Below, one piece after another: positions 1-64,000 of a stretch of 64,000 bases of DNA; the stretch's first letter is position 1, and every line of letters starts with the position of its first letter. The notes under the pieces were generated by a model, which was given only the letters and a program-made list of their open reading frames with translations, was not told where the DNA came from and made no database searches. Source of the DNA: Diplolepis rosae (Eukaryota; Arthropoda; Insecta; Hymenoptera; Diplolepididae); NCBI GenBank assembly GCA_030998225.1, contig JAPYXD010000403.1, forward strand, positions 310,001 through 374,000, given 5' to 3'. A program made the translations under genes and the position numbers.

Positions 1-3000
1 GGATAACACGAACAAAAATTTTAGTATATTGCAATTATACCGACACGGAAAATTCCTTTAAAAGATGTCCAAAATAATTCCTAATAACAAAAATATGAAT
101 TCAGAACCATTTTTAATTTTGAAAACTTCATATGAGGACTTTATTACCGGAGTCTGTCACCGATCCAGCTCTTTAGTTCTCCGCCTGGATCGAAACTGCT
201 AAAAAATCTACCAGGTCTATCCGAGGCAACTATCCGAATGAATCCGAAACCAAATTTTCAATCAAAATCAGTCCCAGTTCGAATTGATTCAAACCGAATT
301 TTTAATCAGAAATTACCTTAATCAGTCCGACCTCGGAATCATCCGGATTGATTCTGATTAAAAAATCGGTTTGGATTCAGATTAATCCTAGCTGGAGCCA
401 CTGATATTCCAAGTTTTGCTACTCAATCGCAGTTAAATTTATAATTAAAATTCAATTGCACTTTTTCATTAATTGAGGAGACGCACTGACAAATGATGGA
501 GCGAGTTGCCTGGTAAACTATCTCCAAGTTATTCTTTGATGAGAACACTGTTACTTTCTGAGGAAAACACTGTTACTTTTGAGGAGAGTTCTGATTCTGA
601 AGATGGTCCGACGGCAACTGAAAATTTGTGGATTCGCAGATGCTTTTATGGACATTTTTGGATCGATACTGGGTTTTGCACTTGATATTTGGCCAACCTC
701 TGGTCGACGTTCCCCCGACCTTGGCACGTGGCTGATATGATCTGCTTTTTGTATATTGAAGGAAAAAGGGGGGAGAATATGTTGGAGTAGCTTCTTCTCC
801 TCTGGTTTCCCACACGTTCCTTCTTCTCAAATCAACTAGCTTTTTAATTTCTCTGTTTTGCTGCGCCGGTCGATATTGTTTACTTAGCAAATTCCGATGG
901 GGTTCCCTCGTTCACACTTTATCAAGGGCTTACGAAGTTTCATTCATTAACGTTTTCTATCTATAAATTCACTATCATCTCTCTCCCTATTACAATTTTA
1001 TTTCCGTACATTTTTTCGTCTAATCAACACTGTTTAAAAGCTGTTGCTTATGCATGTTTTATGTTGAGGGATCGGAATTTTCGTTGAAATGACTCGGAGC
1101 TATTCTTATCGTCCGTGGTTTATATTGATAGGTTAATAATCATGTTTCTGCAAATACATTAAATTTAATACATTGAATTTAATACATAGACATATTTTCG
1201 CACAATTAATAATGATTACATTCACAATGGTTGAAATTCAAATAATTCAATAATTTTGATAATTTGATAAATTTGTCAATATAGCTAGATATGATTTCTT
1301 AAAATGCCGTTTATTTTTTAATATAAGAGAAACATCTATTACACACACATTATTTTTATTATTTTTGTAATTTTTTGCTTTGTTGTTATTTTTATGAATG
1401 AATCTGTATACATACATATACATAATTCGTTTTATTTTTATTTTTTCGTCTAAAAATCTAGCATATTTTTCGATTAAACATTATTTTGTCTATAAAGCAT
1501 CAGCTACATACATATTGATATAAATGAATTTGTTTTAAGAATCACAATTAGATATAATGTTGAGTAACATTCATTAGACACATAAATATTTTGTGCACTT
1601 ACGTTATTTCGCATTCCTATATTTAAACAATTTAACATATTTTGATTAAACATTATTTTCTTAATAAAGAACTAACAATTATGCATATTAATATAAGCAA
1701 ATGTGATCACAATATTGAATGACCTTTATTACATACATAACATACTGCATAATTAAACAAAATAACAGAGAGCTAGGCTAAGTATTACGTCTACAAAAGC
1801 TGGTCAAAGTGAGCCTCCTCTCGGAGCAGCGAATGACACATTTTAACAGTTTCGAGCAGCAATTTTTGTAAGAGCTGGTGACAATTTATCGTCACACCGA
1901 TTGATCCCACCAAAATGGAGGGTGTTCCTGGAGGTATGTTGTATATGTATCTGCATTTATTACTGATATAATGAATAATAAAATGTCATATAATCCAAGA
2001 CAAAAAGTTCCTATTTCCCTGGTTATCTTAAGAACACCGCGATCGAAAATCGTCAAAAAAGTTGTGATCCCAGGAGACCCTGCATAGTTTAAAGTTTTAA
2101 CGATTGTAAAATAATGTTGAGAAAAAATATAATCAAAGAGAAGTTTCGGATCACCTCGGACACAGGCTCTGGACAATTGTTTCTCCACTGTATACGTGTG
2201 ACCGTGATGCAGTGCTCAAAGAACGTCATTATGTGATTGTTTTAACTTACAATCCTGCACGCGTAGGTTTTTTGGGTCACTGATTATGAATTGAAAGTTG
2301 AAAATAGATATTTTTTTTTTTTTTTTTTGGTGAGGAGGAAAAATGGCGAAATATTTTATAGACGTTGTACAGGACTCTCCTAAGACGGGTCTAGGCATAC
2401 TTGTTCAAACCAAAAAACCCCCTCTCTCGAACTAGTACACCGCCCGCATATTATTATTCTAAACTCTTAATTGATCATAAAATCAGTTCATAGGGTTTTT
2501 TCGTACTCTAATAGTAAATTTGAGGTTCATAGCGTAGGATAAATTCTCCTTCCATTTGGGCGGTAAGAATTCCGTAAATTTCTCCTGGAGATACAAATTG
2601 GAGGAAAAGACGCTTATCGTTATGAGTCGCAGGACGAAAGTGACGAGGGAAGTCGTGACGCCTGTGAAATTCCCGACCTGCCCCACGAATTAACCGCGTG
2701 ACCCAATCGCGGACCCGGAAGCAGGTCACATGTCTTATTTCTGCTAGACAACTAGGCAAGTCGTGCCTAGTACAATAATTGCCCTCGGCAAACAATTTTT
2801 ATAAACACGCGGTTTTCTCTTTTACGGCGGACAGCGCGTGCAGTACATTGGCACTATGTTAGATAGTGTCCAATAATATTATTTAACATAAATTTAGTAT
2901 TTCTAATGTTGATAATACTCTAATAATAATAAAGTCCTGAGGTCAGTGTGCCCCAGACTGCATCTTCCGGGTCACGTGGTGGCAGCTGGTCGTCCTGTGC

Positions 3001-3095
3001 GTCCCTCTCCAGCGATCGATAGCGGCGATAATCAAAGCATCGATGTATCGATGCTCGTAAGTCGTCATTGCCGCCTGTAATTCTCCCTCGTTCCC
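1..3095. other. AT-rich non-coding stretch
   Basis: No gene is supported here. Open frames are short, on mixed strands and without recognisable motifs. Bases 200-400 carry many imperfect copies of GATTC/GAATC-type words (for example AATTGATTC, GGATTGATTC), giving a weak internally repetitive look. A T homopolymer lies near 2311-2328. From about 2937 the composition becomes GC-richer, probably where the gypsy relic that follows begins, but I see no recognisable domain before 3096. Confidence 0.6.
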
Positions 3096-4160
3096 TTGTT
3101 AGAGGATTTAATGGACGACTTAAACGCTTGGAAATTAGTGGTACCAAAGAATCACCGCGCGCAAATATTAATCCAATCGCATGAAGCCCCGGAGGCCGGC
3201 CACTTAGGCATAGATAAGACGTATCATCGGGCCGCAATCCAATATTACTGGCCGGGGATGTATAAGGACATCGCCGCATTCGTTCGTAAATGTGTGGCGT
3301 GTCAATTGAATAAACCTGAGCAAGCCCAATCGAGGGGGATCATGACTCAGCGTATAGTCCAGGAACCCTGGTCAGTCGTAGCCACTGATATCATGGGTCC
3401 GTTCCCTCGAAGTAAACGAGGATTTGAATACATAGTCCTCTTGCAGGACCTATTCACAAATTGGATCGAGGTTGAACCCCTGAGAGCGGCCAACGCGAAG
3501 AAAATCATGGACTCGTTTCTGGACGTAGTCATTACTCGCTGGGGAACTCCAGAAGTCCTACATTCCGATAACGGCACCGAATATAACAATAATCTAGTGA
3601 AGGAAGTCGCTACGACGTTCGGTATTCACCATTCCTTCACTCCTCTATATCATCCACAGGCGAACCCAGTAGAACGGACCAATCGGTTCCTTAAAACAAT
3701 GATCAGATCGTTTATAGGAGACGATCATCGAGACTGGGACGCCTTCATTCACGATTTCAGATTAGCCTATAATACGGCATTTCACACGACGATTAATGCC
3801 ACCCCTGCGTTCTTGAATATGGGACGTAAGCCACGTTCGCGATGATGTTTTCGCCGTCTTGGGGAGGGGTGAAACGAGGTGCCCCCTGCGGACGTAGGTT
3901 ATTGGTCAGCTCGTACGTCGAAACTTTTACACTTACGCGACAAGATTTCGCAATGTCAAGATCAGGCATTCGTCAGGCAGGCAAAGTACTATGACCATCG
4001 CCACCGAGACTAGGTCTTTAAGGTAGGCGACTTGGTCAAGAAACCAAACCAGATATTGTCAAGCGCGGCAGGAAACGTTGCCAGTAAGTTGACGCCTGAG
4101 TTCACCGGCCCCTATGTAGTCGTAGAGGTTATCTCCCCCAATGTCTATAAGATTGCTAAT
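3096..4160 (+). pseudogene. Ty3/gypsy integrase, broken C-terminus
   Basis: Integrase inserts retroelement cDNA into the host genome. The open frame 3096-3845 (249 aa) has the N-terminal zinc finger (an H-H pair near residues 28-36, then CVACQ giving CxxC) and the catalytic core. The first Asp lies in TDIMGPFPRS, the second in HSDNGTEYN, and the Glu in NPVERTNRF. The family usually reads QxNGxxER here; this copy has QANPVER. A TGA at 3843-3845 ends the frame. After indels the C-terminal part continues, with a readable GPY/F domain (EFTGPYVVVEV) near 4098-4135. It is therefore a pseudogene. The 3' neighbour is a zinc-knuckle ORF. Confidence 0.8.
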
Positions 4161-4190
4161 GCATGCGATAATAGTCCGCTTTAGTAATTA

Positions 4191-4790
4191 GTGAATTGTA
4201 AGTCGATTAACCTGGGGGCATGCGATAGCCAAGGGAAAACCACCATGAATGGCAGTATCTGTACGGCAAATTTTATTTCAGTCGGAAGAGGCATTGTTTT
4301 GGGGTCCATGAGCGAAGACCGGGAGATTGTTCCCAAAGTGGAAAGGGAGCCGATGGCGGATCGGCTGAAGAAAGCCCTGTCCCCAATAATCTCAGTATCG
4401 GGGTCAGAATCGAGTAGCAGCTCCTCCATGGAGCAACTGTTGCGAGAAGTCAAGGCCTTTGTAGTGAGGTCAGTCCCAGGTGCGGAGGAAGCAGCTGCCC
4501 AGCCACAACCTCAACAGCAGCACCAACCTCAACGGTCACACCAACCTCAGCAACAAGGCCTCCAATAGCCCAGCATCTTTACATGGTCCCTGGACCCAAC
4601 AGAAAGGGCCCTCTTGAGGATTCAGAAGGACCCGGCATTCCGAAGGACAAAGAATGCCAGCTATTGGGACCGGAACAAGGCTTTGAAGGGCCTGTGCCAC
4701 AAGTTCCGACAACCGGGGCACAAGTACTTACATTGCCCCCTGTGGAGCAAACCGCAACGCCCCAGAGAGGGGAATCGATTCTTTTTTTTA
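4191..4790 (+). pseudogene. Gypsy ORF3-like protein with Gln-rich region and degenerate zinc knuckle
   Basis: This frame starts 3' of the integrase and is open to a TAG at 4566-4568 (125 aa). It then continues in the same frame for about 65 codons. The first part has a Ser run (SESSSSSS) and a Gln/Pro-rich stretch (QPQPQQQHQPQ). The second part holds CHKFRQPGHKYLHC, which matches a CX2CX4HX4C retroviral knuckle except that the second Cys is Phe. A nucleocapsid-like module after pol and before the polypurine tract is not the usual Ty3/gypsy order. It could be a real third ORF of this family or a displaced piece of gag from a second copy. Confidence 0.5.
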
Positions 4791-5272
4791 TTATTAAAGT
4801 TGTTTTTTTTGTTTTATTTAATTTAAATTTATATTATTTTGGAGTGGTGCCGACAGACAGGCATGCCTGTGAGCCCAAGTTGGGGGGGTATATACCCCAA
4901 CAAATAAATAGTTTACACTTATAGTCAGTGTCCATTCATTCAGCCATACCTAGCCTAAGTTACGACTAGAGTAGGACAGTAGCTTAAGTTTATTCATAAC
5001 GCCTTTTCGCTTAAGCGGAGCGGGTTTCCATCATGAGCGGGCCCGTCATACTCATAAATATTAAAAGTAAATGGAAGTAAGGTTCTAGTTCTTTTAGTTC
5101 GTTAGCATAAGGATGGTAGCATGTAAATTAATTGAAACCTAGAGTCTGGCACCTGGGAATCCGTTGGCCAATGAATTGTCGTTTTATTTTTCGGTCAAGA
5201 GCATTAAAGATAAATTCTGAAATCACAGGGAGAGAAGGTCATGCTCCTGTTCGGCCCCTTAGGTCTCATCTT

Positions 5273-5470
5273 GGGTGGGGGGAGTTGTGACGTGGTACTT
5301 GTCCACGCACAATAATATGACAATTGAATTAAATTTTTCCAAACCTCGAGCAGAGAATCATGCCCGAGGCTATCTGCGACAGTCGAAAGTCAAGGGTCGA
5401 GCGTAATGTGCTCGGGGGGCTCCTGATTTTGACTTATAATTATGTTCTTTTAATTATTATATACAGGATG
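5273..5470 (+). repeat. Polypurine tract and 5' part of the 3' LTR of gypsy copy A
   Basis: GGGTGGGGGGAG (5273-5284) is a plausible polypurine tract, followed by TGTGACGTGG at 5286, the TG start expected of an LTR. The LTR is interrupted after 5470 by the LINE and resumes at 8870. Only one LTR is in the window, so the boundaries rest on the tract and the TG start. Confidence 0.5.
5371..5470 (+). repeat. 100-bp target-site duplication of the LINE, left copy
   Basis: Bases 5371-5470 and 8770-8869 read the same throughout, from TATCTGCGAC to ACAGGATG. They flank the LINE exactly: its coding sequence starts right after the left copy and its TAA-repeat tail ends right before the right copy. Confidence 0.9.
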
Positions 5471-8400
5471 CAAACTCTCACCATAATTTGTGGGGTAGCA
5501 CGGACACCAACAGAAGAGGTGAGGACCTAGTGGACTATCTAATCACGACTGACTTGGATATTCTAAATACAGGTACTGTACCGACCTTTCGGAACTCTGT
5601 GAGAGAAGAGGTAATCGACATTACCCTCTGCACCGGGAGCTTTAGGGATAAAGTAAAGAAATGGATGGTTTCATACGAACCCTCTCTATCTGACCACATG
5701 CAGATACTGTACGAACTGGAATCACACGCACCCTCTGGCCCCACATGGGTCAGAAACCCGAGGAAAACAAACTGGGAGCGTTATTCCACAGGCCTACAAG
5801 CTGCACTCCATGGGAAAACCATGGAAATCAAAGACGTAGTTGCCCTTGAGAGGGCGGCTGACCAATTCTCGTCGGCCATCATCACTACGTACGAACTCAA
5901 CTGCTTACCTTCGGAAATCAAGAAGGCGCGGGAGACCCACTGGTGGAATGGGAAGCTTGAAAAGCTTCGCAAAGAAACTAGAGAAAGGTTCAGACGGGCC
6001 AAGAAAGGCAATACGGAAGAACTATGGAACTTATCCAATGCAACTAGGGATGCATATAGGAAAGAAATCAGGGAGGCCAAGAATAAGAGCTGGACCTCCT
6101 TCTGTTCGGACATAGAAAAGGGCGCGGAGGCGGCCAGGCTGAACAGATTACTGGCCCGCAACCCAGGAGCTATGTTGAGCACCCTAAAACTACCAGACGG
6201 GACGTACTCAGAGTCGGACAGGGAGACCCTGACCCTTCTGACAATGGCGCACTTCCCGGGCTTTAAAGGTCCAACGGAGGTGGGGTGGAGCTCCCAAAAG
6301 GGCCGACCGCTGCCCGCGACCCAATTGGGTTTACGCGGGCGGCTGGCCCGGGAGATCGCCTCCCCAGCCAGGGTCAGATGGGCCTTGAAGTCTTTCAACC
6401 CCTACAAGTCCCCAGGCCCGGATGGCATCTACCCGGTCCTCCTGCAGAGGGCTGGGGACCCCATCATAGGGCCGCTAGTGAGACTTGCTAGGGCCAGTCT
6501 GACTCTGGGTTATGTCCCCAAGGCTTGGAGAGGGACAAGGGTAATATTTATACCTAAAGCAGGCAAGAACGGATGGACATCTCCGAAGGATTTCCGACCA
6601 ATCAGCCTTACCTCCTTCGTACTAAAAACGGTGGAGAGACTCGTGGACAGATACATCCGCGATAAGATCCTGGCGGTAAAACCACTACACAGCGATCAGC
6701 ATGCCTACAGGGCCGGTCACTCGACCGAAACTGCCCTTAGCAAAGCGGTGAATCTGATTGAGGCCCAAATGAACCTTAAAGGATTTGCTATTGGAACATT
6801 CATGGATATTGAGGGTGCCTTTAACCACACATCCAGTGAAGTGATCAGGAGAGCTATGATAAGACAAGGAGTGCCCATAGCCGTTGTTGACTGGACCTGC
6901 CATATGCTAGGAAACAGGAACATCACGATTACCAAAGGAAATACTACCCTCCAAGGGATCGTTGACTCAGGATGCCCGCAGGGAGGAGTATTATCTCCCC
7001 TGCTGTGGAGTCTAGTGGTGGATGAACTACTGCATCTACTAACCGACCAAGGATGTCACCCCATTGGATATGCTGACGACATCCTAGTCATAGTACGCGG
7101 AATGCATTTGGATGCACTTATGGGCGTAATGCAACAGTCACTAAAAGCTGTGGATACCTGGTGTAGAACAACAGGACTCTCGGTGAACCCAGGTAAGACT
7201 GACGTAGTCATTTTTACCAAGCGGTATAAATGGAGTACATCTAGAACACTGGAACTGAAAAAGCAGCGTCTAGAAATTTCTAAGAGCGCTAAATATCTAG
7301 GAGTTATCTTGGACAATAAGCTCACTTGGAAAGACCACTTCGATAACAAGTGCAATAAATTTATATCAACCCTCTGGCTCTGCAGAAGAGCTATTGGCAA
7401 TAATTGGGGCTTGAAACCCGACACACTGCTGTGGATCTTCACGGAGATTCTGCGACCCAGACTAACGTATGCGTCATTGGTCTGGTGGAGCAGAGTCAAG
7501 CAGAAGACAGCCATGGCCAGGTTGGAAAGACTTCGAGGGCTGATCCTTAGAGGCATCACTGGCGCCTCGAAGTCCTCACCCACAACAGCGTTGGGAGCAC
7601 TAATGGGGCTAGAGCCTCTGCACCTAACCATCACAGCCGAGGCTAGCAAGGCGGCCTGGAGAATTGGGGTAAACCCTAACACAGTGATTTCGAAAAAACT
7701 AAAAACCACTGTCAACATCGCAAAGAGACCGATCATGAAAATGGTAAGAGACAGGACATCTCCACGGTACCTCTTTGACAAAAAGTACAAGGTAAGCTTG
7801 TCAACTATGGAAGATTGGAGGGTGGGTCGCGCACACCTCCCAGGGGACGGAGACAACTGGTTTACAGACGGCTCCAAAAACAGGGAGGGTGCTGGGGCTG
7901 GTGTCTATGGGAAGAACAGCGACACACGCCTCATGGTCCCGCTGGGACCCCACTCCACAGTTCTTCAAACCGAGATTGCGGCCATACTCCAATGCGCACA
8001 CGCAGCACAGAATCATGGTCGCAACAGGAACATCCGCATCTGCTCAGATAGTAGAGCGGCCATCACGACACTAGATAAGTCAGTGACTACCTCGACGCTG
8101 GCCTGGGAATGCTATGAAGCATTGAACAAACTAGCGGATGACAACCGAGTCACAGTCCTCTGGATTCCTGGACACAGGGGTATCAAGGGCAACGAGACAG
8201 CGGATAGACTAGCCAAGCTAGCGACGAAAAAACAAAACCCATCTGGTCTAGAACCAGTAATAGGTATTTCGAACAGGTCGGCCACAGAAGACATTAAAAA
8301 GTGGCTGGCCGAGAAACACCAGGAAGAGTGGCACAAGGCAACGACATGCAAACAAGCCAAAGCCCTCATGGGGGAATATCTAAACCCCAAACGAGCTGCA

Positions 8401-8688
8401 GATCTGCGCAGACTTAGTAGAACCGAGGTAAAGACCATAACAGAAGTGCTTATTGGTCACGGCAACCTCGCCTACCATAGACACAATATAGGGCTTGCTA
8501 AAAGTCCACTTTGTCGACTATGTGGGGAAGACAATGAAACTTCCACCCATATACTCTGCCACTGTCCAGCAATTGGGGACAAACGACAGTCTCTCGCGGG
8601 CTGCGTCTCCATAGACGTAGCCGTGATTCAGACCAAAAACGTGGCCCAGGTCCTTGCCCTTTGGCACGGGCTGTGGGGTCGCGCATGA
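5471..8688 (+). pseudogene. LINE ORF2: partial endonuclease, reverse transcriptase, RNase H, zinc finger
   Basis: An open frame running from the insertion point to TGA at 8688; the first ATG is 5488 and is an internal Met, not the native start. Domains counted from 5488: the end of an APE-type endonuclease (residues 1-75, with the SLSDH motif near 67); reverse transcriptase (about 300-570) with the catalytic YADD at 528-531; RNase H from WFTDGS at about 791 to about 920, with the later acidic site in SDSRAA and the HRGIKGNETAD block; and a C-terminal CX2CX8HX4C finger (CRLCGEDNETSTHILCHC) near 1009. The N-terminal endonuclease residues and ORF1 are absent, so this copy cannot be autonomous. 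There are no frameshifts or internal stops in 3.2 kb. Confidence 0.9.
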
Positions 8689-8769
8689 GGTTTTTAGTTG
8701 GTGATGCAACGGGATTACCCAAGCATCAGGGGCCCTTCGGGGTCCCAGCCATATTTATAATAATAATAA
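5471..8769 (+). mobile_element. 5'-truncated non-LTR retrotransposon (I/R1-type LINE with RNase H)
   Basis: The insertion starts inside the endonuclease domain, so it is 5'-truncated as expected from incomplete target-primed reverse transcription. It ends in a (TAA)n tail (about 8756-8769) and is flanked by a 100-bp direct duplication. A TAA tail and an RNase H domain are known in the I group of LINEs; an R1/LOA relative cannot be excluded. The single ORF is intact over 1066 codons, so the insertion is fairly recent even though it lacks ORF1 and most of the endonuclease. Confidence 0.9.
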
Positions 8770-8869
8770 TATCTGCGACAGTCGAAAGTCAAGGGTCGAG
8801 CGTAATGTGCTCGGGGGGCTCCTGATTTTGACTTATAATTATGTTCTTTTAATTATTATATACAGGATG
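8770..8869 (+). repeat. 100-bp target-site duplication of the LINE, right copy
   Basis: Matches 5371-5470. It directly follows the (TAA)n tail and leads back into the interrupted gypsy LTR (8870 onward). Confidence 0.9.
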
Positions 8870-8975
8870 TTAAATGTTAGTTTACCTCAGGGGAGAGGTT
8901 AGACTCCCGGAGAACCTATTCCTGACTGCCAGACCAAGGATTCCGATCACTAATAACTTTAATAGCATTTTAATT

Positions 8976-9181
8976 CTTCAAGTGTAGTACACATCAAATG
9001 TGTTTGAAAGAAAAACGACACTTTCGGACCAAGTCATTTTATTTTAAAAAACAGTTCCAACGTTTCGAGAACACAATGGATCTCCTCATCAGGTAATAAA
9101 AGCTCTTATTGCTTTACCAACATTAGTATTAAGTTTTTAAATCTGTAATAATAAATTGTTTTACAGCGATTGTAACAGATA
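8976..9181 (+). repeat. Left terminal inverted repeat of the Penelope-like element
   Basis: Reads from TTCAAGTGTAGTACACATC to TTACAGCGATTGTAACAGAT, and is matched in inverse orientation with a few differences by 11361-11563. It contains the hammerhead-like motif at 9061-9092 on the minus strand. Confidence 0.85.
9061..9092 (-). ncRNA. Hammerhead-ribozyme-like core in the left arm
   Basis: On the minus strand CTGATGAG (9092-9085) is followed by a short pairable segment (GAGA...TCTC) and then GAAACG (9066-9061). This is the order CUGAUGA - stem II - GAAA of a hammerhead core. Penelope-like elements are known to encode minimal hammerheads. Stem III and the cleavage site are not clear to me, so activity is not claimed. 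Confidence 0.5.
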
Positions 9182-9202
9182 AAAGATTGATCGTCTTTTT
9201 TA

Positions 9203-10998
9203 AATGACGAAAAACAATTACTTGTAACAAAAGCTGATAAAGGAAATATCAAGGTCGTTTTAAACAAATCTGATTATAACAAAAAAATGAATGACCTTCT
9301 TAATGATCGATCAACATATGAAAAAATTGACTCAAATCCACTATCACAATTACAAAAAAATGTTTTCAAAAAACTAGACAACTGTAGAAAGAAAGGTTAT
9401 TTAAACGAAAATATAAAAAGAAAAGACTTAATCACTTCGAATACCTTATTGGCTAGAATCTATGTATTACCAAAAGTACATAAAGATAATTATCCACTAA
9501 GACCGGTAGTTTCTTGTGTAAACTGTCCCACATATAATATGTCTAAAAGTTTTAACAAGAGCCTTAACGATTCATTACCAAAACCACGTTCTTTTATAAA
9601 AAAGCTCTTTATCTTTCAGAGAAACCATAATAAAAAACCAAATTCCAAATAATTACATAATGATTTCAGTGGATGTGATGTCACTATTCACTAATATTCC
9701 TTTAAAACTAATACGAAAAAGCATAGATAAAAGATGGCACTATATCGAAAAATGCACAAAATTACCTTTTAGAAGAATTTAAAGATGGAATAGAATTCTT
9801 AATGAACAACACATTTTTTCAATTTAATAACTTTTATTACAGACAATCGTTTGGAACACCTATGGGCTCACCAATTTCTCCTATTTTAGCTGACTTAGTA
9901 ATTCGAGATTTAGAAACAAATGTTTTAGAAAAATTTGATCTTAATATTCCAGTTTATTATAGATATGTGGATGATAGTGGAAGAAGTCTGAACTAAATTT
10001 AACAATTTGAGGAAAGTAGATGGCCTTTCCGGTTTTGTATAATTATTTAAGTCAGTGAAATATGATAAATAAATAATATAGATGGTAGAATATTTTTAAG
10101 ACCGAAAAAAATTTGAAAGCGTGCATCTTGCATGTGTCAGGAGGACACAAGATGCAAGATGCACCGAAAATTATTTGAAATGCTGTAAGCGGTGTTGGCT
10201 TGGTGCGTTTATCACAGTAAGTCCCCGGAAAGGCAAGTATATTGGGAGGTTCGTTTCCTCCTGACACATGCAAGATGCACGCTTTCAAATTTTTTTCGGT
10301 CTTAAAAATATTCTACCATCTATATTATTTATTTATCATATTTCACTGACTTAAATAATTATACAAAACCGGAAAGGCCATCTACTTTCCTCAAATACTA
10401 TAATACCGGTAACATCGAAAATTATTAATTAAATTTAACAATTATCATGATAGACTCCAATTTACATATAAAATTGAAAATGAACACAATTCGATAAATT
10501 TTTTGAATTTAACCATCATGAAAAATGAAGATAATTCCATAAAAACTAATTGGTTCCACAAAAATACTTATTCTGGTAGATTCTTAAATTATTTTTCTAA
10601 CCATCCTTTACAACACAAAATCGGAATAATAAAAAATTTGGTTGTCTCCGCTATCTTACTTGCTAACAAATCCTTCCACAATGAAAATTTAGACATTATT
10701 AAGAACTATTTGGAATAAAATAATTATCCAAAAAATATTATCATTAAACATATTAATAAAAGAATTATTGAATTAAATGAGGGAATAAAAATACCCAAAC
10801 AAAACATAGATATTGAAAAGAAAGAAAAAGAAAAAATTATCACAATTCCTGACAATGGCACTATTTCTGAAAATATAAAGAGAGTTTTAAACAAATATCA
10901 AATAAACACCATTTATAAAATAAATTCTAAATTAAACAGGTTTGTAAGATTAGGTAAGGATCCTGTATCTTCATCAGAGAAAAAGAATGTTAATTACC
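9203..10998 (+). pseudogene. Penelope-like reverse transcriptase, fragmented
   Basis: Fragments in order: TKADKGN block (about 9224-9245); KADKG-to-PKVHK region with YVLPKVHK and PLRPVVS (open frame 9287-9652); GTPMGSPISPILADL and the catalytic YVDD (9802-9996, YVDD near 9964-9975); FNNYHDRLQF and NFLNLTI (about 10432-10510); a thumb/linker region (10503-10718); and a last piece to about 10998 ending in NYLIYK, where a GIY-YIG domain would normally start. Several stops and frameshifts and a 400-bp insertion separate these. The enzyme is dead, and the nuclease domain is missing. Confidence 0.8.
10008..10393. repeat. Fold-back insertion: perfect 137-bp inverted repeat with 112-bp spacer
   Basis: Arm 10008-10144 and arm 10257-10393 are exact reverse complements as far as I can read, from TGAGGAAAGTAGATGG inward to GTCAGGAGG. 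The spacer 10145-10256 repeats GATGCAAGATGCA-like words. It sits just after the YVDD motif of the Penelope RT. The 14-mer TAAATTTAACAATT occurs before the left arm (9993-10006) and again at about 10425-10438, which could be a duplication made on insertion. No ORF is present. It resembles a fold-back or MITE-type element. Confidence 0.75.
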
Positions 10999-11360
10999 TA
11001 ATTTATAAATGAATGTAAGAATTTAATTTTAATTTTTTTTTTAAAAAAGCTGAAGGAAAAATATCTCACCTTATCTTATGTTGTTTCCTGAATTTTATTT
11101 AGTTTTAAACAAATTTGACTTCTTATTGTCTCCGTAATTTTAAACTTCGACGATACGCTCCTGTTCATATTATAGTAATAAGTAAATGACAATTTTAAAA
11201 TTCAGTTAAGTCATGAGCAAAGCCCCGTGCTCTTACTTTCAAACAAAATTTCATACTTGTTTAACCTTACAATGTTTGTAAATTATCATGTTTTATATTT
11301 TTACTTTTACAATTTTTAAGGTACATACTTTTTTTATATAATAATACGTTTATAATATTT

Positions 11361-11563
11361 TATCTGTTCAATCGCTGTAAAACAATTTATTATTACAGAT
11401 TTAAAAACTTAATATTAATGTTGGTAAAGTAATAAGAGCTTTTATTCCCTGGTGAGAAGATACATTGTGTTCTCGAAACGTTGGAACTGTTTTTTATAGT
11501 AAAATGACTTGGTCCGAAAGTGTCGTTTTTCTTTTAAACACATTTGATGTGTACTACACTTGA
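11361..11563 (-). repeat. Right terminal inverted repeat of the Penelope-like element
   Basis: Inverse copy of 8976-9181. It holds a second hammerhead-like core on the plus strand: CTGGTGAG (11449-11456), a pairable segment, then GAAACG (11475-11480). The CUGAUGA box has a G for A change, so this copy is probably inactive. Confidence 0.8.
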
Positions 11564-13105
11564 ATTTGTAATATTCTCGGACGTAAAAAGATCAACATAC
11601 TGATTTTAATTTTTATTATTTTGATTTCTTTTCAACACACGCGAGCACCACGAGATCACCGTCCGGTCGATGGCAATCAATAATCGCGCCACGGATGGCT
11701 TTACCACAAGCGATGGAAGAAATAACTGGACACGGCACCACGACACTTCAGCACACCATGAAGAGGATCCTTGGTGCGTCAGGCGGATGTGAGTCCCGCC
11801 TGCTCAAGAACACCAAGGAGAGAAGTTCGCCGTCGCTTTGTTGACAGGTTGTCAACATACTAGTCTATGCGACGAGGTTAATTTCGTTGATCGCTGCGTG
11901 GCGGCGCTAAAGATCGGCGTACTTTCGCCACCTGTCGCTCGCGGCTTAGAACTCGACGTAAATGTCGGTAATGTCGTAAGCCTTGTAAGCGCCACCGTCT
12001 TCCGGTTTCTCGAGCACGCCAGCGGATATCGCCATATTTAATCACTCTCTGTTCGGCGTTTGTTGTGGCAAGGTGCCAAATGAAGGATTTTGGAAAAGCC
12101 TGCATTTTATTAAGTAGAAGCTAGGATGGCAAGCCGTGGATGTTGGCGAGGGCGTCGTCGACTTTCAGGTAGCCTTTGACCTATTTCTCTTTATGATTTT
12201 TTGAATTCAAATTAGACAAATAGAGTGAGCAGTATAATTTTGGTTGGTGTGCGACTAAAACACCTCGCCACTAAGATTTCGAGTCGGCAGACTCTGGGTC
12301 AGCCCCATTAGTTCATTGTAAAATTAGAGTCAGTGTCCGCGTAAATAGTTGATTCGAACTCATGAGGTCGTCAAACAGGCACGGGTTCATGCGCCCCGAA
12401 CAATCAAAATTATATAGTTCGAACTAGCAGTGTCCGAGAGTGGTCAGTGGTCCCTGTAGCTTCGGTTTCGAAGGTACAGGGTGACCCGTATGAGTGGGCC
12501 GGTCAATTCATAGTTTGCATGTAAATAATAATTTTGGTTATTTTAGAACAAATAACCTGGCGCTCAACTCGATAATATCAGCTGAATTTAATGTTGCGTT
12601 CGGGATTGGTTGTGTAATAGGGATAGGTTGCCCGGGGTAAAAGTAGATTACCACGAATTTTGTACATACGGCTATTCGTAAATAAATATTGTTTGTCGGC
12701 AGGTGACTCGAACTAATAGTAATAATTATTGTGATAATATAACCTAACCTGACCTAACCTAATTTCCCGGAATCTATCTCCTAGCATCAAAATTTAAAAT
12801 TAAGGTTACAATATATATATGATACAATAGCTTACATTCTACGTCTCAAATTGTAAGACAGAAATAGGTGCTACAGTAGAGAAAGCTGGCAGCCCTGCAC
12901 AGGTTGTTTATTTATAACCTCGGTTACGCTGTTACGTATGACGGCTGTAAGGCAATAATGGATACCTGAATATCTGTTCTAATTGTGCAAGAATGCACCA
13001 CGTTTCTATTATTATGAGCGCATTATACCTTGATAGGGAAATAAATCCTTGAAATCCAAATTTAAAAATACAACTTCAATTTGGCTAGTGTAAAGCTTTA
13101 TGTTT
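11564..13105. other. Non-coding stretch with short CCTAACC-type repeat
   Basis: No supported gene. The segment 11640-12700 is GC-richer than its surroundings and may be untranslated or LTR sequence of an unidentified retroelement. Bases 12741-12762 read as AACCTAACCT GACCTAACCT-type units, similar to the arthropod TTAGG telomere repeat, but only four imperfect units are present. Confidence 0.5.
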
Positions 13106-13717
13106 TTATTTTCTTAGTTTTTTAAGTCCGAACTGAAGTTCGGAGTCACTAACAACTCCGTTCCTTTCTATGTTCTGTGGAATTATTGTTTCCGCGTCAC
13201 TTGAAACCTCTGTCTCCGAGTCAGAGGATAAGTCTATTATGGATGTCTCGGATTCTGAGTCTATATCTATGATAGCTACTTCTAGTTTTGGATCAGATTT
13301 TTCTAAAAGTTGGGGTTTGCAAGTTTTCTTGCTTAGTTTTTTAGGGGAGGATTCCCGTCCGTAAACTTCTCTGAACGTTAGAGATGTGGCTGGAACTGGT
13401 AGTGAGGTTGCCCTTTCAAGCGTTTTTTGAGCAATTATACTTGTCGCTCGTTCGAAAAGTGATTCAGAAAGATCTGAGAACTCCTCGTAATTTTTAATTT
13501 CTTGAATCTGGTCTGGATCTCTGAATTCGATTAGCTGTTTTACTTGTCCTCGGAATTCAGCGAATCTCTTTCTTTGACGCAAGCCTCTCCCCCCTCGAGG
13601 GCGCCTTTGACAAGAGATGTCAATAGTAACCGGTAGATGTGACATGGGCTTAGTAGGAAGAAGTAGGCGAAGTTTTTCTCTCTCTCTCTTCGCGAATTTA
13701 AATTTAGGCAAAACCAA
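13106..13717 (-). CDS. Hypothetical acidic/Ser-rich protein (203 aa)
   Basis: I do not recognise this protein. The N-terminal half is basic (KFAKREREKLRL, then a Gly/Arg patch RRPRGGRGLRQRKR near 40). The C-terminal third is acidic and Ser-rich with two similar blocks, IIDIDSESE and IIDLSSDSE. Each is a hydrophobic core followed by Ser/acidic residues and looks like a SUMO-interacting motif. A Pro/Ser region with SSPKKLSKK lies between them. Such a layout suggests a nuclear or chromatin protein, but no fold is evident. It lies next to the double-hairpin repeats and could be a fragment of a transposable-element gene. Confidence 0.35.
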   Translation of the reverse strand: MVLPKFKFAKREREKLRLLLPTKPMSHLPVTIDISCQRRPRGGRGLRQRKRFAEFRGQVKQLIEFRDPDQIQEIKNYEEFSDLSESLFERATSIIAQKTLERATSLPVPATSLTFREVYGRESSPKKLSKKTCKPQLLEKSDPKLEVAIIDIDSESETSIIDLSSDSETEVSSDAETIIPQNIERNGVVSDSELQFGLKKLRK

Positions 13718-13799
13718 GCGTAATGTTCAATTTAGTTTCGTCTGCTCTGAACGCATGAGAAAGAAAAATAAGTGGAAGTTACTCGAGTTGTTTGCGATG

Positions 13800-13893
13800 T
13801 TTCAATTTCTTTGGCGGACTATCGCGGGAACAGAATTGAAACTTTATAAACTGGGACCCTCACAAAATTACCGCGATGGCTCATCTATTTTGC
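13800..13893 (+). repeat. Double-hairpin repeat, copy 1
   Basis: The first palindrome pairs TTTCAATT with AATTGAAA around GGCGGACTATCGCGGGA. The second half (13846-13893) is degenerate compared with copies 2 and 3. See copy 2 for the consensus layout. Confidence 0.75.
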
Positions 13894-13928
13894 ACAAAAG
13901 ACTTGTAAGGATTGCTCATGTTGAGAGG

Positions 13929-14022
13929 TTTCAGTTCCTTCGGCGGATTATCGCGGGAATAGAACTGAAACATTCAAAACTGGCACCCCCTGCGGATCTA
14001 TCGCGGTGGTTCACCAGTTTTG
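13929..14022 (+). repeat. Double-hairpin repeat, copy 2
   Basis: Hairpin A (13929-13970): TTTCAGTT pairs with AACTGAAA, loop holding GGCGGATTATCGCGGGA. Hairpin B (13977-14021): AAAACTGG pairs with CCAGTTTT, loop holding TGCGGATCTATCGCGGTG. Both loops share the core GCGGAnnTATCGCGG, so each unit is itself two diverged half-units. Confidence 0.85.
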
Positions 14023-14072
14023 CTCAATTTGAGAACTTTCATAGGTAAATACAGGCTAAGCGTTTTGGGCGG

Positions 14073-14166
14073 TTTCAATTCCTTTGGCGGATTATCGCGG
14101 GAACAGAATTGAAACTTTCAAAACTGGCAAACCCTGCGGAGCTATCGCGGCGGTTCACCAGTTTTG
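14073..14166 (+). repeat. Double-hairpin repeat, copy 3
   Basis: Same layout as copy 2: TTTCAATT/AATTGAAA and AAAACTGG/CCAGTTTT stems, and cores GCGGATTATCGCGG and GCGGAGCTATCGCGG. Confidence 0.85.
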
Positions 14167-16826
14167 CACATGTGACGTCTTCTGAAATTACTTACTTTCT
14201 TTTTTCTCTGAATCTTATTTTTCTTTACTATTTCTCCAAATTTTAAGAGCGGTTTTACATTATAAATTATTTTATATCTTTCGACGAATTTCTCAATCTT
14301 TTGTAAATAGCTAAGACTAGAAACCTTTCAAGATAAATTCGAAACGCAGCTGCACCAATATGAATACCGAAAATTTACTTAGATTATCATAAAATATAAT
14401 AAACTTTATACCTCTATATTTGGACCAAAACGCGTCGCCCACAATCGTATTTCCTTTTGAAATACAAACGTCTACCAGCCTCTAACAAGATAAATTCATA
14501 AAACTCCAAACAAATACAAGTAGTAAATAGTCCAGTATTTAGCCATTACAGGAAATCATAAACAGCTTAGGCTGTCACTCAAAAGGGACCGCGCTGGTAC
14601 CCCGCCCATGAAAAGACAAATAGATACAAAGTGCACTCTCTGTCTAGATAAGATCTCAGGCCTATTCAACATAGAAAATAAAACTTTCGAAAATAATATT
14701 TTATAAAATAATTAAATTAAATAAGAAATTAAAATTACTTTTAATATTATTCAGTATGCTATGAATAGGAAAAGAAATTATTTCGACCAATAAGAGAAAT
14801 GCAACTTGCATCTATTTTATTTTTTAACTAACGTTTGAAACTTATAGAATGTAAACTAATAGCAATTTATTTAAAAGTTGTTAATAATCAGGGATCTACT
14901 TTACCGACGTGATAATTTACGGTATAGTTATTTAAGAAGGTAAAATACCAGGTTATAAATTACTGAAAATTCTTCATACATTTCTCATTGTATTTTAAAC
15001 TAATTCTAATAAATACAAACATCAATTTATTTGATAATTGAATACATTTCATATTTATTTTCAATAGTAATTTAATAAACCAAACTATTTTACTTTCATA
15101 AAAATATACATTTATTCTTTACAATCATATTTCAAACTTCATAAAATCTTAAATCAATCTGAGTTACAAAAACCCCAAACTAACTCGTAATTAACATTCA
15201 GAAATATAATTGTATTAGATAATTAATAATGCAACTAAACCAATGTTATTCAGAATTTTAAGTAATAGTAATGTTCTGTTTTACCGACGCCATCATGTAA
15301 TCAGATATATATTTTATTAGTAATTTTGCACGCAACCTTCAAATCAAAATAATTTGTTTTAAATGTTAAATTATAACATCATTACCTACAAATAAAAATT
15401 TTAAAAAAAAGCAATAGAAAATTAAATTCAAAGTCAGATTTTAGAATTAGTACTTATATCTTCAGAAATGAATTTCAGTAAGATAAAACTTATATATAAA
15501 TTTGTCTTCCCAAATGTAAGAAATATATGTATTTAAACAAAACATTTAACGGTTAATAAGAATAATTTAGAAAACTAACTTTGAAATATGTATTAATCTT
15601 AAGCAATAATGATTCTTTTGAATTTGAAATTGAAACATGACTAATTTAATGTAAATTCACGATTTTGTAAATTAATTTAGGATATAAGTGAAACATATTA
15701 TAGTTTGACTCTTCGTTTAGTTAAAAATTATGAAATCTGTAAACATAATTGTTTAAATAATTAATCTTTAAAGTATTTTATTTTATAATATACATGTAGC
15801 GCAATCTCTTGGGAAATCGATGAATCTGGAAAAGTTTGGAAACTCCTACAAGGCCCAACCTAATGGGTCAGCCCTTAAGATTTTCGTCGACTATTGCGGG
15901 GGCGTAACTATGTCACTATAGACAGCCAACCAATCAGACAACTAAAACTACTAGTCTCAACTCCCCTAAAAGTTTCTCAAGTAGAAAGGGAAAAGATGAG
16001 AATACATAAAAGCTATGCATTTTCATTTTTTTTAAGTAAGTTCCGCAGTTCCGTTAAGTTCCGTTAAGTTCCGCTTCTCTACCATCACTAAAACGTTCTC
16101 TTCACTCTAAAAAAAAATTCACTATTTTCTATATAAAAGATTGCACCAGTACTCGTCGGTCGCGCTAGCCTCGAAATTTTATACTAAGTTTTAAATTCCA
16201 CTCTCCACATCTATATTTAAAAAAAAAAAAAGTTCTTTTTCTATCGAAAATTAATATATACGCGGTCACCAATTTGAATAAAAATATTTAAAAGGGTAGA
16301 CGGGTTGCTGTTCCACGACACATCGATTCCTCCAAGGATTATACGAGAATTATACCAGGATTATACAAGGATTTTATTTTAACAAATAAAACAAAGTAAG
16401 TTGAACAATAAAATTGCTATCTAATTATTTCTCTTTCTATTTTATTTGAATATTTAATTGTTGTATCCTCCATATGAATATCTGGGTGCCAGTAACCAAC
16501 CTGGTATCGATATTCATACCTATCTTTCCTTAAGCCTATCCCCGAGAATTCAAACAATCTGGTGTGCTCCTTAATGAGATGTGCAATTTTGTTTGAATCC
16601 TCACCTCCTTTCCTCCAAACTTTTGAAATAATTCCCCTAGGATTAGAAGGAAATTTTTACTTTATTCTGACTGCCAAATTAAATTTAAATTCGTTCCTGA
16701 GTTATTAGAGTGAAAACTCTAGACTCAAAAATACTACTTTTTAAATTGTCCTTCAGACAATTTAAAACTTGTGTGACCTTAGACGTCACACACAAAACAC
16801 TGGCAAGCAGTATTTAAGTTGAGAGG
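14167..16826. other. AT-rich non-coding stretch with a possible promoter/LTR segment
   Basis: No gene is visible in 2.6 kb of strongly AT-rich DNA (14200-15790). A GC-richer segment at 15796-16400 has features of an LTR or promoter region: TATA-like ATACATAAAAG near 16003, a short tandem repeat of AGTTCCGTTA (about 16043-16070), a second TATA-like ATATAAAAG near 16130, and AAAGTAAGT, a plausible splice donor, near 16393. No partner LTR was identified, so this is only a suggestion. Confidence 0.4.
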
Positions 16827-16919
16827 TTTTAGTTTCTTCGGCGGATTATCGCGAAAATAGAACTGAAACTTTCATACGTGGCACCCCCTGCGGAGCTATC
16901 GCGGTGGTTCATCAGTTTT
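16827..16919 (+). repeat. Double-hairpin repeat, copy 4 (distant)
   Basis: About 2.7 kb from copy 3. Cores GCGGATTATCGCG and GCGGAGCTATCGCGG are kept, while the arms are partly worn (TTTTAGTTT with AACTGAAA; CGTGG with CAGTTTTG). Confidence 0.75.
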
Positions 16920-17679
16920 GCTCAATTTCAAAATTTTATAGGATAAATGTTTTGGGGCGATTGTTCCCATGAGCTAGCTTGGTTTATGATCATTTATGTG
17001 AAAAGTAAATTTTCTGAGGAGAAAAAATATCCCCTTTTTTTTTGTTATTTTGTGTGGTAACAATAGTGGATTTAACTTTTAAAATATAATTGGCTCATAA
17101 CCGAGACCATAAAGGTCTTAGCTATGTGCAATTAAATTTACTCGAATTAACCCGGCCTGACTCAAGCACAATACCCGGGTTAGTTCGGAAAACGAATTTT
17201 GTGAATAAAATAAAGCTGAAGATTTAGTCACTAAGTTTGCCTCAAGGTCAAACCCTTCACTGACTTGACAGGTTTTATTTTATTCATAAATAAAGTACCA
17301 AAAGTTGGTATATAGCATAAAGCTAATTCCGAGTCACACAAATCAGCCTCAAGGTCAAACCCTTAAGTGTGTTACGGGCGGTCCAAAGTGCGTAATGTTT
17401 TTTTTTATATATACCAAAATTACACATCAATTGCTTCTAAGAGTGAATAAAATGTACACTTTGGAGCATTCGTAACTTGACTGCATTCCGATGGTTAATG
17501 CAATTCAGCATTTCTGGTCGCGCGAGCTGGCCCGAGATGCAAGAATGTGTCTCTTGTTTCCGAATCCAATGCGCAGGTCTTAATAAGGTCGGTGAATTTT
17601 GTAAAGCCCATCTTCATGAGATTACAAATATTTGAATATGTAAGAATGTATATATATATATATATGTTACATATATATA
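16920..17679. other. Non-coding flank with remnants of an LTR-element leader and (TA)n
   Basis: No gene. TCAAGGTCA occurs at 17242-17250 and 17349-17357, each within GCCTCAAGGTCAAACCCTT, the same motif context as in the leader of the large element (34027 and 34137). This suggests a remnant of a related element in the same orientation. The (TA)n run at about 17650-17679 is the insertion target of the large element. Confidence 0.5.
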
Positions 17680-18527
17680 TGTTACGTCACAAATACGTAA
17701 ATACTTACTTTGATCGAAGATTCCTCGTTTTAAGTTAGGATCGAATGATCCTCGCTTAGGGATGAGGATAAGTCAATGAAAGACACAATGATTATGAAAA
17801 TAATACAAATTGAATTTATTTTACTGGTTAAAATTTCCGGATATACATTCGTTAAGACAATTCTTATATAATGTAGGCACAGGCTGGTTGGTACGTAGGT
17901 GAGAAAGAGACAAAGAATAAAGATAGAGAGAGAGGTTCGGTACCTTTATGATTCGTAAGTTGTGTTGAGGTTTAATCCACACGGCGGTGAGTTGTAAGTA
18001 CTGGATCCCCACAGGTGTATTCCAAGTGTGTGAGAGAGACGGAGTTATAGGCCGCACAGGTATATTCCGTAAAGGGCGGCGATTCAAATTTACGACACTG
18101 TTCGAAGATCTTTACAAGATCTATTCAAGTCTACGATGACTTTTACGACTCCCGAACTTGGATTTTAAATTGTCCCAATCGAATTTTATTAATCTCAAAC
18201 TCAGAGATTTCCGAAGTTAAATTGAAATACCGCACTGGACTATTGTCGCGAGACCGGTTATAAATCCGAAGGAAAATTTAAGTGTCGAACTAGACGAAGA
18301 ATTTACTGACTGCTTGCTCTTGGTGTGGGCCTCTTTTATATTTTTCTATACAAATTGACGGTCAGCGAAAATCGTGACGTAGTCATATCTTCTTAGAGGA
18401 GAAGGGGCCCTATACTGCTCCCTACTTCCCCTACTCCCTATTCCCCTTTATCGATTTTCTCATAGATTTCTAACTCAAACCAGCCTGTGTGTATTATATA
18501 CATTCAAATATGTTGCGGGACGTGACA
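17680..18527 (-). repeat. 3' LTR of the giant element (848 bp)
   Basis: Begins TGTTACGTCAC and ends GGACGTGACA, so TG...CA with near-inverted ends (TGTTACGTC / GACGTGACA, one mismatch). Against 34305-35154 I see one substitution (GTGTCGAAC versus GTATCGAAC) and one GA unit fewer in a GAGA run. On the minus strand it contains TATAAAAG (18340-18333) and AATAAA (17820-17815). The 88-codon frame inside it (17821-18087) is also in the other LTR and is not considered a gene. Confidence 0.95.
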
Positions 18528-18537
18528 CCTCCCCCCT
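18528..18537 (-). other. Polypurine tract for plus-strand DNA synthesis
   Basis: AGGGGGGAGG on the minus strand, immediately upstream of the 3' LTR start TGTCACG. This is the position and composition of a retroviral plus-strand primer. Confidence 0.85.
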
Positions 18538-18540
18538 CAG

Positions 18541-19004
18541 TTCGAGCGCGGGGGCAAGGCTTCCGCGATCGAATCTTCGGAAGAAGAATACATTAGTTTG
18601 TTTTGAAGAAATACATTCAAATACTTTTTTTTCATTTAATTTAATAACAATATGTGAATGATAAATATAACATTCATTTCGACGCTTGTTCTACAATTTG
18701 TATTATCTGCTTTTTGTAACTTGATACAATCCAATATTAACATATTTTTTGTATAAAAATTTATATTATCTTAATATTATAATTTTTTGTTATAAATTAT
18801 TACATAGTTTTTTGAAATAGTTTGAACTTAGCATTAATATAAGTTTACACATGGTTTTTTTTTATATATATATATATCTAACTAAATACATCAATATTAT
18901 TTTTTATACGTGAATTGGGTATCTCATGTTCGTAAATTATAAATAACATGCTGTAATATATAAAATATAATTTTTATAATGTAGTAGATTAGTGAAAATA
19001 TTCT
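18541..19004 (-). other. 3' untranslated region of the giant element
   Basis: AT-rich sequence between the last accessory ORF and the polypurine tract. No further ORF is supported. Confidence 0.6.
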
Positions 19005-19454
19005 TTAAGGGTTATTTTTATATTTTTTATTACGTAAAGGGTTGCGGCAGTTATGAGCTAAATGTCCTCTTTGAAAACACCTTTCACATGAATTAGTCCA
19101 TTTTTGTAAAGCTTCTTTATTGTTTTTATCACTTATATTATAAAATTTAGATTCTGTTATTAAGCATTTTTCTAACTTTTCTTCTAAAAATATATATTTC
19201 GTGGAAAGTGTTTCCAAGACTCTAGCTGCTGCATTTTGTTTTGCTACTTTCTTTTGGGACGCAGGTTCTCCAACACAAGCATACGTTAAATTATTTTTTA
19301 AAATTTCACAAGTTGCCTCGAATGGCGGTAGTTCTTGATGTATTCCAAGAGATTTTACTGTGTATTCTGGTATTGAAAAATCATATTCAATACTTATTTC
19401 ATTAAGTATTTGTACTGCGCTACCCTTTGTCAAATCTCTTTGTTGCATTGCCAT
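19005..19454 (-). CDS. dsRBD-c: dsRNA-binding domain plus CCHC zinc knuckle (149 aa)
   Basis: The last ORF of the element. The first ATG is 19454. It is preceded by a strong 3' splice-site pattern (ATTCTTTTGCAG, AG at 19465-19464), so it is probably made from a spliced mRNA. Residues about 13-84 have the dsRBD pattern: helix (AVQILNEISIEY), strands (PEYTVKS, FEATCEIL, LTYACVGE) and the final helix with KKVAKQNAA (68-76), which matches the RNA-contacting KKxAKxxAA signature. Residues 123-136 (CERCFQRGHLAHNC) form a perfect CX2CX4HX4C knuckle, and the tail is basic. Binding of dsRNA or structured RNA is expected; suppression of RNA silencing is an inference. It looks related to dsRBD-b, which has the same two-domain plan. 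Confidence 0.8.
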   Translation of the reverse strand: MAMQQRDLTKGSAVQILNEISIEYDFSIPEYTVKSLGIHQELPPFEATCEILKNNLTYACVGEPASQKKVAKQNAAARVLETLSTKYIFLEEKLEKCLITESKFYNISDKNNKEALQKWTNSCERCFQRGHLAHNCRNPLRNKKYKNNP

Positions 19455-19562
19455 TGTCCTTATCTGCAAAAGAATTATCTATTTGAGTTGTTTAAGATTT
19501 AATTTGATATAAATGGAAATTAGTTATTATTATTGTTAATAATTATGTATATGGATTATAAA

Positions 19563-19925
19563 TTATTCGTTTTCCGCGTTTGCTAACTCAAAGAGATATT
19601 CAGTGCAAAGAAAACATTGGTCTGCTCTGAAACGTATGAAAAAAATTTGCTCTTCGCAGACAGAACATTTTAATTCGTTAAGATCCGTGGTTACAATGTG
19701 GCGGTTAAGGAAAGGTACAGATATTTCTGATTCAAAAAAGGTAATTTTAAATCTGTAACATTCTTTACATATGAATTTTTGATCTAAAGTATTCTGATAT
19801 ATTTCGTTTTCTGGAGAGTAACAACAAAAATGTTTCATAATTATTTGATCGATATACGGTTGGTAGTACTGTTCGTCGTTTTCTGGATTTTCGGCTTGAA
19901 TGGATTCAAAATCTTGCGGCAACAT
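19563..19925 (-). CDS. Cys-2: small Cys-rich protein, probable zinc binder (120 aa)
   Basis: I do not recognise the family. Three CxxC pairs are visible (CKEC, CSVC and CFLC near residues 53, 87 and 104) plus a CC pair near 34, suggesting two zinc sites. The N-terminus is acidic. The order and spacing of the last half (CxxC, about 16 residues, CxxC-T-E) resemble Cys-1, where CNGC and CKGCTEQF occupy the same places, so the two are likely paralogues from a duplication. A TTGTTATAG acceptor-like site lies just before the ATG. No signal peptide or membrane segment is seen. An intracellular RNA- or protein-binding role is possible but unproven. Confidence 0.65.
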   Translation of the reverse strand: MLPQDFESIQAENPENDEQYYQPYIDQIIMKHFCCYSPENEIYQNTLDQKFICKECYRFKITFFESEISVPFLNRHIVTTDLNELKCSVCEEQIFFIRFRADQCFLCTEYLFELANAENE

Positions 19926-20046
19926 TTTTCTATAACAAATTCGTTATTGAGCTTTAAAATACTAACTAGATCCTAACAGTGTTTTGCTTAAAGAGAATTT
20001 TCTAGACATATTTGAAATTTTATTTATGACTACAATTTATAATATT

Positions 20047-20454
20047 TTATCGAAAAACATTTTCAACTATAACCTCGTTTCCTAATTGAAGTTGCATTTT
20101 ATTTTTTAAGAATTGCTCAGTACAACCTTTACAGTCGATTGCCCTACAGCGTGGCGTTATTAATGCTTCCCTACAACCGTTACAATTCATATTAACGCAT
20201 TGTATTTTACAAACTGAGTGCCATGAGGTACAGAATTCGTATTTATTTTGTTCTGTAATTGGTAATTTTTCGAAGCAAAATTGGCAAAATTTCTTTGTTG
20301 TTTGCTGACTGTAATAAATGAATAAGGTTGACTCTTCTAAGTCGAAACAAAAACTATTTATTAAATGTCCATATGTGATTGAATAATCCTGTGGACATAC
20401 ACCGTCCCCAGGTCCTGGGTGAAACGCGATCGGTTCTGCCGCAGTCGGAATCAT
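20047..20454 (-). CDS. Cys-1: small Cys-rich protein, probable zinc binder (135 aa)
   Basis: An intact ORF between Env2 and Cys-2. It has about 14 Cys arranged as CQFC, C...C, CVNMNCNGC and CRAIDCKGC, plus one His in SWHSVC, consistent with two or three zinc sites. The N-terminus is Pro/Gly-rich (AEPIAFHPGPGDG). It shares with Cys-2 the central CxxC followed by an aromatic/hydrophobic run and the C-terminal CxxCTE signature. I cannot assign a known domain. Its place among dsRBD genes suggests an accessory role in host-defence evasion or RNA handling (inference). Confidence 0.65.
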   Translation of the reverse strand: MIPTAAEPIAFHPGPGDGVCPQDYSITYGHLINSFCFDLEESTLFIYYSQQTTKKFCQFCFEKLPITEQNKYEFCTSWHSVCKIQCVNMNCNGCREALITPRCRAIDCKGCTEQFLKNKMQLQLGNEVIVENVFR

Positions 20455-20786
20455 TATATAAATTTAAAAAGAAAGGGATCTAAATTTACTTAACTATACC
20501 CTTGATTATATGACGTTTATACTTTATGTATTTAATTCGTGCAAAAGTACCCAAAATTTGATTCTAACAGAAGTTCTACATTATTGAAAGGTATTCTATT
20601 TCTCCATTAGAAAAACAATTCTTATATTACAATACCCTTACAAAAACTGTTCTTCTAAAGGTACATTCCCAGTGATCGTGCTGTGGTATAGAAAGAGAGG
20701 GATGGATTGTACCTGTACCAGGAAAATTTGAAAGGATGGAAAATATGGGTCCTTTCCAGTTTATAGATACGTTTGAAAAGAAGTAG

Positions 20787-22568
20787 TTAAAATTTGAATG
20801 ATAGGTCACTTAGAAGAGGTTTTGTTGATAGGCTAAGAGGAGTTTTCTGAACTAGTTTAATTTTATTTATATTTTTATTAGTTTTTTTTGAAATTTTTTG
20901 AATTTTAATTAGTATTATTAATAGAATAATTATTATAAGAAAAGTAACTATAGTATGTGCTATATATATTTTATGTGCACTAGAATTAAAAATAGATGGG
21001 ATAATTTTCTGAATATTAGCATATTTTGTGAGTAGAAAAACATGACTTTCAAAAGTCGATATAAGCATGTCATCTTTTTTATGAAAAAGATGTAACACGT
21101 TTTTTAACAAGTGAGGTTCTGTGATCGACATATTATATAAGAAGGGAGAAATTATTTCAAGAGAAGTGGTCGATTTACTAAGTGGAATTGAGTTATCCAT
21201 TATTTTTGGGTAATTTTTAATATTATAGTATGGAATTGATGAGTCCAAATTACAGTCAGATTCTATTTGTAAAATTCCTATTCCTTGAAGAGTAATAAGG
21301 GTTTTGGAATTTTTGGAGCAAGATAAAAAGATTTGCTTAGGAAGAATAGTTGAATAAAGCCATCCACGGTGTGACAACAGTGGTGTTAAAAAAGGATATT
21401 CATTGAAACTTATGAATGTTTTACATTTATACGGTTGGGATTTTATAAACATTGATGTTTCGCAAATAGGATTATTTTGAGTACTGTATATGGAATGAGG
21501 AGGGTGACAAAAATTTTGAAGTCCATTTTGGTTGCATGAAGCGAGGAAATTTTCATTTGTTGTGAAGTAAGATTCGTTATTTGGAGAAAACGCGATATAA
21601 GAAAATTGAGGTTTTATGAATATAGGTATAATATAATCAGTGTTGAAGTCAAAATGTATAGGGGTTGAATGTGTTTTAAATACTTGAAATTCTTCAGAAG
21701 ATGGAATTGGTATGGTCATAGTAAAAATTAAGTAGTTATTGAAAGTAAAGTATCTTATTTTAGAAAATGGAATGACCATAGAAAAAAGAGACGTTGGAAG
21801 GTGAGGATCTTCTTTGTTGGATTTGAAGTCTAGAAAGGTATCTGGAAGCAGCATGGGGTGCCATAAATTTGTGGCGGCATGGGTCATAGCTTCCGTAAGC
21901 TGTGTTAGGAGTGATAGAAAGGATCGGGATATTTCATGCAAGTCCATCAGCCAATTTGCTGCAAGAATTCTATAAATGTGCAAATTTGGGTAAATTTGTG
22001 ATTTATGCCAGTCTTTGTACATCTTAACGTTATTGAGATTGGATGAAAGATTTTTAATTTGTTCAGAAAATGGATTTGGGAGTAGGAACAAATTTTCTTT
22101 AGGCCAATAAAGAGAAGTTTTTTGTCTTATTTTTGACTGTAGAAGAGCTTCTTGAATTTGGTGTAAAAATGGATCACTATTTTTGGGAATTTTAGTGATG
22201 TTATGAGCTTGTCTGGTTATAAATGAAATTTCTCCCAGAAAATAATTTATACGTTTTTTCATAAATTCAAGCTGAGTGTGGTGATTATATATATTACAGT
22301 TATTTGCAATATTTGTAAGTATACAATGTTCATAAAGTTTGTGAGAAATGTCTACTATTTTATACTTTAAGTTTTCTGGTTGCAAAATGTCAAAATAAGA
22401 GATAAAATTATAATTTTCGGAAAATAGACGTATTTTTGAAATTGGTTCAAAATAAATACCAGATGAGTGATAAAATTGTGAATTGATATACAAGTTTTCT
22501 GCTTTAGAAGTGAAAAACAGAATTAACATCAAGTATACGCCAGAAAGTAGTTGGTATAGGAATTTCAT
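20787..22568 (-). CDS. env: Env2: errantivirus/baculovirus F-type envelope glycoprotein (593 aa)
   Basis: The start is the ATG at 22568 because it opens a signal peptide (MKFLYQLLSGVYLMLILFF) and sits just after a strong 3' splice site (CTTTTTTCTTTTTCAG, AG at 22586-22585). Errantivirus env is known to come from spliced RNA. The mature N-terminus has the family hallmark GIYFEPISKIRLF followed by the F-S-Y-F-D-I segment. The ectodomain has Cys clusters and N-glycosylation sites; residues about 534-556 (VTFLIIIILLIILIKI) are the membrane anchor, followed by a basic cytoplasmic tail. I see no clear RxKR furin site. The frame is intact, in contrast to Env1 and pol. The family mediates membrane fusion in gypsy-type errantiviruses and many baculoviruses. 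No database check was possible. Confidence 0.75.
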   Translation of the reverse strand: MKFLYQLLSGVYLMLILFFTSKAENLYINSQFYHSSGIYFEPISKIRLFSENYNFISYFDILQPENLKYKIVDISHKLYEHCILTNIANNCNIYNHHTQLEFMKKRINYFLGEISFITRQAHNITKIPKNSDPFLHQIQEALLQSKIRQKTSLYWPKENLFLLPNPFSEQIKNLSSNLNNVKMYKDWHKSQIYPNLHIYRILAANWLMDLHEISRSFLSLLTQLTEAMTHAATNLWHPMLLPDTFLDFKSNKEDPHLPTSLFSMVIPFSKIRYFTFNNYLIFTMTIPIPSSEEFQVFKTHSTPIHFDFNTDYIIPIFIKPQFSYIAFSPNNESYFTTNENFLASCNQNGLQNFCHPPHSIYSTQNNPICETSMFIKSQPYKCKTFISFNEYPFLTPLLSHRGWLYSTILPKQIFLSCSKNSKTLITLQGIGILQIESDCNLDSSIPYYNIKNYPKIMDNSIPLSKSTTSLEIISPFLYNMSITEPHLLKNVLHLFHKKDDMLISTFESHVFLLTKYANIQKIIPSIFNSSAHKIYIAHTIVTFLIIIILLIILIKIQKISKKTNKNINKIKLVQKTPLSLSTKPLLSDLSFKF

Positions 22569-22626
22569 TATGCTTCTCGAATGGCTGAAAAAGAAAAAAG
22601 GATTAGTATTGGATACAATTGGATGT

Positions 22627-23199
22627 TTACATATGGTTGGATTTAGGTCTAGAAGTTTTTTGGAAAAAAGGGGAAAATAGATTACTAAATGTTGAGGAGT
22701 TTCGTGGTGGAAGTGGAGGGGGAACTTGTGTTGATTTATCAGCTTTAAAAACATTCCGTCTACGGCACTCTTTTGTAGCATGCATTTGAGTGTTACAATA
22801 TCTACATGAATTTTTCCATGATACTAATTTTGGTCTTGGATCAGTTTGAACACTTTGATTCTTCGTTTTTTTTGTTTCTTTACATTTATTATTATAAAAA
22901 TCCTCATCGCAAAGATCATAAGATCTTATTAATATTTGTAGTAATTTTAAAGCAGCTCTATTTTCGGCTAACTCGCTTGTAGGACCCGCTTGTACAGCAA
23001 AATGATCGTTTGTATTAACTTGAGCAAGAAAAAATGATTTGGTTTTTGAATTTGGATCAGGATAAACGATGTATTGTGGTAACGGTAATCCATATTTTAT
23101 CGTAAAATTTCTCAAAATTTCCACGTGGTTTAAAAGTCCCAGAGAGTCTGTTCTACATATCTTTTTTTTTGTAACTTCGCACATGGGTAGGCTCATCAT
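22627..23199 (-). CDS. dsRBD-b: dsRNA-binding domain, CCHC knuckle and Pro-rich tail (190 aa)
   Basis: Starts at ATG 23199 (a second Met follows directly). Residues 24-92 fit a dsRBD: helix (NHVEILRNFTIKYGLPLPQY), three strands, and a last helix (SELAENRAALKLLQIL) that keeps the AA pair but lacks the KKxAK contact residues, so RNA binding may be weaker. Residues 132-145 (CRYCNTQMHATKEC) are a CX2CX4HX4C knuckle. The tail has PPPLPPR (160-166), an SH3-ligand-like motif. The ORF overlaps the non-coding leader of Env2 but not its coding part. It shares the dsRBD plus knuckle plan with dsRBD-c. Role as a silencing suppressor or nucleic-acid chaperone is inferred. Confidence 0.75.
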   Translation of the reverse strand: MMSLPMCEVTKKKICRTDSLGLLNHVEILRNFTIKYGLPLPQYIVYPDPNSKTKSFFLAQVNTNDHFAVQAGPTSELAENRAALKLLQILIRSYDLCDEDFYNNKCKETKKTKNQSVQTDPRPKLVSWKNSCRYCNTQMHATKECRRRNVFKADKSTQVPPPLPPRNSSTFSNLFSPFFQKTSRPKSNHM

Positions 23200-23249
23200 A
23201 GTAATGCTCCATTATAGATGATTTCCTGAATCAGTATGGAATATTTATA

Positions 23250-23987
23250 TTAGAATTTATTGTACTGATTGGGGGGTCTATATCCGCATTTAAAACATTT
23301 CTTAAAGCTTTTTCCAGAAAAAGGCGATGTAGTAGAAATATTATTTCTTTTTATTTTATAAGGATTTATATTTGTAAAACGATTGTTATTGGATGTATTA
23401 GATTTTGTTATCTGACCACTTGTTGAAGGTCTTGGATCATTTATAGGTGATTCTTGGATTGTAACATGTAAATGTTCTAGTGAGTTTATTAAATTTACTT
23501 CACATTTTTTATCTTTTTGCAAAGGAGAATTTATCATCTTTATAGCTGCGAAATCCTTTGCTGTTTTTATTGTGTTTGCAATTCCTATTCGTTTAATATT
23601 ATTAATAAAACAAATTGCTATGTATGTTGAGTCTTTTGATGAGGTTTTTATTCGTAATACTGTATATTTTGGATACTCAAATTTATTTTGAGTGCAAATT
23701 TCGTTTAATTTTTTGCAATTTTTACTAATAGAATTCGGTTGGACGTTTTGATTTGTTTCCTTTGATTCATTAATTAAGGCATTATATAAATTTTGTGCTA
23801 CCTTTTGCTTTACGTTTTCTTTATCTTTGCCACTATTCATTATTATATAATTGTTATATTGTAAATTAACGTGAAATAGACATTCATTATTATTGGTTTG
23901 TTCAATGAGTATCTCATAAATGAGGGGTGGATCTCCTCTTTGTTGAATAATTTTGTTTAGTAAGGTTGTAAAAGGAACATGCGACAT
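23250..23987 (-). CDS. dsRBD-a: protein with two dsRNA-binding domains (245 aa)
   Basis: Starts at ATG 23987, 12 bp after the Env1 stop. Residues 5-72 form a first dsRBD-like unit (PFTTLLNKIIQQRG helix, PPLIYEILIEQ and ECLFHVNLQ strands, VKQKVAQNLYNALI helix). Residues 91-152 form a second (CKKLNEICTQNKF helix, strands, then KTAKDFAAIKMI, which fits KxAKxxAA). A low-complexity Asn/Ser linker leads to a C-terminal KKCFKCGYRPP with one CxxC, perhaps half a zinc knuckle. Tandem dsRBDs occur in host RNAi co-factors and in some viral silencing suppressors, so a role in binding Dicer substrates is plausible but untested. The frame is intact. Confidence 0.75.
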   Translation of the reverse strand: MSHVPFTTLLNKIIQQRGDPPLIYEILIEQTNNNECLFHVNLQYNNYIIMNSGKDKENVKQKVAQNLYNALINESKETNQNVQPNSISKNCKKLNEICTQNKFEYPKYTVLRIKTSSKDSTYIAICFINNIKRIGIANTIKTAKDFAAIKMINSPLQKDKKCEVNLINSLEHLHVTIQESPINDPRPSTSGQITKSNTSNNNRFTNINPYKIKRNNISTTSPFSGKSFKKCFKCGYRPPNQYNKF

Positions 23988-23998
23988 TCTTTAAGATG

Positions 23999-26029
23999 TT
24001 AGATTCGGATTGAATAATGTGATCTACTAAGTTCTTCTTTTAGTTCAGAGTGAGGATAAAGAGTAGTCTTCGTACTATTATGATTTTTGCCTGAATTGGT
24101 ATTTTCGTTAGGAGATGAACTTTTAGTTTCCTCTATAGAGTTTTGTGGTGCTGAAGCTGTAAGCAGTGGTTGATGGCTCTCAGCGGGAGGTCCAGCAGGT
24201 CGGTTGGTACCCAAGTGTAACAAAAGGTTAGTGACCGAATCCCAGAAGGCGCCTAGTAAATGGAGAGACCATCCAAATAATCTATGTAATCCATAACCAT
24301 GAATAATGGTATCTGCTATTAATTTGATCCCTCTAATTATTATAATTAATCCAATTAGACCTGCACTAGTAGTACCGAAATTTGTAAAAACTGTCCAAAA
24401 TCTACCCCAAGCTGATTCAGCAACTTTATCAATTACTTCTTGGTTAAATAAATTTGTCAATGATATTCCTTGATTAATAGTCGGATGTCCTGTTATTTCT
24501 CTAGCTAAAGAATTTAAAATCATTGGTTTTTCTGCTGGGAACATTATATGATCTCGTAGCTTATCAAGGTCAGATTGAGAATAAATGCCACTTGTTGCTA
24601 AGGATGAAGGATTTGTGTATTTCCAGGTTGCTTTTGTGAGAGGTTTAACTATAGTTGATGCTATGGATTCGACAGGATTTGGAAGTAATTTGTACCAGGT
24701 TTCTCCAAAAAGGTACATTGGTGGAAGGAAAGAATTGCAATTTGTTTGGATACCTGATTTTGTTAATATATGAGTTCGCGGAGAAAGGAAAAAGGATTGA
24801 TTTCCTCTAAATATTGGTAGTTGTAGATAACATTCTTCAGTTTTGCGATATTTTACTTCAACCGGTATACATTTTACGATATGTACTACTTCTCCTGCAA
24901 TTACTGACATATATCCTGGGCCTTTCATTAAATGATATGCAAATTCGTCTGGTGATTGGGTTGCTAAGGTTAATGTATTTCTAAAAACTTGCTGTTCAAG
25001 TATGCATCGTTGAGTAAGAACATCGTGATAAAGTCTATTTACTTCAGTGCGTATGTGTCGTTCTACATATGTAAATTTAGAGTTGACGTATGTGAAAATG
25101 TCCATATTTTGAACTTCTAAATGTTTATTTTCTAAAAATGAATTCCCAGGTCTGGTTTCAAAAATTAATAATTTTGGATGTTCAGTTTGTATTAAAAAGT
25201 AACTGCAAACTGGTTTTCTTGTTTTTTCAGCCAGTACAAAGGTTATATCTTCAGTCGTTAAAGAATACAAGGTTTCAGAAATGTCTGTCGTGTTGTCATA
25301 TGTTTTATTTGCTGGTCCTTCATAAATAATTTCATATTTGTTAAAATTACATACGTCATTAGGTAATGTATCCCAGAATGTTTGTCCATATTCTACGTCT
25401 GTACAGAATGTGTCTGAAAGTGTGCATATTATTCCAGATCCTAATTGAATTTTATTTGAATTTAAATGAATAGTCGCGTAATGTTCTTGTAAAGTTATTT
25501 TGAATATTGCTTGGACTACGACATTATTCCATGTTCCATATGGGTCAGAAAATTGTATACCAGTACAGTCTCCATTAGGTGTTACAGAACCTGCTAAAGT
25601 AACGCTATGAAATGAAGTTTCATTTACTTTTAACTTTGATATCTGAAGAGAAGGGGTTACTAAAAATGTTCCTATTGTGTGCATTTGATTACATTGATCT
25701 CGTGTAACATCATGTATATATTCACTGTGGCCATTTGCAACTATGGAACTGTGAGAATGCATACCACAATGAGAGATGGCGCGTCGAATTTCTATTTTGC
25801 ATTGTATTACTTTTGTATTTGAAAATCCAGTTAATTGTAAAAGTTGTATATAAACTCTTTCAACATGTACTTGAGATCGAGGTAGATCACATTCTCATAC
25901 CTCTAGTAAAGATAATGTCGTAATATTTGATTGATTTGAACCGCAATCGAATCCTATGATGGCGTAGACTGTTGTTATATAGTTGAATTTGCAAATGAGC
26001 AGTGCCAAAAGGAAGCCTCGTAATCCCAT
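23999..26029 (-). pseudogene. Env1: chuvirus-type glycoprotein with one premature stop
   Basis: The ATG at 26029 opens a signal peptide (residues 1-23, MGLRGFLLALLICKF...) and lies 2 bp after a strong 3' splice site (CTCCTTTTTCCAG). The frame is open to 23999 except for a TGA at 25897-25895 (codon 45). A downstream Met at 25762 opens the remaining 587 codons but has no signal peptide. The ectodomain is Cys-rich and glycosylated, with blocks such as HCGMHSHSS, CYLQLPI and ETWYKLLPNP; a membrane segment lies at about residues 555-580 (SAGLIGLIIIIRG), followed by a Ser/Asn-rich tail. These blocks match my recollection of the glycoprotein of chuviruses (negative-strand arthropod RNA viruses) and its captured copies in insect LTR elements. 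It is unrelated to Env2. Family assignment is from pattern memory only. Confidence 0.65.
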
Positions 26030-26172
26030 CTCTGGAAAAAGGAGGTTCCAATTAGCAGCTTGCTTTGTAAAAAAAAAAGAATGAATAAAATTACTTAATA
26101 AACAATTTTGTTGTTACTGTTATATATATTTTTTTTTTTTATGATATTTATTAATTTTGTTATTTTATGTAC

Positions 26173-26454
26173 TTAGTCTATAATATCCAACATGTCAGCT
26201 ATGACAATATGATCTGATAGGCGTAAACTGATAATCAAGTTTTTGTATGCGTCTGGTCCTCTTGTTTTGATTGTTGAAAAAATGTCTTTTATTGTATCTG
26301 GATTGTTTAGGTTTTTGCTCCATGTGGGAATATTACAGTCGTCTTGGTTAAAAATTCCAGTTTGAATTAAGTATGGCCAGAGAGCTACCATGTCGATAAA
26401 ACAGGGAACTATTTCAATGAGATCATCTATGCGTTTGCGATGAATTTGATCCAT
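26173..26454 (-). CDS. CARD-like (death-fold) small protein (93 aa)
   Basis: Starts at ATG 26454 and is intact. The length is that of a single CARD. The pattern fits six amphipathic helices: HRKRIDDLIEIV, CFIDMVALWPYLIQTGIF, the NPDTIKDIFSTIKTRGP block, DAYKNLIISLRLSD and HIVIADMLDII. The TRGPxAY...L...SL......A..L string closely resembles the end of CARDs in insect caspase/Apaf-type proteins. No catalytic or other domain is present, so it could act as a dominant decoy for CARD-CARD assembly (apoptosome or immune signalling); that is inference. It lies between integrase and Env1, where usual gypsy elements have nothing. An alternative is an unrelated helical protein. Confidence 0.55.
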   Translation of the reverse strand: MDQIHRKRIDDLIEIVPCFIDMVALWPYLIQTGIFNQDDCNIPTWSKNLNNPDTIKDIFSTIKTRGPDAYKNLIISLRLSDHIVIADMLDIID

Positions 26455-26673
26455 TATATCTGGAATAATGTGTTATGTCTAAATTTGTTGTATATATTTT
26501 TTATATAAAATATATATTTTTATATAAATTTTTTATATATGTATATTTTTATTTTTTTTTTATTTTTACCATTTATCAACAAAATAAAATTTCTATATTT
26601 TATTTAAATTGTATATGTATACATATTTTTTATAATTAAAGTAAGATATTTTGTTTGTTATTTTTTTATTTAT

Positions 26674-29650
26674 CTACTTTTGTACTTGTACGTGTGAGCG
26701 TTTTAGTCTATTAATGTGAACTACCGTAGGTTTGCCTTTATAGCTTATTTTGACATTCCCTTTTCCTAACACTTCCAATATTTCATAAGGCCCTGTATAA
26801 TGGTTCTCTAGTTTTTTTATTTTACCTCCTTTTAATATAAATACGTTGTCTCCAATTTTTACTTCTAAAGGATTTATTTTTTTATCATAATATATTTTCG
26901 ATTTTTCTTTTGCTGAAATAAGATTCTTTCTTGCTTGTGTTCGCATTTTGTGCAGTTGAGTTACGAAATTAATTAAATAATCATCATACGTTTGTAATTT
27001 TTCTTGTTGTGATAAAGGTTCGCTGGAAGGTTCACGAGCTAATTTACCAAAAACCAATTCATAGGGTGTGCATTTTGTGCCTTCATGTACACTAGTATTA
27101 TACGAGAACATTGCTAGTTCAAGCCAATCATCCCATTCTGAATTTTTTGCAACAAATTGTTTGAGATATTCTCCTAAAACATGATGTGAACGTTCTAATG
27201 ATCCGTTTGATTGAGGGTGAAAAGCTGTGGTACGAAATTGTTTAATTCTAAAACGTTTTGCCAATCTTTTTAATAAATTACTTAAAAAATCTCTGCCTTG
27301 GTCAGTAAGTACTGCTTTTGGTGATCCAAATATGCAAATAAATTTTTTCACAAAAGCATCTGCTATTGTACTAGCTTGGTGATTAGGAAGAGGTATTGCT
27401 AAAGAATATTTGGTAAAATTGTCTTGTATCGTTAGAATATATAGGTTACCGGATTTTGTTTCAGGTAGTGGACCAACAATGTCCATTGATATTTTTTCAA
27501 AAGCAGTAGTGGTTGTGTCTGTGATTACCATAGGATTTTTTGTTTTGACTCTGATTAATTTTTTCAGTTGACATTGTAAACAGCCTTGAATATATTTTTG
27601 AATGTCTACTTTCATATTTTCCCAAAAAAAATTTTGGCGAATTCGGCTATAAGTTTTTGTAACGCCTTTATGGCCTCCTAATGCCGAAGAATGAGCTTCT
27701 TCAATTAAATGAGTTCGTTGTTCCTTTGTTGGATATTGCGTTATTCCATTGCAAACTATAATTTTTGTAGTTGAATTTGAAAAAATTGAATTGAAAATTG
27801 ATTTCACTTCTTCCCAAGGTATATGATTAATTCTGAAAATTTTTGAAATACTAATAGATCGTAATTTAAATTTTTGAGATAATTCTTGTAATGAATGAAT
27901 TGATAATTTTATATTATTTAAAGTTTCAGATAAATTATCTTTAGTTTCTTCTTCAATTGGAAGTGCAAAATGGTAGTAATTTCCTTTTTTAATCTCTTTT
28001 GCTATCCCCTTTTGTAAATTTTTAAATTTTGGTAAAGTTTCACGTTTTTCTAAAGTTTTTGATCCGTTGTCGCGAGGAGTTCCATTTGTTGTAACAAAAT
28101 ATGCATAATTATCTTTTCGCATAGTTAATTGATCGCGACATTCAACTAAATTTTTCTTTGTTATAATTTTTTCTGTTTGAGAGTTTATAGGAGGAGGTTC
28201 TGGGGGTGGACGATTATCATTATCATGATCTTTATCGATTTTTTCAGGATTTATTTGAGATCTTCGGTTTAATCTCAAATTTTCTTCAAAATAAGGCTCT
28301 TCAAATTCTTTTTCCAATTTTTCTTCTTGGTTTTCTTCAAAGTTCTCTTCAAAATTTTCCTCAAGATTGTCTTCAAAATTTTCTTCAAAATTCTGTTCGA
28401 AATTCTTTTCAAAATCGTCTTCAAGATCATCTTCAAAATTCTCTTCCCAATTTTCTTCATAATTTTCTCCATCATTTCCTTCGTGTGAGGTTTCAATGTC
28501 GTTGATTTCATCTTCTGAGGTTGAAAAATAATTCTCACTTTCTTCACTTTCAAATTCATTAATATTTTTTTGCTTCTTGGCATTCTTCTTCTTTTTATTT
28601 TTTGCTTGAGTTTGTTTCAAATAATCTAAATAATCAGGGTCAGAGTCGGAATCTGATTCTACTTTTGTTCGGCTTCCCTTTTGCACATTTATTTCTGGTA
28701 ATTCGTTTTCAAATATTTGTTTTCTTGGCCTACCTCTCTTTCTTTTTGTTTGAGAGGGAATATTTTTCAAATTTGTAAGTAGATTTTTTCTTGGCCTACC
28801 TCGTGATTTTTTCACAAGAGGTTTAGAAGAAAAATTTTCGTCTAATTTTTCTTGAGTTTCATTTTGATTCATATTTTTTCCTTTATCTTGCTCTATTCTC
28901 TTTTGAGCTCTTGTAGTAATAGTTTTCCATGATAAATTTTCGTATTTTTTGGAAAACATTGGACTTAATAAAAATATTGTCATAAAAATAAGTCTTGAAA
29001 CCATATTTTTGAATAAATTTGTGTATTTTAGAATATTCTTACCAATTTCACTAAATGATTCTTCACTAAGGAATTCTTGTAAAAATTCTGGAAATTTTGA
29101 GTTAATATTCAATATTTGGGCTTCTGAAATTTCGCTAAAATGATCTGCGTCGTCTGGTACGATTCCTGGATTCAAGTTTCTTCGTTTTAAAGGTCCTACC
29201 TCATTTTTAGAGTTTTCTTGTTTATTTCTTGTAAAAGTTTTCTTGAAAAACGTTTTTTCTTGAGAAGTCTTAAAAGTATCATTGTCATCAACTTGTAAAT
29301 ATTTTGATTTCTCCTTGTTATCATCAATAGGGTTTCTTGAGAGAGCGTCTGCATTTACATTCATTTTTCCTGCTTTGTAAATTACATCAAAATCATATTC
29401 TGCGAGTTTTAATCTCCAACGTGAAACTCGTGAACACGGGTCTTTAGAATTTTGAAACCAAACTAGAGGTTTGTGATCAGTCACTAAAGTAAATTTTCTT
29501 CCATACAAATAAGGACGAAAATGAGTTACACAAAATATTATAGCAAGAGCTTCTTTTTCATATGTATCCTATTTTTTCTCAGTATCACTTAGACTACGTG
29601 AAGCATATGCTATTGGTTTATCTTTACCTATTTTACCTTGTGATAAAATA
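26674..29650 (-). pseudogene. pol: Pol C-terminal part: RNase H end, AT-hook/acidic insert, integrase
   Basis: The RNase H start (TTDAS near 29675) is readable to a TAG at 29571-29569. The open frame then runs from 29508 (944 codons). Residues 1-60 are the end of RNase H and connection (TDHKPLVWFQ, NADALSRNP). Residues 110-445 are an unusual insert with two AT hooks (SRGRPRK at 235-241, KRGRPRK at 257-263) and a long acidic Glu/Asn repeat (318-412). Residues 590-650 are the integrase zinc finger (H-H, CLQC). The catalytic core has D in SMDIVGP, D in LTDQGRD and E in GSLERSH, with exactly 35 residues between the last two. A GPY/F domain (YTGPYEILEVLGKG) starts near 905. The integrase itself is intact; the polyprotein is broken upstream. 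Confidence 0.85.
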
Positions 29651-29654
29651 CCTC

Positions 29655-30860
29655 CTATTGCAAATCTTGAGGCATCTGTTGTGAGTATAAATGTTGAGAA
29701 AAATCAGGTCGTTGTAAAAGTGGTTCTTCACATAATTTTGCTTTTAACATTTCGAAAGCTGCTTGTTGTTTTTCTGTCCAATTAAAAGGTGTATCTTTTT
29801 TCAGAAGTTGATTTAAAGGACTTGCAATTTTTGAAAATCCATCAATAAATCGTCTATAATATCCTGCTAAGCCTAAAAATTGTTTAAGATTTTTCTGTGT
29901 TTTTGGAACTGGAAAGTTTTTTACAGCTATTATCTTTTTTGGATCTGGACGTACTCCATTTTTATCAATTATATGACCTAAATATCCTACTTCAGGTCGT
30001 AAAAATTCGCATTTGTCTGGTTGTAAGTGAAGATTTGCTTTTCTAAGTCTTTCTGCTAAATTGTTGAATTTAATTTCGTGCTCTTCTAGAGTATTTGCAT
30101 ATATAACTATGTCATCAAGATATACAAAAAGTTCCGTTCCGATTAATCCAGTTAATGTTAAATCCATTAATCTCTGAAATGTGGCTGGTGCAGTTTTTAA
30201 ACCGAAAGGCATTCTATCGAATTCGTAATGACCGTGAGGTGTGGAAAATGCGGTTTTATGAGAGTCTTTTGGGTTCATTTTTATATGGTGAAAACCAGTA
30301 GCTAAATCAAACACTGAAAAATATTTTGCTGATCCTAGAGAATCAAGTATATCGTTTATATTAGGTAAAGGATACGAATCGCCAATTGTTTTTTCATTTA
30401 ATTTACGAAAATCAAGAACCATTCTCCATTTTATTTTTCCTTGAGAATCAGGTTTTTTAGGAACTATCCACACTGGAGTGTTATATGGTGATTGTGAGGG
30501 CTTGATTATTTTATTTTTTAATAATTCATCGACTTGTCTTGTAATTTCTTCCTTGTGAACTGGGGGAAATCTATATTGTCTTGAAAAAATTGGAGCGTCA
30601 TCTACAGTAGGAATTGAATGTTGTAATACATTAGTAGCTTCAAGTGGTTCTCCTGGGATTTGAAATCTGTCTGCATTATTTTTAATTAATTTTTCTACAT
30701 GTTCATATTCATCTTGATTTAAGTGGTCTAGTCGAAGAAGTTTTTTAATACATTCTACTCTGTCTTCGTCTGTTACATTATAAAATTTGCATGAGTTAAT
30801 TAGAGAATTGTCAGTTTTTAAAAAAATCTTGGATATGTAATCGAGGTACATACCCTTCAC
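29655..30860 (-). pseudogene. pol: Pol reverse transcriptase segment
   Basis: A 401-codon open frame with no native start; it is the middle of the polyprotein. It contains PSQSPYNTPVWIVPKK, KWRMVLDFRKLNEKT, the MPFGLKTAPATFQ block and the catalytic YLDD (FVYLDDIVIYA), then the FLGLAGYYRRFI connection, so it is a standard Ty3/gypsy RT. It is separated from the protease part by a +1-type slip in an A/T homopolymer at about 30815-30826, and from RNase H by another indel at about 29680-29700. Both are single-base changes and could be mutations or homopolymer sequencing errors. Confidence 0.9.
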
Positions 30861-31404
30861 TCTTTTCTGTATTTTTTATATTAACATAAAATGTTGTAAC
30901 TGTTCGAGCTGGAATAGTAAATGTATTGGCAGATTTAAAAGGGTAACAGTGGTTCTCAATTTCTAAGCATTTTGAAGTATAGTTTATATTCACACTATTA
31001 TCTTGAAAAAATTCTGATCCTAATACTCCATCTTCTTCTACTGGGACTTCATTGGGAATAATGTTAAATATCGTTGGATAACCAAAAATGTTTATTTTTA
31101 CCTGTCCTAACGTTTAAAGTGGTAAATCATTAATTCCTGTAAGTTTCAATACGTTTTGGCTATTTATGGGTAGTTCAGGGTTGAGAACCTTTTGTTTAAT
31201 TAAATTTCGAGCAGCACCAGTATCAATCATCATGTGTGTTGGATTTTTTAGACCTTCCGTTGATATTATAATTGATGGAATTGAAGTGGACTTTGAAATA
31301 TTTATTGTTGTTGTTGTATGATCGTTAGAAGTGGATGCCAGTGGTTCTCGATTTATGCTTTCCTCAGTGCACCCGTGCTGGGGAGAGCTTTGGAGTTTTC
31401 CTGA
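30811..31404 (-). pseudogene. pro: Pol protease segment with premature stop
   Basis: The frame follows the end of gag in a different register, as expected of gag-pol frameshifting. It contains MMIDTGAARNLI (Asp codon 31224-31222), the DTGA active site of a retroviral aspartic protease, and DGVLGSEF, a likely flap/C-terminal LG motif. A TAA at 31116-31114 interrupts it about 36 codons after the catalytic Asp. The same frame then runs to 30811, overlapping the RT frame. The exact start depends on the frameshift site near the gag stop. Confidence 0.8.
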
Positions 31405-33221
31405 TTAGCTGTTTGTGATTGGTTATTTGGTCGTATCTTGCAGTCTCGTACTAAATGACCGGGTTCTTTACAGTAATTGCAAATTATTTCAGTATAATTT
31501 GAATTTTGTTGAGTGTTATTATTTTGTAAAAATCTATTTTCATATGGTTTATTTCGATTTTGAAACTGTCCTGAGTTAAAGTTTTTATACTGTCCTGGAT
31601 TCAATTGTCTACTAGTATTATTAACATTATTGTTATTATTGTAAAAATTTCTAGGAAAATTATTATTATTGTTGTATCTTTGTTGTAAAAAATTATTATT
31701 GTTTCTATAATTGTTATTTCTATTTTGTAAAAAATGATTGCTGTTATTATTAAAATTATAATTTTTATTTCTCAAAAAATTGTTATTTGGAAAATTATTG
31801 TAATTGTTTCTTGCAAAATTATTATTATTATTACCTCTTTCACCATTGAAATTAATATATCTTCGTTGGTTAGGATTCAACAAATTTTGTTGTTTATTCT
31901 TAAGAACTGCATCTTGAGCTTTACTTAAATGAAAACATTTTTCAGTTGTGTGACCTGATTTTTTACAAATTAAACAAATAGTTTTATTTTCAAGTGCTAC
32001 GTTGAATCGGGTGGTTTTATTACTTTTATTATTATTAGTTGATTCTTCGGTTTTTAAATAATCCGTATTTCTATTTCTTCGCAGTGCAGAAGATGCAGCC
32101 AGTCTTCGTTCTATGTCTATTGTGTCATTAACTACTTCCTTAAATGTGTCCTTTTCTTCTACACGAATTTCTAACTCAGGACGCAAACCTCGTATAAAAC
32201 ATTGAATTACATCTCTTTCTAAATTTTGTTTGAAAGCATTATCTACCTGACCGTCATTATTAAGTCTGTGAGCATCTTCTATTCTATCAGCAATTTCCTT
32301 AATTCTAGCAGCATAGGAAAGGACATTTTCTCTTTCCCACATAAATGTATTACCTAATTCTCCCTGCAATTGATATACGCTTTTCGCAGGGGCATATACT
32401 CTTTTCAATTTTTCTATTAATTCCTCTATTGTTGCATACGTTGACCCAAAAATACATTTTCGTGCCTCACCAGACAATTTACCTCTCAATAGACGTGCAA
32501 GATTTTCTTGGGCAGCAGTTGTCGGCAGCATTGCCTTTGCTTCCATGCAACCCTCAATAAAATGGGACAATGGGAGGTTACTTCCGTCGAACAAAGGGAC
32601 CACCTCTAGCGCGTCGCGTAAGGATACCTGCTGGCTGTTAGGTATGGCTACGGCCATCTCTTCGTTGTTTACTATTACGGGATTATCCTGATTTATGACT
32701 TCTGTATCGCTTTTGTCGTCGTCACTATCGTTGTTACTAATTAGAGAGTCGCGTGCCAATGAGGTTTTCAATTTTTCTTTCAAAGTTCTTTTTTCTATTG
32801 TTATTACCGTTGAGCTTAGCAAGTTAGATCCGTCAAAATAAGATAACTCGTTTGTTAAAGTTTGATCTTGATTACTAGATCCTGTCACAATGCTCAAATC
32901 TGGACAGAAACTTGAATGAAATCCGCTAGTTTTACTAGAATTTTCACTTGATATGGTTTGATCATTAATTAGAGTCTTGTCGAAACGTGAATCGTCTAGC
33001 TGAAGAGTGTTATCTAATTCTTGTTCAGCAGAAAAAGTGTTTGAAATATCCTTGTATTTATTATAATCGACTAAATTTTCTTTGATTTTACCTGATCTTT
33101 TTAGTTTCAAGGAATCTATTTGATTCTGATCGACAATTTTTGCGAGTTGATTGTCTTGTTTTGCTTTACTACGCGTAATAACTTTTTGGGCGGATTCTAC
33201 AGGGGTATTTGAATTTGACAT
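31353..33221 (-). CDS. gag: Gag polyprotein with Asn-rich region and two zinc knuckles (622 aa)
   Basis: Start ATG 33221, intact. The N-terminal 190 residues are Ser/Asp/Asn-rich. Residues about 195-385 are the capsid-like domain (RDALEVVPLFDGSNLPLSHF, then LRGKLSGEARK and LKRVYAPAKSVYQLQGEL), the pattern of gypsy-family Gag. Two CX2CX4HX4C knuckles bind RNA: CLICKKSGHTTEKC (416-429) and CNYCKEPGHLVRDC (about 581-594). Between them lies a strongly Asn-rich, prion-like stretch (about 445-575). Gag assembles the particle and packages RNA. The stop (31355-31353) overlaps the pol frame. Confidence 0.9.
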   Translation of the reverse strand: MSNSNTPVESAQKVITRSKAKQDNQLAKIVDQNQIDSLKLKRSGKIKENLVDYNKYKDISNTFSAEQELDNTLQLDDSRFDKTLINDQTISSENSSKTSGFHSSFCPDLSIVTGSSNQDQTLTNELSYFDGSNLLSSTVITIEKRTLKEKLKTSLARDSLISNNDSDDDKSDTEVINQDNPVIVNNEEMAVAIPNSQQVSLRDALEVVPLFDGSNLPLSHFIEGCMEAKAMLPTTAAQENLARLLRGKLSGEARKCIFGSTYATIEELIEKLKRVYAPAKSVYQLQGELGNTFMWERENVLSYAARIKEIADRIEDAHRLNNDGQVDNAFKQNLERDVIQCFIRGLRPELEIRVEEKDTFKEVVNDTIDIERRLAASSALRRNRNTDYLKTEESTNNNKSNKTTRFNVALENKTICLICKKSGHTTEKCFHLSKAQDAVLKNKQQNLLNPNQRRYINFNGERGNNNNNFARNNYNNFPNNNFLRNKNYNFNNNSNHFLQNRNNNYRNNNNFLQQRYNNNNNFPRNFYNNNNNVNNTSRQLNPGQYKNFNSGQFQNRNKPYENRFLQNNNTQQNSNYTEIICNYCKEPGHLVRDCKIRPNNQSQTANQENSKALPSTGALRKA

Positions 33222-34270
33222 TGAGTCATTATAAATTTACAATTTCTTTTTGTTGAGCGTTATCTTAGATTATTTATTGTTAATTATCGATTGTTTATAA
33301 CAATTTAAAAAAACTACATGTAAAATTTTATTTGTAAATAAAGTGAATTAGTAAAAATATAATTTTAATTTATAAAAATTCAAAAAAAAATTATAATAAT
33401 AATTTCAAAATATAATTTAATTATTTTTATTTGTTTATAACAATAATTAATATTTTTACTTTTTTATTAGGAAATAAGATAATAAAATAAAAATATAATT
33501 CTATAAAATATTCAAATAAATAAATAATCGCTCAATTTTCGTAAAATTATAATGATAAATAATACATTTCTTAAAATTATAACAATATATATATTTTGTA
33601 CCAACCACGTGTGTCTTATAAATTATAATGATCTATTTTATTAATTTATTGAATTATAAATTGTTTTTTAATTGAATAAAATTGTTTATAACAAGGATCA
33701 GATAAGATTCGAGTTATGCACAATTTATTTTTCTCTAGACTGGACAAGTTAGGCTCAAGCTCAGATCCTTGGACAATCTTTGCAAATAAAAATATTCTGT
33801 TCCTTAACAGAGTTAAAATTAAAGTTATAAACAATACAATCACAAGCACTTCGAACTTTGCCCTACCCAATGATCGTAATCAATGGTGACCGTTCAACGT
33901 ACCCAAAAGGGACTTATACTCTCGTGTGCTGTTTTTTTTTGTTTGTTTTAACTTAAATCAAAACTTAGTTAACAAATTAGAATAATTTTTTAAATAAGAT
34001 AAGTTACTTAATCACTTAGGTTAGCCTCAAGGTCAGATCCCTGCGTGATTTTTCAAACTTATTTTATTTTATACAATTTATATAAATTATAAAATTTCAA
34101 AGAAATGATTTGTTTATTAAATCATTAAGGTTAGCCTCAAGGTCAAATCCCTTTGTGATCTAACAAATCTATTTTATTGAAATTTCAAGTTACAAGTTGA
34201 AATAATATTTCATAATCATTTATTTATTCACTAGAAATAATCAATGTGTTAATTTTCAATTGACTTGTGT
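33222..34270 (-). other. 5' leader of the giant element with tandem TCAAGGTCA-containing repeats
   Basis: About 1 kb between primer binding site and gag with no supported ORF (the 74-codon frame 33646-33870 has no recognisable features). Two copies of a roughly 110-bp-spaced repeat contain TTAGCCTCAAGGTCA followed by ATCCCT and a TTTTATTTTAT-like run (TCAAGGTCA at 34027-34035 and 34137-34145), and a degenerate third (GGCTCAAGCTCAGATCC) is near 33750. TCAAGGTCA is the extended half-site of FTZ-F1/ERR-type nuclear receptors; use as such here is inference. Confidence 0.55.
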
Positions 34271-34288
34271 TTCCCGGCCGATGCACCA
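34271..34288 (-). other. Primer binding site, tRNA-Gly type
   Basis: The plus strand reads TTCCCGGCCGATGCACCA, which is the 3' end of an insect-type tRNA-Gly(GCC) with CCA, so the minus-strand RNA can pair 18 nt with that tRNA. It lies 16 nt from the LTR edge (34305), a longer gap than usual. This is not a tRNA gene; the rest of a tRNA is absent. Confidence 0.8.
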
Positions 34289-34439
34289 GAAAAAAAAGGA
34301 AGTATGTTACGTCACAAATACGTAAATACTTACTTTGATCGAAGATTCCTCGTTTTAAGTTAGGATCGAATGATCCTCGCTTAGGGATGAGGATAAGTCA
34401 ATGAAAGACACAATGATTATGAAAATAATACAAATTGAA

Positions 34440-34445
34440 TTTATT
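34440..34445 (-). terminator. LTR polyadenylation signal
   Basis: AATAAA on the minus strand, about 490 bases downstream of the predicted start; the equivalent signal in the 3' LTR (17820-17815) would end the genomic transcript. Confidence 0.5.
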
Positions 34446-34929
34446 TTACTGGTTAAAATTTCCGGATATACATTCGTTAAGACAATTCTTATATAATGTA
34501 GGCACAGGCTGGTTGGTACGTAGGTGAGAAAGAGACAAAGAATAAAGATAGAGAGAGAGAGGTTCGGTACCTTTATGATTCGTAAGTTGTGTTGAGGTTT
34601 AATCCACACGGCGGTGAGTTGTAAGTACTGGATCCCCACAGGTGTATTCCAAGTGTGTGAGAGAGACGGAGTTATAGGCCGCACAGGTATATTCCGTAAA
34701 GGGCGGCGATTCAAATTTACGACACTGTTCGAAGATCTTTACAAGATCTATTCAAGTCTACGATGACTTTTACGACTCCCGAACTTGGATTTTAAATTGT
34801 CCCAATCGAATTTTATTAATCTCAAACTCAGAGATTTCCGAAGTTAAATTGAAATACCGCACTGGACTATTGTCGCGAGACCGGTTATAAATCCGAAGGA
34901 AAATTTAAGTATCGAACTAGACGAAGAAT

Positions 34930-34967
34930 TTACTGACTGCTTGCTCTTGGTGTGGGCCTCTTTTATA
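34930..34967 (-). promoter_or_regulatory. LTR core promoter: TATA box and arthropod initiator
   Basis: TATAAAAG at 34967-34960 is followed, 33 bases downstream of its first T, by the A of TCAGT (34936-34932), the arthropod initiator consensus. The start of transcription is thus predicted near 34934. Confidence 0.65.
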
Positions 34968-35182
34968 TTTTTCTATACAAATTGACGGTCAGCGAAAATC
35001 GTGACGTAGTCATATCTTCTTAGAGGAGAAGGGGCCCTATACTGCTCCCTACTTCCCCTACTCCCTATTCCCCTTTATCGATTTTCTCATAGATTTCTAA
35101 CTCAAACCAGCCTGTGTGTATTATATACATTCAAATATGTTGCGGGACGTGACATATATATATATATATATATTGTATATAT

Positions 35183-35424
35183 GTTCATGCGGTGCGAATA
35201 AACACCGCATACTACTATGCCTTTCTGCCGTTTTATTCTTTATTCCGTCTTTCTTCCGTCCAAATGAGGAAACTACTGAGCTTATCACCGGCCTAAAGTT
35301 ATTGTTTCGGATAATGCTTCGATTTTCCTCCGCAGTTCAACGTGAGGCTCGAGGTACACCCTACACTCTCCCTTCCCCGCGCCTCTCATTGCTTGAATAC
35401 TCACGTACCTAGTCAGTTGATCTC
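35183..35424 (+). repeat. Dispersed repeat block, copy 1
   Basis: About 240 bp from GTTCATGCGG to CAGTTGATCTC, nearly identical to 38272-38504 in the same orientation. No ORF of note. It is interrupted after GATCTC by sequence starting TGTTACGTACGG. Confidence 0.8.
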
Positions 35425-37960
35425 TGTTACGTACGGGTTCTATTAATTTAAATAAAATTCATAAGAAGTAAAAAACAATTACTCTTAATATACTTTATTT
35501 ATTAATAAAATGGGTACGCGGAGGTCGTCCAAACTGCCGAATTTAGTTAATATGAATATTAACTGAATTCGTTTATTATTATGTGGGGTAGTTGGTCTTC
35601 TACTCTCGGACTGAGAGTGTATTCTTCACGTTTACGCTGATCACCTTTAATTTTGAACAATAAGAAGAGGGGAAAAGGTGCCTTGAAAAAAATGAAGTCA
35701 GGCGGCAATTATTCGAATAAATAAAAGACAGTTCTATTTTCAAAAAGAAGGAAGCGAATAAACCGAGGTGAACACTTTGGATATAAATCAAGAGAGAGAG
35801 AGAAGTCAGAAATATAAATTGTACTTTACCACAATTAAGATTTTATTCCTAGTTTCTTAATCCTACCAAATTTCTGGAGAGCAGGAGCAAAGAAGAGAAT
35901 GCGTTCCCGTTACTGAAGTTCTCAGTTATCTGGGGCAAACTTGATTTTGTGTATTCGTGGTTTCCAAAAGGAACCACTTTGGTCCTTTGCGTGATGCACA
36001 CACACACACTGCTTTCCACTTTTCTTTTAGGTTTAATAAGAAAATATAACGATTGGCTTTCAACCAGAAAAGGGTTGAGTGCTTTTAAACTCGCTCTTTT
36101 CACCGCTAAAATTTCCCTATTAAATCTAATTCAAATATTTTGTGAAAATTATCACTACCGTGTTGAGATTCGGTAGTATTAATTTTCTGCGATTTCTCGC
36201 TGCTTTGTGCCGTTTTATTTTGGTGAAGAAAAACCGCGAAAAACTGGATTTGGACTGTAAATAGTCCGCCGAAGATTTTCGTTGATACACGTTCGATGCG
36301 ATTGCCAAGAGTCTATCACTAGATAATCGTTTACGAGTTACCCTCAACTAATGAAACAGGTATACCGACCGTTCACGATCAACGAATTGGACCTTTTAAA
36401 TGGTCCGCCGGAAATGAATTTAATTTTGATATATTCAAAATAAAAGAATTACTTCTGTCTAGATGAAGACTTTTGTATTTTACGTCCGCCCGACACGATT
36501 CCAAATAAATAATTTCGTTTGAAAGAGTTTTACGGTTCCAATCAACTAACGAGGATCTAGGAACTGTCGATCTAGACCGCAGACGGGCAAAAGTAAAGAA
36601 AAGTATATTCCCTACTGTCCGAGTAGTTCCGGATAGTATCGGGTTGCTCGAGTAACTGCAAATTTTGGCTTGGCGTTGATTAGTTTTACTGTTTCATCAC
36701 GAGGTGAACATGGTAAGGTTTTTCGATGATTAAGGAATCTATAATTGGACAAAGAAATAATGGTAGGGAGGTATTAGGAATTTAAATGGACTTTGTACAA
36801 TGCTGATTCATTTATTGCACCATTTGCTGATTTTTAGGTGTCGAATATTTCTCCCCTATTTCCACACTTATCGTGAGAAAGGAAATGCGCTCATCGAATT
36901 TTAGTATTTGATGCATTGTCATCAAATTGTAGAAACGATTTTATTTTCTAATATATTTCGTGCTAAATTCAAATATATATTAAATTAGTCTAGGTTTATA
37001 ATCATTATATGAATTATAAAGCCTTACATAATTATTTTAAATATTCAGATCTGTCCTTTAAGTTTTGATTACAAAAAGCACGTGGCCTTTATTGTAGGAG
37101 GTCAGCTGGCTAAAGCATCTAAGCAAGGATAGGCGTACGAGAAGGAAGTGTGAAAATGGCATTTATGCTAGCCTCGCGATGCACAGTAGAGCACATCAAA
37201 AGTTTCAAAAAGAGACGGGTATATGGGGCATGTGCATGGGCGAACGAAGAAAGGAATTGACAAACGGCAGAAAACTATTGAAATACAGTGCATGAGTGTA
37301 CGCGCGCTGGATATCTCTCCCTCTTCCTCTCTCTTATGCTCTCTCTTCTTCTTTCGCGCTCTCTCTTTTGCTTCCACTTTCCAGTAGAAATATTGATAAT
37401 GTCGATCAATTTTTCATGGATTTAGATATTTCTGAAAAATACATCTTATGCGATGATGTGACAGGCTACTCGTATGAAGCTATAGTTATAATTATTGGCG
37501 TCAATATTAATGGTTTTAAATGAATTAACATCATATAAATGCAATATTAATATTAATAGTAACATTAATATTAATAAAATAATGCATTAGGAATTTCCTG
37601 AATATAGATACTTAATAATAGGATAAATATTGTATAAAATCAATATTAATATTAATAGTAACATTAATATTAATAAAATAATGCATTAGAAATTTCCTGA
37701 ATTTAGATACTCCTAAAATTACAATCTATGCGATCATGTGACAGGCCACTCGCATTTAAAAATCGTAGTAATAATTATCCGCGTTTACCTGTAAACATAA
37801 ACTCACATTTATACGCAGGTGCACAAGCCTGCACGTACATCAATATATATGTATATGGCTGTGCGTATACGTGTATGCATATTTATGAGTACGCATGCGT
37901 GGATGTGTGCATGTGGATATATATATATATATATGTACATATGAATGCAAGTACGAGCAC
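35425..37960 (+). repeat. Non-coding LTR-like dispersed repeat (TGTTACGTACG family), copy 1
   Basis: Starts TGTTACGTACGG. Segments 35425-35880 and about 36540-37400 recur in the same order at 53169-53640 and 53990-54680; the latter segment also recurs inverted at about 43100-43790 and in part at 38580-38960. It includes GTACGCGGAGGTCGTCC near 35514, pyrimidine-rich CTCTCTC runs near 37315, and a tandem duplication at 37542-37740 (period about 99 bp, AATATTAAT-rich). There is no coding capacity beyond short frames. TGTTACG ends suggest a non-autonomous LTR element (LARD/TRIM type), but a clean LTR pair was not resolved. Confidence 0.55.
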
Positions 37961-38271
37961 AAAAATAAATGTAAACGTCAAACAAAACACCTGCGAGAGC
38001 CTTATTGGCGCTCGATCGCTATAATGTATATTAGAAGTGGAGGAACGAACGAATGAAAGAAACGAGAAAGCAGAATTAAAATACTCTGCAACTAATTGTA
38101 ATATCTACTGTAATACAGGCACTAGATGCATAAATATTGAAAGTAAGGGAATGTAATTGCGAGAGTAAGATATACCCGATCGCCGTACGCGAGAGAAAAG
38201 AATGAAAAGAAGCGGGAAGGAGAATGAAAGCTGGTAGAGAGAAAGAGAGAGAGAGAGAGGGGTTCATGCGG

Positions 38272-38504
38272 TACGAATAAACACCACACACTACTATGCC
38301 TTTCTGCCGTTTTATTCTTTATTCCGTCTTTCTTCCGTCCAAATGAGGAAACTATTGAGATTATCACCGGCCTAAAGTTATTGTTTCGGATAATGCTCCG
38401 ATTTTCCTCCGCATTTCAACGTGAGACTCGAGGTACGCCCTACACTCTCCCTTCCCGGCGCCTCTCTTTGCCTGAATACTCACGTACCTAGTCAGCTGAT
38501 CTCC
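38272..38504 (+). repeat. Dispersed repeat block, copy 2
   Basis: Matches 35183-35424 with few differences. Here the sequence continues uninterrupted past GATCTC into CCCGCCACAAAGCCACG, showing the state without the TGTTACGTACG insertion. Confidence 0.8.
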
Positions 38505-38539
38505 CGCCACAAAGCCACGTGCTTTTGTAACTAAAATCC

Positions 38540-39717
38540 AGGGCTCATTTAAATACCTAAATAATTATGTTAAAGCTTTGATCCACCTAAAGATTACAAG
38601 CCTAGACTAATTGAATACACATATATATATATATTTCCCCTGTCATTATTATCTTACCCAACCACCGATACCTTACTCATAAAAAAACCCTACTATATTC
38701 ACCTCGCGATGAATTTACGAGCTAAATCTCAGCCAAGCCAAATTCGCAGTTACCCAAGCAACCCGGTACCAACCGGAACTACTTGAATAGTAGAGAATAT
38801 ATTTTTCTCTGCTTTGTCCGTCTGCGGCCCAGATCGACAGTTCCTAGATCCTCGTTAACTGATTGAACCCGTAAAACCTTATCTAACGAAATTATTTATT
38901 TTTGGAATCGTGTCGGGCGGACGTAAAAGATAAAAGCCTTCATCTAGACAGAAGCAATACAAGCAAGATATATTGAAATATACAAAATATATTTTTAATA
39001 TATCTTTCTTCGGCGGGCTATTTTAAAGTCCAAGTCGTTTTACAAAAACGGCAAAAAGGTGCGTGAAATCGCGGAAAAATTAATACTACCGAATCACAAA
39101 ACGGTAGTGATAATTTTTCATAAAATATTGTAATTAGATTTAATAGGAAAATTCTAGCGGCAAAAGGGGCGAGTTTAAAAGCACTCAACCCTTTTCTGGT
39201 TAAAAGCCAACCGTTATTTTCTCTTATTAAGCCTAACAGAAAGTGGCAAAAACGGTATTTGTCTGCGCTTGTGCTATGCGCGAGTCGCGAATAGGACAAG
39301 TTGTGATTCTGGACAACAGTTAATAAAAGAAAACCTACTGCCAAGTCAAGGACGAATAGAAGAGCTTAGGGATAAACCTCCCTCTCTCAATCTCTCAGGA
39401 CTGGTAGATATAAGAAAACTCGTTGTAAGGATTAGCAGGTATCGTACCAACTATATTATATAATAATTATACACCAATATATGTTTATCGGTTTTCCATT
39501 TTTGTTTGTGTGGTTAAATAAACCTTGGAACACGAAATTTCATTGCCTCGACCATTATTCGGTTCACTTCTCTTTCTTCTATAAAAGGTTTTTGTATACA
39601 GGATTTATTTAATTTTTATTTTCTAAATTGAAATTTGGCAGTTTGGAGCCTCAAGCGAACATGTATTCGAATTTAATATTTTTTATTTATATTGGATTTA
39701 ATTATTCGTACGTAACA
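38540..39717 (-). repeat. Inverted, partial copy of the TGTTACGTACG dispersed repeat
   Basis: Segments such as CGACAGTTCCTAGATCCTCG (about 38838) and GTCGGGCGGACG (about 38912) are the reverse complement of 36480-36580. The block ends TTCGTACGTAACA at about 39705-39717, the inverse of TGTTACGTACG. It includes TTTGGCAGTTTGGAGCCT near 39636, which recurs in the palindrome at 44.2 kb. Confidence 0.55.
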
Positions 39718-42650
39718 GCGTGACTCAATTGCTCTTATTTTATTTTAAGATGAAGTGTGAATTGGAAATATCATGGGTATGGTCGGAAAATTTAGGAAGG
39801 ATTACGAATAAAATGAAGCTGGTGATTGAATCGCTTAAGTTAGCCTCTAGCTCATACTCTTGATCGACACTGCAACTTTATTTTGTTCTTCTTACAATGT
39901 GTGATGATTAGAAACATTTAGAAAAATTTTGAGATGCCGCAAGACAATAATTTTGAGTCCAACTGTCTTAGAAGTAACACGGTAGTTACTCAGTCTGAAT
40001 TTAAAAAGTGACATGTAGTTACTTGATCAAAAGAAAGCAATTGCATTCACTTCAAGAATAATAAAAAAAGTCACTCGGTAGCGCAGCTAAGGGGAATTTC
40101 GACAGGTAGGAAAAGCCCACCGCTGCAACCAACAGTTTGTTACGTACGGATGGTAGGTGTGGGAAATAAATTATTAAATATTATTAAGAAATAATCATTA
40201 TTTATTTAGAAGAAAAAGAGATGTGCGCGGAGGTCTTCCAAACTGTGGGAGACTGTCGTGTCCCCTTTTTTATTTTTAAGCGGGATCGCTTCCCGATGCT
40301 TCCCAGTTTTTACTCGCTACCAGGAAATGAGAATTTTCTAAAATGCCTGGATTTTATTTCGGTGACAAATATTTCTAACTTGCTGACTGGAAGGTTTCAC
40401 TTGATATTTATCGTAACAAAATATTTTCTGGAAATTTGTGCCGATACAGCTAAGCAATCGTTGTAACTGATTCTACCAGTTGGTAGGATAAGGGCTCGAG
40501 AAGAAGGTTGTCTTCGAGGTCACCCTTAATTTTCTGACCCAACTGGGCTTCGAGAACCTTGTGAGGCGTGACCATATCTAGTCACTCTTGTTCTTTTTTA
40601 TCTCACCGACGGCACGTGGTCACAAGCTTGCACACACGAATTTTTGACACTTCTGCCTTGTTAATTTTATAAAAATTAAAAGATGGATGGCTTCGAACCA
40701 GATAAGAAACAGTACTTTTAAATTGTTTCCTTTCTCTACTTTTAATCTTTTATAACCTTAATGCGGCTTCTCAAAAAATATCCCTTCGTCGTTTTGAGAG
40801 TCAGCGAAAAGGTGGTTTTTCGGAATTTTAGTTTTCAACGCCAGGCTGTGAACGCACGGTCAACACTCGCGGCTAACCAACCACAGACGCACTCAAAATA
40901 TTATTTTGGCGCGTAGCGCAATATTAAAAATATGACAAATATTTTTTAGCGCGACAACCCCGTGAACGGCTTTCGTCGGAGGAAAGATTTGAAAATTATT
41001 TACGTCCTTCCAGGTGTGCGTACTTTGATCGACCTTGTCAATTTTTGACAACACATTTGTTCCGGACTGCGGAAGGGCAAAAGCAAAGATCCGTGTTTCG
41101 CTTTCTAGAGTTCTTACCCGGAGTCAGAAGCTCGTTAGACTGCAATTTTGATTCTAATTTAATTTACCTCGTAAACTTACATCGATGTTATTTAGGTGGG
41201 GAATAATGATGACTTACGATTATTCCTAAGTGGCGTGATTTCTATGGGAAAGAAATTTGTGCTGACACTAGATTCGACAAACACTTGGTCGTTTTAAAAT
41301 TCCTCTCGTCTGTTTTCAGGTGAGAATTTTTGTTGACTTGGACATTTTAATAACTTATAAAAGTTACTACTCCAAAATTTTATAAGTCGTAGGTTGATAT
41401 CAGAATTTTAAGTCGACCTTTCGGATTTTTAATTTAGGATTTGATACCCTAACAACTTTTCACATGTTCAGAAAAATGTTGGTTCAAATTCTCTTGGCAA
41501 TATATCACTCACTGGCTAACGATATTTCGTGGTCCACGTTTTAAATTAATTTAGATTTACAGGAAGGGTATTCAGTGGATTCCAGGTAGGGGTAATAACG
41601 TAAAAACATAATTTGACATGTAACATCGATGCCAGTGATCGAGGTACTCAACGAATAGTTTTTAACGTGCATAGGAATCGCCAGAGTACGTGCGTACGGG
41701 CAGCGTAAGCTGCTTACGGCAGACGTAAGGTTATCACGGCGTCGCCGCAAGGGTTTTACGCGCGCTCACAGCCATTAAGTTTTGGCTCATGTACGTGAAA
41801 AAAAAAATTTATTTTGTAATCAATCTCTAACACGGTTTACTGCCGAAATCATTGCAAAAACTTTGCAAATTATTTTGCAAATTTTTTTTTTGTTGCGGAA
41901 AATCGTAATTTTTACATTTATTGTGAGCAAATGGTTGATTTTCGTTATTTGCAAGTCGGAATAGTGCTGCCAAAAATATATTTTCGTATTCTTGAATAAT
42001 TTTCGAATTTACTTAGGTTTTGCCCATTGAAAATTTAGTCCGTACAAAAAATTTCAGTTTTTTATAAAAGTGGTATACAAAAAGTGAAATTGATTTCCCT
42101 ACAAACTTACACTTATAAACGAAGGCAGTGATGATGACTAATCTATAATTAAAAAAAAAATTTATGCTTGGCAAATGTTCAGCCACTTATGGAGTATGAA
42201 GCGCTATGAAAGTACAATTAACCGTCTATATTTGTTAAAACTCGATGCTAGAAAAATATTTTTTGTAGTGTTATGTACGAGTTAGGTAGGGTAACCTTTT
42301 TTTTTGTGTGTAAATTAATCTCGCATGGAATTCATCCCATGCTATATTAAATCGCAACATGGAAGTAAGGTAAACCCACATCTCGTGTCGTCCGTAATCG
42401 GAGCGCCTAGGCAGCGCCACGACTCAGCACTTCTAGACTGGCTAGCTGTTCCGAGTTGAGAAGTGCATCTTTTTGAAATTCAAAGCATTACACCTTATGC
42501 TTATCACTGACCTCTGTAAAACTGTAACTTTTATGAGGGTGTGAGCACTGAATAGTTTTAATGCATGTGCAAATATAGATATATATGTATGCAGATGTAT
42601 ATAATATAGAATAATATAAGAAAGATCATACTTGTGCAACGAGATGTACG
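39718..42650. other. Non-coding, repeat-derived stretch
   Basis: No gene supported. TTAGCCTCTAGCTCATAC (about 39840) is a worn copy of the leader motif of the giant element. TGTTACGTACGG at about 40139 followed by GCGCGGAGGTCTTCC (about 40226) is another start of the dispersed family. Short frames (for example 40221-40466, 41541-41750) have no recognisable features. Confidence 0.5.
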
Positions 42651-43790
42651 TATGTGTGTGCATGGGTGGTCATGTCTGTATGCATGAATATACATATATT
42701 TGTGTACATGCGTACATATTAATATATATATACAAGCAAGGAAATAAATGTAAGTGTTAAACGAAAAGCACGTGCGAGAGCGTTGTTGACGCTCGATCGC
42801 TGTAATGCATGTCAGGTGTGATGGAACGAACGAATGGAAGAAGCGCGAAAGCAGGATAAAAATGCTCTGTAATTAATTGTCGCTATCCAAGCTATTACAA
42901 CGCGAATGAATCAATATCCTAGATGTAACCTAGGATATGCGCTATATGCTGCAATGTAAACGTGCCAGCAATCACCTATTGTAATGTTGGCATTAGACGC
43001 ATACACAATAATTTTTTTAAATAAGGGAAATTAATTTCGAGAGGAGAGAATGAAAGGGAGAGCGTGAGAGAACGAAAGCTAGCAGAGAGAGAGAGAGAGA
43101 GAGAGATATCCAGCACACGTACACCCATGCACTGTTTGCCGCCACAGCTTTCTGCCGTTTTCCTATTCCTTCTTTCGTTCGCCCATGCACATGCCCAATA
43201 TATCGGTCGCTTTTAGAAAATCTTGACGCGCACTACTCCGCATCGCGAGGCTACCATACATCTCATAATTGCATCTCCTCCTCATACATCTATCCTTGCT
43301 CAAATGCTTTAGCCAGCTGATCTCCCCCCACAAAAGCCATGTGCTTTTCTAACTAAAACCCAAAGCTCATCTTAATACTCAAATAATTATGTTAAAGCTT
43401 TAATTCAACTAAAGATTAGAAGCCTAGACTAATTAAATATATATATTTCGATTTACCCTGAAATATATTAGAAACTAAAATTGTTTCTACAATTTGATGA
43501 CCATGCATCAAAAACTAAAAATTGATGAGCACATTTTCTTTCTCACGATAGGTGTAGAAAGAGGGAAGAAATTACTGCCATCTGAAAATCAGCAAATGGC
43601 GCAATAACCACATCAATATTTGTGCAACTTATTGAATTTTCCCTGCCATTATTACCTCTGTCCAATCATTAACTCCTTAATCATCAAAAAACCCTACCAT
43701 GATCACCTCGCGATGAACTAGTAAAACGGATCAAGGCAAAATCAAATTCGCAGTCTTCTGAGTATCTTGACCGGATTCAGACCTCAGAAT
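42651..43790 (-). repeat. Inverted copy of the dispersed repeat
   Basis: Reverse complement of about 36740-37990. For example CATGCACATGCCC near 43184 mirrors GGGCATGTGCATG near 37226, and CTCACGATAGG near 43544 mirrors the segment near 36867. It includes an (AG)n run at 43082-43108. No coding content. Confidence 0.65.
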
Positions 43791-44119
43791 AATAAAGAAA
43801 ACATTCCCGGAAGTCAGGAGGAAGCTCTCTTTCTCTCATTCGTTACAGGAGTGGAAGTCGTAAGTTGAAGGATAAGTGTAAGTAGGGCATTGTCCCGCAA
43901 ATTTTTTAATTATAAATCCTTTTATAATAAATTATTTAAATTGGGAATTTCAAGCTTAAACTTTATTCTGGTGATTTGCTTGTATGTGGGTGTAGCCTCC
44001 GCAGTCAGAGGAGAGAGCAAACACGATCCCAGATTGAAAACAAGCTTTCAATTACACAGGCACACAAAACAAAAAAAAAGGTTCAGGCCCATTGACCAGA
44101 CCTAGTAGACAAAATATCT

Positions 44120-44399
44120 GTTTTAAATAAAAGTGGTATACAAAACTCAAAATTGGTTTTCCTACATGTAACGTACGAATAATCAAATTTAAAATATTAA
44201 ATTAAAACATCAAATTTGATTACTCGTTCGTAAATAATTATTTACTTTATTTATATTTATAGAAGATTTGGCAGTTTGGAGCCTAAACCGACCGAGCAAT
44301 TAAATTTGATGTTTTTATTTAATATTTTAAATTTGATTATTCGTACGTAACATGTAGGAAAAACAATTTTGAATTTTGTATACCACTTTTATTTAAAAC
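44120..44399. repeat. Palindrome with TGTTACGTACG-type ends
   Basis: Arms 44120-44230 and 44288-44399 are imperfect reverse complements (GTTTTAAATAAAAGTGG ... CCACTTTTATTTAAAAC) around a 57-bp spacer containing GGCAGTTTGGAGCCT. Each arm includes GTACGAATAATC or its inverse, i.e. the terminal sequence of the dispersed LTR-like family, so this may be two LTR ends joined head to head. Confidence 0.75.
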
Positions 44400-44803
44400 G
44401 GACATTTTTTTAATATACTTAGTTTTTTAACGGGCAAAACTTTATATAAAAATGTACTGTTATTATAAAATGTGCTTTCATAGTAAGATGTTGGAAGAAA
44501 GCGTATTTTGACGGTTTTTTCTACCCTCGTCCACACCTTGCAAAAATCTGAAAAAATTTAAAATGCGTCTTCTATTGGAAAAAACAACCCTGATTTAAAA
44601 AAAAAAATTCCTATGATTAGTTTAGCTGAAAAAAGAAGAAAACGAAAATGGTGAATTCCGCCATTACGCATTTAAAATGGCAGATAATGATCTGAAAATT
44701 TGGCGAATTAATCTCTTGCCCAACCCCTTCCATATGGTTGATGCGAAATTAGATTTGGTTTTGAGGCCGATTTCACATGGAAACCCGTCTATGCCCTTTG
44801 CTT

Positions 44804-45370
44804 ATACAAGGTGCGTTCCAAAATAAACGAGACTGAGCTAAAATAGAAACGACAGGAGCTTTGTTCTGATAAATTCGATTTTATTTATTCAAGATAGTCC
44901 CCTCCGGCCTCGATACATTGTTTTGCGCGATCCAAAAGCTTTTCGAAAGAGTGTTTCAGGTCATTGACCGGAATGTCCTACAGGATGTCGGTACAAGCGT
45001 TTTGGATGGCCTCTACGGACGCAAAACGTTTTCCTTTCATAGCTAAATGCAATTTTCCGAATAAGTAGAAGTCACAGGGAGCCATATCAGGCGAATACGG
45101 TGAGTGGTTGACAGATAAAATGTGATTTTTGGTCAAAAAATCAATGATGTGCGTTGAACGATGTGCCGGCGCATTATCGTGCAAAAGGCGCCATCTGCCA
45201 TTTTCACGGTATTGCGGCCTCACACGGCGAATTGCTCATTTTTTATAAATTCACGCACAATTTCAATATTACTTGGTGTAATTACGAAACTTTCCTGACC
45301 GGGATGTTCGTCATCCTTGATGTCTTCACGACTTTCTTTGAATCGTTTAAACCACTCATGGTCATTTTGA
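44804..45370 (-). pseudogene. Mariner transposase, internally deleted
   Basis: On the minus strand an N-terminal piece (FKRFKESREDIKDDEHPG near 45345-45290, the mariner HTH-linker signature) is joined after a deletion to the C-terminal catalytic part (44978-45223) with LLHDNAPAHRS, HSPYSPDMAPCDFYLFGKL and KGKRF. These are the second and third catalytic regions of a DD34D mariner transposase. The first Asp region is missing. The left end begins CAAGGTGCGTTCC at 44806 after a TA (44804-44805), fitting a mariner terminus. The other end merges into the GACCTT-rich repeats. Confidence 0.85.
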
Positions 45371-45856
45371 CCTCGAAGTTGACCTTCATGGCTTTTTCAA
45401 GGTCAACTTTGTTTTTTGAAATGGAAACCCCCTTGTTTTACATCTGCAATCGATAGATTGAAAAATTCTACGTTCAAGTGCGTACCCAAGTCATAGGTCA
45501 ATTGAAACCTTCAAGGTCAATTAGAGGTTATTTGAAATAAACAAAGTTTTCCAAGAGGTCAGTGCAATTCCTGAAGTATTTTTCAACGGGAAATTGAATG
45601 GTGACCTTCATTTTGACCTTGAAGTTGACCTTCGTGGCATTTTGAAGGTCAAATTTGTTTTTTTTTTTAAATGGAAACCCCCTTTTTTCACATCTGCAAT
45701 CGATAGAGCAAAAAATACTACGTTCAAGTACGTATCCAAGTCATAGGTCAATTGTAACGTTCAAGGTCAATTAGAGGTTATTTGAAATTAACAAAGTTGT
45801 CCAAGAGGTCAGTGTAATTCCTGAAGTAAATTTCAACGAGAAATTCATTGGTGAGC
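45345..45856 (+). repeat. GACCTT-rich tandem repeat arm, left
   Basis: Two tandem units of about 252 bp (for example TCAAGGTCAATTAGAGG at about 45511 and 45763), each with several AAGGTCA/TGACCTT words. The arm is inverted relative to 46927-47290, so the two arms flank the Tc1/mariner-type transposase relic. Confidence 0.75.
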
Positions 45857-46128
45857 TTTGTATTGATCTTGGTTACAGCGTTTTGTATATTGTAAAATCA
45901 TATGTATAGGAAATTTTTCATTAAAAGTTCCATGAGTTCTGGTGAGAGTTCTGTTCCTCCCCAAAGAGTTATATCGAAAAGTCCTATACCGTTTTTCGAT
46001 ACCTAAGTCAATACCTAAGGCGATACCATAAGTCATATACCGTTTTTCTATCTCCATACGAATATTACGAATCGAAAATAAATTTACGTATTACGAGTAC
46101 ATACTTACTATCTTTCGTTAAAAGGTTA

Positions 46129-46905
46129 TTATAGCGCAAGCTAAACTTTCGGAACGACAGAGGGTATCTGTAATCAAGGACCTTCGGAGAACTGGTCGGC
46201 CAAAATCTGCAGGATCTGAGGAGATACAGATGGACACAGCCCAAGCATTTGTTCAAAACCCACACCGTAGTTTACGTCGACCTAGTGATGAGCGTGACCT
46301 TGCTCCTGAGACAGTGCGAAATATTTTAAAAAGCATTAATTTCCATCCTTACAAAGTTCATCTGGTACAAGAGCTCAATGAAGACGATCCTGACCGTCGG
46401 ACGTCGGGTTGAATTTTGTGAAATTATGATGGACAGAATTGATAGAGATCCTCTTTTCTTGTACAATACAGTATTTTCAGATGAAGATACTTTCACTTTA
46501 AAAGGTGATGTTAACAGGCAAAATTGTAGATATTGGTCCGACACAAATCCTGATTGGATGTTGGAGAGTCACACACAATATCCACAAAGGATTAATGTTT
46601 GGGCCGGTATCTTGAATGATACATTGATAGGCCCTTTCTTCATCGATGGTAATCTCAATGCCCGTGCATATGAAGAGATTCTCAGAAACCAAATTGTACC
46701 TTAGACGAATTGCAGAATCGGATTCTGCAAGAGGCTACTTTGATTGATAGGGAGATGATTCGTAATGCCGTAACTCATTTTTACAATCGCATAGCTTTTT
46801 GTCAAGAAGCTCAAGGTTTTCAGTTCGAACATTTTTACTGAAACGTGAGAGGCAAGGGGACTCAAGCTAATCAAGCACCCCGAAGGAAACATAATTTACT
46901 ACACC
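46129..46905 (+). pseudogene. Tc1/mariner-superfamily transposase relic
   Basis: The first piece (about 46129-46400) is a helix-turn-helix region ending SINFHPYKVHLVQEL. After a frameshift near 46395 the catalytic piece follows (46378-46704 frame): FSDEDTFTLKGDVNRQNCRYW with the first Asp, then NVWAGILNDTLIGPFFIDG with the second region. After a stop at 46702-46704 the remainder (ending QGFQFEHF, about 46835) is readable. N-terminus and HTH match the ORF at 49776-50306, so the two are relatives. Dead copy. Confidence 0.8.
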
Positions 46906-46926
46906 CACGTCGTTCTTCCTGGGTAA

Positions 46927-47290
46927 TGCTAAACGTAAACGTAAATTTGACCTTCAAAAAGCCACGAAGGTCAACTTCAAGGTCAAAATGAAGGTCACCA
47001 TTGAATTCCCCGTTGAAAAATACTTCAGGAATTGCACTGACCTCTTGGAAAACTTTGTTAATTTCATATAACCTTTAACTGACCTTGAACGTTACAATTT
47101 ACCTATGACTTGGGTACGTGTATGAACGTAGAATTTTCCACTATATCGATTGCAGATGTAAAAAAAGGGGGTTTCCATTAAAAAAAACAAAGTTGACCTT
47201 CAAAAAGCCATGAAGGTCAACTTCAAAGTCAAAATAAAGGTTACCATTGAATTCCTCGTTGAAATTTACTTCAGGAATGACATTCAATTT
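46927..47290 (-). repeat. GACCTT-rich tandem repeat arm, right (inverted)
   Basis: Reverse-complement relative of 45345-45856, with one and a half units (period about 248 bp; GACCTTCAAAAAGCCA at about 46951 and 47199). Confidence 0.75.
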
Positions 47291-47756
47291 TTGAAAAATA
47301 TTTTACCTGAGGAAATATCCAGCCGTTATTATTTTAATTTTACATTTTTAATTTCTTAACATATTTAGGTCCTTGAACCGACCCCTCACCTTCCTTTGCT
47401 GAGCGTGCAAAAGTGCTTCAACTACTAAAAGATTGCATTTGTAGGCGCGAGTGAGTTTTGTGTAATTTATACCACAGAATTCATTGTAAAATATAAAAGG
47501 CAACAAAGTTTAAAATAATTATTTTGATAACATTTTCTTTTAGCATTATATTTTATAGACTATGAAATTTTAATTTTGACACGTATTAAAAAATTTGTAG
47601 TACAAGCAAAGTTGTATCTTAATATTTCATTAAGCTGAAATCTAAGACGGATCGGTATTTGCAGTATTGATGATGATCAATTCAATATTAGAATTTGCCA
47701 AAGTTGGGCTTGTATACATTTCTAATATTTATATTAGATAGGTTATATCATACAAT
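47291..47756. other. AT-rich spacer
   Basis: Nothing recognisable. Confidence 0.5.
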
Positions 47757-48128
47757 TTGATTTCTTTTATCGATATCGATAATGATATTTTTGAAGAGCC
47801 TAAAAATCAGAGAGTATTTCTAGAGAATAAAGTTTGTACGAAGGTGATTTTTAGTGAAAGTCGTCTCTACTGGGCCATGCAGGGGCGCGATTTGGTGTTA
47901 AGAGTTGGGGCCAAAAATCGATATAGACATCTTCAAAGAGCCCTAAAATCACACTATCACGGTATTTTAATTTTAATTTTAATAACCATCGTGTCTCAAG
48001 GCACGTACCAGATGCGAGTATGGGCTGGAATATGGATATATGTGGACGACGGCGCAAACCTGTTTTCGACATTAGGCAAGTTCCAATTGAGATTAGGGAT
48101 TACTAATTTGATGAATAGAGTTCTGTAG
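47757..48128 (+). pseudogene. Possible Tc1-like transposase fragment (123 codons)
   Basis: TKVIFSESRLYWAMQGRDLVLRV resembles the FSDESxF...GR.xVwR region around the first catalytic Asp of Tc1-like transposases, here with the Asp lost (FSES), followed by NRYRHLQ and later RVWAGIW. It ends shortly after with no third region. It has no intact ends. Confidence 0.45.
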
Positions 48129-49659
48129 ACCCACCCTATGGTTTAAAGAAAATGGCTGACCTCTACAAGTTTTCGGGGCTTATTGCTGTAGAGTGACCTT
48201 TAGACGAGGTATCTTGGTGGATTGGACGGCGAGTGAGTGTCAATTTGCCTTTAGCCACGCTACCGTCGTAGACAAGGATTGGATTTTTCGGCGGGACTAC
48301 TGCTGGAACGCTACCGCGAGTCACTTTGCTATCTAGATGTTGCGAGGGGAGAACCTCGAACTATCTGTGTGCTCTTCTGCCAATGTAAGATTTGACGCAT
48401 TGTTGTAGGATAATTAGATACAAATTTTGACTGTATATATTTATTGTTTTCAAGAGTAATCACTTGGTCCTAGCACGAGGTACCAGAATTGGGTGTGGCA
48501 GATTCTCGTGTGAGAGAAAGCCACGTCACAATGTAATTCATATCCTGCAGAGATTTAAGTTATTTGAAATAGGAGGAAAAAAACATTGGTGATTTTGACC
48601 CGTTTTTAATGAGGCAAAAAAAGTAGCTTAGAGTTACCATGGTAAGCATAAGTCTGGTTACCAAACATTGAATACCAAAATAAGTCCAACTTTGCACCCC
48701 TCATTAAAATCTTGGTTCTCGACTTCAATTCGCATCTCGGATATATCTTTTGCAAATTAATAGGAAAACAGACAGAACGTAAAGAAGATAATAACAATAA
48801 CAAGTAAAGTGTAGTGTACTTAACGTATGTCAGTTTTTGTTACGAAAATAATTAAATTGTTCATGAACATAGGGTGAGTGTTTCACCCAGATATCAATGG
48901 ATACGTTGCAAAAATTCATGCAAGTAACGAAGGGCTATGTTAGTTATATTATTGAAAAGCAGTTTAACATTGGTTCTAATTAATTTCAGTGAACGAAGAG
49001 GACTGCAAGAATGTCAATTGGAAGTAGTGAGAGATTGTATACCATTTACAATGTATACAAGTAAGTCTTTCAAAACTCTACTAGACAATGTGTGGTCATC
49101 TATTTTTTGCGAAAGTAAGCATAATATGTAATTATGAAGTCACATTTTTGTATCTGATTTAATTTTATTAATATCATGAAAAAATTTGTTTTTCATATGT
49201 ACATTTTTTTCCTCCTCTAATATTACCTAATAATTAAGATTCATCAAACACCGAACAAATTTTAACTAATAAATATGTTACGTACCAATAAACAATGTTT
49301 TCATAAAATGTTTTTCAACCAATTTCAAGACAAATAGGACGTTGAAGCAACCACACTGCTATGTAACTGATAATTGCTTGTTTATTAAGAAGAGTCGTTT
49401 TCTTTCTTCTGCCAAACCTGTGCAGAATAGCTGTTACTGGCTTATTAGAGTTTAGCACGTTTTAATATATGTATAAAACATTTATGCTGAAATAAATTCC
49501 ATTTGTTGGTTCCTAAGAATCATAAGATACTTTAAAAAGATAAACTCTCTCACCCGATCAGAGATAAGTGGCATCAGCGGAGTGGTCTTCTTAAGGTGCA
49601 CAATTCACGGGCCCTTCCAGTGGACACGCGAGTCTATTTGATCATTTTTGTATCTTAAG
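48129..49659. other. Non-coding stretch
   Basis: No gene supported. Short frames only. GCATCAGCG near 49573 followed by GGTGCACAATTCACGGGC is weakly similar to 55338-55375, perhaps a shared decayed repeat. Confidence 0.45.
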
Positions 49660-49661
49660 TA

Positions 49662-50418
49662 AAGGGTTTCCCAATAAGGGTGATATGTTTTGAAATTGAA
49701 AAAAAACACTGAATATTCATTCGGAATTGATCGAAATCTTTTTTATTATATTGGATATTCTATGCCATTTATGATTTAAACAATATATCGGCCAAATGTC
49801 CCCCGAGACTTGAGCCAAAAATGCGCCTCATCAGAAAAGATGATTTTTTGATGAAAATTGGGATCATTTTCAATTGATTCCAGAGCCCAATCCGCGAACT
49901 CCCGACGCAAACGATGGTCATTAGGCTTCAGTTCTTGGGCCAGAATCATCTTATAGGGATGCAGGCCAAGATCCAATCGCAAAATACGCCAGGTAGTCAT
50001 CCTGGACAGGCCCAATTCCTGAGATCGGCGTGGCACGGACAATTCACGGTTTTCCTCGATACTGGCCTGTACGGCGGCTATATTCTGTGTAGAACGTGCG
50101 GTACGCATACGATTTTTAGGCTTAGTATCCAATAGAGTAAATTCACTCTCCAACTTATCGATTATTCGACGAATTGAGAGCGCGGATAGAGCAGAATGAC
50201 GACCATATTTTGCACGATATGCTCTTTGAACACCGACAAAACTTCTCGAATTTTGATAAAATAATTGGACAATTTCCAAACGTTGTGGAAGCGTGAAACT
50301 ACTCATGATTAAATGGCAAACCTTACTGATGACAACTGACAGCAGACGTCAAAAATTTCAGTTCAAATGAGCCCGATAGGGACATTCAAAATCATATCAC
50401 CCCTATTGGGAAACCCTT
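49662..50418 (-). mobile_element. Internally deleted Tc1/mariner-type element with intact termini
   Basis: Ends AAGGGTTTCCCAATAAGGG (49662 on) and its inverse CCCCTATTGGGAAACCCTT (to 50418) are near-perfect terminal inverted repeats extending about 33 bp, each flanked by the TA target site (49660-49661 and 50419-50420). The 757-bp element holds only the N-terminal half of a transposase gene. Confidence 0.9.
49776..50306 (-). pseudogene. Truncated Tc1/mariner transposase (176 aa)
   Basis: Start ATG 50306 (MSSFTLPQRLEIVQLFYQN), a typical first HTH. Residues 1-120 contain two helix-turn-helix units (SVPRRSQELGLSRMTTWRIL is the second). The catalytic domain begins at about 150, with the first Asp in IIFSDEAHFWL; the frame then ends after SRGTFGRYIV where about half the protein is deleted. 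The DNA-binding part is complete, so the product could bind the termini without catalysing transposition. It is the same subgroup as the relic at 46.1-46.9 kb. Confidence 0.85.
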
Positions 50419-50739
50419 TATAATGAAATGCATATCTTTCAGAAATTTGAAAAAAATTTGGAGAGATGCTGCCCCTAGCGGTAGAGCTGTTGCGTTTAAC
50501 GGAAGAGACATAATTTTAAGAAATTAAACAAATTCTTCGAATGATATATAATAATTAACGACGAATTCAGCAATATCAAATAAATCGAATTATCCATTGA
50601 AAAGTATAGTCAAATCTCAGTTCATTAGACTCGTGGCAGCATTCCGTCCTGTGGGTCAGCAGATCTCCCGCAATTGTCATCGCTTTTCGGTTCCATCTAA
50701 CTCCGCGCATGCGTATGGCATCATGCGGAAATGGAATTT

Positions 50740-52850
50740 AAAGTTTTCTGGGACACGATAGGAGGGCCCTGACGCATGTCTTACCCGCCTGGAAGAAGGC
50801 CGATCCTTGGTCCCTATTTGCGACTCCGACCTGTTGAGGGTCATGCCTTTCTTCCTGTCTGGTATCGCTCTTAATCTTTTCAGGAGTTCCAAGTATTTGT
50901 GGAGGACTTACGAAGACTACGCCAGAGCGTGTCGCATAAGATTTAGTGATCCTGACTACCAATTTGAGTTTAGACAGGGGATCTACCAGCGTACGCAAGG
51001 AGAGAGGGAATCAGTATCCGACTATTTGACGTGCATGAGAGCTATGTTTGACAAGTTAACACCTCCCTTGACTGAGTCAGGAGAAAAAAGTTACGCTTAC
51101 CGTAACTTGCTCCCTAGGTTGCACCTCGCGATACACAGTTACCCCGGGCAACAGTATACCAACCCTTTTGTGAACTGACTGCAAGAGTGACGAAACCCCG
51201 TTAGATGAAGTTAACAAATCGATAAGTATTGAACTTTTAGCAGAACCACGTCCGAGCCCTATTCAGGATCAACCCCCTTTACGTTCTAATTTGGGAAACC
51301 TACCCCTTCGTCTGGACCTGGTTTGTCCTGAGTTCACGTACCCTGAGGAGGACAACAATTCGGGCTATTCGTCGGAAGAGGATATGGATTCGAACCTCGA
51401 GTATTTTGCACAGATCCAGGACTCTGCGGGATCACAAGAGGCTAATGACGAAGCGAACCCTAGCAGATGTAGATCGGCAAGGAATAGTCCAAGTAGCGAA
51501 TGGTCAAGTGGAGCTTGTGTCGGACGAGGTCTTGTTGCCGATCGAACTCGATGGAAAGACGAGGCTAATGAGAGTGCAACTACTGCCGAGTTTTCTAGTT
51601 GCGTTGGCCTTGGAGTTGGATTTCTTAAGGTTCTTCAAGTTGCAGGTGGACTTCGCTGACCGCCGCAGGTCTTTTAAAGAAAGTCCTTACCGGGTTTCCG
51701 ATTTTCTAGTCAAGAGTCGGATTGCTCACGTGATAGACGTGGGAAACCACCTGGCCATTAAAAAACGGCATTATTTAGTCTCCCCTAAAGTAATGATAGA
51801 CCTCTTCAAGGGTTTTCTCCAGATATCATAGGACCCAGGTAGCCGCGAAAAGACAGCGTTCAACGTTCCCGGCAGGGGCTTATTTCAATTCAAGAGGATG
51901 CCGTTTGGGCTCAACGACGCCCCTGCGACTTTCCAGCGCCTGCTAGACCGGCTGATCGGTCCAGAGACAGAACAACATGCTTTTGCATACTGGGATGACA
52001 TTATCATCGTTACCAGGACCTTTGAAGAACATCTGGAATGGCTTGCTAGAGTCCTCGACAAGATTGAGGATGCTTGATTGGAGAACAGTCTGGACAAGTG
52101 CGAGTTCTGCTGCCAACAAGTCCATTACCTGGGCTTCCTGGTCAACGAAAAAGGCTTGCAAGTGGACCTAGATACGATAAAACCTGTCTTAAAGTAACCC
52201 GTACCCCGTAATGTCCGAAAGTCAAGACGATTCCTGGGACTGGCAAGCTGGTTCTGCCGATTTATCACTAATTTCGCGTCACTTGCGTCCCTTTTGACTT
52301 ACCTTCTGAAGAAGAAGCATGCCTGGAGTTGGAGGGATGAGCAGGCGCAAGCTTTTGAAAGGATTAAGCGACTGCTTGTGCAGACACTGGCGCTATCCTG
52401 CCCAGATTTTGAGATTCCCTTTTGCCTTCATACAGACGCCAGTTAAACGGGGCTCGGAGTCGTTCTTACCCAGATCATGGAAGGAGTGGAATCTGTCTTG
52501 TCTTATGCGAGCCGCTCCTTTTCGGATCCAGAGAGTCGTTACTCGACCAAGTCTGTAAGGTCGACCAAACGGCACCGGCTGGATTGATGGGGCAGCGTAT
52601 AGTTGAGCAGCCTTGGCTAGTGGTGGCGGCCGATATCATGGGACCCTTTTCAAGGAGTAATAATCTAAGAGCTGGCTACAGAGCAAGCAACATGCCTCGG
52701 TTCATGAAATTTCTTACCTGGAAAAGGTTCGATTGCTGCCGACAAAGCGGTACACCAATTGTCACAAGGCATACTGGAAGCTTAATGCGTGGGCGGGCGT
52801 TCAAACCTGTAAAATTTCCGACCAAAAAAACTGTTGATGAACACGGCTGA
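50740..52850 (+). pseudogene. Decayed Ty3/gypsy element, copy B (gag to integrase)
   Basis: Readable in order: gag capsid (about 50770-51150; LTRLEEGRSLVPICDSDLLR, RTQGERESVSDYL), a linker with protease-like/N-terminal RT remains (51290-51830), RT with MPFGLNDAPATFQRL and a changed catalytic motif (AYWDDII in place of YxDD, about 51985), a TGA and a TAA inside, RNase H start (FCLHTDAS, followed by TAA at about 52444), then a deletion jumping into integrase (QRIVEQPWLVVAADIMGPF, about 52594-52640). The integrase words match those of copy A at 3.3 kb. Many stops; no LTRs seen. An old, dead copy of the same family. Confidence 0.8.
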
Positions 52851-53168
52851 AAATTTGCATACGTATCGAGGAGCATGAGAGAAAGTAGCAAAAAATTGTC
52901 AGAAGAGTAAGTGGAAGCTAAAGGGTTGTCAGAAGCTGCCAAAGTCGCGAAAAATTTTGGCAAATTTACATATCTAGGAACACTTCTGACAATTTGCATT
53001 TTTATTGTTTACATATAGAATAAACTACGTGCCAAGTATGAGAAGGCAAAATGGAAGAGATCATGAGAAATTTGGGTGCAAAGTGCGAGAGCGTCTTTTG
53101 GCGCCCAGCGTAACGTCGTCGCTTTTCTCTTGATTATCGCACCGTACATATTTGGGATTACTTCTGAC
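52851..53168. other. Non-coding spacer
   Basis: Nothing recognisable; AT-rich with short frames only. Confidence 0.5.
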
Positions 53169-55290
53169 TGTTACGTACGGCTATTATCAATTTAAATAAA
53201 ATTCATAAGAAGTAAAAAAACAATTAACCTTAATATATTTTATCAATTAGTAACATGAGTACGCGGAGGTCGTCCAAACTGCCGAATTTTATTAATGTGA
53301 ATATTGATTAAATTCGTTTATTATTATGTGGGGTCGTTGGTCTTCTACTCTCGGACTGAGAGTGTATTCTACACGCGCCTACGCTTATCACTTGAATTTT
53401 GAATTTAAGAGGAAGGGTGTTTTAAATAATTTCGAATCTAATGGCCCAAGAAATTACAATTTATATTTTAAATATACACCGGTAATGACCTTGGTAGAGG
53501 TGAACATTTTTATTGAAGATAGCAACGTCTACATAACCAAAAAATGACGAGATAAATAAATTGAAATGATACAATGTGTACTTTACCGTATCCTAGGTTC
53601 TTAATCCTACTGGAAGTCCTGGAAGCAAAAGCACCAAGAAGAACGCGTTTTGTTAGAAAATAAACTCCTCGTCGTTTTGAGATTCGACGAGATGTAGATT
53701 TTCTTATATAGTTAGTACTTAACTAACTAGATTTTTGGCTCCAGATCGCGACACACTATTGGTACCTGCGACCAATTGACCACCGGCGAGCTTCCATATA
53801 ATAAGAAAAAAACCCGAACTTAGTGGTGAAAGTATTTTCGAATACTCTCAGTGTCACTATCCCGCGCTTGGCTTCTGTCGGATAGAAGATTTTTTTATTG
53901 TTAACGTCCGCCAAAACGCGATCCCCAATTTAAAGCCCCGAACTAGATATTTTACGAAGCTAGGTCAACTAGCCAGGTGATAGAACGCGAATGTTCCGAA
54001 CCGCGGACGGGCAAAGTAAAGAAAAGTATATTCTCTACTGTCCGAGTAGTTCTGGTTCACACCAGCTTGCTCGCGTAACTGCAAATTTTGGCTTGGCGTT
54101 GATCTGTTTTACTGATTCATCGCAAGGTGAACATGGTAGGGTTTTTTGATGGTTAAGGAATCTATGATTGGACAAGGAAATAATGGTAGGGAGGTTTTAG
54201 GAATTTAGATGGACTTTGTACCATGCTGATTCAGTTATTGCACCATTTGCTGATTTTTAGGTGTCGAATATTTCTCCCCTATTTCCACACTTATCGTGAG
54301 AAAGGAAATGCGCTCATCGAATTTTAGTATTTGATGCATTCTCATCAAATTGTAGAAACGATTTTAGTTTCTAATATATTTCATACTAAATTGAAATATA
54401 TATTTAATTAGTCTAGGCATATAATCATTATATGAACTATAAAGCCTCACATAATTATTTAAACAGCAAAGCACATCAAAAGTTTTAAAAAGAGACGGGT
54501 ATATGGGGCATGTGCATGGGCGAACGAAGAGAGGAAATGACAAACGGCAGAAAGCTATAGTGAAATGCAGTGCATGAGTGTACACGCGCTGGATTTCTCT
54601 CCCTCTTCCTCTCTCTTATGCTTTCTCCTCTTCTCTCGCGCTCTCTCCTTCTGCTTCCACTTTCCAGTAGAACTATTTATAATAATTTTCTAGATTTACA
54701 TTCGTTTGAACATTATTTTAGGTATTGAAATTACATTCTATGCGATCATGTGACAGGCCACTCGCATGATACTGTAGTTATAATTATTCGTAACAATATT
54801 AATGGTCTTGAAACATGAATTAACATTATATGAAAGCAATATTAATACTAATGGTAATATCAATACTAATAAATTAATACCTTAGAAATTTCCTGAATTT
54901 AGATAATTATTAAATAGATTAATATTATATAAAATCAATATTAATATCGATAGCAACACTAATATTAATAAAATGATACCTTTGGAATTTCCTGAATTTA
55001 GATACTCCTGAAATTATAATTATGCGATCATGCCACAGGCCACTCGCATTAAAATAACATCGTAGTTATAATTATCCGCGTTTACCTGTAAACATAATGT
55101 TACATTTATACGCAGGTGCACAAGCCTGCACGTACATCAATTTATATATATATATGTATATATATTAATCCACATCAATATAATGCATAATATAACGCAA
55201 TATATGTTTGACATATAACACTAATAATATAATCACAATGATATTAATGGTGTTATTAATATCAATATAGCAATGTATTAGGAATTTCCT
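53169..55290 (+). repeat. Non-coding LTR-like dispersed repeat (TGTTACGTACG family), copy 2
   Basis: Starts TGTTACGTACGGC at 53169 and follows the order of 35425-37960 with diverged and missing pieces. For example GTCGTCCAAACTGCCGAATTT occurs in both, then the segment with GCGGACGGGC near 54003 (36582 in the other), and the TACGCAGGTGCACAAGCCTG block near 55111 (37815 in the other). No ORF of note. Confidence 0.7.
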
Positions 55291-57593
55291 GCCCGAATCA
55301 ACCATCTGCTAAAAGTTCCGTGGCCCGTGCAACGATAAGCTGCATCAGCGACCTTGTCTAGGTGCCTGGTTACGGGCGCTTCGAGTGGCATGCGAATTTA
55401 TGTAGAAATTTATGTTATAATTTCGGAAAAATTTGACCGCCTCGACACGCTCGTAACACTGACAATTAATATGAATACCCATAAAGGTCTCAAGGATCTA
55501 TTAATAAAATGTCAGCAGTCCATTGAGAAGAATTCATAAATTTGATTAATTATTTTTCGTAACGTTAGCAACATTCCACGTGAGTTTCATTTTCTTTAAA
55601 AGCATGTTGAAATGTTGAAATATAAAAGAAGAAGAACTTTTTAAAGTAAAACTTGAAAATATAGAAAATTTTCGATATTAATACTACTGCAGTATTGCCA
55701 AAATATATATATATCTGAATAATATTTAAATATTGTTGATGTTTTTAGTAGGCTTTAGGGTCCAGAAAAAATGTATCTCAAAGTTTCATATTTTAAAACG
55801 TTTCGACTCAGATTGGAGTCCTGATCAGTGAGAATTTATTTATATAAAAATTACAAAGGGGAGAACCCTAAAGAATTGCATGTGTGACGGATAAACATTG
55901 TGGTAAAAAATATATAAATCAATTGCATGTGCCGAAATATAAAATTTCTCTAAATAACAAAATTCAACGAAATGAAAACCGTGCTCTCTTATCTAATCTA
56001 GAATTGTAGTTGTTTGCGGCTCTAGTCATTACACTTGATAAGTCACGACTAGTTCCGGCCATTTTGATTTTATCGATCTTGTTTAGTAGTAATGGGTTTT
56101 AATAGACGCATGCGCAGTTCAAATGTACAAGGCTTTGCCAGTAAGGTGCTAACGCTGTACGAAGAAGAAGAAGAATACGGAGAAGAAGAAGATTGTACTC
56201 CGTTGCATGGCTATAGTTCAATTTTTACATTTTATTCCTCTGTAGAGCAATAGACTACATTGCGCTAGTGTTAACTGTAGCGAAAAAACGAGTTTGCGCG
56301 CCGGTAGCACATAAAAATTATTATACAGAATTATGTTCGCCGTTTCTTATAAACGTTTCCCAACACTTACCACGTAAAAGTGGGCGGTCAAGAGTCTCTT
56401 TTTTAGTTTTTTTCATAATTTTTTGGATTTCATAATTTTTTTGTAATGTTTAAAATTTTATGTTTTTTTTTTTGTATATTTTTGTCTATTTTTAAAAAAA
56501 AATTCAAATTATACGTACTTTTATATTTCCTATAACTTTGCTACTCTGAAACTCAAGCGTTGGAGAATGTGTCATCAACGATAATCTTGAAAAAACTTGG
56601 TATTTCCCAAGTTCTTTAAGTGCCATATTGAATCCGCTATTCATCAGGTCATTAAATATACTAAAAGAGAACCGTACATTATTCATCAATCAAAATTTGA
56701 CAGTTTGATCGATAAAATTCCGTGTATTATCCAATTATCTTAGAAATGTCATGAAAAAACGCCTATTTTCCAAATTTCCATAGTTTTACGCCATTTTGGA
56801 AAAGATAAAATATAAGGAGCTGGACCAAAATTAATTTTTCATAAACTACAACTATTTTGTCCACCTTTGTCCATAGTTTGAAATAGATTAATATGCTTTA
56901 TCCATTTGAAAAAAAAGAATTAAAAAAAATTTCAAATTTTCGGTAATTTCTTAAATAAAAACCGCCATATTGGTTTTCCAGTGCACGGTAATATAATTTT
57001 GACTTTATAAATCGAAAAAGGAAACCCAAAAATATTAATTATACAAGGTTTGGTCATTATATATTCCCTTTTTCGCATTGGCAACAAGGGACAAAAATGA
57101 GTTAAAAATTCTGTGATTTTGGGTGTTAATGAATTAATTTCAATTCTCATCACCCTCTCAGATATAAAAAAAGTGTTATAAACAACTTGGTTGACAGAGT
57201 AGTTTTGCTTTCAGACAAAGAATTCCAAAAAAACAACCTCAGATGGATTATAGATACATTCGAAGAAAATGATTATCCACATTCCTTCATAGAAGTAATT
57301 ATGAACCAAAGACTTCTGACCCTCTAACAAAAGACACGATTAGTTAGCAATCAGTTCGACATAGAAACAGAAATATACTAGACAATGTGTCACATTGGAG
57401 GTACAGATGACGCTGTGAATCTTTGAACAGAAATAGAAAACCTCTCTAAGATTTACAACCCTATACTAAAAAAAGTGCTGTAAAAAATTGCCCTGGTTCT
57501 GGGACCTGCGACTCCACTTATTGTATCTTGTATTGTCATCATAACACGATAATTATAACGTATGTAAGAGCGAGTCCAATATTATATTAATTC
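55291..57593. other. AT-rich non-coding stretch
   Basis: No gene supported. Besides the hammerhead-like motif (55796-55828), it holds only short frames, homopolymers and an AAG/GAA run near 56160-56195. Confidence 0.5.
55796..55828 (-). ncRNA. Hammerhead-like motif of a Penelope-like remnant
   Basis: The minus strand reads CTGATCAG, then GACTCC...GAGTC (5-bp perfect stem II), then GAAACG. It resembles a hammerhead core with one change (CUGAUGA to CUGAUCA), in the same setting as in the Penelope-like arm at 9.07 kb. Probably inactive. Confidence 0.45.
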
Positions 57594-58230
57594 ATGAATG
57601 CTATTCATCGCGTTTTCAGGACTAAAAATCGTCTTGCGGTACTGTCTTAATTTAAACAAAATACTTCCAAAAGTGTTGGCAACAATGTTTTTACGCGCAT
57701 ATCATACATGTCAATTTAAAATAACCAAAATATCCTATTCTTCTTTTTTCAGGATTAGTAATTGCATTACGGGATTGTTTTTCAATATAAATAAAATACT
57801 TTGGAAAAAGTATTGTGAACCGTAAATCCATACGATCATTGAAGCTAAAAAGGACGAGTCCAGTATTACATTCATTCGTAAATAATATTCTTCGCGTTTT
57901 CAGGTTTAAAAATCGTCTTGCGGTACTGTCTTAATTTAAACAGAATACTTCCAAAAGTGTTGGCAGCAATGTTTTTACGCGCATATCGTACATGTCAATC
58001 TAAAATAACTAAAAAATTTTATTCTTCGCGTTTTCAGGATTAGTAATTGCATTACGGGATTGTTTTTTACTATAAATAAAATACTTACAGTATATAAGTA
58101 TTATCAACCGTAATTCCACAGGGTCATTAAACCTAATAAGTGCGAGTCCAGTATTATATTAATTCGTAAATGATATTCTATGCGTTTTCAGGATTAGAAA
58201 TCGTCTTGCGGTACTGTCTTAATTTACATA
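57594..58230 (+). repeat. Dimeric satellite-like tandem repeat, about 285-bp period
   Basis: GTCTTGCGGTACTGTCTTAA occurs at about 57632, 57916 and 58204. Within each unit a second, diverged half (ATTGCATTACGGGATTG, then TATAAATAAAATACTT) mirrors the first (ATCGTCTTGCGGTACTG, then AAACAAAATACTT), so the higher-order unit is two half-units of about 140 bp, each introduced by TTTTCAGGA. Two full units and a partial third. Confidence 0.85.
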
Positions 58231-58941
58231 TATAACATCCCTACTTTCCCCCTTGCTGCCAGACGCTTCAGTCAGCCAGGGTTCGGTAGGAGTGGGGGAG
58301 TAGGTGATGAAATAATCGAGTCTGGATAGATTTATATAAAAATAACAAAAAACATATCTAATCAGTAAATAAAATATAAAAGAATGGTTACAGATGGAAA
58401 AATAGTGTGAGTGTGAATGTATTACAAATAGCTTAAATGTGCCGGTGTCAGTGTGCGTGATGAGTGGAATGGGTGTGTGTGTTTGTATGTGTGATGTGAT
58501 GAAATGCGCCTGTGGTATGCGCGTACGTGTGGGCACAGGCCTGGCAGACGCTTCGGTCGTAGACCGATCATCTTGCCGCCGCAGTTTACAACGTTGTTCT
58601 TCTGAAAAACCCGGTACAAAATATTCATTTTTTGGACTAGGTCGTCGCGCGTACATAATAAGGCGTTGAGTCCGGCCTCTTGTCCAGGGCGCGTTGACCT
58701 TTAGTCTGGGTCGTACGTCCGTAAGTCTGTCGTGGTCTTGGTCAGCTTTCCGGTTTAGGGAGAGACGTTCCCAGCGGTATCTGGGCAATGCCTCGCCCTC
58801 TAGACCTCGGCCGCGGCGGTACCCGTAGGGCCGAGATTTCAGGTAAGTCAGGTCGGTCGGTCTGTCTGTCGTGACGGTTGGGTCTAGACGCCCTGGTAGA
58901 GGTCAATTACGCGCGGTGTGTCCTCGGAAATGTTCGGTAGT

Positions 58942-59075
58942 GCGCCTTGAGCGTTCAGGAGTGCGTCGGGAGTGTTCGAGAGTGTTCGGGAGTGCGTCGG
59001 GAGCGTTCAGGAGTGTTCGTGAGTGCGTCGGGATTGTTCGGGAGTGTTCGGGAGTGCGTCGGGATTCCTTCGGGC
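58942..59075 (+). repeat. GC-rich minisatellite
   Basis: Repeats of about 10 and 20 bp built on GTTCGGGAGT and GCGTCGGGA, CpG-rich, in strong contrast to the AT-rich surroundings. Confidence 0.85.
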
Positions 59076-59083
59076 AGGTTCGA

Positions 59084-59470
59084 TGGCTGCCCCAGGTAGA
59101 ACTCGGTCAGGGGCACCTGACGCCGAGGTCTATGCTTCGCCGAGGACCAATCATGGGAGCGCCCATCCATTGGTACTCGACGTGGGGAAACACCAGTCCG
59201 TCCGTCGTGTCGTCGTGGATGACGTCCAGTGGCCGCCCCAGGTAGAGTTCGGTCAGGAGGACCTGACGCCGAGATCTACGCTCCGGCGAGGACCAATCAT
59301 GTGGGCGCCCATCCATTGGTACTCGATGTGGGGGACTACTAGCCGTCTGGGAGGCCATTTCCTGGAGGACCCTGAGCAGCACTCAGTCAGGAGCACCTGA
59401 CGCTGAATGCGCACTCGCACCGAGAGCTGACCATGGGAGCGCCCATCCGTCAACGCTCGGTCCGGTTCGC
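59084..59470 (+). repeat. GC-rich tandem repeat, about 140-bp unit, 2.6 copies
   Basis: GCCCCAGGTAGAACTCGGTC (about 59088) recurs as GCCCCAGGTAGAGTTCGGTC (about 59233). GAGCGCCCATCC-type words occur at about 59157, 59306 and 59436, and ACCTGACGC at about 59116, 59259 and 59395. Frames across it are open on both strands, but the peptides only mirror the repeat, so no gene is called. Confidence 0.8.
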
Positions 59471-60031
59471 CGCCCCGGGCGAACTGCCGTTCCAGTCAGT
59501 GTCTCCAGAACGTGGGATATATTCCATCTTTTTATAGGAACTAAAAATTTCCGGATAATATGAAAATACTTTTATCACAGAATTTTGAAATATACAAGTT
59601 GACCAATTTTTAATCGAGTAAATCGGCTACTTTAAGCAAAAAATGATGTTCAAAATATTTTATCAAAAAAAAATAAGACACATTAAATTACGGTTTAAAA
59701 TCCACATTCATAGATTGATGGTAAAAGCAGTTTAAAGTTTTTTAATCTTACGTTTTTGTGACGTATGCACAGACTTTTAATCAGATAAATGAAATGCTTT
59801 ATAGAAAGTCAAAATTTTCTTATTACTGCACTTAATCAAATTTATAAAGTAAAAATATTTTTTAATTGATGCTTTCACTCAATTCTTTAAACATTCATTA
59901 ATTGAAAATTGTACTCAAAATTTAATCTTGCAGCGTTCCAATATTCCCACAATGTTACAAAATCTTATTAATCATTATTTTAGTCGAATTATTTTCAAAA
60001 TATTTAAAAAGTAAATGTAAATATTTTGATT
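59471..60031. other. AT-rich spacer
   Basis: Nothing recognisable. It may belong to the hAT-type element that follows, since the outer end of its inverted arm lies beyond the window on the right. Confidence 0.4.
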
Positions 60032-61060
60032 AAATACTCTGTCAAATTTTGCATTTGACTGATCTTGCAAAATTGTTGAAAGTTTTGAATACCGATAGAA
60101 GAAACTTTAAATGAAATTTTATGTCCATAAATGCTTAAAGTTCTATATAGAAATATCAACTACAACATTCTCAAATTTTATAAATAAACTACTAAATTCA
60201 AAAAGTTTCGGATTTTTTTAAAAACTGTACAAATTTCAAATATGAATCAGTCAAAATCTACTGATTATCAGTGAAATTTGACTGATTTAAATAACTAAAA
60301 ACAGGTTACTGTGAATCAGTCAAATTTCACTGATTACTTCAGTGAATAGTAACTGATTTAACAGTGAAAAATATTGTTTCCACTGATGATTCAGTGAAAA
60401 GGCAAATCACTGATTCAATCAGTGAAAATTTGACTGATTCAGATTTAGAGTGTATACAAATTTCAAATATAAAGTGTACTCTGTACATTAATCAAACAAA
60501 TTTAGAAGATGAATATTTTAATAAATATTCCTAAATATTATTGGAATATGATACATATCGATTTAGAAAACTTCTTCAAAGTACTCAGACATTTTTCTTA
60601 TTTTACGACATTTTTGCACCATGTTTGACCTTTGGGTAGGATTCAAGAAAACAATTGTAGACATACTTTCATTACTTAGTAAAATACTATGAAGACTTGC
60701 TTTTTAAATTAAAGCGAAAACTTTTAAAACCTTTAACAATCGGTTGCATAGATTCTGCTCTAATCTTGGACGCAATTAGAGAAATAGGTTTTTTTGCTTT
60801 TTTTAGATCTAGTTTTTGCCTTAAACATAAAAGAAAGAAAACACATTTGAAATATTAAAATAAAAAAGCTGGTTCATTCTTAGAGAATCCCAAATATTCT
60901 GAAATAAAACTCCTTTCCACACCACCACGGAGGTAGAGTTTAAGGCTCGTTTTTTTACGTGGTATCCCCTGTAGGCCTAGTACACGTCCTACGAAACGAA
61001 AAGGGTTTTTGCTTTCAAGCAAAAAGAAAAAAGGAAAAAAATGAAGCAAAGTGGTAAAAA
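60032..61060 (+). repeat. Left inverted arm of the hAT-type element
   Basis: Reverse complement of about 62970-64000 (for example CCTGTAGGCCTAGTACACGTCC near 60967 against GGACGTGGACTAGGCCTACAGG near 63042). It contains an array of AATCAGTCAAA / TTTGACTGATT and TCAGTGAAA words at 60246-60442. A 64-codon frame (60855-61049) occurs in both arms and is not considered a gene. Confidence 0.9.
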
Positions 61061-61417
61061 ACGCTACAAATGTAGCCCGTACTTCAGGCTTGCCTCTATC
61101 AAATGCCAGTATACGTCGAACAAAAATGTTTTGTTTTAAATCAAATAATGAAGAAGTTTGATTAATTTGGGATGATTTGGGGAGCTTGATTATTGTGAGT
61201 CCTCTTGCCTCTCACTTATGCCCAAAGCGTGATATTACTCAATTTCAGTATGTTTTCTTACTCACAAAATAATAATTAAAACTAAACAATTTCCATACCC
61301 GAGGCACGCGAAGAAAGGAATAAAGAACGTATCTCTGATATAAGAAATAAAATGTCATTATTTTGTGAGTATGAAAGGGGTTTGAAATTGATTAACGCCA
61401 TGCCTTGGCTATTAGAA
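61061..61417. other. Spacer between left arm and transposase
   Basis: Non-coding, probably 3' untranslated sequence of the transposase gene. Confidence 0.45.
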
Positions 61418-62934
61418 TTAATCCTCTCCTTCGTGAGCGAAGAGCGACAAACCACTTTCCCTATCACTTTCTGCCATCTCATATAGATTTTCGGTCATTA
61501 ATTGCAAATGCTTCGAAGTGATGCTCGTTGTTCTGGCTGTTTCAGCTCTCGCCTTTAGGGCTGATCGAGTAACACAAATTGAGTTGACCGTCCTGTTTCC
61601 TAAGCGATTTCTTTTGGGAGTTTTCGCGTCCGTGAGCATGGAGAAACCTCGCTCCGCCTCAGCATTTGAATGAGGAAGACTCCGAACATGATTCAATACT
61701 GAGGTCAAATTTGGAAAAAGTTTTTCTCCTGTACTCGTCGAAGATACACCGATACTAGACCACATTTCGTCAAAAGATAAATTCGACCACTTTTCTTTGA
61801 GTTCCTGTCTGATTTTGAGTAAAGAATCCCACTCTTTTTGCACACCTATTCTATCAAACGACCCTAAATCTTGACAAACTTTCCAGACCCTAGGAAAAGT
61901 TTCGCTTCGATCAGCATAGAAAGCTACTTGAGGCCGGAAAACAGCAACGCAAGACAAAAAGATGTCATCAAAAGGAAGTCGATTGCGAATTTCTTCGCTT
62001 GCTGTGACATAACATTTCAAGCAATTACGATGAAATAGATCAACTTCTACTATTTGCAACTTCTTGTTTGTAAGTTGCTGCTGGAAATATTCAAAGTAAA
62101 TTTCAAGAATAGGAAATATGCGAGTGTCAAAGGATTCTGCATTTTTCCTAACAAGTCTTTGGCCTTCTCTACCTTCTCAGATACGAGGACCATAAGATAC
62201 TGAAGAATAACTTCCCAATTCTTTATTATAATATCTATGCATCGATAGCGGACAAGCCAGCGAGTTTCAGAATGACTAGGAATTTTTTGATAGTCATTTC
62301 CTAATTCCAAAACAATCGATCGAAAAATAGCCGTTCGCTTGGAGCTAGCATTAAGAAAAGCTGGCAAATCTTTGATTAAATCCTCTACATCTGGGATTGT
62401 GGCACAAGCATATTTTGCTACAATTGCTGACGAATGCGAGACACACGGGCAAACAATTAAACGGGGACTTTTTTCCTTTAATTTTGTTTTAAATGAGGAC
62501 CTATTGCCGACCATCACCTGTGCATTATCACAAGCTAAAGCACAGATATTAGATAAAGGGATTTTCTGCCCGGACAATGCTTTTTCGAACGCATCAAAAA
62601 TTTTAGAGGCAGAACAATCCAAAGCATTTACATTAATAAGCTGGAGCAATTCCACCCTGACAGAACATGTCGTTGGCTCCACATATCGAACCATGAATGA
62701 CAGCCACTTTTCTAGAGTCCTGTCGGTCGTTTCGTCTTCGTACACTGAAAAAGATTGCTTACGCAAAATATTTGCCATGCGATCAGTTTCAGCAGCACAT
62801 ACGACGTTATTTACAACTAGGACCATTTTAGTGTGGCTCAATCTAACGTCTTTTAAAACCGAAGGTTCAATATCTTGGAAAAGTCCTATCAATTCTGATG
62901 AAATCGCGAATGGTAAATTATGCTCTACGAACAA
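61418..62934 (-). pseudogene. hAT-type transposase, N-truncated and frameshifted
   Basis: Two overlapping frames, 62934-62050 and 62059-61418, continue one another across a single-base shift near 62110-62145. The first has the RNase-H-like core start (FSVYEDETTDRTLEKWLSFMVRY, first catalytic Asp region), the LACDNAQVMVGNRSSF block (second Asp) and CPCVSHSSAIVAKYA. The second ends in the hAT dimerisation signature LPHSNAEAERGFSMLTDAKTPKRNRL. Upstream, the frame reaches AEIRISTLFVEHNLPFA and then a TAA at the arm junction. The more upstream ATG (62990, MKQSGKKRKY) is in another frame, so the zinc-finger N-terminus is lost. A dead copy. Confidence 0.85.
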
Positions 62935-62969
62935 GGTACTAATCCTAATCTCTGCTTCTTGTACTTTCG

Positions 62970-64000
62970 TTTCTTACCACTTTGCTTCATTTTTTTCCTT
63001 TTTTCTTTTTGCTTGAAAGCAAAAACCCTTTTCGTTTCGTAGGACGTGGACTAGGCCTACAGGGGATACCACGTAAAAAAACGAGCCTTAAACTCTACCT
63101 CCGTGGTGGTGTGGAAAGGAGTTTTATTTCAGAATATTTGGGATTCTCTAAGAATGAACCAGCTTTTTTATTTTAATATTTCAAATGTGTTTTCTTTCTT
63201 TTATGTTTAAGGCAAAAACTAGATCTAAAAAAAGCAAAAAAACCTATTTCTCTAATTGCGTCCAAGATTAGAGCAGAATCTATGCAACCGATTGTTAAAG
63301 GTTTTAAAAGTTTTCGCTTTAATTTAAAAAGCAAGTCTTCATAGTATTTTACTAAGTAATGAAAGTATGTCTACAATTGTTTTCTTGAATCCTACCCAAA
63401 GGTCAAACATGGTGCAAAAATGTCGTAAAATAAGAAAAATGTCTGAGTACTTTGAAGAAGTTTTTCTAAATCGATATGTATCATATTCCAATAATATTTA
63501 GGAATATTTATTAAAATATTCATCTTCTAAATTTGTTTGATTAATGTACAGAGTACACTTTATATTTGAAATTTGTATACACTCTAAATCTGAATCAGTC
63601 AAATTTTCACTGATTGAATCAGTGATTTGCCTTTTCACTGAATCATCAGTGGAAACAATATTTTTCACTGTTAAATCAGTTACTATTCACTGAAGTAATC
63701 AGTGAAATTTGACTGATTCACAGTAACCTGTTTTTAGTTATTTAAATCAGTCAAATTTCACTGATAATCAGTAGATTTTGACTGATTCATATTTGAAATT
63801 TGTACAGTTTTTAAAAAAATCCGAAACTTTTTGAATTTAGTAGTTTATTTATAAAATTTGAGAATGTTGTAGTTGATATTTCTATATAGAACTTTAAGCA
63901 TTTATGGACATAAAATTTCATTTAAAGTTTCTTCTATCGGTATTCAAAACTTTCAACAATTTTGCAATATCAGTCAAATGCTTAATTTGACAGAGTATTT
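62970..64000 (-). repeat. Right inverted arm of the hAT-type element (truncated by window end)
   Basis: Mirror of the left arm, including the CAGTCAAA/TCAGTGAAA array at about 63590-63785. The match is still running at base 64000. Confidence 0.9.

What the first reader, a model, noticed from the sequence alone, without database searches (positions are those of the whole stretch)
17680..35154. A 17.5-kb retrovirus-like element carrying eight ORFs beyond gag-pol
Seen: complete LTR-PBS-gag-pro-RT-RH-IN-...-PPT-LTR structure with a 7.5-kb downstream block encoding a CARD-like protein, two different envelopes, three dsRBD proteins and two Cys-rich proteins. Known: insect errantiviruses have gag, pol and one env in 7-9 kb. 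Inference: this is a complex insect endogenous retrovirus that has collected host-defence countermeasures, comparable in style to complex retroviruses but with different genes. I know of no described element with this set.
Basis: partly seen in the sequence, partly recalled or inferred. Interest (0 to 1): 0.96.

Follow-up and report, generated by a model that had tools for sequence, protein, structure and literature searches.

The report
Giant insect retroelement with eight extra genes
A 17.5-kb virus-like element, present in many copies in one genome (likely that of a wasp-like insect), carries eight extra genes beyond the usual two, including two different virus-type fusion proteins and RNA-binding proteins, seven of the eight shown to be kept by selection, and it is predicted to use them to enter cells and to blunt host RNA silencing.

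Summary
Window 17680-35154 (minus strand) is a Ty3/gypsy LTR element (LTRs differ by one mismatch and one 2-nt gap) with gag-pol and eight further ORFs: a CARD-like protein, a chuvirus-type glycoprotein (Pfam E=6e-232), a baculovirus-F-type envelope, three dsRBD and two related Cys-rich proteins. The block is not a one-off insertion: 15 of 20 fetched copies show all eight genes at least in part; 64 of 74 Env2 matches have CARD upstream; 6 of 6 copies readable at both ends (9 tried) have 4-bp target duplications. Between two lineages seven genes have dN/dS 0.09-0.25 (Cys1 is saturated), while dS rises from 0.15 (Env1) to above 2 (Cys2): purifying selection plus, likely, recombination. A sibling family with a close RT lacks the block. 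The window copy is broken (pol, Env1); uninterrupted pol and Env2 frames exist elsewhere. A chuvirus-type glycoprotein inside a Gypsy element, for which a 2023 survey found no clear evidence, is shown here. Silencing suppression, splicing and infectivity are inferences; CARD is a weak call. My ten paper searches found no described element with this gene set.

The parts
34305..35154 (-). 5' LTR (850 bp, TG...CA)
   Evidence: LTR search
34271..34288 (-). primer binding site, 18 nt, apparently matching the 3' end of tRNA-Gly (tRNA identity recalled)
   Evidence: sequence
31353..33236 (-). gag ORF (627 aa, stop to stop) with CCHC zinc knuckle
31114..31404 (-). protease ORF, first part; overlaps the gag ORF end by about 50 nt, consistent with frameshifting; ends at an in-frame stop in this copy
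   Evidence: other copies open
30811..31113 (-). protease/RT link, frameshifted relative to RT in this copy
29655..30875 (-). reverse transcriptase ORF; best PDB match Ty3 RT 3.8e-70
26674..29568 (-). RNase H C-terminal part, long acidic spacer, integrase; RH is split from the RT ORF by a frameshift in this copy
28720..28800 (-). two AT-hook-like GRPRK motifs in the RH-IN spacer
26173..26454 (-). CARD-like protein, 93 aa
23999..26029 (-). Env1, chuvirus-type fusion glycoprotein gene; signal-peptide-like start at 26029, early in-frame stop in this copy, long ORF 23999-25894
23250..23987 (-). dsR3, protein with dsRNA-binding motifs, 245 aa
22627..23199 (-). dsR2, dsRBD (sub-threshold) plus CCHC knuckle, 190 aa
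20787..22568 (-). Env2, baculovirus F-type envelope, 593 aa, C-terminal hydrophobic segment
20047..20454 (-). Cys2, Cys-rich protein, 135 aa
19563..19925 (-). Cys1, Cys-rich protein related to Cys2, 120 aa
19005..19454 (-). dsR1, dsRBD plus CCHC knuckle, 149 aa
18528..18538 (-). polypurine tract GAGGGGGGAGG
   Evidence: sequence
17680..18527 (-). 3' LTR (848 bp)
   Evidence: LTR search

Best explanation
This is a 17.5-kb Ty3/gypsy LTR element that has spread as one unit with its eight extra genes, seven of them shown to be under purifying selection, and it likely lives as a complex endogenous retrovirus whose two predicted fusion glycoproteins would carry it between cells while its dsRNA-binding and CARD-like proteins would blunt RNA silencing and death-domain signalling. 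Shown: LTR/PBS/PPT anatomy, 4-bp target duplications around the unit, many recent copies, a conserved accessory block, purifying selection on seven genes, and a sequence mosaic between two lineages. Inferred: the genomic RNA starts in the 5' LTR and gives gag-pol; the accessory genes come from spliced mRNAs, since 3'-splice-like sites sit just upstream of most of their start codons. Inferred: particles leave one cell type (in flies, ovarian soma; PMC13172572, introduction passage) and enter the germline using Env1 and/or Env2. Inferred: the dsRBD proteins bind element dsRNA or silencing intermediates, and the CARD-like protein caps a CARD assembly. Inferred: recombination with a relative swapped the 3' cassette, and a sibling element without the block either lost it or is the older form.
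For: Anatomy. Copies: CARD 150 matches scored of 1169 candidates, 60 of 150 identical over 98 residues, the window's included; Env2 74 candidates scored of 2445, 36 of 74 matching residues 1-593 with no stop inside; RT 102 scored of 10605, 13 of 102 in an open frame of 1646-1652 codons with no stop inside the match. Linkage: 15 of 20 CARD-selected copies show all eight genes at least in part, 19 of 20 keep genes beyond CARD and a scrap of Env1; 64 of 74 Env2 matches have a listed CARD 2.5-16 kb upstream; 4 of 4 checked RT matches without a listed CARD have CARD and Env1. Transposition: 4-bp TSD in 6 of 6 copies readable at both ends (9 tried); 5 of those 6 show all eight genes, L015 lacks two; LTR pairs 97.9-99.8% identical. 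Selection: dN/dS against L029 CARD 0.25, Env1 0.15, dsR3 0.21, dsR2 0.12, Env2 0.16, Cys2 0.09, dsR1 0.15. Mosaic: dS 0.15 (Env1) to above 2 (Cys2); identity falls from 0.97-1.0 in much of Env1 to 0.55 at Cys1. Splicing: acceptor-like score upstream of start codons above background, p=0.004 and 4e-5 (score chosen).
Confidence: 0.72

Rival explanations
1. The accessory proteins are structural or regulatory replication factors (RNA packaging, RNP transport, transactivation) rather than host-defence countermeasures: dsRBD plus CCHC proteins would chaperone genomic RNA and the Cys-rich pair would act as transcription or zinc-binding regulators, as in complex retroviruses (recalled).
For: dsR1 and dsR2 join a dsRBD to a Gag-like CCHC knuckle. 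Cys1 and Cys2 are related Cys-rich proteins. Seven genes are under purifying selection.
Against: Three dsRBD ORFs in one element seem more than packaging needs; a CARD-like protein has no obvious packaging role; Cys1, Cys2 and Env2 have the highest dN, as expected of host-facing proteins, though their dS is high too.
Confidence: 0.35
2. The 3' block is a separate virus or host DNA that inserted into one retroelement copy, or the unit spread mainly by segmental duplication.
For: A sibling family with a close RT lacks the block.
Against: The block is in 19 of 20 CARD-selected copies and linked to CARD in 64 of 74 Env2 matches, with clean 4-bp TSDs of different sequence in 6 of 6; two lineages carry divergent versions of the block in the same order.
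Confidence: 0.03
3. The element is an old, now inert family: selection acted in the past, and today the copies are only decaying repeats with no infectious or silencing-suppressing activity.
For: The window copy and many fetched copies carry frameshifts and stops.
Against: LTR pairs at up to 99.8%, 60 of 150 identical CARD ORFs, 13 of 102 long open pol frames and 36 of 74 Env2 matches without stops point to recent spread.
Confidence: 0.2
4. Env2 is the working envelope of an errantivirus-like ancestor and Env1 a passenger, or the reverse; only one fusion protein functions.
For: Chuvirus-type GP and this IN occur under shared contig lengths and, in Athalia rosae, consecutive LOC numbers, so Env1 may be the native envelope; Env2 differs far more between lineages.
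Against: Both are under purifying selection with dN/dS 0.15-0.16 between window and L029.
Confidence: 0.25

Closest known systems
Insect errantiviruses (gypsy, ZAM, 17.6, 297; Metaviridae)
   Same: LTR-gag-pol-env layout, Ty3/gypsy-type RT and IN, Baculo_F-type envelope (Env2), short TSD; five NCBI-named relatives among the 120 listed IN hits are labelled 17.6 or 297
   Different: 17.5 kb rather than 7-9 kb (size recalled); a second envelope of another class and six more ORFs
Anakin, BEL/Pao elements with a chuvirus glycoprotein in mosquitoes (PMC7642597, abstract seen)
   Same: Retroelement carrying a chuvirus-derived glycoprotein as envelope
   Different: Here pol is Ty3/gypsy-type, and the element carries seven further ORFs
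Jingchuvirales glycoprotein EVEs in Hymenoptera (PMC10084718, Results and Discussion read)
   Same: Chuvirus GP beside Gypsy sequence in Hymenoptera
   Different: That survey found no clear evidence of capture by Gypsy; here GP lies inside LTR-bounded elements with TSDs, in many copies
Env-carrying gypsy elements with class III glycoproteins (PMC13172572, passages read; Chary and Hayashi, eLife 2025, not held)
   Same: Gypsy elements with type III fusion glycoproteins are mentioned in figure legends
   Different: No dual-envelope or dsRBD/CARD element appears in the passages read
Complex retroviruses (lentiviruses, spumaviruses; recalled)
   Same: Accessory genes beyond gag-pol-env, likely spliced, likely host-facing
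   Different: RT nearest to Ty3; no homologous accessory genes known to me (recalled)

Membership tests
Ty3/gypsy LTR retroelement (Metaviridae) | TG...CA LTRs with PBS and PPT | tested here: met
   tRNA identity recalled
Ty3/gypsy LTR retroelement (Metaviridae) | Pol order PR-RT-RH-IN | tested here: met
   PR itself is sub-threshold (E 0.015)
Ty3/gypsy LTR retroelement (Metaviridae) | RT closest to Ty3 among solved RTs | tested here: met
   Ty3 3.8e-70 and 2.9e-69, next 6e-51 (8r0s), then 7.8e-33 (8wus)
Ty3/gypsy LTR retroelement (Metaviridae) | 4-6 bp target duplication | tested here: met
   4 bp in 6 of 6 readable copies of 9 tried; range from PMC12440569
Errantivirus | Baculo_F-type envelope | tested here: met
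   Env2 65 and 82 bits, cut-off 24
Errantivirus | RT/IN inside the gypsy clade of a tree | not tested
   no named errantivirus sequences obtained; only labels 17.6 and 297 on relatives
Errantivirus | three ORFs in 7-9 kb (recalled) | tested here: not met
   17.5 kb, eight ORFs beyond gag-pol
Anakin-type chuvirus-GP BEL/Pao element | chuvirus-type glycoprotein | tested here: met
Anakin-type chuvirus-GP BEL/Pao element | BEL/Pao pol | tested here: not met
   Ty3-type RT; no BEL/Pao reference was compared directly
Retroviridae | retroviral RT | tested here: not met
   Ty3 ranks far above retroviral RTs, best 7.8e-33
CARD (PF00619) | score above gathering cut-off | tested here: not met
   19.2 and 15.5 bits against 23.9
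CARD (PF00619) | six-helix death-domain fold | tested here: inconclusive
dsrm (PF00035) | score above gathering cut-off | tested here: met
   dsR1 30.8, dsR3 49.0 against 23; dsR2 18.3 and 20.4 is below
Monjiviricetes_fusion (PF24664) | score above gathering cut-off over nearly the full profile | tested here: met
   772 and 825 bits against 27

The most novel reading that the evidence does not exclude
The first complex retrovirus of insects: a Ty3/gypsy virus with two fusion machines of different classes and a built-in set of silencing and death-signal suppressors, which let it reach many copies and recombine its 3' cassette with relatives, while a stripped sibling with a close RT and a shared LTR rides along as its satellite.
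Probability: 0.4. Interest if true: 0.95.

Novelty: new variant of a known kind. Interest (0 to 1): 0.86.

Why it matters
Gypsy-type insect retroviruses are a textbook case of host-transposon conflict, but the known ones have gag, pol and one env (recalled). An element that carries dsRNA-binding proteins under purifying selection makes it directly testable whether a retrotransposon encodes suppressors of RNA silencing. It also shows a chuvirus-type glycoprotein inside an LTR-bounded Gypsy element, for which a 2023 survey (PMC10084718) reported no clear evidence, and two fusion protein classes in one retroelement.

Tried and rejected
Tried without result: Env1, dsR3 and a chuvirus GP in viral contigs (patterns matched, no relative confirmed). 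Structure of Cys2 (pLDDT 40). PDB sequence matches for Env1 (only glutathione S-transferase at E 0.01, dismissed), Env2 and dsR3. Chary and Hayashi eLife 2025 is not held. The Cys1 search of the genome did not complete. A clade-level RT tree was not built for want of named references. RNA-family searches were not run.

Considered and rejected: chance insertion of a virus into one copy.

Not in print: ten paper searches of an open-licence PMC library that lacks most subscription papers and has no bioRxiv collection. Seen: PMC12440569 outline and part 1 of 5; PMC10084718 outline, Results, Discussion; PMC7642597 outline with abstract; PMC13172572 passages; PMC12859917 passages; all others listing only.
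Full report
OBSERVATION. The element lies on the minus strand at 17680-35154 (17,475 bp). Its LTRs are 17680-18527 and 34305-35154; the raw alignment (852 columns, the last two a TA outside the LTR) has one mismatch and one 2-nt gap. An 18-nt primer site (34271-34288) and a polypurine tract (18528-18538) sit where they should (that the primer is tRNA-Gly is recalled). Pfam finds CCHC in gag, weak PR, RT, split RH, H2C2 and core IN. Among solved structures RT is nearest to Ty3 (3.8e-70), ahead of 8r0s (6e-51) and retroviral RTs (best 7.8e-33); IN matches PFV and Ty3 integrase about equally (3.3e-29, 4.9e-29).

THE WINDOW COPY IS BROKEN. PR has an in-frame stop, the PR-RT and RT-RH joints are frameshifted, and Env1 has an early stop near its N terminus. 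These lesions are not general: 5 of 8 other copies sampled over 2.4 kb are open for 786-807 codons across PR-RT-RH, 22 of 24 other copies have no stop in the Env1 N-terminal stretch, and 13 of 102 scored RT matches sit in an open frame of 1646-1652 codons with no stop inside the match. I only describe these copies.

HOST. Unnamed. IN is 86% identical over 75% of the query region to a Leptopilina heterotoma protein and the named Env1 relatives are Hymenoptera, so I infer a hymenopteran, perhaps a cynipoid; this is inference. The assembly is 757.7 Mb in 428 contigs.

COPIES AND LINKAGE. CARD: 150 matches scored of 1169 candidates, 60 of 150 identical over 98 residues, the window included. Env2: 74 candidates scored of 2445, giving 75 rows (one a second fragment, which I dropped); 36 of 74 match residues 1-593 with no stop inside. 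I fetched the 3' block of 20 copies chosen for identical CARD. 15 of 20 show all eight genes at least in part, often with stops or breaks; L019 has only CARD and a scrap of Env1; L015 and L025 lack dsR2 and dsR3, L022 lacks Cys1, and L017 lacks dsR1, which may lie off the stretch. Selection by CARD biases this sample. From the other side, 64 of 74 Env2 matches have a listed CARD 2.5-16 kb upstream on the same strand; three of these lie at 7.4-13.5 kb, beyond the usual distance. Of 102 RT matches only 36 have a CARD in the truncated CARD list; of the 66 others I checked 4, and 4 of 4 have a CARD of the second lineage (86-89%) and Env1.

TRANSPOSITION. For 9 copies I fetched the predicted 5' end. 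Six were readable at both ends and 6 of 6 show a 4-bp duplication: AATC, CAAT, GTTA, ATTT, AATA, TTTG (read); the other three showed no 5' LTR in the stretch. Five of the six show all eight genes; L015 lacks dsR2 and dsR3. Their LTR pairs are 97.9-99.8% identical. At a recalled insect rate near 3e-9 per site per year this means zero to a few million years. The window itself sits in an AT repeat, so its TSD is ambiguous. In the LTR search (40 scored of 1728 candidates, all 99% or better) seven same-strand pairs, the window's included, lie 16.6-17.6 kb apart, one lies 20.9 kb apart and two lie 10.3 kb apart (read).

SIBLING WITHOUT THE BLOCK. Downstream of their IN ends the two 10.3-kb pairs were fetched: the IN tail is 90.5% and 91.7% identical in nucleotides, then come about 1.5 kb with no forward ORF above 83 aa and no match to the block, then PPT and LTR. 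This 1.5-kb stretch has at least 40 matches (40 scored of 827 candidates, two of them partial). By reading together, 5 of the 102 RT matches (97-98% identity) lie just upstream of it. So copies without the block exist, as a separate family that shares a close RT and, in two copies, the LTR with the complex one. Direction (loss or gain) is open.

SELECTION AND MOSAIC. Four copies of a second lineage were fetched. L029 has all eight genes, seven of them as open ORFs, with dsR1 split; L030 has seven with dsR1 off the stretch and a stop in Env1; L032 has breaks or stops in Env1, Env2 and Cys1 and only the start of dsR1; L031 has only CARD and Env1. Against the window genes L029 gives dN/dS: CARD 0.25, Env1 0.15, dsR3 0.21, dsR2 0.12, Env2 0.16, Cys2 0.09 (dS 2.9, near saturation), dsR1 0.15; Cys1 dS is saturated; the other three copies give 0.10-0.25 wherever it is defined. 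dS is 0.15-0.27 over CARD, Env1 and dsR3 but 0.77 or more from dsR2 on in L029, and nucleotide identity falls from 0.97-1.0 in much of Env1 to 0.55 at Cys1. RT is 95-100% identical, mostly 97-98%, over all 102 matches, copies of the second lineage among them. The simplest reading is recombination between element lineages. Within lineage A ratios are higher (0.11-1.33) and based on few changes, as expected for copies decaying after insertion.

EXPRESSION (INFERRED). A simple acceptor score, made after I had seen the upstream sequences, is higher upstream of the start codons than of other ATGs in the block: lineage A 5 of 8 starts at score 7 or more against 28 of 128, p=0.004; lineage B 7 of 7 tested (dsR1 not scored) against 24 of 124, p=4e-5. 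The strongest sites precede Env2 and Env1 in both lineages. dsR3 and Cys2 in lineage A score poorly. This suggests spliced accessory mRNAs; it is not proof.

WIDER LINEAGE. Eight contig lengths occur in both the Env1 and the IN hit lists (120 rows each listed of 427 and 660; only contigs up to about 22 kb were compared; about 0.35 expected by chance under a rough uniform model). In Athalia rosae the two hits are LOC125501329 and LOC125501328 on contigs of the same length. GP and IN distances correlate over these nine pairs plus the window (Mantel r 0.78, p 0.0001). Shared length is a proxy for shared contig, not proof. It suggests that chuvirus-type GP is the long-standing envelope of this hymenopteran Gypsy lineage. 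dsR3 by contrast has 35 relatives in a word-limited search, all in unnamed 'ena' contigs; one of them (P0155) also bears the Env1 domain, so the block looks lineage-specific.

WHAT IT IS. It works like a complex retrovirus (inferred); by descent it is a Ty3/gypsy element. It is not an Anakin (that is BEL/Pao) and not a retrovirus proper. It meets the envelope criterion of errantiviruses but not their size and gene number; clade placement was not tested. Dezordi and co-workers found no clear evidence of chuvirus-GP capture by Gypsy in 2023 (PMC10084718, Discussion); a 2026 paper mentions gypsy elements with type III glycoproteins (PMC13172572, passages); neither, in what I read, describes dsRBD, CARD or a second envelope.

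MECHANISM. Committed reading: LTR-driven genomic RNA, gag-pol translation, spliced accessory mRNAs; budding with one or both fusion proteins; dsRBD proteins shielding element RNA from Dicer-type or piRNA processing; the CARD-like protein capping a CARD assembly. All of these steps are inferred. The strongest rival is that the dsRBD-CCHC proteins serve packaging or RNA transport.

Noticed in passing
L054 and L055 (G000 C154 and C45), 1.5 kb between IN and 3' LTR: Accessory-less sibling family sharing LTR (these two copies) and a close RT with the complex element; at least 40 matches to its 3' stretch. Loss or ancestral state is open.
   Followed up: partly
28720-28800, within 26674-29568: The RH-IN spacer is long and acidic and holds two AT-hook-like motifs. 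By a rough pattern a spacer over 250 aa occurs in 95 of 110 scorable relatives (of 120), an AT-hook core in only 9 of 110.
   Followed up: partly
60032-64000: Inverted arms of 539 and 497 nt, 99-100% complementary, enclose transposase-like ORFs at 61418-62973 (hAT-like by eye, recalled): apparently a young DNA transposon with unusually long terminal repeats.
   Followed up: no
5440-8688: Open 1082-aa ORF that looks like a non-LTR reverse transcriptase with RNase H (by eye, recalled).
   Followed up: no
3081-3845: Integrase fragment of another LTR element (by eye).
   Followed up: no
L031: Copy that keeps CARD and Env1 but joins an LTR-like piece right after Env1: an internal deletion form.
   Followed up: no
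L023, Env2: Env2 of this copy has seven stops at 90% identity while most of its other block genes are at 92% or more: uneven decay or hypermutation, not examined.
   Followed up: no
L036 (G000 C217): The stretch fetched for a 5' LTR end instead matches the CARD/Env1 side of L022 at 85%, perhaps a neighbouring diverged copy.
   Followed up: no
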